Shown here one piece after another: positions 1-64,000 of a stretch of DNA of 64,000 bases. Below the pieces are notes generated by a model, which was not told where the DNA came from, ran no database searches, and saw nothing but the letters and a program-made list of their open reading frames with translations. The stretch comes from Unio delphinus. Taxonomy: Eukaryota; Mollusca; Bivalvia; Unionida; Unionidae. The stretch's first letter is position 1; every line of letters starts with the position of its first letter. The stretch is from assembly GCA_029339505.1 (NCBI GenBank), contig JAQISU010001239.1, forward strand, positions 4,832,501-4,896,500, read 5' to 3'. Position numbers and translations under genes: made by a program.

Positions 1-267
1 AGGATTAATTTTTAATAATCTCTTAAACTCTTTCATGTTTCCGTCTCTTGGACGTTTGAGATTAATTTTGTTACGTTTTTTGGGTTTATCGAGATTAAAT
101 TTAGGATTAATTTTTAATAATCTCTTAAACTCTTTCATGTTTCCGTCTCTTGGACGTTTTTTTGGTTTATCGAGATTAAATTTAGGATTAATTTTCAATA
201 ATCTTTTAAACTCCTTATCAGCATTGAATTCAGCATTTTTCGAAGGCGTTCTCCTTAATTCCCTCAT
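1..267 (-). CDS. PolB-helicase N-terminus, partial (runs off window)
   Basis: An open minus-strand frame starts at the ATG at 267 and continues past base 1. The protein begins MRELRRTPSKN and then repeats a basic module of the form KEF-RLLKI-NP-KFNLDKPK about three times. The inner provirus polymerase (start 44885) has the equivalent RLSKIKPWKN repeats, the same distance to the divergent zinc-ribbon gene and the same promoter spacer, so this is the start of the same polymerase-helicase gene. Nothing catalytic lies in this piece. Repeat units here are longer and less regular than in the inner copy. Confidence 0.75.
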   Translation of the reverse strand, partial: MRELRRTPSKNAEFNADKEFKRLLKINPKFNLDKPKKRPRDGNMKEFKRLLKINPKFNLDKPKKRNKINLKRPRDGNMKEFKRLLKINP

Positions 268-309
268 GCTATAATTAAAACAAGCATTTAAATGAAGGAT
301 TTATGTATA
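268..309. promoter_or_regulatory. Divergent promoter spacer, PolB / zinc-ribbon gene
   Basis: A 42-bp AT-rich spacer separates the minus-strand polymerase start from the plus-strand MNHCKW start. The block TATAATTAAAACAAG followed by ATTTAAAT is almost identical in the inner provirus (44886-44927). Both start codons sit directly after a TATA(A/G)-type string. Promoter function is inferred from this conservation. Confidence 0.5.
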
Positions 310-693
310 ATGAATCACTGTAAGTGGCTTATGATTGGATCAATAACCCCGTGTAACAAATCATGCAGAAATGAGTTTTGTGGGTATCATATGCAAAGCT
401 TTCGACGTGGAAGCCTTGGTCCGTTACCCTGTATTCGATGTGGGGTTGGGGTCAGGGGAAAATCTCAGTTGTGTTTGAATTGCGGTGGTAAGCGATACAG
501 GGAGTTGAAGCGTTATTATGATAAAAGAATCAAAAATGGACAATCAATCAGAAATTATGACCCTGATAAAGTCTCTGACCCTGACACTGTCAGCGACAAC
601 GTCCCTGACAAAATCATAAGAACTCCTCAAGACTACATCGAAAGATTCTCCAGTGATGTAATCATTAAACCAAACAATGAATTAGACAAATAG
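310..693 (+). CDS. Small Cys-rich (zinc-ribbon-like) viral protein
   Basis: A 127-residue protein beginning MNHCKW; an in-frame upstream ATG at 292 exists, but the start at 310 matches the inner copy at 44928. Cysteine pairs (TPC-x3-SC, PCIRC, QLCLNC) suggest two zinc-binding knuckles, followed by a basic segment (GGKRYRELKRYYDKR) and a polar, Asp-rich tail that is not conserved. It is divergently transcribed from the polymerase and lies 14 bp before the HNH gene. A nucleic-acid-binding or regulatory role is plausible from the zinc knuckles plus basic patch but is not proven. The frame is intact. Confidence 0.6.
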   Translation: MNHCKWLMIGSITPCNKSCRNEFCGYHMQSFRRGSLGPLPCIRCGVGVRGKSQLCLNCGGKRYRELKRYYDKRIKNGQSIRNYDPDKVSDPDTVSDNVPDKIIRTPQDYIERFSSDVIIKPNNELDK

Positions 694-707
694 TATTTAG
701 TATACGA

Positions 708-1202
708 ATGAACCAAGAATTCAGACAACACCCTGTGATCACAAATTATGAAGCATCCAGTGATGGTGTTGTAAGAAACCGCAGACTGAAGAAACCAGTT
801 GGTTCTGATAATGGTATGGGGTATTTGAAGTTTGGCGCTGGAAAGAAATGTTATCTCAATCATCGTTTCGTATTTGAATGCTTTTATGGATTGATCGAGG
901 ATGATTTTGCTATTGATCATATCGATTCTAATCCAAAGAACAATTCTTTATCAAATCTGCAGGCTATCACACAAAGTGAGAATACCAAACGAGGAGAGAC
1001 TGGAAAATGCAAAACGGTTGGGAAGAGACCTGTGAAATCTTTGAATACGATAACTAACGAAGAAAAAATATTTCAATCAATGAATGAAGCCGGTAGGCAC
1101 TTCGATATTTGTAGAGCCTCAGTACGATATGTTGCAGAGGGGATTTATCGATCGGCTATTTCAAAAAGGACGGGACAAAAAGTTCAATTTAGTTATGTCT
1201 AA
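708..1202 (+). CDS. NUMOD4 / HNH / NUMOD1-type homing-like endonuclease
   Basis: A 164-residue protein with the architecture of NUMOD4-HNH-NUMOD1 nucleases common in large DNA viruses and phages. The N-terminus (YEASSDGVVRNRRL) is the NUMOD4-like signature. The HNH core reads HRFVFECFYG, then IDHIDSNPKNNSLSNLQAI, with His, Asp-His and Asn metal/catalytic positions present. The C-terminus (FQSMNEAGRHFDICRASVRY) resembles the DNA-binding NUMOD1 helix-turn-helix. The inner provirus has an intact homologue in the same slot (45264-45755), so it is a stable viral gene rather than a recent insertion. Role inferred: site-specific DNA nicking or cutting during genome replication or exclusion of relatives. 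Confidence 0.85.
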   Translation: MNQEFRQHPVITNYEASSDGVVRNRRLKKPVGSDNGMGYLKFGAGKKCYLNHRFVFECFYGLIEDDFAIDHIDSNPKNNSLSNLQAITQSENTKRGETGKCKTVGKRPVKSLNTITNEEKIFQSMNEAGRHFDICRASVRYVAEGIYRSAISKRTGQKVQFSYV

Positions 1203-1246
1203 TGCGTCATATTTTTCATTTAGAAATATATCATTATTATAGAATA

Positions 1247-1603
1247 ATGAATTCTGAAAACATGAATAGCATTTTATCCGAGATTTCAAAATTGAAAAGT
1301 TGGGATATTGAACTATCAGATGGGTTAAATCCTGATCAAATCATGTCTGATTTTCAGGATATTGAGTACGGAGTTAACAACAATAAATATATGCTACCAA
1401 AGAAGTATGCGCTCATCAAGAGAATTCAGAATTCTATTCGGGACTCTCTCGCATTTTCCAGTGACGTAAGTGTGTTCGCTCCGTTGTATACCATCGTAGA
1501 ACGAATACGAAAAGAATTGGGGTACGAATACGAATTGAAAAAGGAGGTTAATTCTAAAATTAGAAACCTACGGGCGTTAATTCAAGAAAATGAACAATTT
1601 TGA
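1247..1603 (+). CDS. Unknown small helical protein
   Basis: An open frame of about 118 codons from the ATG at 1247 (the frame stays open back to 1202, but the homologue in the inner provirus starts at the equivalent MNS/MDI position). It has a charged, helical look, with conserved blocks EISKLKSW and LPKKYALIKRIQ and a C-terminal basic coiled-coil-like stretch (KEVNSKIRNLRALIQ). The sister copy at 46927-47287 is broken. No family recognised. Confidence 0.55.
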   Translation: MNSENMNSILSEISKLKSWDIELSDGLNPDQIMSDFQDIEYGVNNNKYMLPKKYALIKRIQNSIRDSLAFSSDVSVFAPLYTIVERIRKELGYEYELKKEVNSKIRNLRALIQENEQF

Positions 1604-1755
1604 TTGACCATTTATCATTATTTGATTGTGACCGTCCCTCATAGAGATTTTAATTTTTTTTTAGCATTTTTTGATTGATAATGTCAAAAACAGTGAAAAT
1701 ATTTCACACTGAATAAAAATTGATGGACGGTTCAGATTGATCAATAAAAACAACA

Positions 1756-1936
1756 ATGTGGAAAGTGTGGTATTAATTATTTTTATAAGGATTTCCACAC
1801 TTTCCACATACCTGATAGAAGGTGTCTCACGATGACATAACACTTCCACGGTGGTATTAAAACTCATCCGACATGTCATAAAATGTTGAAAGTGTGATAT
1901 TAATTATTTTTATAGCAATTATGACACTTTCAACAT
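1756..1936 (+). repeat. Two related long hairpins in the intergenic spacer
   Basis: The 420-bp gap between 1603 and 2027 contains two stem-loops of one family. Hairpin 1 pairs 1756-1770 (ATGTGGAAAGTGTGG) with 1795-1809, 15 perfect base pairs. Hairpin 2 pairs 1883-1895 (ATGTTGAAAGTGT) with 1924-1936, 13 perfect pairs. The loops share TATTAATTATTTTTATA. Each is followed by a second conserved block, CACTTCCACG(G/A)TGGT(A/G)TTA, at about 1841 and 1955. Sequence differences between the two stems are compensated on the opposite arm. Possible roles are transcription terminator, replication signal or structured RNA. Confidence 0.7.
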
Positions 1937-2026
1937 CAATGATAACGCCCTTAACACTTCCACGATGGTGTTAGGTCGGATTGAAAAATTGTTTTGCAAT
2001 TGAAACATTGTTTCTGATTTCAAATA

Positions 2027-3003
2027 ATGGTCAATGAAGCATTAACAACCCGATTGGCTCGTGAACGACTGGATGCAATTAAGAGATTTGTACCAATTCG
2101 TGACTCTGTACGGAATAAACTACAACAACGACAGAGTCTTCAGACTGATTTTGCTGCGGGATCTAAAGAATTGTTTAAACCAGTAACCACAGCAACGAAG
2201 GAGATAGAGCGTGCTATACTGGGAAATGATCCCGAGACGGGGAAATATGTTATCGGTGAACTCGAAAAAATAGCAGCGAAAACTGAACAAACAAAAAAGG
2301 CTGTACAAAAAATAGAATCAAAAAGAACAGTAGATGATTTACGCGTGAGATTTAACGAGGAAGGGTTAGCAACAATTGATAAGACTGATCCAACAGAAAT
2401 TCCTGCGCTTGTTGCTAAGACTTATGAAAACAGAAAAAAAATGTTGAAACCAGAACATCATAAGTATGTTAGAAGTATAACTCACTGGGCTGATATATTC
2501 TATAAAATCAAAACTAAAACAAGTCAAATTGATACCGATAATGCATCATACATTGTATATATCAAGATGGTGGGTAACGTGTATAAAAAATATGAAGAAC
2601 TAAACAACAAAAACCACCAAAATTGCAAGGGCGGCGACAGCAACCTGCAAAGAAAATATCTTTTTCACCTAAAAAACAACAACAACTACCACTTGATGAT
2701 GATGATATTCTTGATTATTTACAAAAAGCCGATTTAGACGAAATGGAAAAAATGGATGTAGCAATGGGTTATAGCGGAAGTGGATTAAGAGATTCCAGTG
2801 TTTCATGTCCTGGTAGTGTTCTCAGTGATATATCACGATTAGAGATTCTTGTAGGAGGGTTCCGAGCTGGAAATAACTCTCCAGAAATAATTAATGAAGC
2901 AGCTGATATCTGTAGACGATTATTTCAGGGTGGTATCATGGATATCAGCACATATCGAGATTTCATTGGCGAGTTAGTGGAAAGTGGGTATCATAGTGAC
3001 TGA
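2027..3003 (+). pseudogene. Coiled-coil virion-block protein, frameshifted
   Basis: The first frame runs from 2027, beginning MVNEALTTRLARERLDAIK, and is helical and basic with a KELFKPV motif near residue 48. The reading then needs a frame change at about 2620-2640, in a run of Asn/Gln codons, to continue to the stop at 3003. The C-terminal piece carries a compact domain, LSDISRLEILVGG then AGNNSPEIINEAADICRRLF, a module that recurs in metazoan Polinton-like elements. The inner homologue (47703-48767) has both halves in one frame but a stop in the C-terminal domain. Position first in the virion block suggests a structural or core role; function unknown. The start is preceded by the shared ATTGAAAA promoter-like box. 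Confidence 0.65.
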
Positions 3004-3045
3004 ATTGAAAAATCTGATGACGAAGTCATTCGATTAGATAAATAA

Positions 3046-3075
3046 GAATTGAAAAATTGTTTCTGATTTAAAATA
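3046..3075 (+). promoter_or_regulatory. Promoter-like spacer with ATTGAAAA box
   Basis: ATTGAAAAATTGTTTCTGAT followed by a T/A-rich AAATAATG stands directly before the pVI-like gene. Nearly the same string lies before the coiled-coil gene (about 1980-2026). Other genes of the virion block in all proviruses have an ATTGAAAA box 20-40 bp before an AT-rich start. Regulatory role inferred from recurrence. Confidence 0.45.
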
Positions 3076-3528
3076 ATGATCATACACTACAATCATGATA
3101 AACCAACCCTCGTCTATGTAGTTAATTCACGGTTTCCAGTTTATAGAGCATACTATGGAGATGGTTTAGGTAATACCATTGCAGGGTTATTTGCGAGAAT
3201 GGCTCCAAAAGTGATGCCGTTAGCTAAACAATTATCAATGAAAGCCATTGATGTTATTCGTGATAAGGGTATTGGTGCTGTTGGAGATCTTGCTGGAAAA
3301 GCGTTTTCAGCCGCGAAGAATAAAATAACATCATTAGTGAGACGAAAAAAGAAACCGGTACCATTGCCATCTACAGCAGAAATGCCTGCAAGTGTTAGTA
3401 AAATAATAAATAACGCAGTAGATGAAAAACTAGCATCATTGGTGACTCCCTTGATAAATCAAGGGGACCAAAATAACATGATAGCAAACATGATAGCGGG
3501 AAGTGGCTTTAAAAAACCACGACGATGA
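3076..3528 (+). CDS. pVI-like minor capsid / membrane-active protein
   Basis: A 150-residue protein, frame intact. The N-terminus (YVVNSRFPVYRAYYGDG) is followed by GLGNTIAGLFARMAPKVMPL, a glycine-rich amphipathic segment, and then alternating helical and basic stretches ending in RRKKKP and a basic C-terminus (GFKKPRR). Small proteins of this kind, a Gly/Ala amphipathic helix followed by a basic tail, sit next to the capsid gene in adintoviruses and adenoviruses, where adenovirus pVI disrupts membranes and links capsid to core. Assignment is by position and composition, not sequence identity. The homologue at 48802 begins with the same MIIHYNHDKP and is frameshifted. Confidence 0.55.
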   Translation: MIIHYNHDKPTLVYVVNSRFPVYRAYYGDGLGNTIAGLFARMAPKVMPLAKQLSMKAIDVIRDKGIGAVGDLAGKAFSAAKNKITSLVRRKKKPVPLPSTAEMPASVSKIINNAVDEKLASLVTPLINQGDQNNMIANMIAGSGFKKPRR

Positions 3529-3568
3529 AATGGAAAATCGCGATTTAGACTCTGATAAATAGAATAAA

Positions 3569-5032
3569 ATGTTCAAAAGGTCACCTGATCCAGCATTTGA
3601 TATGGATGCCCCAGTTGGCAAGAATGATTCTGTACGCGATTTTCAATTTTATTCTTATCATGCAGTACAACCAGATCTCCGATCGCGAATTGAACTTCAG
3701 GTTCATGATACCAGTAAATATTTTCTACCGTGTGAGGCATTTATTGAAGTAGAAGGAGAACTTGTAACAAATGTTGCAGCTGATACCCCATATGCAGATA
3801 ACGCAAATGTCCGAGTTGGTTTTGTTAATAACGGAATAATGGCGTTATTTGAAAGCGCTAGATATCTCATTGATGGAAAAGAAATTGAATCCATTGACCG
3901 TGAAGTTGATGTTGCAACAACAATAATCGGGTTAGCGAGATATTATGATGATTATACAAGGTCGGCTGGTCCATCTATGATGTTTGCAAAGGATACCTCT
4001 GATAACGCTGATCACCTTCCATACATTAAAGTGTTAACAGCAAGAGATAATGCAGAAGCCGATCAACAGGAAGCAGCTAATCCAGAACGTCGAACTAGAC
4101 CCGGAGCTGCGTTTGATATTCTCGGAGGCGTTAATGGTAATCTCAATTTAGGATTTGCAACACGTGTAGCAACGTTGCATGGGCAGCATCGACGATTTTC
4201 ATGTGCGATTCCACTGCATCATATATTTGGATTCTGTAGAAACGTCCGAAAAGTTATTTATGGAGCGAAGCATATAGTAGCACTTGTACGAAAGGGTACT
4301 GATGATGATGCAATCTGGCGTAATGCTGGGGTTGCTGCCGGTAAAGTTATTTTAACAAAACTATGATTATGGATGCCAGTGTTAACTCCATCAATCACAG
4401 AAGAACAGCGACTACTATCATTTATGGATCAAGGAGGAAAGTCGTTGTTGAGTTGGTTATCAGTGACCACGGATATTAAACAAGACAGTGTTGATGGTAC
4501 ATTCACATGGCACCTGGCATCAAAACAAGGGGTTTCAGCACCACGTCATATATTTGTAGCGTTACAGAATGATGCGCGAGTTGGTAATCAAGAACGAAGT
4601 CATATGATATTTGAGCAGTTAGGTGTTAATGAAGTCTCGCTGAGAATAAACGGACAGCAGGAACCATCCGAGGATATACAACTTGATTACGGTCAAAATC
4701 ATATTGCACGTGTCTATCATAACCTGTTGTCATTTATGGCACGTGATCTAAATGTGGATACTGGTTTGCAAATATCACAATTGGATTTTAAAAGCCTCTA
4801 TCCGATTTATTACTTTTCACTGGAACATCTCGATTTGATGAGACAATCTGTCGTTGATATACACTTTAGAGCCCGTGTAGAGCGTCCGAGAGGTCCCCCA
4901 ATTGGTGGGGTACCTCCTATCCTTATCCCGAATTATAGAGCGGTTGCTGTCATTCTCAGTGATAAATCAATGCTACTTGAAGGTGTTGGAGGAAGAATAA
5001 GAGTGGTAGATGCACCAGTGGAAAATATGTAA
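3569..5032 (+). pseudogene. Major capsid protein (double-jelly-roll type), split by one stop
   Basis: One continuous frame of about 488 codons is interrupted by a single TGA at 4364-4366. The inner copy reads a sense codon at the equivalent place (about 50105), so this is a nonsense change. Conserved blocks are NGIMALFESARYLIDGKEI, the first-domain segment CAIPLHHIFGFCRNVRKVIYG and, in the second half, ERSHMIFEQL and YPIYYFSLEHLDLMRQSVVD. Size, position between pVI-like and pX-like genes and the two-part organisation fit the hexon-like double-jelly-roll capsid protein of Polinton-like viruses. The start at 3569 follows AGAATAAA and matches MFKR in the inner copy. Confidence 0.75.
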
Positions 5033-5080
5033 ACGTTTCATTGAAATTGTAAACGATTTAGAATCAATCAATTATGTATA

Positions 5081-5542
5081 ATGTCATATAGTAATATTAG
5101 TGTTGCGTTAACTCCCGGTCAATTAAAAAAATTGCAATCGGAATCAGCTAAAAAATGTGGAACCACAATCACGTTGAAACCCAACCAAATGACTGGTGGT
5201 GCAAATAAACTATCGCTGACAACTCGTCAGGTGAAACATTTCAATGATGCACTAGTAGCAAAAAAGGGTGTTCAGATTACTCTTTCTGCGGCTGCTATAA
5301 AAAATATGATTAAAACAGGCGGTATATTCCCGTTGTTAGCTGCGATACCAGCATTGATTGCAGCAGCAGCCCCAGCGGTGGCTAAAGCGGCAGCGTTAGG
5401 AGCCGTTGGTACTGCAGCAGGAATGGCACTAAAGAAGGCAACTGGGAAAGGATATAAAAAAAAGGGAAAGGGTCTAAGACTACCAGGAACCCCGTATTCG
5501 TGGTACAGCGGAAAGGGTCTAAGATTAGGACCGGTTTATTAA
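5081..5542 (+). CDS. pX-like core/minor virion protein with hydrophobic Ala/Gly segment
   Basis: 153 residues, frame intact. The N-terminal half is a small domain (SVALTPGQLKKLQ ... TTITLKPNQMTGG ... KLSLTTRQVKHFNDAL). A strongly hydrophobic Ala/Gly-rich stretch follows (GGIFPLLAAIPALIAAA to AAGMAL, about residues 85-128), then a basic tail (KKATGKGYKKKGKGLRLPG). A hydrophobic segment followed by a Lys/Gly tail resembles the adenovirus pX/mu-like proteins annotated in adintoviruses. Copies exist at 50796-51260 (intact) and 17715-18061 (broken). The conserved LPGTPYSWYSG motif near the end could be a protease or packaging signal. Role inferred: DNA-condensing or membrane-active virion component. 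Confidence 0.6.
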   Translation: MSYSNISVALTPGQLKKLQSESAKKCGTTITLKPNQMTGGANKLSLTTRQVKHFNDALVAKKGVQITLSAAAIKNMIKTGGIFPLLAAIPALIAAAAPAVAKAAALGAVGTAAGMALKKATGKGYKKKGKGLRLPGTPYSWYSGKGLRLGPVY

Positions 5543-5565
5543 CTCAAAAATCTTCGATGGTTCCC

Positions 5566-5978
5566 ATGTCCAATTTTGATTTAATGGATGCTGCTAAAAA
5601 ACTAGCGATTAAAAACTTCAGAGGTGTCTTTATGAAGGATCAATTACCACATCAACCAAACAGCGTTGAAACCGGAATCATTAATTTAGATAACAGCACC
5701 GGACCTGGTACTCACTGGGTTGCATACGCTATTGATCCACGTGGGATTGTCTATTTTGATTCATATGGATTAGCCCCGCCAAAAGAATTTATGCGTTATA
5801 GAAAAAATTTTCAATGAAGACTTGGTATTCTACGCTACCAACACAACAAATCAATGACCCACCAATATGCGGCAGCGAAGTATTAAATGTCCTTGATGCT
5901 ATTTCAGCATCTAGAAAACCACCACATGTTGTCGTGAATGAATACACTAGTAATCGCTTTTTAGAGAGAAGTGTATAA
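5566..5978 (+). pseudogene. Adenain-like cysteine protease, frameshifted
   Basis: The first part (5566-5817) contains the catalytic His in THWVAYAIDP and the acidic residue in YFDSYG. The nucleophile region QQINDPPICGSEVL lies in another frame (open 5814-5978), so the gene is broken at about 5808-5850. His, Asp and Cys in that order, with a Gln before the Cys, match the adenovirus maturation protease family. The start MSNFDL at 5566 is shared with 51281; an in-frame ATG at 5557 is also possible. Expected role: cleavage of capsid and core precursors during virion maturation. The inner copy is broken at a different point. Confidence 0.8.
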
Positions 5979-5984
5979 AATAAT

Positions 5985-6872
5985 ATGATCGATATTTGGG
6001 GGAGATCTTTGAAACCCAAACCCGATGACACTGCAACCGGTGATGTAAAAAAACTAATCAAAGATGAAATAGCTGAGACGTTAAATTTAACAAGTGTTGA
6101 CCCGAATGAAATAGTTGTGTTTCAAGACAAACAGGGTAAATTGAAAACCAGTGATGTGTCGTTGGATGACATTTTGATACGGCAGCGCGACGCCGCTGAA
6201 AACTCTATTGCGCTATATTCCAACAGTGGACAACTTAAACCAGGCGCACTTGTGTCTACAATCACCGACGCGATTGCCGCCCACAAACGTGAGCTGGATG
6301 ATTATATACGAAATTATAGTACTTTTCGCAAAAATATCGTACATAAATTCTTTGGAACCCCGCTTGTGGTTGGTATGACTCTCGCTGAAATCAGTGAGTT
6401 TATCATCAAGCACACTCACAATGCCTACATCGCTAATAGTTTCTTTGGTGTCCCGGCTACATCTACAATGACTCTCAAGGATATTAAAAAATCCATCGAT
6501 GAGACGAAAACCTTCATCGAAGCCATCAAAGGTGATTTTTCGAGGATGATAACAATCATTGAAAAAACAAAAATTCCTCATGAGAAAACCAACAACGTAG
6601 TATACACAATCCAACACGGATCATTTGCGTGGACACCTACAAACAACAAATTAGATATCACTGCAACCGTTAAAGGTATTTATCGATTAACACTGGTGAC
6701 AACGGCTCAATTTAATATTTCATCGTCGAGTTCATCCGGGGTCAACAATACGATTTCAACGATCATCGACAAGGATACAACTGAAAAGTTAACGATAACA
6801 TCTACTGATAAAAATTTGGTTACAACTTCGGTATCATGGTATGTGGAATTCGTAGCGGATTTAAGTAAATAA
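5985..6872 (+). CDS. Fibre-like / spike protein with FFG-P-MTL repeats (two units)
   Basis: 295 residues, intact, beginning MIDIWGRSL as in the inner copy. The N-terminal domain (to about 115) is conserved. Two shaft-like units of the form FFG-P-MTL-EI follow (HKFFGTPLVVGMTLAEI near 118; NSFFGVPATSTMTLKDI near 151). The C-terminal domain (from about 198, NNVVYTIQHGSFAW) is beta-rich with a Ser-rich loop. The inner homologue (51745-53331) has six related units and a different head sequence. A conserved base, variable repeats and a divergent beta-rich end are what is expected of a trimeric receptor-binding fibre; this is inference from architecture only. Confidence 0.5.
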   Translation: MIDIWGRSLKPKPDDTATGDVKKLIKDEIAETLNLTSVDPNEIVVFQDKQGKLKTSDVSLDDILIRQRDAAENSIALYSNSGQLKPGALVSTITDAIAAHKRELDDYIRNYSTFRKNIVHKFFGTPLVVGMTLAEISEFIIKHTHNAYIANSFFGVPATSTMTLKDIKKSIDETKTFIEAIKGDFSRMITIIEKTKIPHEKTNNVVYTIQHGSFAWTPTNNKLDITATVKGIYRLTLVTTAQFNISSSSSSGVNNTISTIIDKDTTEKLTITSTDKNLVTTSVSWYVEFVADLSK

Positions 6873-6879
6873 CTAAATT

Positions 6880-6935
6880 GAAAGGAAAATCCTTCGGATT
6901 TCACAATTGAAAACGCTAGCGTTTTTAAAATAAAA
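6880..6935 (+). promoter_or_regulatory. Promoter-like module with perfect 16-bp palindrome
   Basis: CACAATTGA leads into the perfect palindrome AAAACGCTAGCGTTTT (6910-6925), then TAAAATAAAA and the membrane-protein ATG at 6936. Just upstream (about 6885-6905) AATCC-TTC-GGATT forms a second small hairpin that could end the fibre transcript. The corresponding spacers at 48779-48793 and 49284-49299 keep the CTAG-centred symmetry with different flanking bases. Confidence 0.5.
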
Positions 6936-7481
6936 ATGATTTCATCAACGCAATGTCGCTATTATCAGGTCAGAGAATTTCAGACTAGACTCAAAACCCT
7001 CACTGAGGAGTATCAAATAAAAATAAAAAAATACCGACGAAGAATCACCGCAATTGATATTACTATGTACTCGGTGTCAAGCGTTCTCGCTGGCGCCGGA
7101 ATAATACTTGCATCGGTTACAATGATTGCCCCGGTCGTAGTTCCAATTTGCATTTCTGCGGTGGCTACAATCGGGGGTATATCAACCGGGATAGCAAAAA
7201 AGATATCATCATGCAGCCAGAGTAAACTGCAGAATTACTTACTTCAATTTCATATTGCATCAACCGCATATTCGCAGTTATCCCTGATGATATCGTCGTC
7301 ACTCGATAATACGATTATATCAGATAGTGAATTCTCAGCGATGGTCAGTATTTTTGATTCCGCGATATCGAAATTAGAGCGACAACATGAATATAATAAC
7401 AATGACAACACCGATGGAATTAGAAAACACGAACCCAAAAACCAGAATGATCTCAATAACCTCAACCATACCAAATTGTGA
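6936..7481 (+). CDS. Membrane protein, two transmembrane helices between charged helices
   Basis: 181 residues. The N-terminal charged helix (VREFQTRLKTLTEEYQIKIK, KKYRRRITA) leads into two hydrophobic spans (about residues 45-68 and 70-88: SVLAGAGIILASVTMIAPV and VVPICISAVATIGGI), then a cytosolic-type helix. The layout resembles SLATT-type membrane proteins, but this is only topological. Homologues at 53361-53945 (intact) and 58949-59430 (broken) show it is a standard virus gene between fibre-like and penton-like genes. In the other copies its 3' end overlaps the next gene in another frame; here the overlap region has been tandemly duplicated (7329-7630), so the C-terminus is altered. Role unknown; inner membrane or host-membrane association is plausible. 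Confidence 0.6.
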   Translation: MISSTQCRYYQVREFQTRLKTLTEEYQIKIKKYRRRITAIDITMYSVSSVLAGAGIILASVTMIAPVVVPICISAVATIGGISTGIAKKISSCSQSKLQNYLLQFHIASTAYSQLSLMISSSLDNTIISDSEFSAMVSIFDSAISKLERQHEYNNNDNTDGIRKHEPKNQNDLNNLNHTKL

Positions 7482-7630
7482 GTTCTCAGTGATGGTCAGT
7501 ATTTATGATTCCGCGGTGTCAAAATTAGAGCGACAACAACAGTATAGCAACGATGACAACACCGATGGAATTACTTCAACAAATAGTGGAGAACACGAAC
7601 CCAGTACAAACAAGTATGATATCAATAACA
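7329..7630 (+). repeat. 151-bp tandem duplication across a gene boundary
   Basis: Unit 1 begins at 7329 (GAATTCTCAGCGATGGTCAG) and unit 2 at 7480 (GAGTTCTCAGTGATGGTCAG). The penton-gene start string ATGACAACACCGATGGAATTA is likewise at 7402 and 7553, giving a constant 151-bp offset. The duplication copies the membrane-gene 3' end plus the start of the penton-like gene. The inner provirus has one unit. The units have since diverged by point changes and small indels. Confidence 0.85.
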
Positions 7631-8929
7631 TCAACGGAACCCGATTTTAGTGTGAATTTCCCTAGCCCAGTCCCCCTGAAGGAGATAGCGCTAGCAAAAT
7701 TACGAGTATACCACAGTTGGCCTAATATCAGATCAAAATCATTTGGTGGTCAACAACCGAATAATTCACTGGTGTTCTCGTATAAGAATAAAGACGACGG
7801 TACCCCAGACTGGAACGTCGTTTCGATACCAACAGGGTCATACCAAATCGAACAAATCAATAATGAATTCGCGCGTAGAATAAAATCGATTACTGGAACA
7901 GAATCGAAAATCGCTATAACAGTTCATGAGCCGACGCTATCATCCGCAATTGAGATAAGCACAGAAGGATACGTCGTAGATATCTATCAAAGTTCTATTA
8001 GAACAGTACTAGGATGGCCTGAATTACCACCAGGGGGGAAAACTGTTGATTTACCAGAACCACAAAAAACTGATTATATCACCGACAGAATAAAACCTGA
8101 TAATCCAATAAAGAGTTATAAAGATCACCAATTCACTATAGATTTTTTTGGTTTCGGATACCGATCAACTGGAAGAGAGAAGCCAGAGGATAGAATAGAG
8201 GGATATCATTTTGCTAACGAACCTGAAATCATTAAAAATTTCACAGCAATGAATAATGATTTATCGCTGTTGTTAATATCTCTTAAATCCGGCTCTCTCA
8301 CCCGAGATGAATTTATCAGCGTCGTAGAAACATGCAATAAAATTATCGACGATATGGAAACATTTAACCTAAAAATTATTCAGGATATATTAGATGACGA
8401 TAATCCCCTATCGAGAACAGAATTTGCAAAACAATATAATTTTCCCGTTAAAGATATTCCAACATTTAAACTACCGGGATATAACGTACCGGAACTAAAA
8501 AAACTTCTCAGTGACACCATCGATGTTGGTTTTAAAATAATTCATGATACATGGAAAAAAACAGCATCACAGGAAATAAAAATCCTCAAACATAATAATG
8601 ATCCAGATGGTGGCGGTAGGCATATCGCTCCGTTCAACGTGAATATATCCTCAGTGATTGCGCTCAATTTAGTATGTGATGTTATCGAAGGAAGCTATCA
8701 AATTAATCTCGAACGATCAAATCAAGCTCAGCAAGGATATATTCTTTATTCGTTTGCACCAACAGCTCCTCCAGGACTTTTAATAATTGAGTCTCCGGTT
8801 AATCCTGTCTACATGCGATGCCATAATAATTCGTTAACGAGAATTAATTTCAAACTCACAGATCAGTCCAATAATCTAATTGATCTACAAGAAGAGGTGT
8901 TAGCAATTAGTCTGTTTGTGAGATCCTAA
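7553..8929 (+). CDS. Penton-like / minor capsid protein
   Basis: 458 residues, intact. The N-terminal domain (MISITSTEPDFSVNFPSP ... YHSWPNIRSKSFGGQQPNN ... GSYQIEQIN) is conserved in all copies. The middle (about 165-350) is variable in sequence and length. The C-terminal domain (NNDPDGGGRHIAPFNVNIS ... APTAPPGLLIIESPVNPVYM ... LVIS-type end) is strongly conserved and beta-rich. This C-terminal pattern, with a PPG-(F/L)-I-E-P-P-Y core, is shared by virion proteins annotated as penton in metazoan adintovirus-like elements. The start at 7553 is the second of two duplicated starts. It is the last gene, about 40 bp before the terminal repeat. Homologues: 53860-55186 and 59426-60811, both broken. 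Confidence 0.6.
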   Translation: MTTPMELLQQIVENTNPVQTSMISITSTEPDFSVNFPSPVPLKEIALAKLRVYHSWPNIRSKSFGGQQPNNSLVFSYKNKDDGTPDWNVVSIPTGSYQIEQINNEFARRIKSITGTESKIAITVHEPTLSSAIEISTEGYVVDIYQSSIRTVLGWPELPPGGKTVDLPEPQKTDYITDRIKPDNPIKSYKDHQFTIDFFGFGYRSTGREKPEDRIEGYHFANEPEIIKNFTAMNNDLSLLLISLKSGSLTRDEFISVVETCNKIIDDMETFNLKIIQDILDDDNPLSRTEFAKQYNFPVKDIPTFKLPGYNVPELKKLLSDTIDVGFKIIHDTWKKTASQEIKILKHNNDPDGGGRHIAPFNVNISSVIALNLVCDVIEGSYQINLERSNQAQQGYILYSFAPTAPPGLLIIESPVNPVYMRCHNNSLTRINFKLTDQSNNLIDLQEEVLAISLFVRS

Positions 8930-8938
8930 AGACTTGAT

Positions 8939-9232
8939 CAAATCATTTATTATTTTTTGTTAACCTGTAGCAGCAGAGAGGGTGGATGACAACAAGTTGC
9001 GACCAAAATTAATTAAAAAATCGTAAAAGTCTCCGTTTTCATTTTTTTAGTTAAAATGAGATTTCGTAGGGAAGGCTCGTTAAAATTTCAATCAATTGTT
9101 TGTCTGAAAACGTTGTAGGGTTTGCCCCTGAGACATTTTTTTTGGTTAAAATGAGATCGTAGGAAGGCTCGTTTTAAGGATTCAATCAAAATTTTGTCTA
9201 AAAACGTTGTAGGGTTCACCCTTTCTGCTGCT
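8939..9232. repeat. Right terminal inverted repeat of provirus A
   Basis: The region is bracketed by AGCAGCAGAGAGGGTG (from 8969) and its near reverse complement CACCCTTTCTGCTGCT (ending 9232). Between them an ~90-bp unit (GTTAAAATGAGAT ... AAAACGTTGTAGGGTT) occurs twice in tandem. The adjoining AAATCATTTATTATTTTTTG (from about 8939) also belongs to the terminal repeat in the inner provirus. The outer end is CT, matching the 5'-AG of the opposite strand expected for Polinton-type ends. Confidence 0.8.
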
Positions 9233-10055
9233 CATCCACTAATCCGTTCATTCAAAAGAAACATTTATTTGTCAGTGGTATATTGTGTTTGTCCGATGCG
9301 AATCTAAACTCTCCTATAAGATACCGGCGTTCCAATAGCATACCATTGAAGAGAGCGAGATGAATTTGAACACATTTAGAAACGATCATGTTGTCAACTC
9401 TTTCGGTAACAAACAAGCCGTTTGCACGATCTGACCTTTCAACAATCACTTTGAGAACAGAGGAATCAGAGGTGATTTAAAAATGGTGTAATTATGACAA
9501 TAGAGATAGTAATGCCACAAACAATTTCACACAAAAAATAAATAGTTATTGTTGTACTAAACAATACATCACTGAAAGCCATGATTTATAAACTTCAAAA
9601 AGTTTATTCTACTTGTATTTCTTTTCGCCACAGAAGGCTGTCCCAGGGCCATGTCAGGGTAACGTGTAAACTTTCCCACAGTACCTCATGCTGATGGTCT
9701 TAAACTTTTCGTATCCAAGCTTCGAGTCCAAGCCATTGCCATTCGCTGAAATCATTCCAGTTTAAAAGTTGTTGGTGTGAATATAGAATGAACACAAATT
9801 CTAGGTAAGTGTGACATGTAGACCAGGTGTAATTGGCATTCATCATATATCGCACGAATTGCATACCAGTTATATTCACCTCGCTCGCCATGGGGTTGAC
9901 CAATATTCAGGAAGATTGTAAACATTGTGTTTTGTTTGCCAATGCCTCATTTGATTATTTGATGACATGGCGGATTTTTCTTCTGATTATACACATATAA
10001 ATAACACAAAAAAAACTAAATATGTTCATAATGTAATTCTCTTAAATAGTTAAAT
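9233..10055. other. Host DNA, no gene recognised
   Basis: AT-rich sequence right of provirus A. Only short unconvincing open frames are present; no repeat family or exon signature is evident. Confidence 0.5.
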
Positions 10056-10300
10056 GGGGCCCCGAGTGGCCGAGTGGTCTAAAGCGCTTTCCGTTACGGA
10101 TCACTGCCGTCTCACCTCTGTCTGCGTTGGTTCGAGTCAAAGATTCGGCTAATTTAGTTATGTGAGAAAGCTTGCCAGTAGCTTCTCGTGGGTCGGTGGT
10201 TATTTCCGGGGGTTTTACTTGGGTTCTTCCTCCACCAATAATACTGGCCGCCATGTATAGCCTATCGTGTGCTAAAAAATGGCGTTAAACACTAAAAAAA
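10056..10300 (+). mobile_element. tRNA-derived SINE, copy 1
   Basis: The head is tRNA-like, with an A box (TGGCCGAGTGGTCTAAAG) and a B box (GGTTCGAGTC). The body (GAGAAAGCTTGCCAGTAGCT ... CGGTGGTTATTTCCGG ... AATACTGGCCGCCATG) ends in GGCGTTAAACACT and an A-rich tail. A second copy lies at 10728. Too long and too diverged downstream to be a functional tRNA. Confidence 0.8.
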
Positions 10301-10727
10301 AATAAAAATAATAAAAAATAAATAAAAAAGTTACATTTTGTGTTTACTTAAATGTCCTTTCCACATAACTGCCCACATCCACTTTTAATAGGTATGATTT
10401 GACTTGTGAATTCCTTTACAACTTGAAAAGGGTTTAGAACCCAACACTCCTTTACAGTAATATAATTCGTACTTGCCGTCACCCCTCCGGATTTCACCTC
10501 TAAACGTGTTTTGGCCTACACTCGTAAAACATAATAGCTGATCATTATATATTTGCACCCCCCCTCACCCCACCCCAAAAAAAAAAAAATGCAGGCGCCA
10601 CTGGCCAACATACCATTAAAATGTGTTCATTTCCTATAACATCACACAAGCTCATCCAATGTTAAATCCTTATAATCGCCATACATGTCCATTTACCGCA
10701 CAACGTTGACCCATAACTACCCATTCG

Positions 10728-10962
10728 CGGGGCCCCGAGTGGTCTAAAGCGATCTCCGTTACGGATCACTGCCATCTCACCTCTGTCTGCGTGGGTTCGA
10801 GTCTAAAATTTGGCTAATGTAGTTATGTGAGAAAGCTTGCCAGTAGCTTCTCGCGGGTCGGTGGTTCTTTCTGGGGATTTTCCCGGGTTCATCCTCCACC
10901 AATAATACTGGCCGCCACGTAGAGCCTATCGTGTGCTGAAAAATGGCGTTAAACCCTACAAC
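10728..10962 (+). mobile_element. tRNA-derived SINE, copy 2 (A-box region shortened)
   Basis: Shares GGGGCCCCGAGTGGTCTAAAG, TACGGATCACTGCC, the B box GGGTTCGAGTC and the body CTTGCCAGTAGCTTCTCG with copy 1 at 10056. The 5' head has lost the GGCCGAGT portion of the A box. Confidence 0.8.
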
Positions 10963-12400
10963 AACCCATTCGCTATAACACTTTGTGCTTACATGAATGT
11001 AATGTTTCATCTATTAATCAATCTTCGTAAGACATGTAGTGTTGTCGATTACAGTCTAAACTTCTAATAGCGCGTGCCAGGCAACATTGAACTTCAGACT
11101 AAACATCCCATGTGTTAAATTGCAAAACCGGCATTCCACCATGTAATGTTAATTAAGATAACCGCTCTGTATGTCTACAATGATAGTTTATGATAATCGC
11201 CATACCAGCCAAACTAGTGGCCCCCATAACTACGCATTCACAATGCCACATTGAATTACGTTTCTACGAATCGGCCTCTGTAACATGGGTAGTCTTGCCG
11301 AGCTCAAAAAATAAACAGCTAATGATGTTGATCCAGATTTAGCATCACATGACGCTCTCAGAGTACAAGGTATAGGCGTTTTCTTTTACTTGCCATTGAA
11401 TGATAACAGAGTAGAATCTGATTTGACAGTGCATCCTTTCACCACAGACATGGGGCTACAGTGATTGAAGATGTGCATTATCCAATATTTATTTATACAG
11501 TTATAATGTGCATGTACATATAACTCTCAGTCTAGCGGTTTCCTTATGTTATACATTTAAAGGAAACATCTGCATGCACTTTGAACCTGCTAGACCGACA
11601 GTTACATGTCAAACGTAATTGGCAAGTATATACAATATTTAAGTACACGATACATGTGCTCCGGTGCAAGATTTAACAGACTTGTCTGTATTTTCCGACG
11701 GAAATTCCATTATTAGTCGTTCTCATAATTTTGCCTTAAATGAAACTGAAAAGAGAAATAAATGAGAAGAATGTGACAGTGATAGGAGGTACGTACTCTC
11801 TTTGGCAGTAGCGTTAGTAATAGTAGTAATACTATTAGTAGTGATTATAGTTGTAGTATCAGGAGTGTCGGGAATATTTCGGGTAAATCAGGAGTTCAGC
11901 AGTGAAAAGAATTCCAACTATTTATCATAATTTACAAGTATAGACATCATTGGGGGAAGGTGTGGTGGTACTTAAGCCAGATAGTTTTACGTGTACAGAC
12001 ATGCAATTTGAGACTGCACTTCGACCAGATATAATTGTATAAATAACTAATGAGTGTACACGATATCAATGAGGAATTTATTTCGTGTGACAGTTTTACA
12101 AAAGGGTTGCTGTGTACATTTAAAAACCCGTTCAGTGTGTAGAGAAAAAGAGACGTAGTGAATACCTCTAGTAATATGTAATGTTACCTCTTCAACAGAG
12201 AAAGGTGCCAGTAAATAACAATAAATGGAATTTCAAACAATGAAGAGGTTAAGAGAGATTCACATGCATCCATATAAATTTAAAGTGTTGAATATGAAAC
12301 ATATCTGGCACAGGTTTCCAATAATTGATTTCAAAACCTATGTTTCAAATTTTGGTTTTGTGGAGAGTTTGGTAGATAATATAAATCTGTTCTTTATTGT
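10963..12400. other. Host DNA, no gene recognised
   Basis: AT-rich sequence without a convincing reading frame, RNA gene or repeat. A short low-complexity GTAGTAATA-type stretch lies near 11815-11850. Confidence 0.45.
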
Positions 12401-12401
12401 A

Positions 12402-12402
<1 letters not shown>

Positions 12403-12480
<78 letters not shown>
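12403..12480. repeat. (TA)n microsatellite
   Basis: About 78 bp of uninterrupted TA dinucleotides. Reading frames of alternating Tyr-Ile through it are artefacts. Confidence 0.97.
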
Positions 12481-12483
<3 letters not shown>

Positions 12484-12775
12484 AAACATTCTGGAGGCAT
12501 AACTGTAAATGTGCACGAGTCACGTTTTATAAATTCAAACATCATTGAAAGTACAAAACACATTTTAATATATATATTAACCGTATATGTATTTTTAACT
12601 GGATACGTATATATTTCACCAGACTAACCATACATTCACTCTGAGGAAAACACATGTAAAATGATAGAAAATGATAAAGCCAAATTACAATTGAAATAAA
12701 GAAATCTTCCATTTATACTTAAATGGGTGCTTAACGCATAGAGTAAATATCCTGATTGTACTATTACAATAGCTA

Positions 12776-12953
12776 TATTTACTCAAATACTTCCTCAATT
12801 ATTGAACACATGATTTAATAGTTTTCGATTGTAGTGCATAAAATATGTAACAGAAATTAATGAAATCGACAATTTAAGTAAAATCAAGTTCTTTCTTTCA
12901 TTACAATACAGAGTGATAATTCAAGATACAAAATAATATCATATCACAAATCC

Positions 12954-13034
<81 letters not shown>
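12776..13034. repeat. Dispersed repeat copy 1 ending in (GA)n
   Basis: A ~175-bp segment (TACTCAAATACTTCCTCAAT ... ATTTTAGTA-type variants ... GATACAAAATAATATCATAT) is followed by about 75 bp of (GA)n from 12957. The same segment with the same trailing (GA)n recurs at 16387-16611 in the same orientation, so it is a mobile or duplicated repeat with an intrinsic microsatellite tail. Confidence 0.8.
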
Positions 13035-13036
<2 letters not shown>

Positions 13037-14755
13037 CATATATAAACAATGTTCAAAAACCTCTGATTATGTTATACAAACATAATTATTTGTTTCCTAT
13101 ATAATACAATTGGTTTTATGCGAATTTTTTTTCCTTGTTATGTTTTTGTATTTCTTGTTTCGGTTTTAATGCTTTGTGCTTATGTTTAGTGAAATCATCC
13201 AAGTCATGTATGCTTAACAAGAAACGCGGCTTTAGATATGACAAAGAAAGGTGCACAGGTGCATATGCATGTGATGAACATATGTTTTGTTGTCGGTATT
13301 GATCGGAATGTTTTCGCCTGAAAAGATGATTCTAACCCCAGGCATTTATGTTTCATTTTGTTTTGAATTGTATAGAACCATGAGCAGTCAAGTATAGTTC
13401 TTCAACAAAGACTTCTTAAAATGTAAAACCTGTTTGAAGATTAAATCAATGACTAGGCTTTGTCACTGAAGTCTCTTGTTTGCATTCTATCTAATTATTG
13501 TTTCATCTGCTTTGCTGAAACTTGTTAAGAGAAGAATTGTGTTTGTTTATTTGCTATGCTTTTATTGGAGCAAATTTTGTGGGTTATATCCACTGATAAA
13601 AAAAGAAAAATACTCTCACATCAATAGAGATAGAGCGTTTTGCTATCGAGGAAAAATAAACCCACACAAAACAACCAACAAATACCTTATATCCAAGTCA
13701 GGCCGAAAGAGGATTTAAAAGAAAAGTTTTATTTATGACTTGCGGCGTACCTAAATTATATGGCACCCGGGGCGGAACCTTCCTTTGACACCCCTATAAA
13801 TAATTTTAAGAACTAAACATGCAGAAAATATATTATGTTTGCAAGTAGAATTTTAAACAGCAAAGTGCTGTCACGTGCAAATCGGAAATAACTTTGGTGG
13901 CGAATGTTTCATTTGGTTTGATAACTTGTACTGGTGTTGCAGCTCTCCCGATCCCCCCTTTCTGGATGTCACCCGTGGCAGACCACTCCGTTGCACGTCC
14001 CATATCGGTAGGCCACTGATCATGACGTGTTATGCCATTTTTTGTTTGTTAAATAACAAAATGTATCCATTGAGTGTGAGTGCTATTCTAGTACATTATC
14101 AACTTGTTACTCCATATTTGAAACAAAACCCAAAATGAAATAACGTATCTATGGCAACAAAAGCTCACTTCTAATTTCCTGGGTACTTTAAATATAGTAT
14201 TAGCCAGTTAGTTGAAAAATGGTTGGAAATCAGATTCTTTGGCAGAATTACAGAAAACGCGCCATTTTTGTGTGTTTGCTATCCCGGTTTTGACAATAGT
14301 CGCCGTGTTCTTGTATTTTGACGTCAAGATATTTTAGACATCTTTAATTGAACCAATAAGCTTTTATGGTGCCATCTAAAGTGTTGATTTTTATTTTATA
14401 TCTTACTCATGAGCAATATTTTTATATGAACTACTCATGAATCACTTGAAAAAGGACGCATTGCTCCAGGTTGCCAGAAAATATGAGTTCCCTGAGCTTA
14501 AGTTTTATTTAACGAAGCCAGAAGAAGAGAAGAAAAAAAGTGAAAAGTGAAAGGGAGAGATACGATAGGCAAATGAAAGTGCAAATGTAAAATGACAAAG
14601 AAGACAAGAAAATACAGATGCAGATTGAAAGAGAAAAGAAAAACGTGGAGTTCAGTTTATGTTAAGAAAAATAGAGCTAGCGAATAGAAAGCACACCCAC
14701 CACCTTACACACAAGTTCAGGTTTTTATGTTACTGGAAGTATTATGTTAGTAAAA
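13035..14755. other. Host DNA, no gene recognised
   Basis: No supported gene. The open frames at 13476-13718 and 13875-14138 have no recognisable domain, no splice context and ordinary length for AT-rich DNA. Confidence 0.4.
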
Positions 14756-14756
14756 A

Positions 14757-14850
14757 ACCGATACGGTGGCCTAAGAGCTAGAGCGTCATCCTTAGATGCG
14801 AGATGTCGCGGGTTCGAACTCTGGCCGAGATACCAAAGATATATATCTTA
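14757..14850 (+). mobile_element. tRNA-like SINE head fragment
   Basis: GATACGGTGGCCTAAGAGC (A box) and CGCGGGTTCGAACTCTGG (B box) lie about 40 bp apart, followed by GCCGAGATACCAAAGAT as in the other SINE family members at 34358 and 61727. The body appears truncated. Confidence 0.65.
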
Positions 14851-15734
14851 ATCAACATTGAATAGTCTAAGAAGATGACAATCAATTATGACACATTTGG
14901 TTTGGCATGATGCATTTCAGATTATGTGGTGGAAAAGCTTGAGATATTGAGGTATTTAGGTAGCCTAAACTTTGTAATCAGTTTGAAATTAGATCTGGTA
15001 GAAAGTATATTAGAGGAAGTGAAGACATTCAGAAGATTTATTACACCAAAATATGTGAGAGTAGGAAGGTTGACGGAGACTCTTGACAATGTCATCAAAG
15101 TCAGGTGCTTTCTAGAAGACACATTGTATTGAACTGAGTGATCATTTGTGAAGTAGTGAGATAAAGAAAGCGGAAAAAATGATGAAAAAGGCATTGGAAG
15201 TAGAGGTGATAAAGATTATAGATACCTGAGCAAAGGAGAGAAAGAAACAAGACAACAGAAAGCAACACGACAAAATAAAGAAAAAAGAAGGAGTTAGAAA
15301 GACTGAATAACAACTAGATGACGGTATAGGAGAAATTTAGAACCATGGGAGATCCTGACTAGATGTAGAGACGGAAAATAAAAAAAGGAATCATTGAGAA
15401 AGTCAGGAAATTGTGGAAGAACTGAATAAAATAAGAAGAGGTCAAATGATGAAAAAGGTGTTGCAAGTATAGTTGTTTTTAATCGTTTGTATAATTGTTT
15501 GTGAAGTGTTTGTAATTGTATGTTGTATGTGTTATATAAGTCTATGTCTACATCCCAATATTTGGTCTCGATTGAGCTCAGCCCGGTGCACACCTGTTCC
15601 AACAATTCTTGCAACATTGTTACTAATCTTCAGTACCATGACGTCACCACACCTGTTCCATTTTTTTTGTTTGATTAGGATATTTTTACGTAGCTTTAAC
15701 AATTTTTAGTCATATCGCTACGATGTCTGCAGTG
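14851..15734. other. A/G-rich host DNA, no gene recognised
   Basis: A purine-rich stretch with open frames on both strands in the same interval (14922-15617). None shows a domain, so they look like compositional artefacts. Confidence 0.4.
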
Positions 15735-15985
15735 ATGCAGTTTATAGTGATGTCTACCACTGGGGCATATTGCTGCAGATATGCAGCATGATGTCCCACC
15801 CAGTCACATTATCCTGACACCAGGCCGACGAGACCTAACACTAACCTCTTAATCCTGAGTGCCAAGCAAGGCAGCTGTTAGTACCATTTCTGTAATTCTT
15901 TGGTATGACTCGGCCGGGGATCACACCCACGACCTACCGCTTCCGCGGCGGACGCTCTAACCACTAGGCCACCGGAGTGGTGATG
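15735..15985 (-). mobile_element. tRNA-derived SINE, minus strand
   Basis: Read on the minus strand: the tRNA-like head (CCGGTGGCCTAGTGGTTAGA, B box near GGTCGTGGGTGTGATCCC), then the body containing the reverse complements of TGACACCAGGCCGAC and GCAGATATGCAGCATGATG. The same body occurs on the plus strand at 34358 and 61727. Confidence 0.75.
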
Positions 15986-16386
15986 TTCCATTCAATTTTT
16001 TGTTATACAACAACCCCACTTTCTCTTGTCTGAATACAAGCCCAATATTCCCTATGTTAACTCCCCATTGTCCGTATAAGTGCCCAGAGTGATCTGAAAA
16101 GTCTTGTCCGTATATATGCCCAAGGGAGGTATGTAATGTATCTTCACCTCGTCGGTACAGTGCCCCATACTAATACGGCTGTAAAATATATAGAAATCAG
16201 TGGTGTTATAAGTGGTAACATAAATGTGAAATCGCAATCATTAGCTTACAATCTCCATCAAACAATGGGCTCGGATTTCACATTTACATTAACACTGATA
16301 ACATCATTTCCACACTTTTATGCAATATGGACCTTCGAATATTTAGTTTAATGACACGTCTGAAATAATTTAATACTACTAGTTTT

Positions 16387-16550
16387 TATTACTCAAATAC
16401 TTCCTTAATTATTGAATACATTATTTCATAATTTTCGATTGTAGTGCTTAAAATATGTAACAGAAATTAATGAAATCGACTAGTTAAGTAAAAGTTCTTT
16501 CTTTCTTTACAATATAGAGTGATAAGTCAAGATACACAATATCATATCTC

Positions 16551-16611
<61 letters not shown>
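16387..16611. repeat. Dispersed repeat copy 2 ending in (GA)n
   Basis: Direct copy of 12776-13034: TACTCAAATACTTCC, TTTTCGATTGTAGTGC, AATTAATGAAATCGAC and GAGTGATAA are shared, followed by (GA)n from about 16555. Confidence 0.8.
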
Positions 16612-16612
<1 letters not shown>

Positions 16613-17385
16613 TTTATTTGTCTGTTGTATATTTTACATCACTCTATTACAAGATACTGCCTCCTCACACATTACATGTTTTATACTACATACAGTAGCT
16701 TTGTTACCTATATTTGAATTGTATATGCAAAACAGTACATATGTATACTACATAGGTTGGGCATATTTCCAATTTTATATTGTACATATAGTATGCGCCG
16801 TTCTTATGGTATAAGTATTTATCCTAAAATTAAAATGATTTTGAAAAGATGTATTTGTTGATCATTTGACAAACTTATTTCTTTATATGAAAAAAAGACA
16901 TACTTTTAAATATAAAATTGTTATGAGATAAATGGACTTGAAAGATTGTATATATTTTCATAATTTACTGCATAACTCCTACAAATAAACTCTACTCAAG
17001 AGGAGATACAATTTTGCACGAATATTACACTGATTTCATTATTTCCAGCATTCATCACTTACTTCCATTTTAAAAAACTATGAAACGTTTCTTACTTATT
17101 GAACAAAAATGATGTAAATGTGTTTTTTTATATATCGGTTTACGTAGAAATCTTCCTTTAAAGTATGTGGAGACAATGTCTGAATTACATCAACGCTATC
17201 AGTATATTCCAAATACGCTAAGCCATTTTCATTAAAAATGTAATCTTTGTTCTTATGAAATTATATGTAAATGCACTGATGCATTGTAGTTAGAAAGACT
17301 CATGTACATTGTTCTTTGAAAGCAGTACGTAGAGGAGATTGTATCATTCTTGTATCATTCTTTTAATGATAATTTGCAATTGCAG
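16612..17385. other. Host DNA, probable intron upstream of CARD exon
   Basis: AT-rich, no reading frame. It ends in TTTGCAATTGCAG, a fitting 3' splice site for the CARD-coding sequence beginning at 17386. Confidence 0.4.
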
Positions 17386-17702
17386 CATCCAAAGAGAGGG
17401 CATTAATGGATCCAGGAGACAAAAGAGCATTACGTAGAAGCCGCGTGGCTTTAGTTGAGGACTTAGAACCCCAAAACGTTCTGGGCTACCTGGTAGAAGA
17501 TGGAATTCTGACTGAAAATGATGTCGAATTGATATCTAATGGCAAAACGAGAACGGAAAGGTGTCATCTTCTTTTATCAATTCTTCCGAAGAGAGGTCCG
17601 TCTGCACACGGATCTTTCCAACGGGCTATGAGAGCGAAAAATATGTACCCTCATCTGGACACATTACTCAGATTCAACAGACAACTCTACACAAAGACGT
17701 AG
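17386..17702 (+). CDS. CARD-domain exon (host), abutting a provirus remnant
   Basis: The frame is open from the splice-like TTGCAG at 17380-17385 to the TAG at 17700-17702; the first Met is at 17406. The residues fit a caspase-recruitment domain: RVALVEDLEP, VLGYLVEDGILTENDVELI, then KTRTERCHLLLSILPKRGP and HGSFQRAMRA, about 85 residues, the normal CARD size. CARDs are death-fold adaptors in apoptosis and innate immune signalling. Within about 15 bp after the stop, minus-strand pX-like proviral sequence begins, so the exon looks truncated by the insertion or by a later deletion. Alternatively this is a cellular domain captured by the virus; the splice acceptor argues for host origin. Confidence 0.7.
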
Positions 17703-17714
17703 CTTTTGTTAGAG

Positions 17715-18061
17715 CCCTTCTCGACGCTGCCCTGACATCCCTAAGGTGGCCGCTTTTGCGACAGCAGGGACCACGACTGCATTTAATGCTGATGTTGCGA
17801 GGAGTGGAAATATACCACCTGATTTAGTTATGTCGGCAATAGCGTGTGCGGATAGATTAATTATTTTCGCTGTCCTGTCATGTCTAGCATCATTGAACTT
17901 TTACTCTGGTGTACTGTCAGCGACAGCTTATTCTGACAACCCGTAACGTGGTTGTCTTTTTTTTTTAGCGTTATTGAGGTTGCGGATTTTGTCACTGACA
18001 TGGTTTCTAGTTTTGCAATTTGCCCTGGAGTCAGAGTAATATTTATATCATGATATGACAT
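17715..18061 (-). pseudogene. pX-like virion protein remnant
   Basis: It starts at 18061 with MSYHDINITLTPGQIAKLE, clearly related to the start of the protein at 5081. The frame breaks near 17861. The hydrophobic part (GGIFPLLATSALNAVVVPAV) can be read in another frame to about 17720. It ends next to the CARD exon. Confidence 0.75.
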
Positions 18062-18079
18062 TTATAATATGTACAGTCA

Positions 18080-18260
18080 TCTAGTTGCGCATTAATGATT
18101 CTCATTCGTCTACTAACACCTTCAAGTAACATTGATTTATCGTTGAGTTCAACAGCAGTTGCTCTGTAATTAATAACAGCGGATTAACACGAGCTCAGAA
18201 GTGTATATCAACGACAGTCTGTCTGGTTAAATAAAGATATTGCAGTGAAATATAATAGCT

Positions 18261-18262
<2 letters not shown>
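18080..18262 (-). pseudogene. Capsid protein C-terminal remnant
   Basis: The minus-strand reading preserves the capsid C-terminus (VVDIHF, then a DKSMLLEGV-type block just before the stop), immediately upstream of the pX-like remnant as in the other proviruses. It is cut by the (TA)n tract at 18264. Confidence 0.6.

Positions 18263-18263
<1 letters not shown>

Positions 18264-18335
<72 letters not shown>
18264..18335. repeat. (TA)n microsatellite inside provirus D
   Basis: About 72 bp of pure TA, lying inside the capsid remnant. Confidence 0.97.
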
Positions 18336-18338
<3 letters not shown>

Positions 18339-19255
18339 TTTTTTCTCTATATATTTTGTTACGTGCTTAGGCTCGAATAATCAGCAACATAGAAAGAAGT
18401 GAAAATAACAAGCTTGTAAAATTTAATAAATAATTTATTGAGTACAAATATTTTCATAAAAGAAAATATTTAAACCGGTTTTAGAGAATCAACTCCAAAA
18501 AGTAATCCAAAAAGAATTCACATTACTATTGCAAGAGTCCTGATAATAAAATGTCCTAATAGTTCCCGGTTCGAATCTTGACGATGTAATCCAATATGGA
18601 CGACGATATCACGTGATGAAGTCAGTTTCAGTTATATAATAATCCAAATGAGCACAAATAATTTCCAGATAAATAATACAATAAATTCCTCTTGATCCCA
18701 AACAAATTGTAATGATTTACACTCAAACAATAAAACACATATCTTTGTATTACAAAGCCCAAACTAACTACTGAACTGTTCTCTCCCAAATAATAATTTA
18801 AATACTTGTTTTTACGTAAACAGGAAAGGGGTCACGACCTTCCAGAATCTCTCAGAACAATCTCACGTTCGCAATGTCACGTATACATTATGATCTAGAA
18901 AGATGTCCTTGGAAGCAACCAATCATTTTAAAAAAAGCTCTAATGTCCTTGGAATCAAGCAATAATTTTAGAAGCTTGTTTACCCTCTGAAGGAAGGTCA
19001 GAAAATGAGGTTAACATCTGGTGTTTACTTGTAAAGTATATAGGTCATCCATTTCTAGAAAATCTCTCCCAACTAACGAAGTTTTAATCCAAAATGTAGA
19101 ATTTAAATCTAACAGACAGACAATCAAAATAAATATAAATGACTTATTTTAAATATGCGTAACAATAAATATTCTGGTCACGTCCGATAAATGTTATCAA
19201 ACGATGATGTTTAAGTGCTACATGATTATTTTCAAAATTATTAAAAATATGCTCA
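18336..19255. other. Non-viral insertion within provirus D capsid gene
   Basis: About 0.9 kb with no match by eye to any of the other three proviruses and no reading frame. It separates the two capsid remnants and was probably brought in with, or next to, the (TA)n tract. Confidence 0.45.
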
Positions 19256-19683
19256 GATGGTTCTTATTGATAATTTATCCTAAACAAAACTTCAAAAACA
19301 AAGAGTTGGTCAAATATCATATGACTCCGCTCTGTAGAATCTAAACGATTAGTAATTTGAAAGCAATAACAATATGTTGCAGTGCAGAATAACCTTGCTG
19401 TGATGCTATATGCCATGTAAATAAACCATAATTTCTGGTATGAACACTTTATGTGGTTGTTTTCAACCATGATTAACATCGATTTACTACCTTGATCTAT
19501 AAAAGTGAGGACGTTTTATTCCTTAAGCAATCGATGAAGTCATTACCTGCATCCACAATGGAAATTTTGATTATATTACTTTACCAGCGTCATAAGAATA
19601 ATGCTGATAATCATGTATCGATTTATTTTTAATAACCAGTGCATCCATATCTAATGCTGGGTGGGATACACGTCTGACCATTT
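19256..19683 (-). pseudogene. Capsid protein N-terminal and central remnant
   Basis: From 19683 the capsid start is recognisable (SHPALDMDALV), followed by a large internal deletion that jumps to the region of the second half, then the ERSHMIFDQL block near 19300. Stops and frame changes are frequent. Confidence 0.65.
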
Positions 19684-19699
19684 TTTATAATTTCCATGA

Positions 19700-20990
19700 T
19701 CTAAATCATGGTCGTTTTGACGTTGTCAAGAGAACACGAAAGCCACTTCCTGCTATTAGACTTGTATTTATATTTCTTTTCTGCTTCTGAACGCAGTGCG
19801 TCTACAGGCAAGGCTGCTAGTTTCGGATTTGCGGCTTGATTTATTACCTTACTAACATTTGCAGGCATCACTTCAGTGCTTGGTAATTGTACTGGCTGTG
19901 GTTTTCGTCGTATTAATCGTCCTACTCTATCTTTGATAGCCGTAAACGCTTTACCCGGCAATATTACTAAGTAGTCACTATGATAACCATCAACAGTTTC
20001 ATCGATAAGAGATTGATAAACGCTAATGTCCGTTATGACACCTGTAAATAATCGTTGACACATATGAGCGGCTTTATTAATTATATCTGGAGAATTATTA
20101 TCAGCTTGTTTTCCTACAATCAGAATTTCTTATCGTTGTACGTCATCGACAATATTGTTAGGACAGGCAATAAGACCACTTCCACAGTGCACGGACTACC
20201 ACTTCCAGTAGGGCCAGGAAGATCATAATATTATTCGTTTGTTTCGTCTTTTGCTTTAAGTTCATCTACTTTTGCAGAAAACTTTAAAACTTCTGGATCA
20301 TGCTTACAAATACTAACCGTTTTTTGACTAATTGTAAACATCATCTTGCTATAATTATCTCTGTACAGTCTTTGCTGTTCTGATAACACATTAGAATAAT
20401 AATTAATATAATCGGCAGTATATTTAGCTCATTGACCATTATCCAAATCTTTAATTTTATCATGGAAAATTCCATTGTCTTGTGTTTTCTCACATCGATA
20501 AATCCTAAATAAAAATAAATTTGTTGTGTCGATTCGACTTGTTACTTTTAATTTTTATTAAAAAAAAATCAGCCGCCCAGTGTTGTATAGTGGAAATATA
20601 TTTTCCATATATTGGTTCGACATTTTTTTCCCTATTTTTAGTCGTAACAACAAGATCTGGAAACTCATTTGGATCAGTTTTAGAGATTGCTTGAAAAGCA
20701 TCTTCAGTAAATTTATTACGTAATTCTTTTGATTATTTCTTCATCAATTTGTTCTCTTAGTCGCAGGTTTTGCAGGTTGAGGCATTAGCCCAGGAAGATC
20801 TTGTAAAAGACTTGATGTTTCCTCAGTTGTTTCCAGCTATATTTTTCAAGTTGAAATAGAAGAGGTTTTGTTATTTCAGTAACAGGTTTGAATACTTGTT
20901 GAAAAGTTTCTGTCAAATCCACCGGAGATTCCTGATGTTCTTGTAATTTTCGCCTGACAGAATCACGGACTGGCATGAATTTAAGTGCTT
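19700..20990 (-). pseudogene. Coiled-coil and pVI-like gene remnants
   Basis: At 20976 the frame reads MPVRDSVRRKLQEHQ and FQQVFKPVTEIT, matching the coiled-coil gene N-terminus at 2027. Its C-terminal domain (CQRLFTGVITDISVYQSLID) lies near 20063, fused after a deletion to the pVI-like C-terminus (GKAFTAIKDRVGRLIRRKPQ ... MPANVSKVIN) ending about 19740. The segment between carries multiple stops. Confidence 0.65.
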
Positions 20991-21026
20991 CTAGTCTAGC
21001 TTCTAGATATTTATGATCTAATTTAC

Positions 21027-21290
21027 AGCAGCAGAGAGATCATTACCTCGACAAGACGTCAACGGGTAAACACTCATGTACATATGTCTTAGAAAAATAC
21101 CAAGACAACAGCACAGTATCAAAATTAATTAACCCCTGAAGAGACTGTTTTAGAGAGACTTTCGAGGAGACTCTCGATTAATTAGATTCTTTAGTTTGGT
21201 GTTATTGACGTTATCTTTTCGTTTATGTACGAAGCCTTAGTTTAACAATGGGACCTTATAAAAAGTTGGTCTGTTCGTCCCTCTGCTGCT
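21027..21290. repeat. Terminal repeat of provirus D
   Basis: It starts AGCAGCAGAGAGATC and ends CGTCCCTCTGCTGCT, the same bracket as at 8969-9232 and of the same length (264 bp). The interior is diverged but keeps the AATTAATT, GTACGAAGCCTTA and GTTGGTCTGTTC blocks of the family. Confidence 0.75.
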
Positions 21291-23750
21291 AGGTGCGAAT
21301 TTATATCACGAGGAAGAAGTTGAAAAAGCTTTAAGGAAAATGGATGATGCTATGACGACAGCTGAGACATATTCTGTGGTTGCACTGGCCGAACTGCATG
21401 GCGGTTTACTCGACCGAGTCCCGCAGCATCATGATCCAGACAGATTGTCTCCTCGCTGTCACCTAATCGCTGTCACTGCCTTCCCTTTGTCGGTCTAGGT
21501 TATTATATCCATGTATACTTTAGAAGAGATGATTCGTTGTTTACCTTCGGAGCTGCGAGAACACATTTTAAGAAACTTTGTGCAGATTCAAATGCCATAC
21601 AAGCCCAATCACGTCCTCATTTATTCATTTATTTATTACTATAAAAAAATTCTAAATTGTTTTTTTGAACCCACAAGCTGGATTTTCTTGTGCAGTGCGG
21701 GAGTTGCACACGGCGAGTAGTAAGTATAGGAAAGTAGAATATTCTTATAAACTGTGTGTATGTTTGTGTTTCTTGTTTGTGTATTGAGTTGGCCTTAATG
21801 GGGCTTTTTTCCAACTCTTCAAACATTATTAATACTAAAAATGAAAGAAACATTAATACAAATTAACAGTTTATAAACAATTCTGTTTCATTAGCTGCGA
21901 AGTAAGCAAGCGCATGCGCCGGATTCGCAGCTTCTGATGGGTCTGAAAGTCCGCAAACCGAGGGGGATCTAAATTGAATTTTAATATTCTTCAGCCACTG
22001 TGTTAACGCCATGATAGTCTGAAAGTACCGATGGTGCAACTTGATGGATAGTAGTTTAAGTAAGAGATTATTCATATGCACTTTGGTTACTGATTGGTCT
22101 GGTTTTGATGGGTACGTCGGCTTTCTTTGATGTTGAACACTCAAACGAAAACGTGGCGAAACTTATTAATCGTTTTAGATAGAGGTGTTGTTTTAGTGTT
22201 GTTTGCTGCGTCGGTTTTGTCTGATGGTATTCACTTGGTCAAAAGTACTGTGTAAATATCGAACTTGCCAGGCCTGATTTGTACTCGTACAGGTGTTGTT
22301 TTAAACATTAATGTGAGCGCCTTTTGCGTCGGCATAGTTTTATTCTGTTGTGGTCTTTATTTTGGGAATTTCGAGGTTAGACCATGCAATTAAACATTTG
22401 CTAATGTCTAAACTCTGAGAACATTCGAGTCCAACGAAATAAATGATAATACATTAGTTGCAGAGTAATGCACTATATGTCATCAGTTAAGATAAAGTAC
22501 AAGTGTTTTGGCATGTGTTATAAGTCAGTTGCAAAAAAGAGCTACGGCGTTTTCCTTTGACATTACGCACATGCCATCTGTTATATTAGGAACGTTGTTT
22601 TTTAAAAGTATAGAATTGACCCTAATACCATAGTCAAAACTACGAAGCAAAGTTCAAAATAAAAAAGAGCGAAAGAAAGATGAAAGTGGCAATGAGTTTT
22701 CATCAATATAATTTTCTTCTATGTACATGTATGAATTTTACAACGACCATTTCATCATCATAGAAAGAGACACTGCAAGCTCTAACGCGCGCGTACTCAT
22801 ACGTGTGGTCATACCAGCTAAATCTGATTTGAGCCAAGTGTTTCTGCATCTTTTGGAAAAACGGTAACTCGTCTCTACGGAGACTTTTACTTCATTGTTC
22901 TCACCATCTTCTGCCCCTGCTTGTACTGCGGACTAAAAGATCACACTCCACGTTAAAAGTGCAAGATAAAGCATGAATGCTTCAAAGTTGCCTGGGTGTG
23001 CCCAATATAAAAGAACTAATACTATTTAGTTCTCTGACAGAATTTCGTCGTCTTTTAGGACAGAATGATTCCTCTAGATCTGCATTCTTTCGTTTTTGCA
23101 TATTTCACCAATGGATGTTTTTCCTCACGTCCGCTCTTTTAGTATAGTCGAGTCGACAAAGAATAAAATGCGTTAAATAACAAAGTGATGATTTCCTGAA
23201 GGTAATATTAATGCAGACGAAGTGAAGTATTTTCTGAATTTAAATTTGGTAACCATAAGTAAGATTTACTACGAAATGGCGAAAAAGCTATTAAAATATG
23301 ATGAACGAATAAACAATAACAACGAACTGAAGGAAAGAGAGTGAGAGAAAAGAATAAACAAACCTGTCAACATCGGGTGTTTTTCAATGACAACATCACT
23401 TGCATAAAAAACATCAACCGAAAAGCTACAACAACATTCACAGGCACATCCTTTCATTTCATAAGTGGAAATTTGGGAACGCAAGGCTAACCAGCATCAC
23501 CTTTTCCTCTTTATGTTCATCGTCGTTGGCGTGGAGACATATTGGGTAGTAGATATATCGTCCAGAGATTCCGATCAGGAAAGTGCTCTAACTAAGAGAG
23601 AGTGGCTAATAACCAAAAGTGCTTTTGAAGCCTACCCTGATGTCGTAAAAATATACTACTCTATTATTGCCACTTATTGGGCATTTCAATATTTGGTATT
23701 TGTATTTTGTTGATGGTTCAATCTTCCTATAAACCAACTTACACCCTTTA
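21291..23750. other. Host DNA; possible exon fragment at 21292-21498
   Basis: Immediately after the provirus D terminal repeat a frame of 68 codons is open (GANLYHEEEVEKALRK ... LAELHGGLLDRVP ... stop at 21496). Its composition is protein-like and it could be the other side of the interrupted CARD gene, but no domain is recognised. A second short frame (21511-21720, LPSELREHILR) is equally uncertain. Nothing else supported up to 23750. Confidence 0.3.
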
Positions 23751-23780
23751 TTCAGAGGAAAATATAATCCATCTTTTGCG

Positions 23781-23900
23781 AAGGGTTGAGGGTAACGATT
23801 GCTGCCAATATTGCGCACTTCACGTCAACTAAAATATTCTGGTTGCAATACATTATTGGATCCATTTTATATTAGTATTGATATCTCGTTGCTTATGACA
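23781..23900 (-). repeat. Dispersed repeat, inverted relative to 33750-33875
   Basis: Shares, in reverse complement, GGATCCAATAAT, GCAACCAGAATATT and CAATCGTTACCCTCA with 33750-33875. Degenerate related strings (ATAAAAGGGT, AGAGGG-GATG) continue to about 24320, suggesting a tandemly repeated, diverged element. Confidence 0.6.
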
Positions 23901-24329
23901 CCTCAGACTGCCAAAACTTAGCATCGAAATGGCAACCCTATTTCACAAGAGGGTGATTGTGACGATATTGTACATTTCGACTGCATTATGTACACAGTAT
24001 CAATTACAATCAATTCCTTGATACTTTTTAACGTCAATGTAAGACGATAGATGACAGCCTTCAGTTGCCAATGATTTAAGACCAATATATCATCTTTGTA
24101 TATAAAAGGGTCGCGGGTGGTGACAATATTGTGTCAAAATAAGTGTCTCTGGGACTACATCATCGGAAAGTTCGATTTGTAATCGATTCCATGATCAAGT
24201 GTACATTGTTATTGATGTATATTGTTCATGACAACCCATATGTTGAGAAACATTAAGACCAAAACGTCATCTTCTATGAGAGGGATGCTGATGCTTTGGC
24301 TAATATTGTCATTTTTCTGACTATCAACT

Positions 24330-27300
24330 AAACAAGTCCATTTGCAATTGATTCCTTAAAGAGAGTGGCTTAGCCACCGGCCAAGCAACTATCACAACTT
24401 GGGGTTGGAGCTCAAACTACCAGCAAACAAACATTTTGAGGGGGAGGGTTCTCCAGACTTAAATTTGGGTGGAGTATTGATATAATTTCTTGCGATGAAA
24501 CTCCTTGAACAGTTTTAAATTGATATTGATATATTGTTTTACTTGCATTATTATTCATTGTATGACATTAGGCAAGTCACAGTATGTGCCTCAGCCTGAT
24601 AAATATTTGAATGTGCTTCTGTGTTTGCTTTAGATTCCCAAAAACAAAACCGACATGATATAGTTGAGAAACTTCCTCACAGTATATACATATCTATACT
24701 AGACACCTACTGTTCTGACAGCATTAATTTAATCTTCACAGATCTCATGCCCTTATCAGGGCAAAATAAACATAATGATTAGTCAGATCTAACATTGGTG
24801 TCAAAAGGAAGCGGGGGGGGGGGAAGAAATTTATTTTGAAGAAGTGGTAAAGACAATCCAGTATGAAGTAGTTTATTTCTGTGAAAAGAATTCAGGCTTC
24901 ATTGACATGCTTCTATTGTTTACATCCGTTCAAGGGTCATTTTTGTATCCCCATAACTGAAAGACAATGGTAATATTTTTCATATTAAGTGCAGAACATC
25001 AATTGTTAACGCTTTCATCACTGATTTAGATTATTTTCATATGTGCAATAATTGGTTAATAAAAATTCAAAACTTTAACATTAAACCAATATGTTTGTCA
25101 GTCTCAGTAAAATATGGAGAGATTAATAATTAAGAAAGTTGACAAGTTGTGAAAAATATTTCTTTCCATCATTACTAAAGCATCACATGGAATGAAACAT
25201 TATGTTGATTTCTGTCACTGTCATCATAGTCATTCATTCAGAAACATGTCCTAAGCGTTTTCTTACTTTAACACAATTTGTCTTTACGTTTAAATATCAT
25301 CTGAGAGTCCAGTCAGAATGGTCCTGATAGTCCAAGTTTCCTTCTTGGTTTCCGTTCTTTGTATCTTAGTGCAATAGTTTCAGTCGGTTTTGTCAGGTAC
25401 TCGAGTACCTTAAGCCCTACTTATCCAACAAGGTTGGACGGCACCTTATTGTATGGTTGCTGTCGACCTTGAGGTGGGGATAGCTGTCTAGTTTAACCTG
25501 TCTCTCCCACCGTCGGAACCGTCCCCTGGTGTCTGACTCTACGCCAATTGAGCGATGACGTATAACCGGTTATAACCGTGTTGTTTCGACGCTGTGAAAC
25601 GAAGCTTGAGTGTCCTCCCAGGGTGCAAGCCTGGGCAGGGTGATATGGAGAATTATATGTTGCCCGTGCAGCTGATTCCGCCTCTCCACGCAGCTGATGG
25701 ATTTAAGGGAATTGCCAAGCCGATACTTCTTGGCACCAGTTGCGTCGCTGATGTTGCCGATATGATACTGAAAACAATGCCAAGTCGCCTTAGGGACTCT
25801 GACTCAGGATTTTATGTTAGGTTACTCTCTTAGACGTTTACATGAGAGAGTATTGTCGCAAGGCAACGAAGATTTGAAGTCAGAGTTTACCTTCTCTAGA
25901 TCATCTAAGGTTAATGAGCCCCATCTGCATGAAAGCGTCTAGTTTTGAGGCGCTAGAAACTCGTTTGTCATCCCTACTACAGTCCATTTAAACAGGTCCC
26001 GCCACGCTTAGTTAAGCCTCTCGTAAAGGCCTGGAGCTGGATTTGGTTGTCAGATGAAATCCATTGGTTTTTTCCAAGGGAAGTGGGTGCTTATCTTCCG
26101 CATCCACCTCGGCGATTACAACCCTTGGAACCCATGCCATACTATTCTGAATAACAGAGTTCGTGAAATGTTTCTCATCTTTTATACTTAATAAAATCTG
26201 AAGTTATTACATGAAATATGTATTTGGTAACATTCATATCAAGAAGTACATGTAAATATCATTTTATTTATTCATGAAGAAATTAATTACACAATATGGT
26301 AGAGTAAAATATTATTAAAGCTATTTTTGTCTTGTCTCCATGTAAGAACACCTTACCGTAATTATGATTTCATTTAGAAATCTGAAAAATAATGATACAA
26401 GGACAAGAGATTATATACCAATGAAACAGTAACAAAAATATGCAGAACTTGAAATATACATTGGACACCGAAGACAAGTTGAAGAAAATAATGGCAGGGC
26501 ATGTCATTGACTGTATATGTGCATGCATTTTATTTCTCGACATTTGTCACTGATAATAATATTGCTTTTAAGATTGCACAACGAGTTTTGTAAGTGAGTG
26601 TTATAAAGAATAGGCTTATGTTCATATGTGTATCACAGTTTTCAAGAATTGGGTGTTACGAACACGTCAGTCTGAAATCAGGCAGAGTTAGTGCCTTCAG
26701 ACTAAAACTATGGGGACAAAATCCTAACACAAACCACTCATACATTTGATAATGGTATTTAAATATTGGTGCAATATAATGATAATTATGTCTGATGTTA
26801 AATAAAGCCTCTATAATACACAATGATCGTTTCGTCAGGCATGTTAATTTCGTTCCTGGGCATGTAACATTTAGTTATTACGTGTCTGGTAGAAGGGATA
26901 GAAAAATGGAATTGTTTTTGACCTATTTTGGTACAGGTAAAGCACCAAACAACTTGGAAAAATACTTAGTTAAATCTTATGAAACTATATAACAATCACA
27001 GCTGTTAAATTGAGATAATATTACATGCAGAATAACAAGATGTAAGGATAAACATTTGAGTAAGAGGGCGGAAATATACTAAATAATTACAAGTGAATAA
27101 ATGCATCAAACAATAATTATGTTACCCATATTTCATAATGTGTGAAAAAAGTGTTATTATAAGATAACTTTACTTACTTATGGCAATAACGGTCACAGTT
27201 ACGGACTTCTTCATAATGAGAAAATTGAAACTGATGAAAATTCAGTCTTTAGTTAGCATGTCGTAAGCTAAGGCTACCGTATTACATAATTTTAAGGAAA

Positions 27301-27777
27301 GATGAACCGAAATGTAATGCCACATGCAAGTGGCTGTAAAAACGTCTGAAAATCAATCTATAAAACCCGAAGATGTATCATTTGACTTAATAATATGCCG
27401 AGTGTTGTCTTCATGTTAAAATCTTCAAGCACCAAGAAAGCGGTGGGGGGGATGGGAATAATGGTTAAGACCAAACAAATTCCGAAAATATGTCATTCAC
27501 TGTAAAAAAATGTAATGTATAAAGATCAAATATTACAAAGAACATGTTTGTTTTAATAATATTAAGCGAAATGACTGCGTGCGTATGTAGTTACAATAAA
27601 TACGGGTAAGTGTGCGGTGTGAAGTTCATCTAGACAGTTACTTTTGGTTACTAGCAAGAATGAATTAAGGTCTTCTTTTGTGTCAGTGGATACTATGCAA
27701 CTGAGGTATAGTAGTTTATAATGTCGTCCTTCTTAACGGATTGTATGCAGCAATTCATGGAAGATATTATCTGTTGA
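24330..27777. other. Host DNA; GC-richer block near 25380-26150, no gene assigned
   Basis: Mostly AT-rich sequence. The 25380-26150 block is noticeably richer in GC and includes a hairpin (CCAGGGTGCAAGCCTGGG) and a 79-codon frame (25594-25833), possibly a transposable-element or gene remnant; no family recognised. The frame at 26795-26992 is not convincing. Confidence 0.35.

Positions 27778-27820
<43 letters not shown>
27778..27820. repeat. (AAT)n tail of the LINE
   Basis: About 14 AAT units directly at the LINE 3' end (minus strand), as typical for CR1-related elements that end in a short microsatellite. Confidence 0.85.
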
Positions 27821-27822
<2 letters not shown>

Positions 27823-28245
27823 GACTTTATATAGCGCCTAATTTTTATAAGCTCTAAGCGCTTTACACCATCAGTTATGAAATGACTACACTACAGAAAA
27901 TCAAATGACAAAAACAATGAAATTGGAAAACATTAAAACATGGTGAAAACATATAAGATACAAAACATGATTAGGTCACTAAGTTTGTCCCTGCAGTCAA
28001 AAAAGGTGAGTTTTAAGAGCACTCTTGAAAGGGACCGCTGTGTCTTTGTGTCTAATTTCAATGGGCAATTCGTTCCACTTTGCCGGGCCATGGTATGCAA
28101 AAGAACGTTGTCAATATGACTTCGTTCTCACAATGGGAACAATGAGTATACGATTGTCAGAATAAGAGCGTAAGTATCTTGCTGGTGTATACACATGGGT
28201 GAGGCTGGATAGGTATGTTGCACTGGAGTCTGGCAGTGAAACATA

Positions 28246-28545
28246 TCACAGAGAACAAATTTTATGTTTGATTCTGCAGCGAATTGAAAGCCAGTGTAGG
28301 GTACAGAGCAGTGGTGAGGTGTGCTCTGATCGAGGTAAAGTAAAGATGATCCGTGCAGCTGTGTTTTGAACTTTTTGAAATTTCTGGAGGAAATATTGTG
28401 ACGAACAAAACAGAGCTGAGTTACAATAGTGCAGTCTTGAAAGTACTAATGAACACACAAGTGTTTTCGTGGCATCAGCTGAAAGATATTTACGAATGGA
28501 ACTGATGCGTCTCAGTTCAAGATATGCAGCCTTGCATATGTTCAT
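28246..28545 (-). pseudogene. LINE reverse transcriptase, C-terminal part
   Basis: 99 codons: AAYLELRRISSIRKYLSADA, LVLSRLHYCNSALF and FQKVQNTAARIIF are standard C-terminal RT/maturation blocks of CR1/jockey-like LINEs. It is separated from the RT core by the hAT insertion. Confidence 0.85.
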
Positions 28546-28580
28546 GACATGTTAGTGCAATGTGAGAGTACTGTCTAGAG

Positions 28581-31193
28581 CAGGGGTGGCCAACCTTTTA
28601 TTGCAGGCGGGCCATTATATTTTCTGATCAACATGCGGCGGGCCGCATGATTTTTTTGCCTGTTTGCAGCGTCAAAATGAAATACAAATATTTATATAAA
28701 AAGCTTAAAGCTTCATTGTTAAATTACTGACAGCATATGTAACTTCGAATAATATTGTTCTCTAACAATCTTAGATTCCCATTCACATTAGATCAGTACA
28801 AGCACAGAAAATTTATACTGTAAAGTTGTAAAGTGTGTTGTAAACAGTGTAAACTTTATAAAGTAAAAACTTATGCAAAACTTCTGTCCTCATAGTAGTC
28901 ACTGTAGTGTAGTAGTAACAGTAGTAACTGGTAACATGTGGGTATGGTTAACTTTAAAAAGCAGTGCAAAAGTAATTTACTATTTTTCCGAATAAAGCAC
29001 ATGAACTAAGACTACTAATGTTTTACCATACGTCTGACTTAATGTGAACCCTGTGCTTGTTTGTCCGCTGACATCTCATCTACGTTAGTTCAAATGCATA
29101 CACCGAAATGCGTAGGATGTCGTGCAGATGGTTGTCAGTAAGTCTTGCCCTGTGCACATATTTATTGAATTTCATGCGAGAAAATGTCTGCTCACATATG
29201 TATGTGCTGCCAAACAAACTCATCATCCTCAGCGCATTTGTTCTCAGTGCTGGATACGTGGCTGAATTCAACAGAGAGTAGAACCTGATAAAGTCTCCTT
29301 CCCAAAATGTTTGCTTCATAAAACTATCTGACTGCAACTCCACAAGCTCCATCTGAAAGTGCGCTGGCACGTCATCAGCATTTACAAGGTAAGGACTTCC
29401 AAAGAGACGAAAGGCAATGTCATAAGAACGAAAGTCTTTAAATCGTACATTGAACTCCTGCATCAGACTTGCAACCAACTCCTTATAGCGATTAAACTGA
29501 AATGAGCTGTTTCCCTCTCGAGTTACGTCTTCAAAATTTGTAAAATGATCCAGTTTGTGTTCCTGCAGATGTGCAGCAAAAATACTAAGCTTGATCTCAA
29601 AAGCCTTCACTGATTCATACAAAGTGTGTACAAGTTGTTTTGAACCTTGAAGTTTGTTATTTAGCTAATTCAGGTGCGCCATCATGTCCGACAAAAACGC
29701 CAAGTCTTGTAGCCTGCTCTCATCTTCTAACTGAGGAACTGGCGAGTCTTTCGTTTTCATAAAGCTACAAATCTCGTTGCGCAAGGCATATAACTTTTGA
29801 AGCACAATGCTACGACTTAGCCATCGCACGTCGGTGTGATATGGTAGTTCAAGAAACTCGGCATCTGTTTCTTCTATAAAAGCCTTGAACTTTCGATGAT
29901 TAAGTGAGCGGGCTCTGATAAAATTAACCGTCTTAACCACCATTGACATAACATGCTGCATCTTCAGACTTTTACTGCAGAGGACTTCCTGGTGATTTAT
30001 GCAATGGTAGATCCAAGGCTGATGACTGAAATCAGAACATTGTGTCTTAACAAGCCCTGCGAGTCCATTCTTCTCTCCACACATTGCTGGAGCACCATCA
30101 GTGGTAATCGCAGATAGCTTTTCCCATGGCAGCTTAAAACTCTCCAAAACCCTCTTTAGTTCATCAAACACGTCTCTGCCTTTAGTGGTGTCGTGCATGC
30201 TGCAGAATCCGGCAATGGCTTCTGTAATTTTAAAGTTTTCATCCTTCCCTCTGATAAATATCAACAACTGTGCTGTGTCTGATACGTCAGTGCTCTCATC
30301 AAGCAACAGAGTACCATATAAACTTTTCTGAAGCTCTCTCAAGCTGCTGATGGAGATTACTTGCTATGTCTTCAACACGACACGTAACTGTCTGTTTCGA
30401 CAAACTAATTGTGCCAAACTGCTCCTTCTTCTCCGGGCAGATGTGTTCAACAACCTCCATCATACAACTTTTTACGAACACACCATCTGTAAATGGTTTG
30501 CCTTGCTTTGCAATAACAACTGCTACTTCATAGCTTGCTCTCATAGCTGCATCCGTCTGCCGTGAAACTTTTTTAAAGATGTTTTGTTGGGCTGCAAGGT
30601 TCTTTTTGAGAGATGCCAGTTTGTCTTCCCTCATTCCTAATTCAAATTTACCAAAGTCATCGTTATGACGAGTTTCGTAATGACGCCTCAAGTTATAATC
30701 CTTCATGATGGCAACTGATTCATTACATATGAGATAGACAGGAGCGCCACGATGCTCAACAAAGAAGTAGTTCAATTCCCACCTTTCTTGAAATATTCTA
30801 TCCTCAGCATCGTCAGTTCGAGTTCGCTTCTTGTTGTTGTTCAACATTTTATAATTTCTGCTATTTAACAATTAAAATATTTAATTTCATAACTGCTTAA
30901 AAATAATGAAATAACCGAAAACAAGTGCAATGTAAACTATCAGGTAACTGCTAACAGGATGTCAAAAGTATATTTCGTACAACGTGACGTAAGCATCGAA
31001 TATCAGTACGTAAGTATGTATTATATTACACCTAGTTAGTGATACACTTGAAATTTGGACATCGCGATCAGTTTTATACGCATAAGTAACAAAATCAATA
31101 AAATTTATTTAATTTTAGAAAGAGGTCCGCGGACAGCCAATTAGCAGCGCGCGGGCCACATTCGGCTCGCGAGCCGCGGGTTGGCCACCCCTA
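28581..31193 (-). mobile_element. hAT DNA transposon inserted in the LINE
   Basis: Terminal inverted repeats are CAGGGGTGGCCAACC (28581-28595) and GGTTGGCCACCCCTA (31179-31193). The flanking 8-bp duplications GTCTAGAG (28573-28580) and TTCTAGAG (31194-31201) agree at 7 of 8 bases, as expected for hAT. It carries a broken transposase on the minus strand. Confidence 0.92.
29080..30871 (-). pseudogene. hAT transposase (GTF2IRD2/ZBED-like), broken
   Basis: It starts at 30871. The N-terminal part (to 30299) has a BED-like zinc finger region ending LRRHYETRH. A frameshift near 30300-30340 leads into the catalytic part with GTLLLDESTDVSDTAQL, including the first catalytic Asp. An in-frame stop at 29665 precedes the C-terminal hAT dimerisation block (YPALRTNALRMMSLFGSTY, CEQTFSRMKFNKYVHRARL). 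About 600 codons overall, one frameshift and one stop, so no longer autonomous. Confidence 0.9.
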
Positions 31194-31233
31194 TTCTAGA
31201 GTAACACCTAGGTTTCGCACTGACTGTGAGAAT

Positions 31234-31897
31234 TTATTGTTGGTGGTGCTGATATTTTTTTGTCTGAGGTAACGGATGTGAATGAGAAAATCTTTGTGTT
31301 GTGATCAGAATAGCCTCAGTTTTATCATCATTCATATGCAGCTTGTTACATGTCATCCATGATTTCACATCAGAAATGCACCTCTCTACTCCATGGATGG
31401 TAGAATCAACTTCAGTTGTTTGGCTAGACTTGTATATTTGGGTGTTATCAGCGTACAATTGGTGAGACACTGGGTGATAATATATGACACTTGAGAGCGG
31501 CTGAGTGTATATAATGAAGAGAACAGGTCCAATAACAGACCTGTGGAACACCACAACATACATCAACTGGGCTGGAATGTATTCCATTTGCAGATATAAT
31601 TTTTGTCATGTTGACTAAGTAGGACTTGAACCACTGTAAGGCAATATTCTGAATGCCAAATACATGCTGGAGACGGTGAAGTATTATATCTTGGTCTATT
31701 GTGTCAAATGCTGCAGATAAATCCCGGAGGGTGAGTACTGTAATATGTCCACTATCCAAATCAGAGAGAATGTCATTAAATACTTTCAGAAGAGTAGTTT
31801 CCGTACTGTGGCAAGGGCGATATGCAGACTGTCCATTGCTAACAAGACTGTTCGAATTAAAATGAGATACACGTTGGGTTAGAACAACCTTTTCCAA
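31234..31897 (-). pseudogene. LINE reverse transcriptase core
   Basis: Two overlapping frames (31897-31448 and 31587-31234) give FNDILSDLDSGHITVLTLRD, LSAAFDTIDQDIIL, IALQWFKSYL, GVPQ-like and LFIIYTQPLSSVI, then LYADNTQIY (catalytic YADD degenerated). A frameshift occurs near 31500. Confidence 0.88.
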
Positions 31898-32024
31898 GAT
31901 TTTTGTTATATGAATGGGAGATTAGAAACTGGGCGGTAGTTATTTAAATCGTTATGGTCAAGTGTTGGTTTCTTCAGAGGAGGCTTTACGATGGCAGTTT
32001 TGAAAAAATGATGGGAATTCCCCC

Positions 32025-32028
<4 letters not shown>

Positions 32029-32088
<60 letters not shown>
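32029..32088. repeat. (GA)n microsatellite inside the LINE
   Basis: About 60 bp of GA dinucleotides between the endonuclease and RT parts. Confidence 0.97.
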
Positions 32089-32091
<3 letters not shown>

Positions 32092-32803
32092 ATGACCTCA
32101 GTTAGTGAAGGCAATATTGGGTCTAAGCACTCAAGCAGCTTTGATGTCTGAATTGGATCAAGTTCACAAGACTTTGGTGCACTCTTCATCACGATTGTCT
32201 GTACTAAATCAATATAGAGAGGTTCAAATGCTCCTAATGGTTGTCACTGAAATTCTGTATCATAACTGTATGGCGACGAGTCAGTTGAAATTGTGCTGTC
32301 AAGCGAATCTCAAATGGTTTGAACTTTGTCACGGAAGAAATTTGCAAATTGGTCAATTAGGTCTACTGGAGAGAAGGTAGTTGGACATGGTGCACATTTA
32401 TTCCTTGACATTAGTTTGTTAGTTATCTCGAAGAGCTCTTTGCAGCTGGAACTATCCGTGATCTTAGTACTGTAGTGGGATAATTTTGCTAGATGGACTA
32501 TGTTTGTGACGTTCTTCTTAGCGGCTTCATAGATTTGTTTATGAATGGTGAGTCTTGTGGATAGCCAAAGCCTCTCTGCTTTTCGGCGATGTATTTTAGC
32601 AGTGCGAAGCTGGTCCCTAACACTGCTATATCATGGAGTACACCTTTTTTATTGATACTCTGCATTTGGTGGCTGGGGCATGTTTTTCAAGCAATGAACG
32701 CAGGCAGTTATCAAGTTTTTCCGCTGTTGGATGTAAGAAAGTTGTTAGGTTTTCTTGGATGTCATGCATAAATTTGGTTCTATTTATTATACGGAAGTTT
32801 CTC

Positions 32804-33372
32804 TTAGTAAAAATAGAGGTGGAGGGTCAGGGACTGATACTTCGAGATGGCATATAATGCAGAGGTGATCTGATGCAAGTTCGTGGGATACAAGGGTGGA
32901 TTGCAGAATATTATCATCAGGTCTATAACAAAACAGTCTATAATGTGACCAAGTTTATGGGTGGGTTGGTTAACTGACTGGTTAAGATTGAAAACATGAA
33001 TGGAATCTAGGAGTTTTGACATGTATGGGTTTCCAGGACAGTCAAAGTGAAAGTTGAAATCTCCAAGAATAATTAGGTTACCACCTATCGAATTTCCATA
33101 CTCCAGAAGATTTGGAAACTGCTCCAAGAAGAAAGGTTTAGTCAGCTCGTTTCTTCTGCTAGGAGGAGGGCGGTAGAGACAGAAAAAATGGACTGACCTT
33201 TGTTCCAGTGTGAGTGTTGTTTTGACTAGTTCAAACGATGTGTGGCAGAAATTGAAGGCTGTGTTGTACTTAAGGCATTTTATCATGGAAATATTTGTAA
33301 TGACAGCAATTCCACCTCCGCGAGAGTTGCGGGGGATCGACTTGATGGAGTAATTGCTGGGTGTTAAATCCG
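32804..33372 (-). pseudogene. LINE AP-endonuclease domain
   Basis: Reads from NSRGGGIAVIT (about 33320) through FCLYRPPPSRRN and GGNLIILGDFNFHFD to LGHIIDCFVI, the usual order of endonuclease motifs (GDFN Asp/Asn, and a C-terminal His-containing block degenerate here). 5'-truncated near 33375. Confidence 0.85.
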
Positions 33373-33375
33373 CAA

Positions 33376-34357
33376 ATCAATAGAAAAAAATAGGTAAAGA
33401 AAAACCGTTTCTAATTTGGCATACAGGTTATATACATAGACGGCTATTAAGTGTAAAAAGTTTCAGTTTGTATCAAAATTTGTCAGTAATTAATAATAAA
33501 TATCTACATTTAATTTCATACTAAAATGCTAGCTGAAAAACATGCCTTCGTTACTGTCTCTATCTCCAAAGATGTGTTAAGCAAGTAATGTATATATAAT
33601 ACAATTTATACCTTACATACGAAACTGGTAAGTCTGGGTCAGTTGATGCAGATGCCGTGCAAGTAAAAACAGGATTATACTGATTCAATACTTCATTTTT
33701 GGTTCTGCTGATACATCGTTAATATTTGGCAAAGTATAAGGGTTTTATGTGCAACAAGTTATCAGTATCAATATAAAAATGGATCCAATAATTTATCGCA
33801 ACCAGAATATTGTAGATAACGTGGAGTGAATGAAGTGTGCAATATATGCAACACAATCGTTACCCTCACACCCTTATATAAGAGGGGGTGATATTTTCCT
33901 ATTAATCTTTGGCTGCATTTAGGTTGTCAAACATCACATCATATAATTTTCGACGTAACATTTATCAAGTAATCAATTAAAGAAGGAATCTTTCCAAGGA
34001 TACTAGGCAAAATGTGCTCTATTAACAAAATATCGTTTGTCTACCCTTTTCCTTCATCTTCGGCTACTAAAATATATTTGACTAATTAATCATATGACAG
34101 ATATTATGATGAAACCTGCTATAGTTCAAATAGAAAGTATTACTAAATTTCACATGTTGTCACTAACAAACAATAATAAAGGAATAAATGTTTCGCGGTT
34201 ATATTAACTCCATTTCTCCACATGAGGTCATTTGTTTTGATCACGTGACAATGTGGCGTCGGTGTTCACCTGACTTCGTATGGCGGAGTGCAACACACTG
34301 AGCATACGAAGCAGGGAACCATATTAAGAATAAGATTTTACATTGGATCAAGGTCGT
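33376..34357. other. Host DNA with a dispersed repeat at 33750-33875
   Basis: No gene. 33750-33875 is the inverted partner of 23781-23900. Confidence 0.5.
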
Positions 34358-34600
34358 CATGGGACCGTTCTGGTGACCTAATGGTAAGAGCGTCTGTCTC
34401 AGATGCGGGAGCTTGCGGGTTCGAACCCAGGCCGAGTCATACCATAAAGATTTTGCAGCTGCCTCGCTAGGCGCACAGCATGAAAAGGTAAGTGTTATGA
34501 CTAGTTGGCCTGGTGCCAGGATGGTGTGATTGGGTTATACATCATGGTATATGCCTGATGCATGATCACCCATTGCGATATGACTGAAAATAGTTATATT
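34358..34600 (+). mobile_element. tRNA-derived SINE
   Basis: Head: TGGTGACCTAATGGTAAGAG (A box) and GCGGGTTCGAACCCAGG (B box). The body CAGCTGCCTCGCTAGGCGCA, AGTTGGCCTGGTGCCAGGAT is shared with 61727-61990. Confidence 0.82.
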
Positions 34601-34659
34601 TAAATTCCAAATCACACACATACAAACACATACATGCACACCCAAGGTCGTTATGGGTT

Positions 34660-34975
34660 GTATATCTCTTAGTTTGGCATAGTCTACCAAGGTATATCTC
34701 CTAGTGTGGCATAGTCTACCAAGGCATATCTCACATTGTAGCATACTGTAGCAAGATATATTTCATACTGTGGCAAAGTGCAATAAAGTATATCCCATAC
34801 TGGGATACATTGTACTAAGATATATCTCAAAGTGTGGTACAATGTACGCAGGTATAGCTGATAGTGTGATATAGTATACTTTACCGAGGTATATCTCATA
34901 TTGTTGTACAGCGTACCAATGTATATCTCATAGTGTGATACATTGTACTAATATCTTATAGGTTGGTACAGTCTG
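34660..34975. repeat. ~36-bp minisatellite
   Basis: Repeating unit of the type GTGGCATAGTCTACCAAGGT plus ATATCTC, about eight diverged copies. Confidence 0.75.
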
Positions 34976-35041
34976 CCAATATATACTTAAAACAAATAAA
35001 GAAAATGTTGAACCTTCGTTTTGTCTGACACAGAAGAAACA

Positions 35042-35046
<5 letters not shown>

Positions 35047-35089
<43 letters not shown>
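35047..35089. repeat. (CA)n microsatellite
   Basis: About 42 bp of CA dinucleotides. Confidence 0.97.
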
Positions 35090-35091
<2 letters not shown>

Positions 35092-35791
35092 GCAAATATA
35101 CTACATTCTTATCAATGACATTATTGTCATCAAATATACTACAGTTGCATTCTGTGGATAAACAATTAGTCAAATATCTACCAATAATACAATTGTATCT
35201 TGATAAATCACTATACAATCTGTTAGTTTTATGTCCATACAAATTATTCAGGTCAGATATATATACTACACCCAAAGTTAAGTCCTTATGTTGAAACCTT
35301 TTGAAAGTATACGTACACAGCAATACCGAAGTTTTGCTATATATTATTTATCACCTAGACTTATGAAACACGTAAAACTATGTATGTCAATTTTAGAATA
35401 AGCCCAAACCTCGACCAAAGCAACAAATCAAAACAGGACCAATGAATTATACATTGAAAAAATAAATTCGAAACATGAATCAAATATTTAATTGAATTAC
35501 GAGGATTGAAATGACGATCGAAACTCGTATGTGTTCCATTTATAAGCGAACATTATGCTCGTTTACAATTGATACCTCAAAATAAACTGTCATGTTACAA
35601 AATAAATATATCGTTTCTGCAACATTTTAATTACGTTGTTCCATTTATTACTTTACCTTTTAGCTCAATTATGTCATTTCATCTTTTTGTGTCAGGTTAT
35701 TTCATAATTCTGCACATCGAGGAGCACATATCTGGGCTCATACTGTGCAATCTAGATATATGTGCATACTTATCACGAGGCTCTAACATGC
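35090..35791. other. Host DNA left of the outer provirus
   Basis: AT-rich, no gene or repeat recognised; it ends at the outer provirus terminal motif. Confidence 0.5.
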
Positions 35792-36017
35792 AGCAGCAGA
35801 CGGTGAATCCGACAACTTTATAGAAGCGTCTATTTAGCAAACCAAGGCTTCCTCCAAAATCGTAAAAAGATTTTTACTCAATAGTAGAGAAGGCGAATCG
35901 GACAACTTTATAGAAGCGTCTATTTGGTAAACCAAGGCTTTCTCCAAAATCGAAAAAAAAGTTTCTGTTGGAGACGCAAGTCGTTGTCGCGCCCTCTCTG
36001 CTGCTATGGGGTTAAAA
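35792..36017. repeat. Left terminal inverted repeat of the outer provirus
   Basis: Starts AGCAGCAGACGGTGAATCC and ends CCCTCTCTGCTGCT at 36005. Contains two tandem ~90-bp units beginning GAATC(C/G)GACAACTTTATA (about 35805 and 35896). The inner ~180 bp match the reverse complement of 60820-61010 closely. Confidence 0.88.
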
Positions 36018-36030
36018 TCGTTTTAGGATT

Positions 36031-36653
36031 TCAACCGAATATTTTATCAAGTCCGACACGATATTTTGATCTCGGGTCATGCAAATGTATCGTTACAAAT
36101 CTAAAGAGATTATAATCCATGTCACCGCCGCACCATGTTTGCCAAATATGTCGTAGCGTATGTGTGTCAACTCCGTTGAATACAGCAAGAATATTGCAGT
36201 TATCTCTGATCACTTTTGGTATTTGAGTGTATCGTTGACATATGTCACATCGGTATTTTTATGCCTACCTCTGGAAAATATCCTAGCGGGATTCTTTTGA
36301 TTGTCTAACATGACATCATCATATACCACTAAATTGTTAATACTTCCATCAATATCATCAATGCTCGGTGCTTCCTCGATATTGGTTATAAACTCAATAA
36401 TATCCTCATCGATTTCTGATTTTGCTTTCTCGTTAAAATCCTTTAACACCTCGTAACATCGCTGATCGTCTACACTTGGGGCTATTAAATACAATTTGTC
36501 CCATTTCATCCATCTCGTTATTAAATTAAGTAGCAGTTGTGTCATGCCACTTCCAGATGGTCCGATTATAATCATGCGAATAGAATTCGGTAGCGCTGCA
36601 TGATGCTTAACTGGTTCTCGTGTTTTTGTCGCTGAAAAATCATTTACGTTCAT
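36031..36653 (-). pseudogene. A32-like packaging ATPase (outer copy), broken
   Basis: From 36653: MNVNDFSATKTREPVKHH, Walker A GPSGSGMT (Lys replaced by Met), Walker B NNLVVYDDVM. A 4-bp deletion near 36230 shifts the frame. The C-terminus is readable from 36213 to the stop at 36031 but lacks a short internal segment present in the inner copy (38921-39580). The change of the Walker A Lys alone would inactivate ATP binding. Confidence 0.85.
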
Positions 36654-36670
36654 GTTATTATAAATAAATT

Positions 36671-37193
36671 ATGGATCTATATTGTGTGAAATGTAAGAAG
36701 CGTACTAGCACAAATGACGTTACGACGATTATAACTAACAATAACAGATCAGCACTTGCTGGTTAGTGTGTAGAATGTGGTACCAAAAATTTAGATTTGT
36801 TTCCTTTGATAAAATCAAGGATTTAAAAAAAAACGAGGAGGTGATATTGCAGCCAAGTTAGTAAAACTCCCAGGAACACCATGGGCAAAATATCCGGGAG
36901 AAAAACACTTTCCAGGATATAGTTATTGTGGACCCGGGACTAGACTCGATATCAGACTCGATGATCAAAACCAACCCCGACCCGGTGAGTATCCAATAAA
37001 CGCTATTGATAAGGCGTGTCATGCTCATGATGTTGCTTATAAAAGCAGTAATCTGCAACATAGACATATCGCAGATGTAAAATTAATTCATGCGTTAAAT
37101 TCTATCACTGATAAATTCTTAAAAGAAAAATTGGCTTCATGGTGGATAAAATCGGCGATGAAAAGTAAATTGATGTTGGATGCTGGTAATTAA
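36671..37193 (+). pseudogene. DUF5679-like zinc finger fused to phospholipase A2 (outer copy), broken
   Basis: N-terminus MDLYCVKCKKRT with a stop (TAG) near 36764 before the second CVECG knuckle and a frame change near 36785. From about 36830 one frame runs through RGGDIAAKLVKLPGTPW, the calcium loop CGPGTRLDIRL and the catalytic HAHDVAYK to the stop at 37193. In this copy the A-run connecting both parts keeps the frame, showing that the two domains are one protein. See the inner copy for function. Confidence 0.8.
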
Positions 37194-37200
37194 TAACATC

Positions 37201-38144
37201 ATGGAATCTATTTACTATTCTCCAAGAGGATACTGGAGGGGTAAATAAGCAATCAATAAACTCGATAGCGCCGCAAAGGTGAAAAATACCACTAAAGCGG
37301 ATTGGTTATCCAAACAGGCGATATGGCAAATTTATCTACCCCCGCCTAAACAGATTAATTTCTCGCATTTTCATGTCAGCGTCGTTAATGAGGTTCATCA
37401 GGCCGATACATTATTTCTGCCGCATGATGCTGTTTACAAGTATGCGCTAACCGTAGTTGATGTTGCGAGTCGATACAAACAAGCAGAACCTCTAAAGACA
37501 AAATCATCAACTGAAGTGGCTCCTGCGTTTGAAACGATTTATCGAAGGGGTCCTCTGCATTGGCCAAATCTATTACAAGTTGATCCTGGCAGGGAATTTC
37601 AGGGTGCAGTGTTATCAACAATGAAGCATCATAATGGCACCATGAGTAGAGGACATACTGCACTACATCGCGATCAGGCAATTGTTGAACGATTTAATCG
37701 GATACTTGCTGAGCTGTTATTTGTATATCAATACTCGAATGAGTTTATTCAGGATAAACGATCTCGTGAATGGGTCAAGAGATTACCAGGCGTGATTACC
37801 GCGCTGAATAATGAGAATACTCGAACAATCAACATGAAACCTAACAACGCGATTACAAAAAAGTATATACCTGTAAAACCGCAAAGTGATTTTTCAAAAC
37901 AACCAATACTTGGCAATGTCACTGTTAGATATTTATATAAACCAGGAGAGCTTGAAGGTGGCAAAAAATAGCTACTGATCCTATTTGGAGTGACACTGCA
38001 AATAAAATATCTAGCATAAAGAGATCTACGGGTAGACCGCCAGTCTATAGGTTGGATTCAACTGCTCCTCAGCGCGGATTTGCTCGTGAAAGATTACAAG
38101 TGATACCCGAGGATACTTAATTACTGCTGCGTGGTCTTAACTAG
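37201..38144 (+). pseudogene. Retrovirus-like integrase (outer copy), broken
   Basis: Starts MESIYYSPRGYWRGK, then TAA at 37246-37248. The catalytic core DDE is visible: Asp in EVHQADTLFL, Asp in LLQVDPGREFQG and Glu in QAIVERFNR. A 1-bp loss near 37965 (stop TAG) and a TAA near 38117 break the C-terminal chromatin-binding-like end (STGRPPVYRLD). It ends at 38142-38144. Confidence 0.88.
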
Positions 38145-38729
38145 CACCTGTGCGCCTGTTGCACTCAAGACAAGTCAGCATCACTTTATCTCTGGTATGA
38201 CCTACACTGCTATTTTTTCTGTCTACGGTAAATTGGCAAGGGTCTTTATCCGACCAACACCAACGCATTATACAATTACAACTCGCGCAGTGATAAATTC
38301 TGTTGTTGTTTCAGAGTGATTATAAACTCGGCATCAATATCAAATTTTCTGTTATTATTTTTTTGTCTTGTTGTTTATAACCAGAGTTTGTTTCTGATTA
38401 TGTCATCGCTGATAATATCATTGATTGTTGTGTCATTATAGTCTAAAGCAACTCTTCGAAGTTGATTTATTCTTCGTACTCTGGACACCCCAAGATAAAC
38501 TAAATTCGACCACTTGATGCGATTATCTATGATCTAAACACTTTTATCGGATATAGTCAACCCCTGTATCGTCGCTGCGTATCCTAGCTTCCATGGGGAT
38601 TTATCAGCACGCAATGCATCTTCGACAACACTGAAATCAACTAACACAATATCATTTAACACGAGAATCTGTTTTTTCACTTTGTCCAGGAATATCAACT
38701 TCGATATTTTGTCTTCGTGTATCCGTAAG
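38132..38729 (-). pseudogene. PolB-helicase 3' end plus HNH (outer copy, left fragment)
   Basis: Homologous to 41098-41720 of the inner gene. It contains helicase motif V (LGYAATI ... GLTI), the end of the helicase, the A-rich run and the -1-frame HNH tail (FDIDAEFIITLKQQQ, FTVDRKN), with additional frameshifts. Cut at 38729 by the inner provirus; continued at 55401. Confidence 0.85.
38725..38729. repeat. Putative target site duplication, left
   Basis: GTAAG before the inner left end; GTAGG (55401-55405) follows the inner right end, 4 of 5 identical. Polintons normally make 6-bp duplications, so the length is uncertain. Confidence 0.45.
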
Positions 38730-38941
38730 AGCAGCAGAGAGGGTGAACAGACCACGTTTTCAAGCAAAATTAAGGCTTCCTACGAAATCTCATTTTAACC
38801 AAAAAGAATAAGTCTCCATTTTAGCGAACGGAGACTTTACAATTTTTAATCAATTTTGGTCGCAACGATGTGGTCATCACCCTCTCTGCTGCTGCAAGTT
38901 AACAAAAATAATAAATGATTTCAACCAAATATTTGATCGAG
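38730..38941. repeat. Left terminal inverted repeat of the inner provirus
   Basis: Starts AGCAGCAGAGAGGGTGAACA. The same motif recurs inverted at 38878-38893 (CACCCTCTCTGCTGCT), and the repeat continues inward (AAGTTAACAAAAATAATAAA) into the ATPase stop codon region. It matches the reverse complement of 55190-55400 almost throughout. Confidence 0.92.
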
Positions 38942-39580
38942 ACCGATACGATATCGTGTCCGAGGATCATGTAAATTTATTGTTATAAATCCGTGCGGAG
39001 TCGACTGAGCGTTACTAAAGAAATTTTTAAATTGATTGAAATCCATATCAGAGCACCATGTCTGCCAAATATTTCGTAGCGTATGTGTATCAACGCCGTT
39101 AAACACAGCAAGAATATTACAGTTCTCTCTGATCACTTTTGGAATCTGAGTGTAGCGTTGAGTGACATATATCACGTCAGTGTTTATATGCCTGCCTCTG
39201 GAAAAGATCCTAGCTGGGTTTTTTTGATTGTCTAACATCACATCGTCGTATACGACTAAATTGTTAATGCTTCCATCAAGGTCATCCACGGATGGTGCCT
39301 CGTCAATATCTGTGATAAATTCAATGGCGTTCTCACCCTTAATTTCTGAAGCGTTTTCATTAAAATCCTTTAACACTTCATAACATCGTTGATCATCTAC
39401 GCTAGGAGCAACTAAATACAACTTATCCAACTTCATCCATCTCACTATTAAATTGAGCAACAATTGCGTCTTGCCGGATCCAGATGGCCCGATTATAATT
39501 GCGCGGATAGAGTTTGGTAGCGCTGCATGATGCTTAACTGGTTCTCTTGTTTTAGTCGCTGAAAAATCAATTATATTCAT
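38921..39580 (-). CDS. A32/FtsK-HerA-like genome-packaging ATPase
   Basis: 219 residues, intact. The start at 39580 (MNIIDFSATKTREPVKHH) matches the outer copy; an upstream Met at 39592 would leave only 5 bp to the divergent gene. Walker A GPSGSGKT (about residue 35), Walker B NNLVVYDDV (about 110), and a C-terminal VTQRYTQIPKVIRENCN segment typical of A32-type ATPases. Expected role: pumping the viral genome into preformed capsids. The stop codon lies within the terminal repeat. It is divergent from the PLA2 gene across a ~17-bp AT-rich gap. Confidence 0.9.
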   Translation of the reverse strand: MNIIDFSATKTREPVKHHAALPNSIRAIIIGPSGSGKTQLLLNLIVRWMKLDKLYLVAPSVDDQRCYEVLKDFNENASEIKGENAIEFITDIDEAPSVDDLDGSINNLVVYDDVMLDNQKNPARIFSRGRHINTDVIYVTQRYTQIPKVIRENCNILAVFNGVDTHTLRNIWQTWCSDMDFNQFKNFFSNAQSTPHGFITINLHDPRTRYRIGLDQIFG

Positions 39581-39597
39581 ATCTCTATACATAAATT

Positions 39598-40135
39598 ATG
39601 GATCTATATTGTGTGAAGTGTAAAACGCGTACTAGCACAAATGATGTGGCGACGATTACAACTAAAAATAACAGATCAGCACTAACTGGTAGATGTGCAA
39701 CATGTGGTATAAAGAAAATTAGATTTGTTTCTACAAAATCAAAGATTTTACAATTCGGAGATGTTTTAAAAAAAACGAGGAGGTGATATCACAGCCAAAT
39801 TTGCAAAACTCCCTGGAACCCCATGGGAAAAGTACCCCGGATAAAAGCACCTTCCAGGATATAGCTATTGCGGCCCCGGAACACGATTAGATATCAGACT
39901 TGATGATCAAAATCTACCCCGACCCGGCGAGTATCCGATAAACGCTATTGATAAGGCGTGTCATGCTCATGATGTTGCATATAAAATCAGCAATCTGCAA
40001 AACAGGCATCTCGCAGATGTGAAATTAATTCATGAGTTAAATGCTATTCCTGATAAATCTTTGAAAGAAAAATTGGCTTCGAGGTTGGTAAAATCGGCTA
40101 TGAAAGGCAAATTGATGATGATCGCTGGTAATTAA
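39598..40135 (+). pseudogene. DUF5679-like zinc finger plus parvovirus-type phospholipase A2, broken
   Basis: The N-terminal part (39598-39786) is a CxxC zinc finger of the DUF5679 type: DLYCVKCKTRT, then GRCATCGIKKIRFV. A frame change in the A8 run near 39770 and a TAA at about 39842 separate it from the PLA2 domain: LPGTPW, calcium-binding loop YCGPGTRLD, catalytic HAHDVAY with the His-Asp dyad, ending 40135. Secreted-type PLA2 domains in virions (parvovirus VP1, adintoviruses) hydrolyse endosomal phospholipids at entry. The outer copy shows the two domains form one protein. The gene lies 4 bp before the integrase. Confidence 0.85.
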
Positions 40136-40139
40136 TAAT

Positions 40140-41105
40140 ATGGAATCTATTTATTATTCTCCGAGAGGATACTGGAAGGGTAAAGCAGCAATCAGTAAAC
40201 TCGCCAGCGCCGCAAAAGTGAAAAAGGCTACTGCGGCTAATTGGTTATCCAAACAGGCTATATGGCAAATTTATCTACCGCGTCCTAAACAAATCAATTT
40301 CTCACATTTTGATGTTACTGTACCCAATGAAGTTCATCAAGCAGATTTATTGTTTTTACCACATGACAACGGTTACTAATACGCGTTAAATGTAGTTGAC
40401 GTTGCGAGTCGATGCAAACAAGCAGAACCGCTAAAAACAAAATCATCACCTGAAGTTGCTTCTGCATTTGAAAAGATTTATCGACGAGGCCCACTACGCT
40501 GGCCAAATCTATTACAAGTCGATCCTGGCAAGGAATTTCAAGGCGATGTTTTATCAGCGATGAAAGATCACAATGTCACCATCAGATGGGTGCATACTGC
40601 ACTACATCGCGATCAGGAAATTGTTGAACGATTTAATCGGACGATTGCTGAGCGGTTATTTGGATATCAATACGCAAAAGAATTCATCCAAGAAAAGCGA
40701 TCCCGTGAATTGGTCAAAAGGTTACCATCTGTGATTACCGCACTGAATAATGAGATTACTTGAACTATCAACATGAAACCTATCAACGCGATTAAAAAGA
40801 AGTCTATACCTAAAATGGAAATTCGAAGAATTTCAGAAAAAGATTATAGTGTTTCTCAGCCAATTCTTGGTAGTAATGTCAATGTTAGGTATTTATACGA
40901 ACCAGGAGAGCTTGAAGGTGGCAGAAAAAGGGCTACTGATCCTATTTGGAGTGTTACTGCACACAACATATCTACTATAACACGATCAACTGGTAGACCT
41001 CCAATCTATAAATTGGATTTAACTGCCCCTCAGTGGGGTTTTACACGCGAACAATTACAAGTGATTCCTGACGATACTCAATTACCACCGCGGGGTCTTA
41101 ACTAG
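40140..41105 (+). pseudogene. Retrovirus-like (rve, DDE) integrase, two stops
   Basis: One frame of 321 codons interrupted by TAA 40377-40379 and TGA 40761-40763, both at positions that are sense codons in the outer copy. The N-terminal region (WLSKQAIWQIYLPRPK) precedes the core: VHQADLLFLPH (first Asp), LLQVDPGKEFQG (second Asp) and QEIVERFNR (Glu). The C-terminal domain includes VNVRYLYEPGELEGG and STGRPPIYKLD. Such integrases insert Polinton DNA by transesterification and leave short target duplications. The stop overlaps, tail to tail, the HNH extension of the polymerase. Confidence 0.9.
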
Positions 41106-41328
41106 CATCAAGGGTGCTGGCACCCCGGCGTCTGTTGCACTCAAGACAAGTCAACATTACATTGTTTCTGACATGACCGAGACTGTTATTTTTTCTGTCT
41201 ACGGTAAATTGGCGAGGATCTTTATCCGAATACTGCCAACGCATTATACAATTGCAACTCGCGCAGTGATTATTTTGTTGTTGCTTCAGCGTAATTATTA
41301 ATTCAGCATCAATATCAAATTCTCGTTG
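41098..41328 (-). CDS. HNH domain in the -1 frame of the polymerase-helicase
   Basis: Downstream of an A11 run (T11 on plus, 41329-41339) the -1 frame is open: REFDIDAELIITLKQQQ, then HCASCNCIMRWQYS, QFTVDRKNNSLGH and VMLTCLECNRRRG, ending at 41098. CxxC pairs around an xVDRxxNSxGH core form a zinc-bound HNH nuclease fold. No good start codon precedes it, so it is probably joined to the polymerase-helicase, either by a frameshift event or originally in frame. The outer provirus (about 38150-38345) shows the same -1 offset. Confidence 0.6.
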   Translation of the reverse strand, partial: QREFDIDAELIITLKQQQNNHCASCNCIMRWQYSDKDPRQFTVDRKNNSLGHVRNNVMLTCLECNRRRGASTLDAS

Positions 41329-44300
41329 TTTTTTTTTTTGTCTTGTTGTTTGTAACCGGAGAGTTTTTTATCGATAATTTTAACATCAACGATGCTAGCA
41401 TCATCCATTGTGGTGTCATCATCGCTTGACTCTGTCAGGACAATTCTTCGAAGTTGATTTTTTTTTCGTACTCTGGATACTGCAAGATAGACTAAATTCG
41501 ACCATTCGATGTGATTATCCACCATCCAAACAATTGTATCCGATATAGTCAATCCCTGTGAAGAATGTATCGTCGCTGCGTATCCTAGCGTCCATGGGGA
41601 TTTATTAGCACGCAATTCATCTTTAACGACGCTGATCTCAACCAGCACAATATCATTTAATACGAGAATTTGTTTTTCACTTTGTCCTGGAATATCATCT
41701 TCTATATTCTGTTTTCGTGTATACGAAGGCCTATAACACAACGGTACTGGAAGTGTTGCAAATTTTTCTTTATGCAATTCAAATAACTTCATCTGAAGTG
41801 TGTCTCTGACTATTTTTCTACTTGCAATTATCAAATCGTTTGGTTTCCACTCTTCATAGAAATCATTCATTGGAGTTTCTGAAATTATTTCACGCGCTAT
41901 TTCACATTGGATTTTATCCGGCTGTAATCTAATTAGCGCTTTGAACTCGCGTAATTGTTCATCAAGTGATCTATAATCAGTGGTAATTTCTTCATAATAG
42001 TCTACAAAACCCTTTAGCCATTCATGTGGGGATGCACCGACAAATGGTGGTGGTTGGCCGTGATCACCGCACATGTCGACTTTTGTATTTTTCAATAACA
42101 ACCACTCGAGAAATGTTTGTAATATTTTCAACGATACTGTGCATATTTCATCCCAAATTATGATTTCAGGAATGAATTTATCACCCATTCGATCAGGAGT
42201 CCATTCATCGCCTTTCCATCGAAAGAAACTATGATAAGTACAGGCATTTACCCCTCGTTGTTTCATCTCTCTGGTGAGTCTGTGAGTTGGTGTTAGGACA
42301 ATCATGTTTGATTTTGAAAAGCGGAATAATTCAAATGCACGAGTTGTCTTTCCTGACCCACCACAACCGTTTAAAAAAACTGTCTTGTATCTACATATTG
42401 GATCAGATATCGGTGGTGCATTAGAAAATTCGGATTGAATCTCATCACACCTTAAGTACTTTTCATCCATGGTAACATCTGTCGATTCACAATACTCATG
42501 TAGCGTCTCCTTTTGAAATCTCCAACATCCCCAACTTGCCTCCGGATCTGTGAATTTAGCTACATTTGATTTGTATTTCTCGTGGATATACATATAATCA
42601 GTGGCTACTCTAACTGCGGTATTAGGAAATCTATTTATCATCGAAAATAAATTGATAGAAGCATAAGCTAGCATATAACTTCTCAAATGCGTATATTGTT
42701 TAATATATCCATCACAATAGGTAACAATTGTACCTAATCGTCTTCCATCGGATAGGAAAGCGTCTTTACGATTTACAAGTTTTCCCTGTTTTGTTAAATC
42801 CGTTACAATAAAATCGTATTCAGCGATGTCTATGATCAACCACGAGGAATATTTTGCATTGTCGTATCTTCCACCCTGGGTAAATTTACCGATTATACTT
42901 CGTCCAAAATCTTTTGCTTGTTCTTTTTTAATTTCAAATAACTTCTTAGACCAATTCATGATTTGTTCTTCACTGAAATTCGAATATCCATCTAGAAACT
43001 GTTTTCGCTGTTCGCTAATTATACGATCTAGATCGGGTTGTGGTAGCCAAACTTCTATCTGAGCTCGATAGCATATAATAGCTTCGGAAACAATCAACGA
43101 TATTAGCATACCACAATCAATCATATATCGTAGTAACACTATTGGCATCCAGGCCTTTTCAGATATATGTCTACCAAGCCAAACATAACTACACGGATGT
43201 AACCCTGTAGCGAGTTCAAATGATATCACAAGAGCGAATCCGGTCAAATCAAAATCAGGTAATGGCCCATTAATCGCAACACGAGTCATTTCATGTGTGG
43301 GGTGTCCAAATCGTTTAAAATAGTTACTACATTCTCCATACCCGAGGAAACTTCCAGGATAACACGCGGATATATCAATTGGAATCATACCGCCACGATG
43401 GTATTTTGTATTCCACAGTCCTCCATGACTAAATTCGACGCAACTCAATTTAACGTCTTCGAGAAAATCACTTTGTGTTGGACGCCATGAGTTTTTTTCT
43501 CTTGCGAAGTGAGCTACCACTGATGGAATAGTAAAACTATCCGTTAATAGTTTTTCATGGGAACTCTCCGGTGAAAAATCACTAGCGATTTTTCTCATTC
43601 TGTTATCTAATTCTTCAACGCGATATAATTCACCATTTGGTCTTACAAATTGATCAAATCCTATTTCGGGATCTTCAACACTTCTAAGTAACCACACTGA
43701 CACAGGATCATCCTTACACAGCGTGTGAATAGCATCGAATAATTTCTCATTATAAAAAACATCCTCGACGAATTCCTTAGGGATATATCTCACGGTTCTA
43801 TCTCGTGGAAATATTGTTACTGCAGCCATCCACGCGTGTTTGTTATGATCAATAATTTTAATTGGAGCTCCTCGCGATTGATATTTCGGTTCGTATAATA
43901 CTTCTCCGGTTATTGCCGTTACTGATATTGGGAATTTTAATGATGCTTCTAATTTAGCTATATCAGAAATCTTTGCACCGTGCTGTTTCACTGTCAGTTC
44001 CCATTCGGTTATTTTCCTACGTCGCAGATCAGTTAGTTTATTTCCTCGGGATGCATTTGTGAAGTGTTCCATTACCCGTGTTGCTACACAATTCAGTGAA
44101 CTAGAATATTTCATAGGAGCTAGTTTTGCAATATCGGGTTTATCATTTAACGGATATATCCCATAAACAATTGCTGTTACGGGATAAGATCTTTCGTAGT
44201 ATGGTTTGTCAATTCCAGTTAGAATTCCCGGTTTGGAATCTCTACTTACAATGACAGTTTTTTTATCCTTAAGGATTGGTTCAAATTTATCCCTGATAAT

Positions 44301-44885
44301 CCATTTGCCTTCGACTTCGATAATGAATTTTATTCTGAAAAAATACTTCTGTTGGGAATTGCTTTGTTGAAAATCTTTGACTTTCCATGAAAATCCTTTG
44401 GATTTTACACTATTGAATTTCCAGCCCCTTGGCGGGCCAAGGTGTGAAATTATCTCAGCTGCTCTTTCATCGTTCATAGTAGCATCGATGTTGGGTACAT
44501 TGACATCTTCATCAATAATTCGAAATGTCGACCAACAGTATGCTGCACCGTCTCGGTAGAATTCATTAAAACACTCCCTGATTTTACCCAGTATAGTTCT
44601 ATCACCGATTAGACGTTTTGGTGTATCAGAGACTCTATCGAGATTGAATTTAGTATTTTTCCAGGGCTTAATTTTCGATAATCTGTTGAACTCCTTATCG
44701 AGATTGAATTTAGTATTTTTCCAGGGCTTAATTTTCGATAATCTGTTGAACTCCTTATCGAGATTGAATTTAGCATTTTTCCAGGGCTTAATTTTCGATA
44801 ATCTTTGGAATTCTTTCATGGTATAATCAATGAATTTAGTATTTTTCCAGGGCTTAATTTTCGATAATCTCTTGAACTCCTCCAT
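41298..44885 (-). CDS. Family B DNA polymerase fused to SF1 (Pif1/RecD-like) helicase
   Basis: 1195 residues from the ATG at 44885 (upstream in-frame Met at 44936 rejected: provirus A has the same start with conserved spacer). Residues 1-75 hold four basic EF-RLSKIKPWKN repeats. The middle region contains FPISVTAITGEVLYEPKY and IIDHNKHAW. PolB palm: motif A DISACYPGS (about 504), motif B KDFGRSIIGKFTQGG (about 657), motif C ATDYMYI (about 758; the outer copy reads ATDS). Helicase: Walker A GCGGSGKTT (about 838), Walker B IIIWDEIC (about 905), GDHGQPPP, GYAATIHSSQGLTI and VSRVRKKNQL. Expected role: viral genome replication with built-in unwinding. The fusion is unusual for Polinton-type polymerases. 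Confidence 0.88.
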   Translation of the reverse strand: MEEFKRLSKIKPWKNTKFIDYTMKEFQRLSKIKPWKNAKFNLDKEFNRLSKIKPWKNTKFNLDKEFNRLSKIKPWKNTKFNLDRVSDTPKRLIGDRTILGKIRECFNEFYRDGAAYCWSTFRIIDEDVNVPNIDATMNDERAAEIISHLGPPRGWKFNSVKSKGFSWKVKDFQQSNSQQKYFFRIKFIIEVEGKWIIRDKFEPILKDKKTVIVSRDSKPGILTGIDKPYYERSYPVTAIVYGIYPLNDKPDIAKLAPMKYSSSLNCVATRVMEHFTNASRGNKLTDLRRRKITEWELTVKQHGAKISDIAKLEASLKFPISVTAITGEVLYEPKYQSRGAPIKIIDHNKHAWMAAVTIFPRDRTVRYIPKEFVEDVFYNEKLFDAIHTLCKDDPVSVWLLRSVEDPEIGFDQFVRPNGELYRVEELDNRMRKIASDFSPESSHEKLLTDSFTIPSVVAHFAREKNSWRPTQSDFLEDVKLSCVEFSHGGLWNTKYHRGGMIPIDISACYPGSFLGYGECSNYFKRFGHPTHEMTRVAINGPLPDFDLTGFALVISFELATGLHPCSYVWLGRHISEKAWMPIVLLRYMIDCGMLISLIVSEAIICYRAQIEVWLPQPDLDRIISEQRKQFLDGYSNFSEEQIMNWSKKLFEIKKEQAKDFGRSIIGKFTQGGRYDNAKYSSWLIIDIAEYDFIVTDLTKQGKLVNRKDAFLSDGRRLGTIVTYCDGYIKQYTHLRSYMLAYASINLFSMINRFPNTAVRVATDYMYIHEKYKSNVAKFTDPEASWGCWRFQKETLHEYCESTDVTMDEKYLRCDEIQSEFSNAPPISDPICRYKTVFLNGCGGSGKTTRAFELFRFSKSNMIVLTPTHRLTREMKQRGVNACTYHSFFRWKGDEWTPDRMGDKFIPEIIIWDEICTVSLKILQTFLEWLLLKNTKVDMCGDHGQPPPFVGASPHEWLKGFVDYYEEITTDYRSLDEQLREFKALIRLQPDKIQCEIAREIISETPMNDFYEEWKPNDLIIASRKIVRDTLQMKLFELHKEKFATLPVPLCYRPSYTRKQNIEDDIPGQSEKQILVLNDIVLVEISVVKDELRANKSPWTLGYAATIHSSQGLTISDTIVWMVDNHIEWSNLVYLAVSRVRKKNQLRRIVLTESSDDDTTMDDASIVDVKIIDKKLSGYKQQDKKKNNENLILMLN
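44641..44880 (-). repeat. Four ~60-bp coding repeats at the polymerase N-terminus
   Basis: 44641-44700 and 44701-44760 are identical over 60 bp; 44761-44820 differs at a few positions; 44821-44880 is a fourth, more diverged unit. Each encodes EF-RLSKIKPWKN-KFNLDK. Provirus A has a related but different repeat array at 1-230. Confidence 0.95.
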
Positions 44886-44927
44886 GTTATAATTAAAACA
44901 AGTATTTAAATAGAAAAATATAGTATA
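44886..44927. promoter_or_regulatory. Divergent promoter spacer, PolB / zinc-ribbon
   Basis: TATAATTAAAACAAG plus ATTTAAAT as in provirus A (268-309); TATAATG marks the rightward start. Confidence 0.5.
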
Positions 44928-45242
44928 ATGAATCACTGCAAGTGGCTAATTATTGGATCTACAACCCCGTGTAACAAATCATGCAGAAGCGAATTCTTTG
45001 GGTATCATTTACAAAGCGTTCGCAACGGTTCTTTCGGACCTCTCTCATGCCTCCAATGTGGGGCTGGGGTAAGGGGAAAATCGCAGTTGTGTCTTGCTTG
45101 TGGGGGTAAACGATACAGGGAACTAAAACGCTATTATGACAAACGAAAAAAAAATGCAGTCATTGACCCCAACGATGACAAAATCATCAAAACCCCTCAA
45201 GATTATATCAAGAGGTTTAAAATTAAAGCAGATATAAATTAG
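44928..45242 (+). CDS. Small Cys-rich (zinc-ribbon-like) protein, inner copy
   Basis: 104 residues, intact. Cys positions correspond to those at 310-693 (TPCNKSC, LQCGAG, QLCLACGGK) except that FCGYH became FFGYH, so one non-paired Cys is dispensable. The basic GGKRYRELKRYYDKRKK segment is kept; the tail is shorter. Separated by 21 bp from the HNH gene. Confidence 0.6.
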   Translation: MNHCKWLIIGSTTPCNKSCRSEFFGYHLQSVRNGSFGPLSCLQCGAGVRGKSQLCLACGGKRYRELKRYYDKRKKNAVIDPNDDKIIKTPQDYIKRFKIKADIN

Positions 45243-45263
45243 ACAAATAGTATTATTATACAA

Positions 45264-45755
45264 ATGAGCCAAGATTTCAGACCTCATCCAGTGCTTGTTA
45301 ATTACGAAGCCTCCAGTGATGGTGTTGTCAGGCACCGCAGACTAAAAGAACCGGTTGGATATCTGAATAATATGGGGTATTTGATGTTTTCAGCTGGGAG
45401 GAAGAAGTATCTCTGTCACAGAGCCATCTATGAAGCATTTTACGGATTAATTAAAGATGGCGTTGTGATTGATCACATAAATGGCGTGAAGACTGATAAT
45501 TGTCTTGTGAATCTTCAAGCCGTCTCACAAAGTCGGAATGCAAAATTAGGTGGAACTGGCAAACATGCTAAACGCCCTAGGGGGGTCAAATCGTTTGATT
45601 TGGAAAATAATGAAGAGAGAAGCTTTCAATCAATAAATGAAGCCAGTACATATTTTGATATTTGTAGGCGTTCAATACGATTTGTTGTAGAAAATATAAT
45701 TAAAACTGCTCTGTCTAAAAGAAATGGTCATAAAGTAAAATTCGTATACATCTGA
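45264..45755 (+). CDS. NUMOD4/HNH/NUMOD1-type endonuclease, inner copy
   Basis: 163 residues, intact. Domains as in provirus A: YEASSDGVVRHRRLK, HNH core HRAIYEAFYG, IDHINGVKTDNCLVNLQAV, and NUMOD1-like FQSINEASTYFDICRRSIRF. The catalytic His, Asp-His and Asn are retained. It is one of the best preserved genes of this provirus. Unlike in provirus A, a 1.1-kb insertion follows it. Confidence 0.86.
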   Translation: MSQDFRPHPVLVNYEASSDGVVRHRRLKEPVGYLNNMGYLMFSAGRKKYLCHRAIYEAFYGLIKDGVVIDHINGVKTDNCLVNLQAVSQSRNAKLGGTGKHAKRPRGVKSFDLENNEERSFQSINEASTYFDICRRSIRFVVENIIKTALSKRNGHKVKFVYI

Positions 45756-46920
45756 AACGATTCAAGGGAGATAAATCCTTTATTGATAAATCCGTCACAA
45801 CTCATAACACTTACCTACTAAGTTCCCTTGTATTATGACGTCAAAGGAATTTGTCGTCTGCTATTACCTGTAGAGAGGTATAATTGACATGTGCGCGCCC
45901 ACGTGACTGTAATGTAGTATAATACATGTGTTTCGTAAAAGTTGTATTTTTATCAACTTTAAATAATTCTAAAATGTTTTATTGTTGCTTGGGCTAAAAC
46001 TGCATTATTTAAACAATTGTATTTATTTAGACCATCTAAATACACTTTCAGTACAGACGTTCTTTATAATCCAGCGTATTACCTATGTTCGCTCAGCCGG
46101 AACGCGAGTGTTTTCCCATTCATTGAAGTAGGTGGGCGTGGTTCAAATTCCTTGTATACAGCTCTTTGTGATTTAATCGATAATGTATTTTGTCTAGAGA
46201 ATTAGAACAGGGAAAATATACGCTGTTATTTAACAACTGTATTATTTTGTTTAATGTTTCATTTAGCTATTTGTCTCATTTAAATGTTGTGAAACAGCAT
46301 TAATAAGTAATTCGAGGAAATAAAATAACATATTCGTGTATCAACGCTGCTGTATTAGTCACCTTATATAGCACATGAAAGGTAGAAAGCTGGGGCTTTC
46401 GAAGGCCAATGTGACCGATCAAAACCAGCCAACGCCATTAACCCGGGCGTGTGGTTGTCTTTTGTTCACAATCATGCAACCGGGTTAATTTAATTGGGTT
46501 GCTTTTGATTGGTTGGTTGGCCGTAGAAAATACGCCCCGTAGTTTCATGTTTGTGCTGTCTTGTGCCGTCCCCACATCATTATATCACAAATTCCATCAT
46601 CGTTTCATTGAATATATCCATTCTTAATTAAGTTAATTAAGTACATGTTGTGATGTTCCCCCAAGCATATCTTCTGGGCGGTCTAAGATGGCGTTTGCCA
46701 CGTTAGGCCTCCCGCCGGAGATGTATGTTTCGGGTTACTTTGGGCTTACTTGGATGTGAAGGCAACCAAGGAGTTCCAAAGATGCGTCTTGTGCTGTCCT
46801 TAATTAAGTTAATAAAGTAACACTCTCGGTCTCTCTGACGTCATAGGGCGCCAGCGAGATTGCCAAATGAGTGTTATTTTTTTTAAATTAAAGATAAAAT
46901 ATATTATATTATATTTTTAT
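45756..46920. other. 1.1-kb insertion between HNH gene and next gene
   Basis: In provirus A the same gene pair is 44 bp apart. This stretch has no supported reading frame. It contains a short inverted pair, CAAGGGA near 45763 and TCCCTTG near 45826, and repeated TTAATTAAGTTAAT strings near 46620 and 46800. It could be a non-autonomous transposon or a captured segment; ends are not clear. Confidence 0.5.
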
Positions 46921-46926
46921 AAAAAT

Positions 46927-47287
46927 ATGGATATCAAAGATGTAAATGTTATAATTGCTGAAATCTCAGATTTAAAAAATAGAGGGGTAGTAGTATCTTA
47001 AGATCTCGACTGCGATAGAATTGCCTCGGAATATGAAGATATAGATAGAGTATCAGTTTAGTAAGGGTCGTTATGTTTTACCCAAGATGTACAGGCTCGT
47101 GAAAGGAATTCAAAAGTCCATCAATGCTTGCTTGTACGGTAACGATATTAACGTATTTATAACGCTATTTAGCACCGTTGAAGCAATACGTCAAAAGCTC
47201 GGCCAAGAGTATCAAAAACGAGCTGAAATTAGTTCTAAGGTTCGTGATCTTAGAAAAATATTAAACGAGGAAAAACCAGTATCTTAA
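46927..47287 (+). pseudogene. Unknown small helical protein, inner copy, broken
   Basis: Homologue of 1247-1603. MDIKDVNVIIAEISDLKN, a TAA at about 46999, a frame change near 47060, then RYVLPKMYRLVKGIQKS and EISSKVRDLRKIL to the stop at 47285-47287. Confidence 0.6.
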
Positions 47288-47358
47288 CCACGTGAGCGAT
47301 AGTCCTTCAGTAATTTTCAGTAAAAAATAATTATTTTTTTTAGCGTTTTTTGTAACAC

Positions 47359-47637
47359 TCACATAGGATTTTCTCGTGAAAGAATACTCATCAGTTTGGG
47401 CTTGCTCATGCAGTTATGTGCATAATGTATGATCTGGTCGTAGTAGCAAGTAATCATCGCGACGCCTCCATTTTCACGTAGTTGTTGTTGTTGCCGCGTC
47501 GTTAATACAAATCGTTCATCGCCGTTCTCAGATATTACAATTCTGAAACCCCCAGCGATGTTATTTCTGAAACACTCGCGGATAGCGTCGTACAGTTTAA
47601 CCCTGTCGAAGATGGATACGTTAGCTTGATGGTACAT
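47359..47637 (-). CDS. Unknown minus-strand gene, only in the inner provirus
   Basis: 92 codons, MYHQANVSIFDRVKLYDAI ... GGFRIVISENGDERFVLTTR ... GGVAMITCYYDQIIHY. It lies against the direction of the neighbouring genes, in the slot where provirus A has its two hairpins. IRECF-NN-GGFRIVI is faintly like IRECFNEFYRDG--STFRI of the polymerase N-terminus (residues about 90-110), so it may be a shuffled fragment; this is weak. Function unknown. Confidence 0.45.
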   Translation of the reverse strand: MYHQANVSIFDRVKLYDAIRECFRNNIAGGFRIVISENGDERFVLTTRQQQQLRENGGVAMITCYYDQIIHYAHNCMSKPKLMSILSRENPM

Positions 47638-47702
47638 TATTTAATAACTCATCTTTTAATTGTGATAGTTTCACAATTGAAATATTAGTTCACAAACAAT
47701 AT

Positions 47703-48767
47703 ATGGTAGGTGAATCACTTACAACTAAATTAGCCCGAGAGCGGCTAGCAGCAATTAAAAAGTTTATACCGGTTCGAGACAGACTTCGCGAGAAACTTCA
47801 ACAACGACAACAAGCGCAGACTGACTTTTCTGTGTCAAGTGAACAACTGTTTACTCCGAGAACAAGTGCGACCAAAGATGTGAAAAAGTTAACTGAAGCA
47901 GCGATATACGGAGATATTCCTGAGCGAGAACGAGCAAAGAAGGCGCCGCTGCTTGATACACTTGAAAACATATCAGCAGAGACCGAACAAACGCGCGCAG
48001 GGATACAACAGCTATCCAGTGATATAAAAACTCAACGAGAATATGAACGATTAGCTGATATTGATGATTCTGCGCCTGAACCACAACCTGTTGATGTCGT
48101 CACCCCAAGAGGTGTTTCCTTTATAGACAAACTCACCGAAGAAGCTATAACAGAAATCAAACGACCTCAATTAATAAAACTCAAAGATTATACGACTTTT
48201 GGTGATTTTGCCGCCAAAAGGTTTCATTCTAGAAAGGACTTTTTAAAAGACGAGTATCAAAACAGTAGAATAAGCCGAGATGAATGGGTTAATTGGCTGT
48301 ATAAAACGAATAAGGAGATTACTGGTAATTTGAAAAAGGATACAATTAAGTACAGATCTTTTAAAGTAGGAGTTGGTAGTTATGGTATACAAAAACAACA
48401 AGAACGAGAAAAACAAAGTCGAGGCCGACAAAAGCAATTACTTGATGATAGTCAGGGCGCAACTGGTACAACTGAGGAAACAAGTGGAAAAGGATATTCG
48501 ATTAAAAATCCTTTGGATTTCAACGCAACCGTGACATGCCCTGGTAATATTCTCAGTGATATATCACGGTTAGAAGTTCTCATCGGAGGGGAACGAGCCT
48601 GAAATAACTCACCGGAAGTAATTAATGAAGCAGCTGATATCTGCAGACGATTATTTGCCGGCGATATTATGGACATTAATGTATATCGAGAACTCATTGC
48701 TGAATTAGTTGAAAATCACAGAGACGCCCATGGTTATGATGAAAATCCTATGGATCTTAGCGATTGA
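47703..48767 (+). pseudogene. Coiled-coil virion-block protein, inner copy, one stop
   Basis: A single frame with one TGA at 48600-48602, in the middle of the C-terminal domain (SRLEVLIGGERA before it, NNSPEVINEAADICRRLF after it). The N-terminus MVGESLTTKLARERLAAIK and EQLFTPR match 2027. The middle contains long charged helices (YGIQKQQEREKQSRGRQK). The domain order shows that the split gene at 2027-3003 is one protein. Confidence 0.72.
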
Positions 48768-48769
48768 TC

Positions 48770-48801
48770 ACTAATTGAAAAACTACTAGTTTTATAACAA
48801 G
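48770..48801 (+). promoter_or_regulatory. Promoter-like module with AAAACTACTAGTTTT palindrome
   Basis: TAATTGA runs into a perfect inverted repeat around a single central C (48779-48793), followed by ATAACAAG and ATG. It is the equivalent of 6902-6935 with different arm sequence. Confidence 0.5.
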
Positions 48802-49261
48802 ATGATCATACACTACAACCATGATAAACCCGTAAGCGTCTACGTGGTGAACTCACGATTGCCTGTTTATAGAGCATATTACGGAGATGGTTTCGGCAAT
48901 ACCATTGCGGGGTTATTTGCAAGAATGGCTCCCAAGGTGGCGCCGTTAGCTAGACAATTATCAATGAAGGCCATTGATATTATTCGTGATAAGGGAACCA
49001 GCAAAATCGGAGATTTCGTTGGAAATCTTGCCGGAAAGGCGTTTTCTGCCGCGAAAGATAAAATAGCATCATTGGTGCTATCAACTACAGTGATGCCTGC
49101 AAAAAACCAGCAAAGCAATAAATAGCGCAGTGGAAGAAAAACTAGCGTCGTTGGCTGCTTCGGTGACTCCGTCACAATTGACGGCTTCACCGGTAACAGA
49201 TAGCGCTATCATGAACGCGATAGCAGGAAGTGGCTTGAAACGAAAACAAAAACGACGATGA
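48802..49261 (+). pseudogene. pVI-like minor capsid protein, inner copy, broken
   Basis: MIIHYNHDKPVSVYVVNSRL and the amphipathic GNTIAGLFARMAPKVAPL are kept. A deletion near 49075 removes the basic RRKKKP region and shifts the frame; the C-terminus (IMNAIAGSGLKRKQKRR) is in another frame, stop 49259-49261. Confidence 0.65.
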
Positions 49262-49269
49262 TTACAAAG

Positions 49270-49304
49270 AGTTTCACAATTGAAAACACTAGTATTTTAA
49301 TAAA
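49270..49304 (+). promoter_or_regulatory. Promoter-like module before the capsid gene
   Basis: TTTCACAATTGAAAACACTA, then GTATTTTAATAAA and ATG. The ATTGAAAA box and near-palindrome AAAACACTAGTATTTT (49284-49299) follow the pattern of other virion genes. Confidence 0.5.
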
Positions 49305-50735
49305 ATGTTTAAACGAACAGCTGATCCGGCCTTCGATATATAAGCCCCAGTACCCAAGGACAATTCCGTCCGCGATTATCAATTTTATTCCTATCATACA
49401 ATACAACCCGACCTACGATCGCGAATTGAACTTCAAGTTCAAGATACCAGTAAATACTTTTCGCCATGTGAAGCATTTATTTAAATCGAGGGAAAACTCG
49501 TAACAAACGATGCTGCTCATAATGATCCACCATATGCAGATGATTCAAATATCCGAGTTGGTTTTGTTAATAATGGCATAATGGCGTTATTTGAAAGTGC
49601 AAGATATCTCATTGATGGAAAAGAAATTGAATCAATAGACCGTGAAGTTGATGTTGCAACAACAATAATCGGGCCAGCAAGATACTCCGATGATTATACA
49701 AGATCGGCTGGTCCATCTATGATGTTTGCAAAGGATACCTCTGATAACGCTGACCACCTTCAATACATTAAAGTGTTAACACCGCAAGACACTTCAGTTG
49801 ATAATCAACGAGAAGCAACTAATCCAGAACGTCGAGCTAGACCAGGAGCTGCGTTTGATATTCTCGAAGGCGTTAATGGTAATTTCAATTTAGGATTTGC
49901 AACACGAAAATTAGCATTGCACGGACAGCAGCGATATTTTTCATGTGCGATTCCACTCCATCACATATTTGGATTCTGCAGAAATGTCAGAAAAGTCATC
50001 TATGGAGCCAAACACACAATCGCGTTAGTGCGAAAAAGCAATGACAATGATGCAATTTGGCGTACTGGTGCCGCTGATGGTAAAGTTGTTTTGAGTAAAA
50101 TAGTATTGTGGATGCCAGTAATGACCCCATCAATTACCACGGAAGAGCGGCTGCTCTCATTTATGGAAACAGGCGGCAAATCATTGCTAAGTTGGCTAAC
50201 AACAACGACTGACGTCAAACTGGATAATGTTGCTGATACATTTACATGGCACTTGGCATCAAAACAAGGCGTTTCAGCTCCACTTCATATATTTATAGCG
50301 CTGCAGAATCAGAATCGATTAGGCTCCCAAGAACGCAGTCATATGATATTTGATAAATTAGGAGTCAAGGAGGTTTCGCTGAGAATAAACAGACATCAAG
50401 AACCAACCGAGGATATACAGCTTGATTACGACACTAACCACATAGCAGGTGTGTATCATTGGATGCTGTCATATATGGGTCGTGATCAAAATGTTGATAC
50501 TGGTTTACAAATATCGCAACTTGATTTTAAAAACCTATACCCGATTTATTACTTTTCGCTGGAACATCTTGATTTAATGAGACAATCCGTCGTTGACATA
50601 CATTTTAGGGCTCGTAAAGATCCTGGTGGTGTTAATTATAGAGCGGTTGCTGTCATTCTCAGCGACAAATCAATGATACTTGAAGGTGTTGGTGGACGAA
50701 TGAGAATCATTGACGCACCAGTGGAAAATAAGTAA
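49305..50735 (+). pseudogene. Major capsid protein (double-jelly-roll type), inner copy, two stops
   Basis: 476 codons in one frame with TAA at 49341-49343 and 49482-49484; everything after is open. Blocks shared with provirus A include NNGIMALFESARYLIDGKEI, CAIPLHHIFGFCRNVRKVIY, ERSHMIFDKLGVKEVSLRIN and YFSLEHLDLMRQSVVDIHF. The region that carries the stop in provirus A (4364) is a sense codon here, so both copies together show the intact extent of the gene. The C-terminal loop RARKDPGG is shorter than in provirus A. Confidence 0.78.
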
Positions 50736-50795
50736 ATGAAACTTGAAGAGTTTCCAATTAGATCAATTGAAAGCATAAATGTGTTTTACAATAAA

Positions 50796-51260
50796 ATGAC
50801 ATATAGTGTTGTTAGTGTCAAGCTGACTGATGGTCAGGTCAAGAAATTACGATCAAAATCCGCTAAAGAATGTGGAACAACAATAACGTTAAAACCAGCG
50901 CAGATGTCCGGCGGTACACATAAAATATCATTAACGGATCGTCAAATAAAACATTTCAATGATGCAATGAAAAATAAGCGAGGAGTTCAAATAGAATTTT
51001 CGAAAGCTGCAATCGCCAACATGATAAAATCAGGTGGCATATTTCCATTGTTAGCTGCAATACCAGCATTGATTGCAGCGACTGCCCCAGTAGTGACGAA
51101 AGCGGCTGCGTTGGGAGCCGTTGGGACCGCGGCAGGGATGGCGTTAAAAAGGCAACTGGGAAAGGATATAAAAAAGGGAAAGGGGTTGTACCTACCAGGA
51201 ACCCCGTATTCATGGTACAGCGGAAATGGTCTAAGAAGAATACCAGGAACGGTTTATTAG
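50796..51260 (+). CDS. pX-like virion protein, inner copy
   Basis: 154 codons, intact; start MTYSVVSVKLTDGQVKKL at 50796 (upstream frame back to 50736 is spacer with an ATTGAAAG box). Hydrophobic GGIFPLLAAIPALIAATAPV to AAGMALKR, then basic KKGKGLYLPGTPYSWYSG, as in provirus A. Confidence 0.62.
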   Translation: MTYSVVSVKLTDGQVKKLRSKSAKECGTTITLKPAQMSGGTHKISLTDRQIKHFNDAMKNKRGVQIEFSKAAIANMIKSGGIFPLLAAIPALIAATAPVVTKAAALGAVGTAAGMALKRQLGKDIKKGKGLYLPGTPYSWYSGNGLRRIPGTVY

Positions 51261-51280
51261 TTGAAAGCCCAATTCTCCCT

Positions 51281-51722
51281 ATGTCCAATTTCGATTTAAT
51301 CGATGCTGCTAAAAAACTAGCGATAAAAAACTTTAGAGGGGTTTTTATGAGAGATCAATTACCGAGAAAACCAAACAGCGTTGAAACCGGTATCATCAAT
51401 CTTGATAACAGTAACGGATCTCGGGAAACTCACTGGGTTGCATACACGATTGATCCACGTGGAATTGTCTATTTTGATTCATAATGGGTTAGCTCCACCA
51501 AGTGAGTTTATGCGGTATATAAATTCTTCGATGAAACTCAAAGAGTTTCCGATTTTTTATTCAACGCTGCCAACACAACAATTAAATGATCCACCGATAT
51601 GCGGCCGTGAAGTATTAAATGTCCTCACGGAGATTTCATCGTCACAGAAACCACCTCATCTGGTTGTAAATAAATACACGAGTGGGAAATTACAAAGTAA
51701 TTTTAAAGAATCAATAAATTAA
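51281..51722 (+). pseudogene. Adenain-like protease, inner copy, frameshifted
   Basis: MSNFDLIDAAKKLAIKNFRG, catalytic His in THWVAYTIDP and Asp in YFDS. The frame changes near 51483 (one extra base) and continues with GLAPPSEFMRY to QQLNDPPICGREVLNVL (catalytic Cys), stop 51720-51722. The break point differs from that in provirus A. Confidence 0.82.
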
Positions 51723-51744
51723 AAATACTAGAGTCTTTATAATA

Positions 51745-53331
51745 ATGATTGATATTTGGGGACAATCTCTGTCAATGTCGGAACCCACCGCAGAAACATC
51801 TGCGGGTTCTATCGAAGATGTAAAAAAAATAATTGAAGATGAAATCGCTGAGACGTTAAATTTAGCAAGTGTTGACCCGAACGAAATAGTTGTATTTCAA
51901 GATAGCCAGGGAAAATTGAAAAGCAGTAATATATCCGTGAATGACATTTTGATACGGCAGCGCAGCACCGCTGAAAACTCTATTGCGTTGTATTCCAGAG
52001 ACGGACAACTTAAACCAGGCGAACTTGTGTCTACAATCACCGACGCGATTGACGCCCACGACAGCATGATTGCCACCCGCAGCTGTGAGCTGGATGATCT
52101 TATACGAGGTTATAACAATTTTCGCAAAAATGTCGTACATAAATTCTTTGGAACCCCGCTTGTGGTTGGCATGACTCTCGCTGAAATTAAAAACTTTCTA
52201 TCTTTATTCTTTTTTAACAAGGACGCGGGAAGGATGATGAATGAAGATGAAATCAAGGCAAATTATCTCGATATTTACACGGATATTTCTAAACTAATAG
52301 AAAATCTTGAAAAGGTACAAAAACCCACTAACGACGTCATTGTTAAGTTTTTTGGAATCCCGCTTGTGGCAGGCATGACTCTCGCTGAAATTAGCGAGTT
52401 TATTGGCAAGCATACTCACAATGCCTACATTGCTAATAGTTTCTTTGGTGTCCCAGCTACATCTACAATGACTCTCAAAGATATTAATATGTTTATGGTG
52501 AGACAAACAACACTTAATACCATCGTGGATAAATTTTTAGGGAGAACACCTATGTCTGAAACCACATCGTTGACAGGCCCGACCCTCGCTGAAATTAAAA
52601 GCGCGTTTGACGAACAAAAATCCACCAGTAAAATGGTTAAAAATTTCTTTAGAGGACCTGAAGGTTACGATACCACTACGACATATTTTGACCTCGCTAG
52701 TGATTATAAACTCCGAGTAGAAATGGAATTTAGCTCCTTTTTTAATTCATTTTTTAAACGCCGCAATAAAACGTTGATGAAATATCCTGAAATCGATAAA
52801 ACCTATTCCGACGTCATTGACGATATTCTTAAACTAAGGGGAGAATTTGAGCGGGACCAAAAACTAGTCAATGATATTATTATTAAGTTTCTTGGAATTC
52901 CACACAACGTGGGTATGACTCTCGTTGAAATTATCGCGGCTATCAATAAGGTAAAAATTCCACATAGTGTAAGCGCCGTTAATAACATCGTGTACATGGT
53001 TGATAGTGGAACTTTTGATTGGAACCGAGGAAAAGAAAATTATCTTCGTGCTGGCCACATACATACTGGTGTACCAGGTTGCTACCGACTTACTATAATA
53101 CATCACCGTAAATTTGATTTGGAATTCAGCAACACAGGTATCAGAGGTGTTAACACATTGATGTATATACTAGAGAAAGTACCACCACCTCCACCCTCTA
53201 TACCAATCCCGCTTACGATTACTATAAACAATTCCGACGAGTCTGTGATTAGGGAGTCACTACCATGGATAATAGAATTTGTATCCGGTGTCCCCTCATC
53301 CGATCCTAAAACCCTTTCAATAATAGGATAA
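51745..53331 (+). CDS. Fibre-like / spike protein with six FFG-P-MTL repeats
   Basis: 528 residues, intact. Conserved base (MIDIWGQSL; DEIAETLNLASVDPNEIVVF) to about residue 125. Repeat units at about residues 132, 201, 233, 262, 299 and 380 (HKFFGTPLVVGMTLAEI, VKFFGIPLVAGMTLAEI, NSFFGVPATSTMTLKDI, DKFLGRTPMSETTSL, KNFFRGPEG, IKFLGIPHNVGMTLVEI). C-terminal head from about 403 (NNIVYMVDSGTFDW) with a polyproline stretch (VPPPPPSIP). Almost twice as long as the 295-residue copy in provirus A, mainly through repeats; the head is also strongly diverged. Receptor-binding function is inferred from architecture. Confidence 0.52.
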   Translation: MIDIWGQSLSMSEPTAETSAGSIEDVKKIIEDEIAETLNLASVDPNEIVVFQDSQGKLKSSNISVNDILIRQRSTAENSIALYSRDGQLKPGELVSTITDAIDAHDSMIATRSCELDDLIRGYNNFRKNVVHKFFGTPLVVGMTLAEIKNFLSLFFFNKDAGRMMNEDEIKANYLDIYTDISKLIENLEKVQKPTNDVIVKFFGIPLVAGMTLAEISEFIGKHTHNAYIANSFFGVPATSTMTLKDINMFMVRQTTLNTIVDKFLGRTPMSETTSLTGPTLAEIKSAFDEQKSTSKMVKNFFRGPEGYDTTTTYFDLASDYKLRVEMEFSSFFNSFFKRRNKTLMKYPEIDKTYSDVIDDILKLRGEFERDQKLVNDIIIKFLGIPHNVGMTLVEIIAAINKVKIPHSVSAVNNIVYMVDSGTFDWNRGKENYLRAGHIHTGVPGCYRLTIIHHRKFDLEFSNTGIRGVNTLMYILEKVPPPPPSIPIPLTITINNSDESVIRESLPWIIEFVSGVPSSDPKTLSIIG

Positions 53332-53360
53332 TTGAAAACACTATCAGGTTTAAAATAACA

Positions 53361-53945
53361 ATGTCAATGATTCCATCATCAATGACAGCGTCAATGACGC
53401 CGTCATCGCAATATCGATTCGACACCGTGAAAGAGTTTTCCGCAAATTTGAAATCACTTTCTGAGCATTATCGTGAAAAAATAAAGAAATACTGCAGAAG
53501 AATTACCGTCATCGATGTCTCTGTGTATTCGGTGTCCGGTGTGATGGCCAGCGCCGGGGTTATTTTGTCGACGGTGACCATGATGGCTCCGATTGCAGTT
53601 CCAATTGCTATCTCCGCGGCAACAACAATTGCTGCAGTCGCCACTGCGATAACTAAAAAATTATCATCGTGTTCTCAGAAAAAACTCAGTGATTATACAG
53701 CTCGGAACAGGGTGGTATTTGACTCGTATTCGAAATTATCCGAGTCGATCTTGCTGTCGATAGATAATTCGTTCATATCCGATGTTGAATTTTCCACGAT
53801 GACCCAGTTGTATAACTCCGCGATGTTGAAATTGGAAATTGAAGACAGCGTTAACAATAATGTCACTCGAACTGCTTCAACGAATCGCGGAGAATACCAC
53901 TCCGATACGAACAAGCATGATATCAATAACATCAACAAACCCTGA
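53361..53945 (+). CDS. Membrane protein, inner copy
   Basis: 194 residues, intact. Charged N-terminal helix (EFSANLKSLSEHYREKIK), two hydrophobic spans (VMASAGVILSTVTMMAPI; AVPIAISAATTIAAVATAI), then a helical tail. Its last ~86 bp overlap the start of the penton-like gene (53860) in another frame. Confidence 0.62.
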   Translation: MSMIPSSMTASMTPSSQYRFDTVKEFSANLKSLSEHYREKIKKYCRRITVIDVSVYSVSGVMASAGVILSTVTMMAPIAVPIAISAATTIAAVATAITKKLSSCSQKKLSDYTARNRVVFDSYSKLSESILLSIDNSFISDVEFSTMTQLYNSAMLKLEIEDSVNNNVTRTASTNRGEYHSDTNKHDINNINKP

Positions 53946-55186
53946 ATTTAGTGTGAACTTCCCTTCTCCGATTCCAGTGCGTGAGATCGCGCTGGCAAAA
54001 TTACGAGTATATCATAGCTGGCCTAATATCAGATCGGTTGCATTTGGCGGTCAGCAACCCAATAACGCACTGGTGTTCTCGTATAAGAATAAACCCGATG
54101 GTACTCCAGAGTGGGAAACTGTTACGTTACCAACTGGGTCGTACCAAATTAAGCAAATCAATGCTGAAATTCAGCGTAGAATAAAATCAATCACTGGAAA
54201 AGAATCAAAAATAGCTATTAATCTTCATCAACCGACGCACTCGTCGTCAATCGAAATAAGCACAGAGGGATACATTGCAGATATCTATAACAGCTCGTTA
54301 AGAACAGTGTTAGGATGGCCTGAAAAACCACCCGAAAAATCCACCGCCGACTTAACCACGGACGTACAATCATATCATGAAATCAATCCCAGTTATCGAG
54401 ATAATTTATCTGATATAAGAAAAGGAAAAATCGCCGATAGATTTATATTTACCAACAAAGACACATTGCAATGGGATTTTATCATTAAAAGAACAGCCGA
54501 CTCATCTGTTACTATTTCATTTACGCTAACTGAGGTCCGTGGTTATTTTAATGAAATTAAACAATTATATGAAACACAACTAGAACAACTACGGAAAACA
54601 AAATCGCGAAAACACGTTGAAATAATAAATCAACTTATATCTGAAATGGAATATGTATATGAACTAATTATTCAAACAATAATTAATGACAACAGCGACA
54701 GTAAACAACGATTCCTAACCGATTACAATATCACAGAAGACAATCTGCGTAATTTCAAGTTTCCCAAATACAACGCTGATGAACTAGCAAGAATTGTTAG
54801 AACCGATCAAGGCGCTACAAAAACCAGATTCAACTGTCCTCCTCAGGTATAATAATGATCCAGATGGTGGCGGTAGGCATATTGCCCCGCATAATGTAAA
54901 TATTTCAACGGTGATTGCGCTCAATTTAGTATATGATGCAATTTAAGGAAGCTATCAAATTAATCTAGAGCAATCAAATCAAGCACAGCAGGGATATATT
55001 CTTTATTCGTTTGCACCAACAGCTCCTCCAGGATTCCTAATTATTGAAAACCCAATTAATCCTGTCTACATGCGATGCCATAATAATTCGTTAACGAGAA
55101 TTAATTTCCGACTCACCGACCAGTCAAATAATTTAATTTATCTACAAGATGAGGTGTTAGCGATTAGTTTGTTTGTAAAGTCCTAA
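53860..55186 (+). pseudogene. Penton-like protein, inner copy, broken
   Basis: The start at 53860 (MSLELLQRIAENT) aligns with 7553; an earlier Met at 53839 is in frame. The N-terminal domain (MISITSTNPEFSVNFPSP) is well kept and the middle is diverged. A frame break near 54840 leads to the C-terminal domain (NNDPDGGGRHIAPHNVNIS ... APTAPPGFLIIENPINPVYM), with a TAA near 54944; final stop 55184-55186. Confidence 0.68.
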
Positions 55187-55189
55187 AGA

Positions 55190-55400
55190 CTCGATAAAAA
55201 ATTTGGTTGAAATCATTTATTATTTTTGTTAACTTGCAGCAGCAGAGAGGGTGATGACCACATCGTTGCGACCAAATTGATTAAAAATCGTAAAGTCTCC
55301 GTTTGCTAAAATGGAGACTTATTTTTTTTGGTTAAAATGAGATTTTGTAGGAAGCCTTATTTTTGCTTGAAAACGTGGTCTGTTCACCCTCTCTGTTGCT
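55190..55400. repeat. Right terminal inverted repeat of the inner provirus
   Basis: Begins 4 bp after the penton stop. The bracket motif AGCAGCAGAGAGGGTG starts at 55238 and the inverted end CACCCTCTCTGTTGCT ends at 55400. Near-perfect inverted copy of 38730-38941. Confidence 0.92.
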
Positions 55401-57964
55401 GTAGGCATATAACACAGCGGCACTGGAAGTGTTGCAAATTTTTCTTTGTGTGTATTAAATAACTTCATCTGATGTGTGTCTCTGACTATCTTTCTACTTG
55501 CCACTATCAAATCGTTTGGTCTCCACGCTTCCCAAAAATCATTTAATGGGGTTTCCGAAATTATTTCACGTGCTATTTCACACTGGATTCTATCCGGTTA
55601 TAATCTGATTAGTTTCTTGAACTCGCGTAATTGTTTATCAAGTGCTCTATGATCAGTACTAATTTCTTTATAATAGTCTACAAAATTCTTTAGCCAATTA
55701 TGTGGAGACAAACCGACAAATGGTGGTGGTTGACCATAATCGCCACACATTATCACTTTTGTATGCGCTAGCAATAACCAATCGAGAAACCTATGTAATA
55801 CATCCAACGACACTTTATATATCTCATCCCAAATAATGATTTCATGAATATATTTCTCACCCATTCGATCAGGAGTTCATTTGTCACCTTTCCATCGATA
55901 AAAAAAACTGATAAGTGCAAGCATTAACTCATGGCTGTTTCATCTCTCTTGCTAGTTTATGTGCTGGTGTTAGCACAATCATGTTTGATTTCCCTTGAAA
56001 TAATTCGATCGCACGAGTCGTCTTCCCTGACCCACCACAGCCGTTTAAGTAACTGGTTTTATATCTACATATTGGATCGGAACACGACGGTGAATTAGAT
56101 AGTTCTGATATCTGATTATTTTTAAAGTAATTGTTTTCAATCGTAACATCTGCTGATTTGGAATAATCACGCAGTATTTCCTTTTTAATTCTCCATGATC
56201 CCCAACTCTCGTCGGAATTAGTGAATTCAGCCACTGATTCTTTATGTTTACGTCTATATAAAATGAATCAGTGGCGACTCTAACTGCGGATTCAGGAAAT
56301 CTGTTTATCATCGAAAGCAAATTAATAGAAGCATAAGCCAGCATAGACGACCTTAAGTACGTATATTGAGGATTTTCTCCATCTGTGTAAGTAACAATTG
56401 TACCTAATTTGGTTCCATCGGATAAGAAAGCGTCTTTACAATCGACGTATATACCCCTAGATGTTACATCTGTGATTATAAAATCGTATTCAGCATCATC
56501 TATAATCAACCGCGAGGAATATCGTTTGTGGTCGTATTTTCCACCTTGTGTGAACTTACCAATTATTCTTCTACCGAAATCTTTTGCGTGTTTATTTATA
56601 ACTTCAAAGATTTCTTTGGACCATTTCATGATATATTCTTCGTCGAGATCGGGGAATTGTTTTTTGTTTTAGGTGATTATACTATGTAGACTATCGGGTT
56701 GTGGTAGCCAGACTTCAGTTTGTTTTCGATATGATATAATTGCTTAACTGACAATCAGCAATATCAGCATTTTAGAATCAATCATATACCATAATAACAC
56801 TATTGGCATTCAATGTTTTTCAGAGATGTGTCTACCAAACCAAAAATAACAGCAGCGATGAAGTTTTTTAGCCAATTCAAATGATATCACACGAGCGAAT
56901 CCGGTGAGATCAAAATCGGGCAGTAGTCCATTAATTGCAACACGGGTCATTTCGCGTGTGAGATGTCCAAATCTTTTGAAGTACTCGGAACACTCTCCAT
57001 ACACAAGAAAACTCCCTGGATAACACGCAATCATATCAACCGAAATAATATACTTAGGATCGTATTTTGTATTCCATACTCCACTATGGCCGTATTCTAC
57101 GCAGCTTGATTCGATATCTGAGAGAAATTCTGCGCGTGTTAGTTTCCACAGATTTCTCTTTCTCGTTAAATGAGCTGCAACTGACGGAATTGTAAAACAG
57201 TTTGTTAATAATTGTTCGTCGTAATCCGTTGAAAAATCACCAGCTAGTTTTTTCATCTCGTTGTGGAGGGCTTCAGTACGGTATAATTCGCCATTGGGTC
57301 TTACAAATTGATCGAATTTACCCTCTTCGTCTTCAAAACTGTGAAGTAACCACACTGACACAGGATAGTTTTTACTTAAGTCGTAAAAAAAAATCAAATA
57401 AATTTCCTGTGTAATATTTTATGGTTCTATTCCGCAGAAATATTGTTACCGCAGGTGTCCAAGCGTGTTTATTATGGTCAATAATTTTGATTGGAGCTCC
57501 ATTTGATTTATATTTGATTAGTGTAATACCTCTCCTGTTATCGTCAGAACGGTTATTGGGAATCTTAATGATGTTTCTAATTTGGCTTTATCTTGAATTG
57601 TTGCTCCGCTCTTCTTCACTGTTAATCCTATTCACTTATTTTTTGTGTGTCTTAGATCCGTCAATTTGTTTCCACGCCACGCATTTGTAAAATGTTTTAT
57701 TATTCGTTCTGCTACACAATTTATCCTCCCTGACAATTTCATGGGTTTTAATTTTTCAATACTCGGTCTATCATTTATCGGATAGATTCCATAAACAACT
57801 GCTGTTAGAGGATAGGACCTCTCGTAATATGATTTGTCAATCCCAGTCAGAATTCCTGGTTTGGAATCCTGACTCACAGTGACGGTTATTTTATTTTTCA
57901 GGATGGGTTCAAATTTGTCGCGTATAATCCAATTCCCCGTTTCTGAACGGATAATGAATTTCAC
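55401..57964 (-). pseudogene. PolB-helicase (outer copy, right fragment), heavily broken
   Basis: Read downward from 57964: FIIRSETGNWIIRDKFEPIL (N-terminal ~200 residues missing), FDQFVRPNGELYRTE, motif A SVDMIACYPGS (about 57030), motif B KDFGRRIIGKFTQGG, motif C ATDSFYID (canonical Asp-Ser), Walker A GCGGSGKTT, IIIWDEI, GDYGQPPP, and LPVPLCYMP at 55410, where it is cut by the inner provirus. At least six frameshifts or stops. It joins directly to a fibre-like gene at 57965 through a deletion. Confidence 0.88.
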
Positions 57965-57965
57965 T

Positions 57966-58887
57966 CTATTTCAAGATCGTCAGGGTAAATTGAAAACTAG
58001 TAATGTTTCCCTTGATGATATTTTAGTTAAACGACGCGACGCAGTAGAAGATACAATCGCGTTGTTTTCCAAGGAGGGTAAACTGAAACCAGGTGTACTT
58101 GTTTCGACGCTCACAGATAAATTAGCAGCACTCGGTGATAATTATTCAACAACGATAGAATTATTTAAAAAAAACTACGTGATGATTATAACATTCACGT
58201 AAATGCGTAAGTACAAAAAGCTATTAACACTTTTCAGGTCCCCTTAAACGATTTATATGGAGATCCACCGGTTACCACACCACAACTCACGGAGATAAAA
58301 TCAGCCTTTGATAATTTGATAAAATTGCGATCAGATTATGATACTCATGTATCTCAGTTTACTACGTTACGTAAAATCTTTAACAGGACCGATGACGTCA
58401 TTGATAAATTTTTTTGGTAAAAAAAAATCGAAACCCGATAATGTTAAAATAGATCTCGCTGATATTATCACAAAACTCGATGAAATAACAGCGATTAGGA
58501 GTTATTCGCGAAGATATTAAAACGACCAACGATGTCATCAGGGATGATCTACCGAGGATGATAGAAAAACTTGATAAAAAAAATCTCTCACGAACAAAAA
58601 AATATCATAAATAACTTGTACGCGATCCAACACGGATCATTTACGTGGACACCACAAAATAACATTAAATAATAACGCGACCGTCAAAGGTATTTATCGA
58701 CTAACACTAGTGTCACCGACTCAGTTTAATATTTCATCAACGAGTTCATCTGGGGTCAACGATATGATATCAACGATCATCGACAAGGGAACAATTCACA
58801 ATAGCATCCACTTATAATAATTTGGCTAGGGTTTCAATAACATGGCATGTGGAATTCGTAGCGGATTTAAGTAAACAACTGAATTGA
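57966..58887 (+). pseudogene. Fibre-like gene (outer copy), 5'-truncated and broken
   Basis: Begins in the conserved base (LFQDRQGKLKTSNVSLDDIL), the first ~48 residues being lost in the deletion. Frames break repeatedly after 58200. The C-terminal head (IQHGSFTWTPQN, FNISSTSSSGVN, VEFVADLSK) is closer to provirus A than to the inner copy; stop about 58885. Confidence 0.7.
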
Positions 58888-58948
58888 ATTCGCTAGCGAA
58901 TTTAACACTAGCGAATTTAACGCCAGCAAATCTATTATAATAAATAAA

Positions 58949-59430
58949 ATGTCATCATTTGCAACGTCACAACTATATCGCTATGATCAGGTCAGAGAAT
59001 TTCAAACTAAACTCAAACCACTCACTGAAGAGTACCAAACAAAGATAAAAAAATACCAACAAAGAATTACCGCAGTTGATGCTACCGTGTACTCGATATC
59101 AGGTGTAATCACCTTAGCTGGTATTATACTCTCATCAGTGACAATGATTGCCCCGATAGCTGTTCCAATTTGTATATCAGCGGTGACAACAATCGCTGGA
59201 ATAATTTCGATTATAACAAAAAAAAAATATCATCATGCAGCCAGCGCAAACTACAAGACTACGTAATTAAATTCCATGTTGTATCAACCTCATACTCCCA
59301 ATTATCCTCGATGATATAGTCGTCACTCGATGACACATTAATATCCGATAGTGAGTTTTCAGCGATGGTACGTATTTATGATTCCGCGATGTCAAAATTA
59401 GAAAAACAACAGGAGTATAATAACAATGGC
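58949..59430 (+). pseudogene. Membrane protein (outer copy), broken
   Basis: MSSFATSQLYRYDQVREFQTK, two hydrophobic spans (LAGIILSSVTMIAPIAVPI; SAVTTIAGIISII). The frame is lost in an A-run near 59220. The remainder is recognisable to about 59430, where it overlaps the next gene. Confidence 0.68.
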
Positions 59431-60811
59431 AAGATCGCAAGAACTACTTCAATGAATAGCGGAAAACACAACTACGGTGAAAACCAGCATGATCTCAATA
59501 ACTTCAAAGAATCCTGAATTCAATGTGAATTTCCCTACTGCAATTCCAGTTAAAGAGATAGCACTAGCAAACTTACGAGTGTATCACAGTTAGCCAAATA
59601 TTAGATCAAAATCATTCGGTGGTCAACAACCGAATAATTCACTGGTGTTTGCGAGCAAGAATAAACAAGACGGGACTCCTCACTGGAACGTTGTTTCACT
59701 ACCATCTGGGTCCTACCAAATCGAACAAATCAATAACGAATTACAACGTAGAATAAAATTCATTACTGGAAAAGAATCGAAAATCGCTATAACGGTTCAC
59801 GAGCCGACGTTATCATCTGCCATTGTGATAAACTCGCCCGGGTATGTCGTAGACATCTATCAGAGTTGTATAAGAACCGTGTTAGGATGGCTTGAAAATC
59901 CACCTCGACAAGAAACCATTAATATACCCGAACCACAAAAATCTGATTATATTTCAACTGAGGAGGAATATCACGATTATAGAACAGTGGGACCTATAAG
60001 AGAAATAAATGAAATAAAATATTTGTTACTACTAGATGATATTTTTTCAGTATATTTTAAAACGAAAAATTACGATGGTATGGAATATCATACGATATAT
60101 TAACCAAATGTTACCAGAAAATTCGCATGGATGACTGACAGGTTGAAAATTATTAGAAATCTACTTGTGGGTGAAATTAGTAAAATCCAACCGAGATGAT
60201 GTCATCAAATACACTGAAGTGTGTAATAAAATTATCGCCGACATGGATGAATTCAGTTTGAAACTTCTTCAATATATTAATAATATTGCTAATGAACCAG
60301 AAAGGAGTTTGCAGCAAGGCATACTATACGCGTAGAAGATATCCTCGATTTTAAATTACCAGGATATAATGCACCAGAGTTGAAAGCATTTCTTAATGAT
60401 ACCATCGGTGATGGTTTCAAAACTATTCACGACGCATGGAAAAAAATATTACAACAAACAACAATCCTCAAAAATAATAATGACCCAGACGGTGGTGGGC
60501 GACGTATCGCTAATCAAAACGTCAATATATCCTCGGTGATTGCATTGAATTTAGTATGTGATGTTATCGAAGGAAGTTACCAAATAAATCTCGAATGATC
60601 AAATCAAGCTCAGCAGGGATATATTTTATATTCAATTGCACGAACAGCTCCACCCGGATTTTTAATAATTGAGGATCCAACTAGTCCAGTGTATATGCGA
60701 TGTCATAATGATTCATTAGGGAAAATTAAATTTAAACTCAATGACCAGTCCAATAATCTGATTGATTTACGAGGTGAGGTTTTACAAATTAGTCTGTTTG
60801 TGAAATCGTAA
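59426..60811 (+). pseudogene. Penton-like gene (outer copy), broken
   Basis: Start MARSQELLQ at 59426 with a stop soon after (TGA near 59453) and another near 59594. The N-terminal domain (NSLVFASKNKQDGTPHWNVV) and C-terminal domain (NNDPDGGGRRIANQNVNISS; PPGFLIIEDPTSPVYM) are clear; further stops near 60103 and 60598. Ends 60811. Confidence 0.75.
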
Positions 60812-60819
60812 AAAAAAGA

Positions 60820-61010
60820 CTTTAATCCCATAGCAGCAGAGAGGGCTCGACAACGACTTGCGTCTCCAAAAGAAACTTTTTTTTTCGATTTTGGAGGAAG
60901 CCTTGTTTTACCAAATAGACGCTTCTATAAAGTTGTCCGATTCGCCTTCTCTACTATGGAGTAAAATCTTTTTACGATTTTTGGAGGAAGCCTTGGTTTG
61001 CTAAATAGAC
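60820..61010. repeat. Right terminal inverted repeat of the outer provirus
   Basis: AGCAGCAGAGAGGG starts at 60832; the following ~180 bp match the reverse complement of 35834-36005. Similarity stops at 61010, so the outermost ~40 bp present at the left end (from 35792) are missing here. Confidence 0.85.
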
Positions 61011-61025
61011 ACGTATTTTATAATT

Positions 61026-61510
61026 AAAATGAAATTACTTTACACTGTCATACTTGACTTAAATGTAAATTACTCTCCATTGTCATAATTGACTGAAATG
61101 TAATTACTCTACACTGTCATAATTGACTAAAATGTAATTACTCTACTCTGTCATATTTAACTTAAATGTAATACTCTACTCTGTCATACTTAACTAAAAT
61201 GTAGTTACCCTACACTGTCATACTTAACTAAAATGTAGTTACTTTACACTGTCATAATTGACTAAAATGTAATTACTCTACTCTCTCATATTTCACTTAA
61301 ATGTAATACTCTACTCTGTCATACTTAACTAAAATGTAGTTACCCTACACTGTCATACTTAACTAAAATGTAATTACTCTACTCTGTCATACTTGACTAA
61401 AATTTAATTACTTAACACTCATAACTAATTAAAATATAATACTCTATACTGTTACAATTGACCAAAATATATTTATTCTTTACTGTCATAATTGATTAAG
61501 ATCTAATTCT
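61026..61510. repeat. Minisatellite, ~30-35-bp unit
   Basis: About fourteen diverged copies of ACTGTCATACTTAACTAAAA plus TGTAATTACTCT. It begins within 20 bp of the outer provirus end. Confidence 0.88.
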
Positions 61511-61726
61511 CCACACTGTGCACGACGTGCAACTCCATTAACATATTTGTTAAAACACAAAGCATATCACAATAAAATATATTTGTAGGAATTCGAAACA
61601 ATAGTCTCATAAATACTTACGTTAATTCTTCGCCCATAAACGTAAGCACTTAATGAATAATATTAGAAAACATGAGTGGACAAGTGTCGACACAGTATTA
61701 TCAGTTCACACTTATCGTACTGACCG

Positions 61727-61995
61727 TTCCGGGGGTCTAGTCGTTAGAGCGCTGCTTTGGATGCAGGATGTCGTGGGTTCGATGCCCAGCCGAATCATAT
61801 CAAAGGCTTATAAAAAATGTTACTAACAGCTGCCTCGTGTGTCGCACAGCATTAAGAGGTTAGTGCTAGTATGGTCGGCCTGGTGTCAGGATAATGTGAC
61901 TCAGTGGGATATGATTATAGATGTCTGCAGCATGATGCCCCAGTGCTAGACATCATTATAAAGTTCAACACTGCAGATATCGTAGTGATATGACT
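61727..61995 (+). mobile_element. tRNA-derived SINE
   Basis: Head: GGGGTCTAGTCGTTAGAGC (A box) and GTGGGTTCGATGCCCAG (B box). Body CAGCTGCCTCGTGTGTCGCA, GGTCGGCCTGGTGTCAGGAT and GTCTGCAGCATGATGCCCC as in 34358 and the reverse of 15735. It ends near a (CA)n-like tail at about 62000. Confidence 0.82.
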
Positions 61996-62941
61996 GACCA
62001 CACACACACACACGCACACTTATCCTACAAGTATACCTCTTTAAAGATTAAAGGCATACAATCTAAGTAAAAACGAATGAAATTATATATTTCTTTTTTC
62101 AGTTTGTGATTACTTATTTAGTTGAAAAACTACGATTCAGGATGTTACTGAGGCCAAAATCAAGCTAGTATCGGAAATTTTGTGATAAAATACGCGATTT
62201 TTCATTATTGTCTTGCAGACAAAAATTCGCTATATGCCACGCCTATATTCATGTAACCTCTAAGTTGATCTCTCCCGAAGATTAAGAATTTTAGCCATGC
62301 GCAAACACGTGTTTACAAAATAATGGCGTGTCCGCAACTAGATCGAAAACCAAAACTTGGATTCTGAAAGGAGGGGGAAATAAGTTTTATGGGCAAAATA
62401 TGGCAGTAAATGCATATGTATTGGTGACCAGCACGAACGATGGAATAAAAAGAAGTCCACTTTAAGCCTGAAAACTAATCCAGAGGTCGACATATTCTTG
62501 TTGTACACTGGTGAGTCTCAATTTTGCAATGAACAGCCAAATAGTTATACCGCTATTTTATTTCTGTATTGTTAACTCTTTATCAAAACTTTTAAAATTG
62601 CATATTTTATATCAACTGGCATTATTCCATTTAGCTTGAAATAAAATGTCACAGCCCTGCAACAATATCGCTGAAACCCGCATGTACGTCACTGCTGCTA
62701 TTTTAGAGGTTACCTCAGTGGATTTAATAATCATCTTCATTTTCGCACGTAACCATAAGACTTTATTTAGAGGCAAGCAGTCACTTCTGTTTTTTATGTT
62801 AAATTATATATAATGTAAATGGTGATGGCTATAAATGAAAGCAATACAATACAGCTAAGTATATTTTATGCATACTATTCTTTGTAAAGTATATAAAATT
62901 ATTGTGTCTAATGAAATATTTATGTTCCCTTGCTATATTAG
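61996..62941. other. Host DNA, intron or intergenic
   Basis: No supported frame; ends in CTTGCTATATTAG, a plausible 3' splice site. Confidence 0.4.
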
Positions 62942-63097
62942 TTATGAATTGAATGGCAGTGCAAGGAAAACATCAGAAACAGAGAAGAATGTCACAGAAG
63001 ACATGGCCACAACTTCAACACTTGTGCCAACAGTTCATATGATACAAATTCCTGCTCTGTCTGATATAACCACATCAGAATCAGATATGGCATCTGT
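62942..63097 (+). CDS. Host exon (unknown gene)
   Basis: Open in one frame between TATATTAG (acceptor) and GTAAGT (donor at 63098-63103). Encodes a Ser/Thr/Glu-rich segment (ARKTSETEKNVTEDMATTST ... ITTSESDMAS). Ends with two bases of a codon, completed in phase by the exon at 63548. No domain recognised. Confidence 0.5.
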
Positions 63098-63547
63098 GTA
63101 AGTATTTCTACCTTTTATTAAATTTTATGTATATTTACTTGTTTACAAATATTTTGGTACATGCACATATAAGGAATTACCTGGAAATGTATCATTCTAT
63201 ATTAGTTTAATATCTTGCAGTTGGTAAAGATTGTACATTTTGTTAAAATATGGTTTGTTTTATTTAGAATAATATTTTTGCTGTAAATTGTTTGTTGGCA
63301 TGTCTTTTTTTGTTATTGATATGTTCCTCATCATGCTGTTTGTATTTTAGTTAAAGGGTCTCAAGGAAGTATAGTCTTTGACTAAATTAGTGACCCCTTT
63401 AAATAAGTTATTATTATTAATATTTCTTGAAGCATTATCATTCCCATCATAATAACCAAGATAAACGATGATGCTTTCTTTTGATACAAAACTAAAGATT
63501 CCCAAGTTCAACATTAGTATTTACACATTTCAAAATTTTATTTTAAG

Positions 63548-63644
63548 GGATTCAGTCTTGTCTGAAGTTGAAAAACTTAAGGAGAAGGAAAGTGTTATGA
63601 TGGAAAAGTCTAAATGTTTTATCAACCCATTTGCGAATGCATAA
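63548..63644 (+). CDS. Host terminal exon (unknown gene)
   Basis: After ATTTTATTTTAAG the frame DSVLSEVEKLKEKESVMMEK runs to a TAA at 63642-63644. It joins in phase with 62942-63097 (2 + 1 bases). A short coiled-coil-like C-terminus; function unknown. Confidence 0.48.
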
Positions 63645-64000
63645 TATTAAAAAAAATAGTGATACATATATAAGAGGGGAATATTTGTGCTATGTATACT
63701 AAAAACAACCAATATGATACATGCATGATATATGTAACTAAACTAAAAGTAACGTATAGTATTGTATTGGTATTTGTGGATGGTATTTGTGTATGAACCA
63801 GAAAGTTGCTCCCACAAAAGCTTTCTTTTCTGTGTATTACAGTTTATCTTAAACATAGTATCGATGCATAATTGAAATAATGAAGATATACTGGTTATCA
63901 CAGAAAGAAAATGAATACATTGTATTATAAATACAAACCACACTAAGGCCATAGGTACAGTTTTTCCGTTTAGTACACATGGAGAGGGCAAGAAGGGTTT
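63645..64000. other. Host DNA, probable 3' untranslated or intergenic
   Basis: AT-rich, no frame or repeat supported. Confidence 0.4.

What the first reader, a model, noticed from the sequence alone, without database searches (positions are those of the whole stretch)
35792..61010. A complete virus inserted inside the polymerase gene of a related provirus
The minus-strand PolB-helicase gene is interrupted at 38729 and resumes with the next homologous bases at 55401. Between lies a 16.7-kb element with near-identical inverted terminal repeats and its own full gene set. GTAAG/GTAGG flank it. This is a superintegration of one Polinton/adintovirus-like virus into another, in the gene for replication. 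It dates the outer element as older and may reflect targeting, chance, or a selfish way to disable a rival.
Basis: partly seen in the sequence, partly recalled or inferred. Interest (0 to 1): 0.9.

Follow-up and report, generated by a model that had tools for sequence, protein, structure and literature searches.

The report
Virus-like element nested inside its relative
In what is likely a freshwater-mussel genome, a 16.7-kb virus-like element sits inside the replication gene of a related element, with a short, almost perfectly duplicated target site on its two sides; because relatives of these elements cover roughly a fifth of the DNA sampled at random from the same genome, it likely landed there by chance.

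Summary
Element 38730-55400, with 164-bp inverted ends, splits the minus-strand polymerase-helicase gene of a related element (35792-61010): outer-left homology ends at inner 41725 and outer-right homology starts at inner 41727. GTAAG/GTAGG is a 5-bp target-site duplication with one mismatch; three other copies carry the site uninterrupted, and on each the two outer flanks overlap by exactly five bases. Five of 14 young copies read at both ends show exact 5-bp duplications.

The inner element is full-length but damaged. Terminal-repeat divergence does not make the outer visibly older (K2P 0.030 outer, 0.038 inner), though nesting means it came first. Targeting is not supported: 3 of 21 right flanks of young copies lie in family DNA, against 147 of 600 random windows, and at other sites.

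Nesting is the expected by-product of an abundant family: its copies cover 22% of 200 kb of random stretches (bootstrap 95% 10-36%). That abundance of a capsid-encoding, recently active family in a likely mussel genome is the point worth following. Contig joins at the youngest copies look unreliable.

The parts
35792..61010 (.). outer element, interrupted by the inner one; lacks the capsid block and the tip of its right end
35792..36005 (+). outer left terminal inverted repeat
36034..36668 (-). outer A32-like ATPase gene, in two frames
   Evidence: tblastn; PF04665 for 36210-36668
36813..37193 (+). outer PLA2-like ORF
   Evidence: PF08398
37249..38141 (+). outer integrase-like gene (PF00665 below curated cut-off), last part in another frame
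38332..38729 (-). outer polymerase-helicase gene, 3' part (helicase end), up to the break
38725..38729 (.). target duplication, left copy GTAAG
38730..55400 (.). inner element, full-length, damaged
38730..38893 (+). inner left terminal inverted repeat
38921..39595 (-). inner A32-like ATPase ORF
   Evidence: PF04665
39845..40135 (+). inner PLA2-like ORF
   Evidence: PF08398
40122..41105 (+). inner integrase-like frame, broken by stops; identified by its match to the outer integrase-like ORF, no Pfam match of its own pieces tested
41298..44945 (-). inner polymerase-helicase ORF: SF1 helicase domain by Pfam; polymerase part by motifs recalled, not by any library
41098..41367 (-). tail of the inner polymerase-helicase gene in another frame; looks HNH-like by eye, no Pfam HNH match of its own
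45243..45755 (+). HNH/NUMOD1 endonuclease-like ORF
   Evidence: PF13392, PF07453
47625..48602 (+). inner ORF of unknown role
49305..50735 (+). double-jelly-roll major capsid protein gene; open from 49485, a stop lies just upstream in the frame that the young copies keep open
   Evidence: (PF21738)
51185..51701 (+). ORF after the capsid gene in two frames (protease-like by eye only)
53830..54852 (+). inner ORF of unknown role, also in outer and third copies
55237..55400 (-). inner right terminal inverted repeat
55401..55405 (.). target duplication, right copy GTAGG
55401..57967 (-). outer polymerase-helicase gene, the other part, in several frames
57967..60812 (+). outer right part after a deletion of about 7.5 kb relative to the inner element
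60832..61010 (-). outer right terminal inverted repeat, tip missing

Best explanation
A 16.7-kb virus-like element (38730-55400) lies inside the polymerase-helicase gene of a related element, flanked by a 5-bp target-site duplication with one mismatch, and it was likely put there by its family's retrovirus-type integrase at a site likely hit by chance. Shown: the clean break and resumption of homology, the inverted ends, the duplication, the uninterrupted site in three other copies, the family's share of random stretches, and 5-bp duplications at young copies. Inferred: that the integrase-like gene product made the insertion, that no targeting is involved, and that the family spreads, or spread until recently, as a capsid-forming virus. 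If relatives fill about a fifth of the genome, an integrase without target choice puts a comparable share of new copies into older ones; both copies then decay.
For: Colinear halves meeting at inner 41725/41727. Inverted ends. Five-base overlap of the two outer flanks on each of three uninterrupted copies. Exact 5-bp duplications at 5 of 14 young copies, none matching at six. Family on 22.3% of 200 kb in 20 random stretches, bootstrap 95% 9.7-36%. Right flanks of young copies in family DNA: 3 of 21, against 147 of 600 random 200-base windows, Fisher p=0.44; their places differ from each other and from this one. Near-identical dispersed copies: L017/L018 99.9% over 4.2 kb.
Against: No reads span the junctions here. 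The integrase-like ORF is below Pfam's cut-off (24.5 bits, cut-off 32.6), and the inner one is broken. 9 of 14 young copies read at both ends have flanks that do not match each other, so contig joins in this genome cannot be trusted blindly. The random stretches come from 18 contigs that the capsid search named, which could raise the family share. Twenty-one flanks cannot exclude a mild preference (95% 3-36%).
Confidence: 0.85

Rival explanations
1. Targeted superintegration: the element prefers relatives' DNA, or their replication gene, and so disables a rival.
For: The insertion does cut the replication gene, and three more young copies lie in family DNA.
Against: 3 of 21 flanks against 147 of 600 random windows; their places correspond to inner coordinates 9815, 1778 and about 1173, not to this site.
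Confidence: 0.06
2. Assembly artefact: two elements wrongly joined by the assembler.
For: Such joins seem to occur in this genome: in 7 of the 9 mismatched young copies the left 5-mer equals another mismatched copy's right 5-mer (random mean 0.09, maximum 4 in 5000 draws).
Against: Here the two flanks fit each other: colinear gene halves, a 5-bp duplication confirmed on three uninterrupted copies, pairing outer ends, and both halves equally related to the same paralogues. The inner copy is not one of the near-identical ones.
Confidence: 0.06
3. Recombination or gene conversion between related copies, not insertion.
For: Related copies are dense, and exchanged flanks between young copies could also be true exchange.
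Against: The inner copy starts and ends exactly at its terminal repeats with a short duplication at a point of the target that is not homologous to those repeats.
Confidence: 0.03

Closest known systems
Polintons/Mavericks, including adintoviruses, of animals
   Same: Inverted ends, double-jelly-roll capsid gene, A32-like ATPase and integrase-like gene, spread through a genome.
   Different: Polymerase part fused to an SF1 helicase; polymerase identity not confirmed by any library; duplication of 5 bp, where 6 bp is typical for such integrases (PMC12220804, passages).
Tlr1 elements of Tetrahymena and related polinton-like viruses
   Same: Truncated polymerase followed by a C-terminal SF1 helicase and a nuclease (PMC12721341, passages); here the helicase follows the polymerase-like part and an HNH-like tail follows it.
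   Different: Tlr1 carries a GIY-YIG nuclease; the tail here is HNH-like by eye and only weakly by Pfam (4 of 13 relatives, best E 0.08). No tree was made. Host is likely an animal.
Mavericks of Trichomonas vaginalis
   Same: Very large genome share: about a third, 27 capsid genes per Mb (PMC10120064, passages); here 25-30 per Mb with limits of about 8-65.
   Different: A 160-Mb protist genome against a 2.5-Gb likely mussel genome; the present share rests on 200 kb.
Mobile elements nested in polinton-like viruses of cryptophytes and relatives
   Same: A mobile element interrupts a gene of an integrated virus (PMC12220804 and PMC12747079, passages).
   Different: There the inserts are retrotransposons; here insert and target are of one family.

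Membership tests
Polinton/Maverick | terminal inverted repeats of about 100 bp or more | tested here: met
   164-bp inner repeats; outer repeats
Polinton/Maverick | double-jelly-roll major capsid protein | tested here: met
   PF21738, 71.7 bits, cut-off 27
Polinton/Maverick | A32/FtsK-type packaging ATPase | tested here: met
   PF04665, 43.1 bits, cut-off 22.8
Polinton/Maverick | retrovirus-type integrase | tested here: inconclusive
   PF00665 E 3.3e-5, 24.5 bits, below cut-off 32.6, in the outer ORF; no match for the inner pieces tested
Polinton/Maverick | protein-primed family B polymerase | tested here: inconclusive
   PolB-like motifs recognised from memory in an 11-protein alignment; no library match; structure model too poor
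Polinton/Maverick | 6-bp target-site duplication | tested here: not met
   5 bp here and at 5 of 14 young copies, none at six; PLVs are described with 5-6 bp (PMC12220804, passages)
Polinton/Maverick | adenain-type protease | tested here: inconclusive
   no Pfam match for ORFs 50978-51484 and 51351-51722
Tlr1-type element | polymerase part with C-terminal SF1 helicase | tested here: inconclusive
   helicase met (PF13245, 40.5 bits, cut-off 25.1); polymerase part by motifs only
Tlr1-type element | GIY-YIG nuclease domain on the fusion | tested here: not met
   no GIY-YIG match; weak HNH in 4 of 13 relatives
integrase-made nested insertion | intact ends, short target duplication, colinear target | tested here: met

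The most novel reading that the evidence does not exclude
A capsid-encoding, Tlr1-like integrating virus family has invaded a mussel germ line until it fills about a fifth of a 2.5-Gb genome, is still moving, and now inserts into itself so often that self-nesting is a normal way in which its copies die.
Probability: 0.55. Interest if true: 0.75.

Novelty: new member of a known kind. Interest (0 to 1): 0.48.

Why it matters
The nest itself is what any abundant integrating element produces. It matters as a clean, ordered pair of insertions and because it led to the family's abundance. Mavericks stand at 1.69% and 1.93% in the two columns of a hard-clam paper's repeat table (PMC8905726, passage) and at about a third of Trichomonas (PMC10120064, passages). 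A capsid-bearing family on about 22% of random DNA in an animal would make 'transposon or virus?' testable on very many copies: its capsid gene shows purifying selection (median dN/dS 0.22 over 51 pairs). It also warns that long-read contigs may be joined wrongly across near-identical 17-kb copies.

Tried and rejected
Targeting was tested with flanks of young copies against random windows and not supported. An age gap from terminal-repeat divergence was not found (6 of 163 sites inner, 5 of 172 outer). The viral-contig collection gave no relative for the capsid protein or for the polymerase-helicase alignment, the phage collection none for the capsid protein, and solved structures none for it. 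The polymerase part got no family match, and its structure model was too poor to search with (mean pLDDT 48.6). A second possible nest in L032 (two family fragments in opposite orientation) stayed ambiguous. Of the 9 paper searches, the listings showed no title or abstract that describes a polinton inside a polinton or such a share in a mussel. I saw passages of 11 papers and whole texts of none, so this is no proof of absence.
Full report
What is there. Two related elements lie one inside the other: the outer from 35792 to 61010, the inner from 38730 to 55400. Outer left (36102-38725) matches inner 39028-41725 at 80.0%, and outer right (55403-57967) matches inner 41727-44336 at 74.5%, in the same order and strand, with no gap between. 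The break lies in a minus-strand gene whose inner copy spans about 41098-44945. The inner ends are 164-bp inverted repeats that begin AGCAGCAGAGAGGGTGA. The flanks are GTAAG and GTAGG.

Is it a real insertion? Three of the random stretches carry the same place without an insert (L024, L032, L033). Each outer flank was aligned to them separately, and in all three the last five bases of the left flank and the first five of the right fall on the same five positions; L032 reads GTAGG there. So five bases were duplicated and one copy has since changed by one base. Both outer halves match the same paralogues at similar identity, and the two outer ends pair with each other, so the halves come from one element. 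I take the nest as real; no reads were available.

State of the two elements. The inner is full-length but damaged: stops in the integrase-like frame, a stop just upstream of the open capsid frame, frame breaks in two neighbouring ORFs as compared with young copy L017, and the tail of the polymerase-helicase in another frame. The outer has lost about 7.5 kb beyond 57967, including the capsid gene, and the tip of its right end. Whether that loss came before the insertion is unknown. Nesting means that the outer was there first; terminal-repeat divergence shows no difference (6 of 163 sites inner, 5 of 172 outer, K2P 0.038 and 0.030, Fisher p=0.77), so the two insertions may be close in time.

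Genes. Capsid protein with a double jelly roll (PF21738), A32-like ATPase (PF04665), SF1 helicase (PF13245) and an HNH/NUMOD1 ORF; a PLA2-like ORF (PF08398) and, in the outer copy, an integrase-like ORF (PF00665, below cut-off). The inner integrase-like frame is named by its match to the outer one. The part before the helicase has motifs that I recognise from memory as PolB-like, conserved over 11 aligned proteins, but no library or structure search named it a polymerase, and the model failed. I call the gene polymerase-helicase with that reserve. A polymerase part with a C-terminal SF1 helicase is described for Tlr1 (PMC12721341, passages).

Host. The genome that holds the window has 2,505,324,503 bases in 1246 contigs. 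Among the 67 capsid relatives, the one hit named as a mussel's is from Sinanodonta woodiana (67% over 71% of the query). Unio delphinus is published with 2,505,989,517 bases and 1254 contigs (PMC10235117, passages). The host is thus likely a unionid mussel, perhaps that species. That paper masks 21.92% of the genome as DNA elements; its main text holds neither 'maverick' nor 'polinton'.

How common is the family? Twenty random 10-kb stretches, drawn from 18 contigs that the capsid search had named, are covered to 22.3% by blastn matches of at least 50 bases to the window's copies; 9 of 20 stretches have such a match. Bootstrap 95%: 9.7-36%. The choice of contigs could raise the figure. Capsid-protein matches occur in 6 of 20 stretches, two of them cut by the stretch end, i.e. 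25-30 per Mb with limits of about 8-65. In the capsid search of the genome 100 of 46,376 first-look candidates were scored; 91 of these 100, the window's own included, have no stop in the matched stretch. They are the best-scoring ones, so this is not a census. L017 and L018, on different contigs, are 99.9% identical over 4.2 kb. Capsid dN/dS has a median of 0.22 over 51 pairs with dS above 0.05, from 12 of 19 fetched copies; the 7 with stops were dropped.

Is the place chosen? Right ends of 21 young copies were read. Three right flanks (L045, L050, L061) lie in family DNA, against 147 of 600 random 200-base windows from the 20 stretches treated the same way (Fisher p=0.44). The places correspond to inner coordinates 9815, 1778 and about 1173, none of them the site seen here. 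L045 and L050 rest on the right side only: their left flanks do not fit, and for L050 the left end may be misplaced among repeat-like stretches. L061's right flank pairs with L058's left flank; extrapolated over 31 unaligned bases, the two overlap by five positions in the PLA2-like region. Nesting thus occurs at about the rate expected for a family of this size, and no site repeats. The sample is small: 3 of 21 has limits of 3-36%.

Target duplication. Fifteen left ends were sought and fourteen found. Five copies have exact 5-bp duplications (GCATT, AAGCA, TGACA, CCTTT, CATGC); none matches at six. Nine do not match themselves; in seven of the nine the left 5-mer equals another mismatched copy's right 5-mer (random mean 0.09, maximum 4 in 5000 draws). 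L053 and L056 are reciprocal; L046, L060 and L048 form a ring; L060 and L061 share 113 of 113 bases of left flank. Five of the seven lie within 100 kb of a contig end, L046 and L058 more than 2 Mb from one. Wrong contig joins across near-identical copies are the likely cause; true exchange is not excluded. The window's inner copy is not of that kind, since its flanks fit each other.

Mechanism and verdict. Likely a linear copy with inverted ends was inserted by the retrovirus-type integrase, with a five-base stagger, into a relative that happened to occupy the target. This is inferred from ends and duplication; no activity was measured. Retrotransposons nested in polinton-like viruses are in print (PMC12220804 and PMC12747079, passages). 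The nest is ordinary; the abundance of the family is the point worth following.

Noticed in passing
L021-L040 (random stretches of the same genome): The family covers 22.3% of 200 kb of random stretches, with capsid-protein matches in 6 of 20.
   Followed up: partly
L046, L048, L053, L056, L058, L060, L061 with left ends L063-L073: Flanks of near-identical young copies do not match at one copy but match across copies, which suggests wrong contig joins or exchange between copies.
   Followed up: partly
window 1-9235: A third related copy, cut by the window start, with a capsid frame 78% identical to the inner one.
   Followed up: partly
window 18076-21290: Remnant of a fourth copy on the minus strand: capsid fragments and terminal-repeat-like ends.
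   Followed up: no
window 44636-44881: Four copies of a 60-bp repeat in the 5' part of the inner polymerase-helicase ORF, giving a repeated peptide.
   Followed up: no
window 41098-41367 and relatives P0068, P0070, P0077: The polymerase-helicase ends in a cysteine/histidine-rich tail that looks HNH-like; weak Pfam support (4 of 13 relatives, best E 0.08).
   Followed up: partly
window 57967: The outer element jumps from the polymerase-helicase gene to a region 7.5 kb further on in the inner one; whether other copies share this deletion is unknown.
   Followed up: no
window 29080-30363: Two ORFs with weak matches to hAT dimerisation and DUF4371 models, likely a hAT-like transposon.
   Followed up: no
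P0075: A relative of the polymerase-helicase is filed under a Candidatus Thiodiazotropha MAG, a clam symbiont by recall; possibly host DNA in that bin.
   Followed up: no
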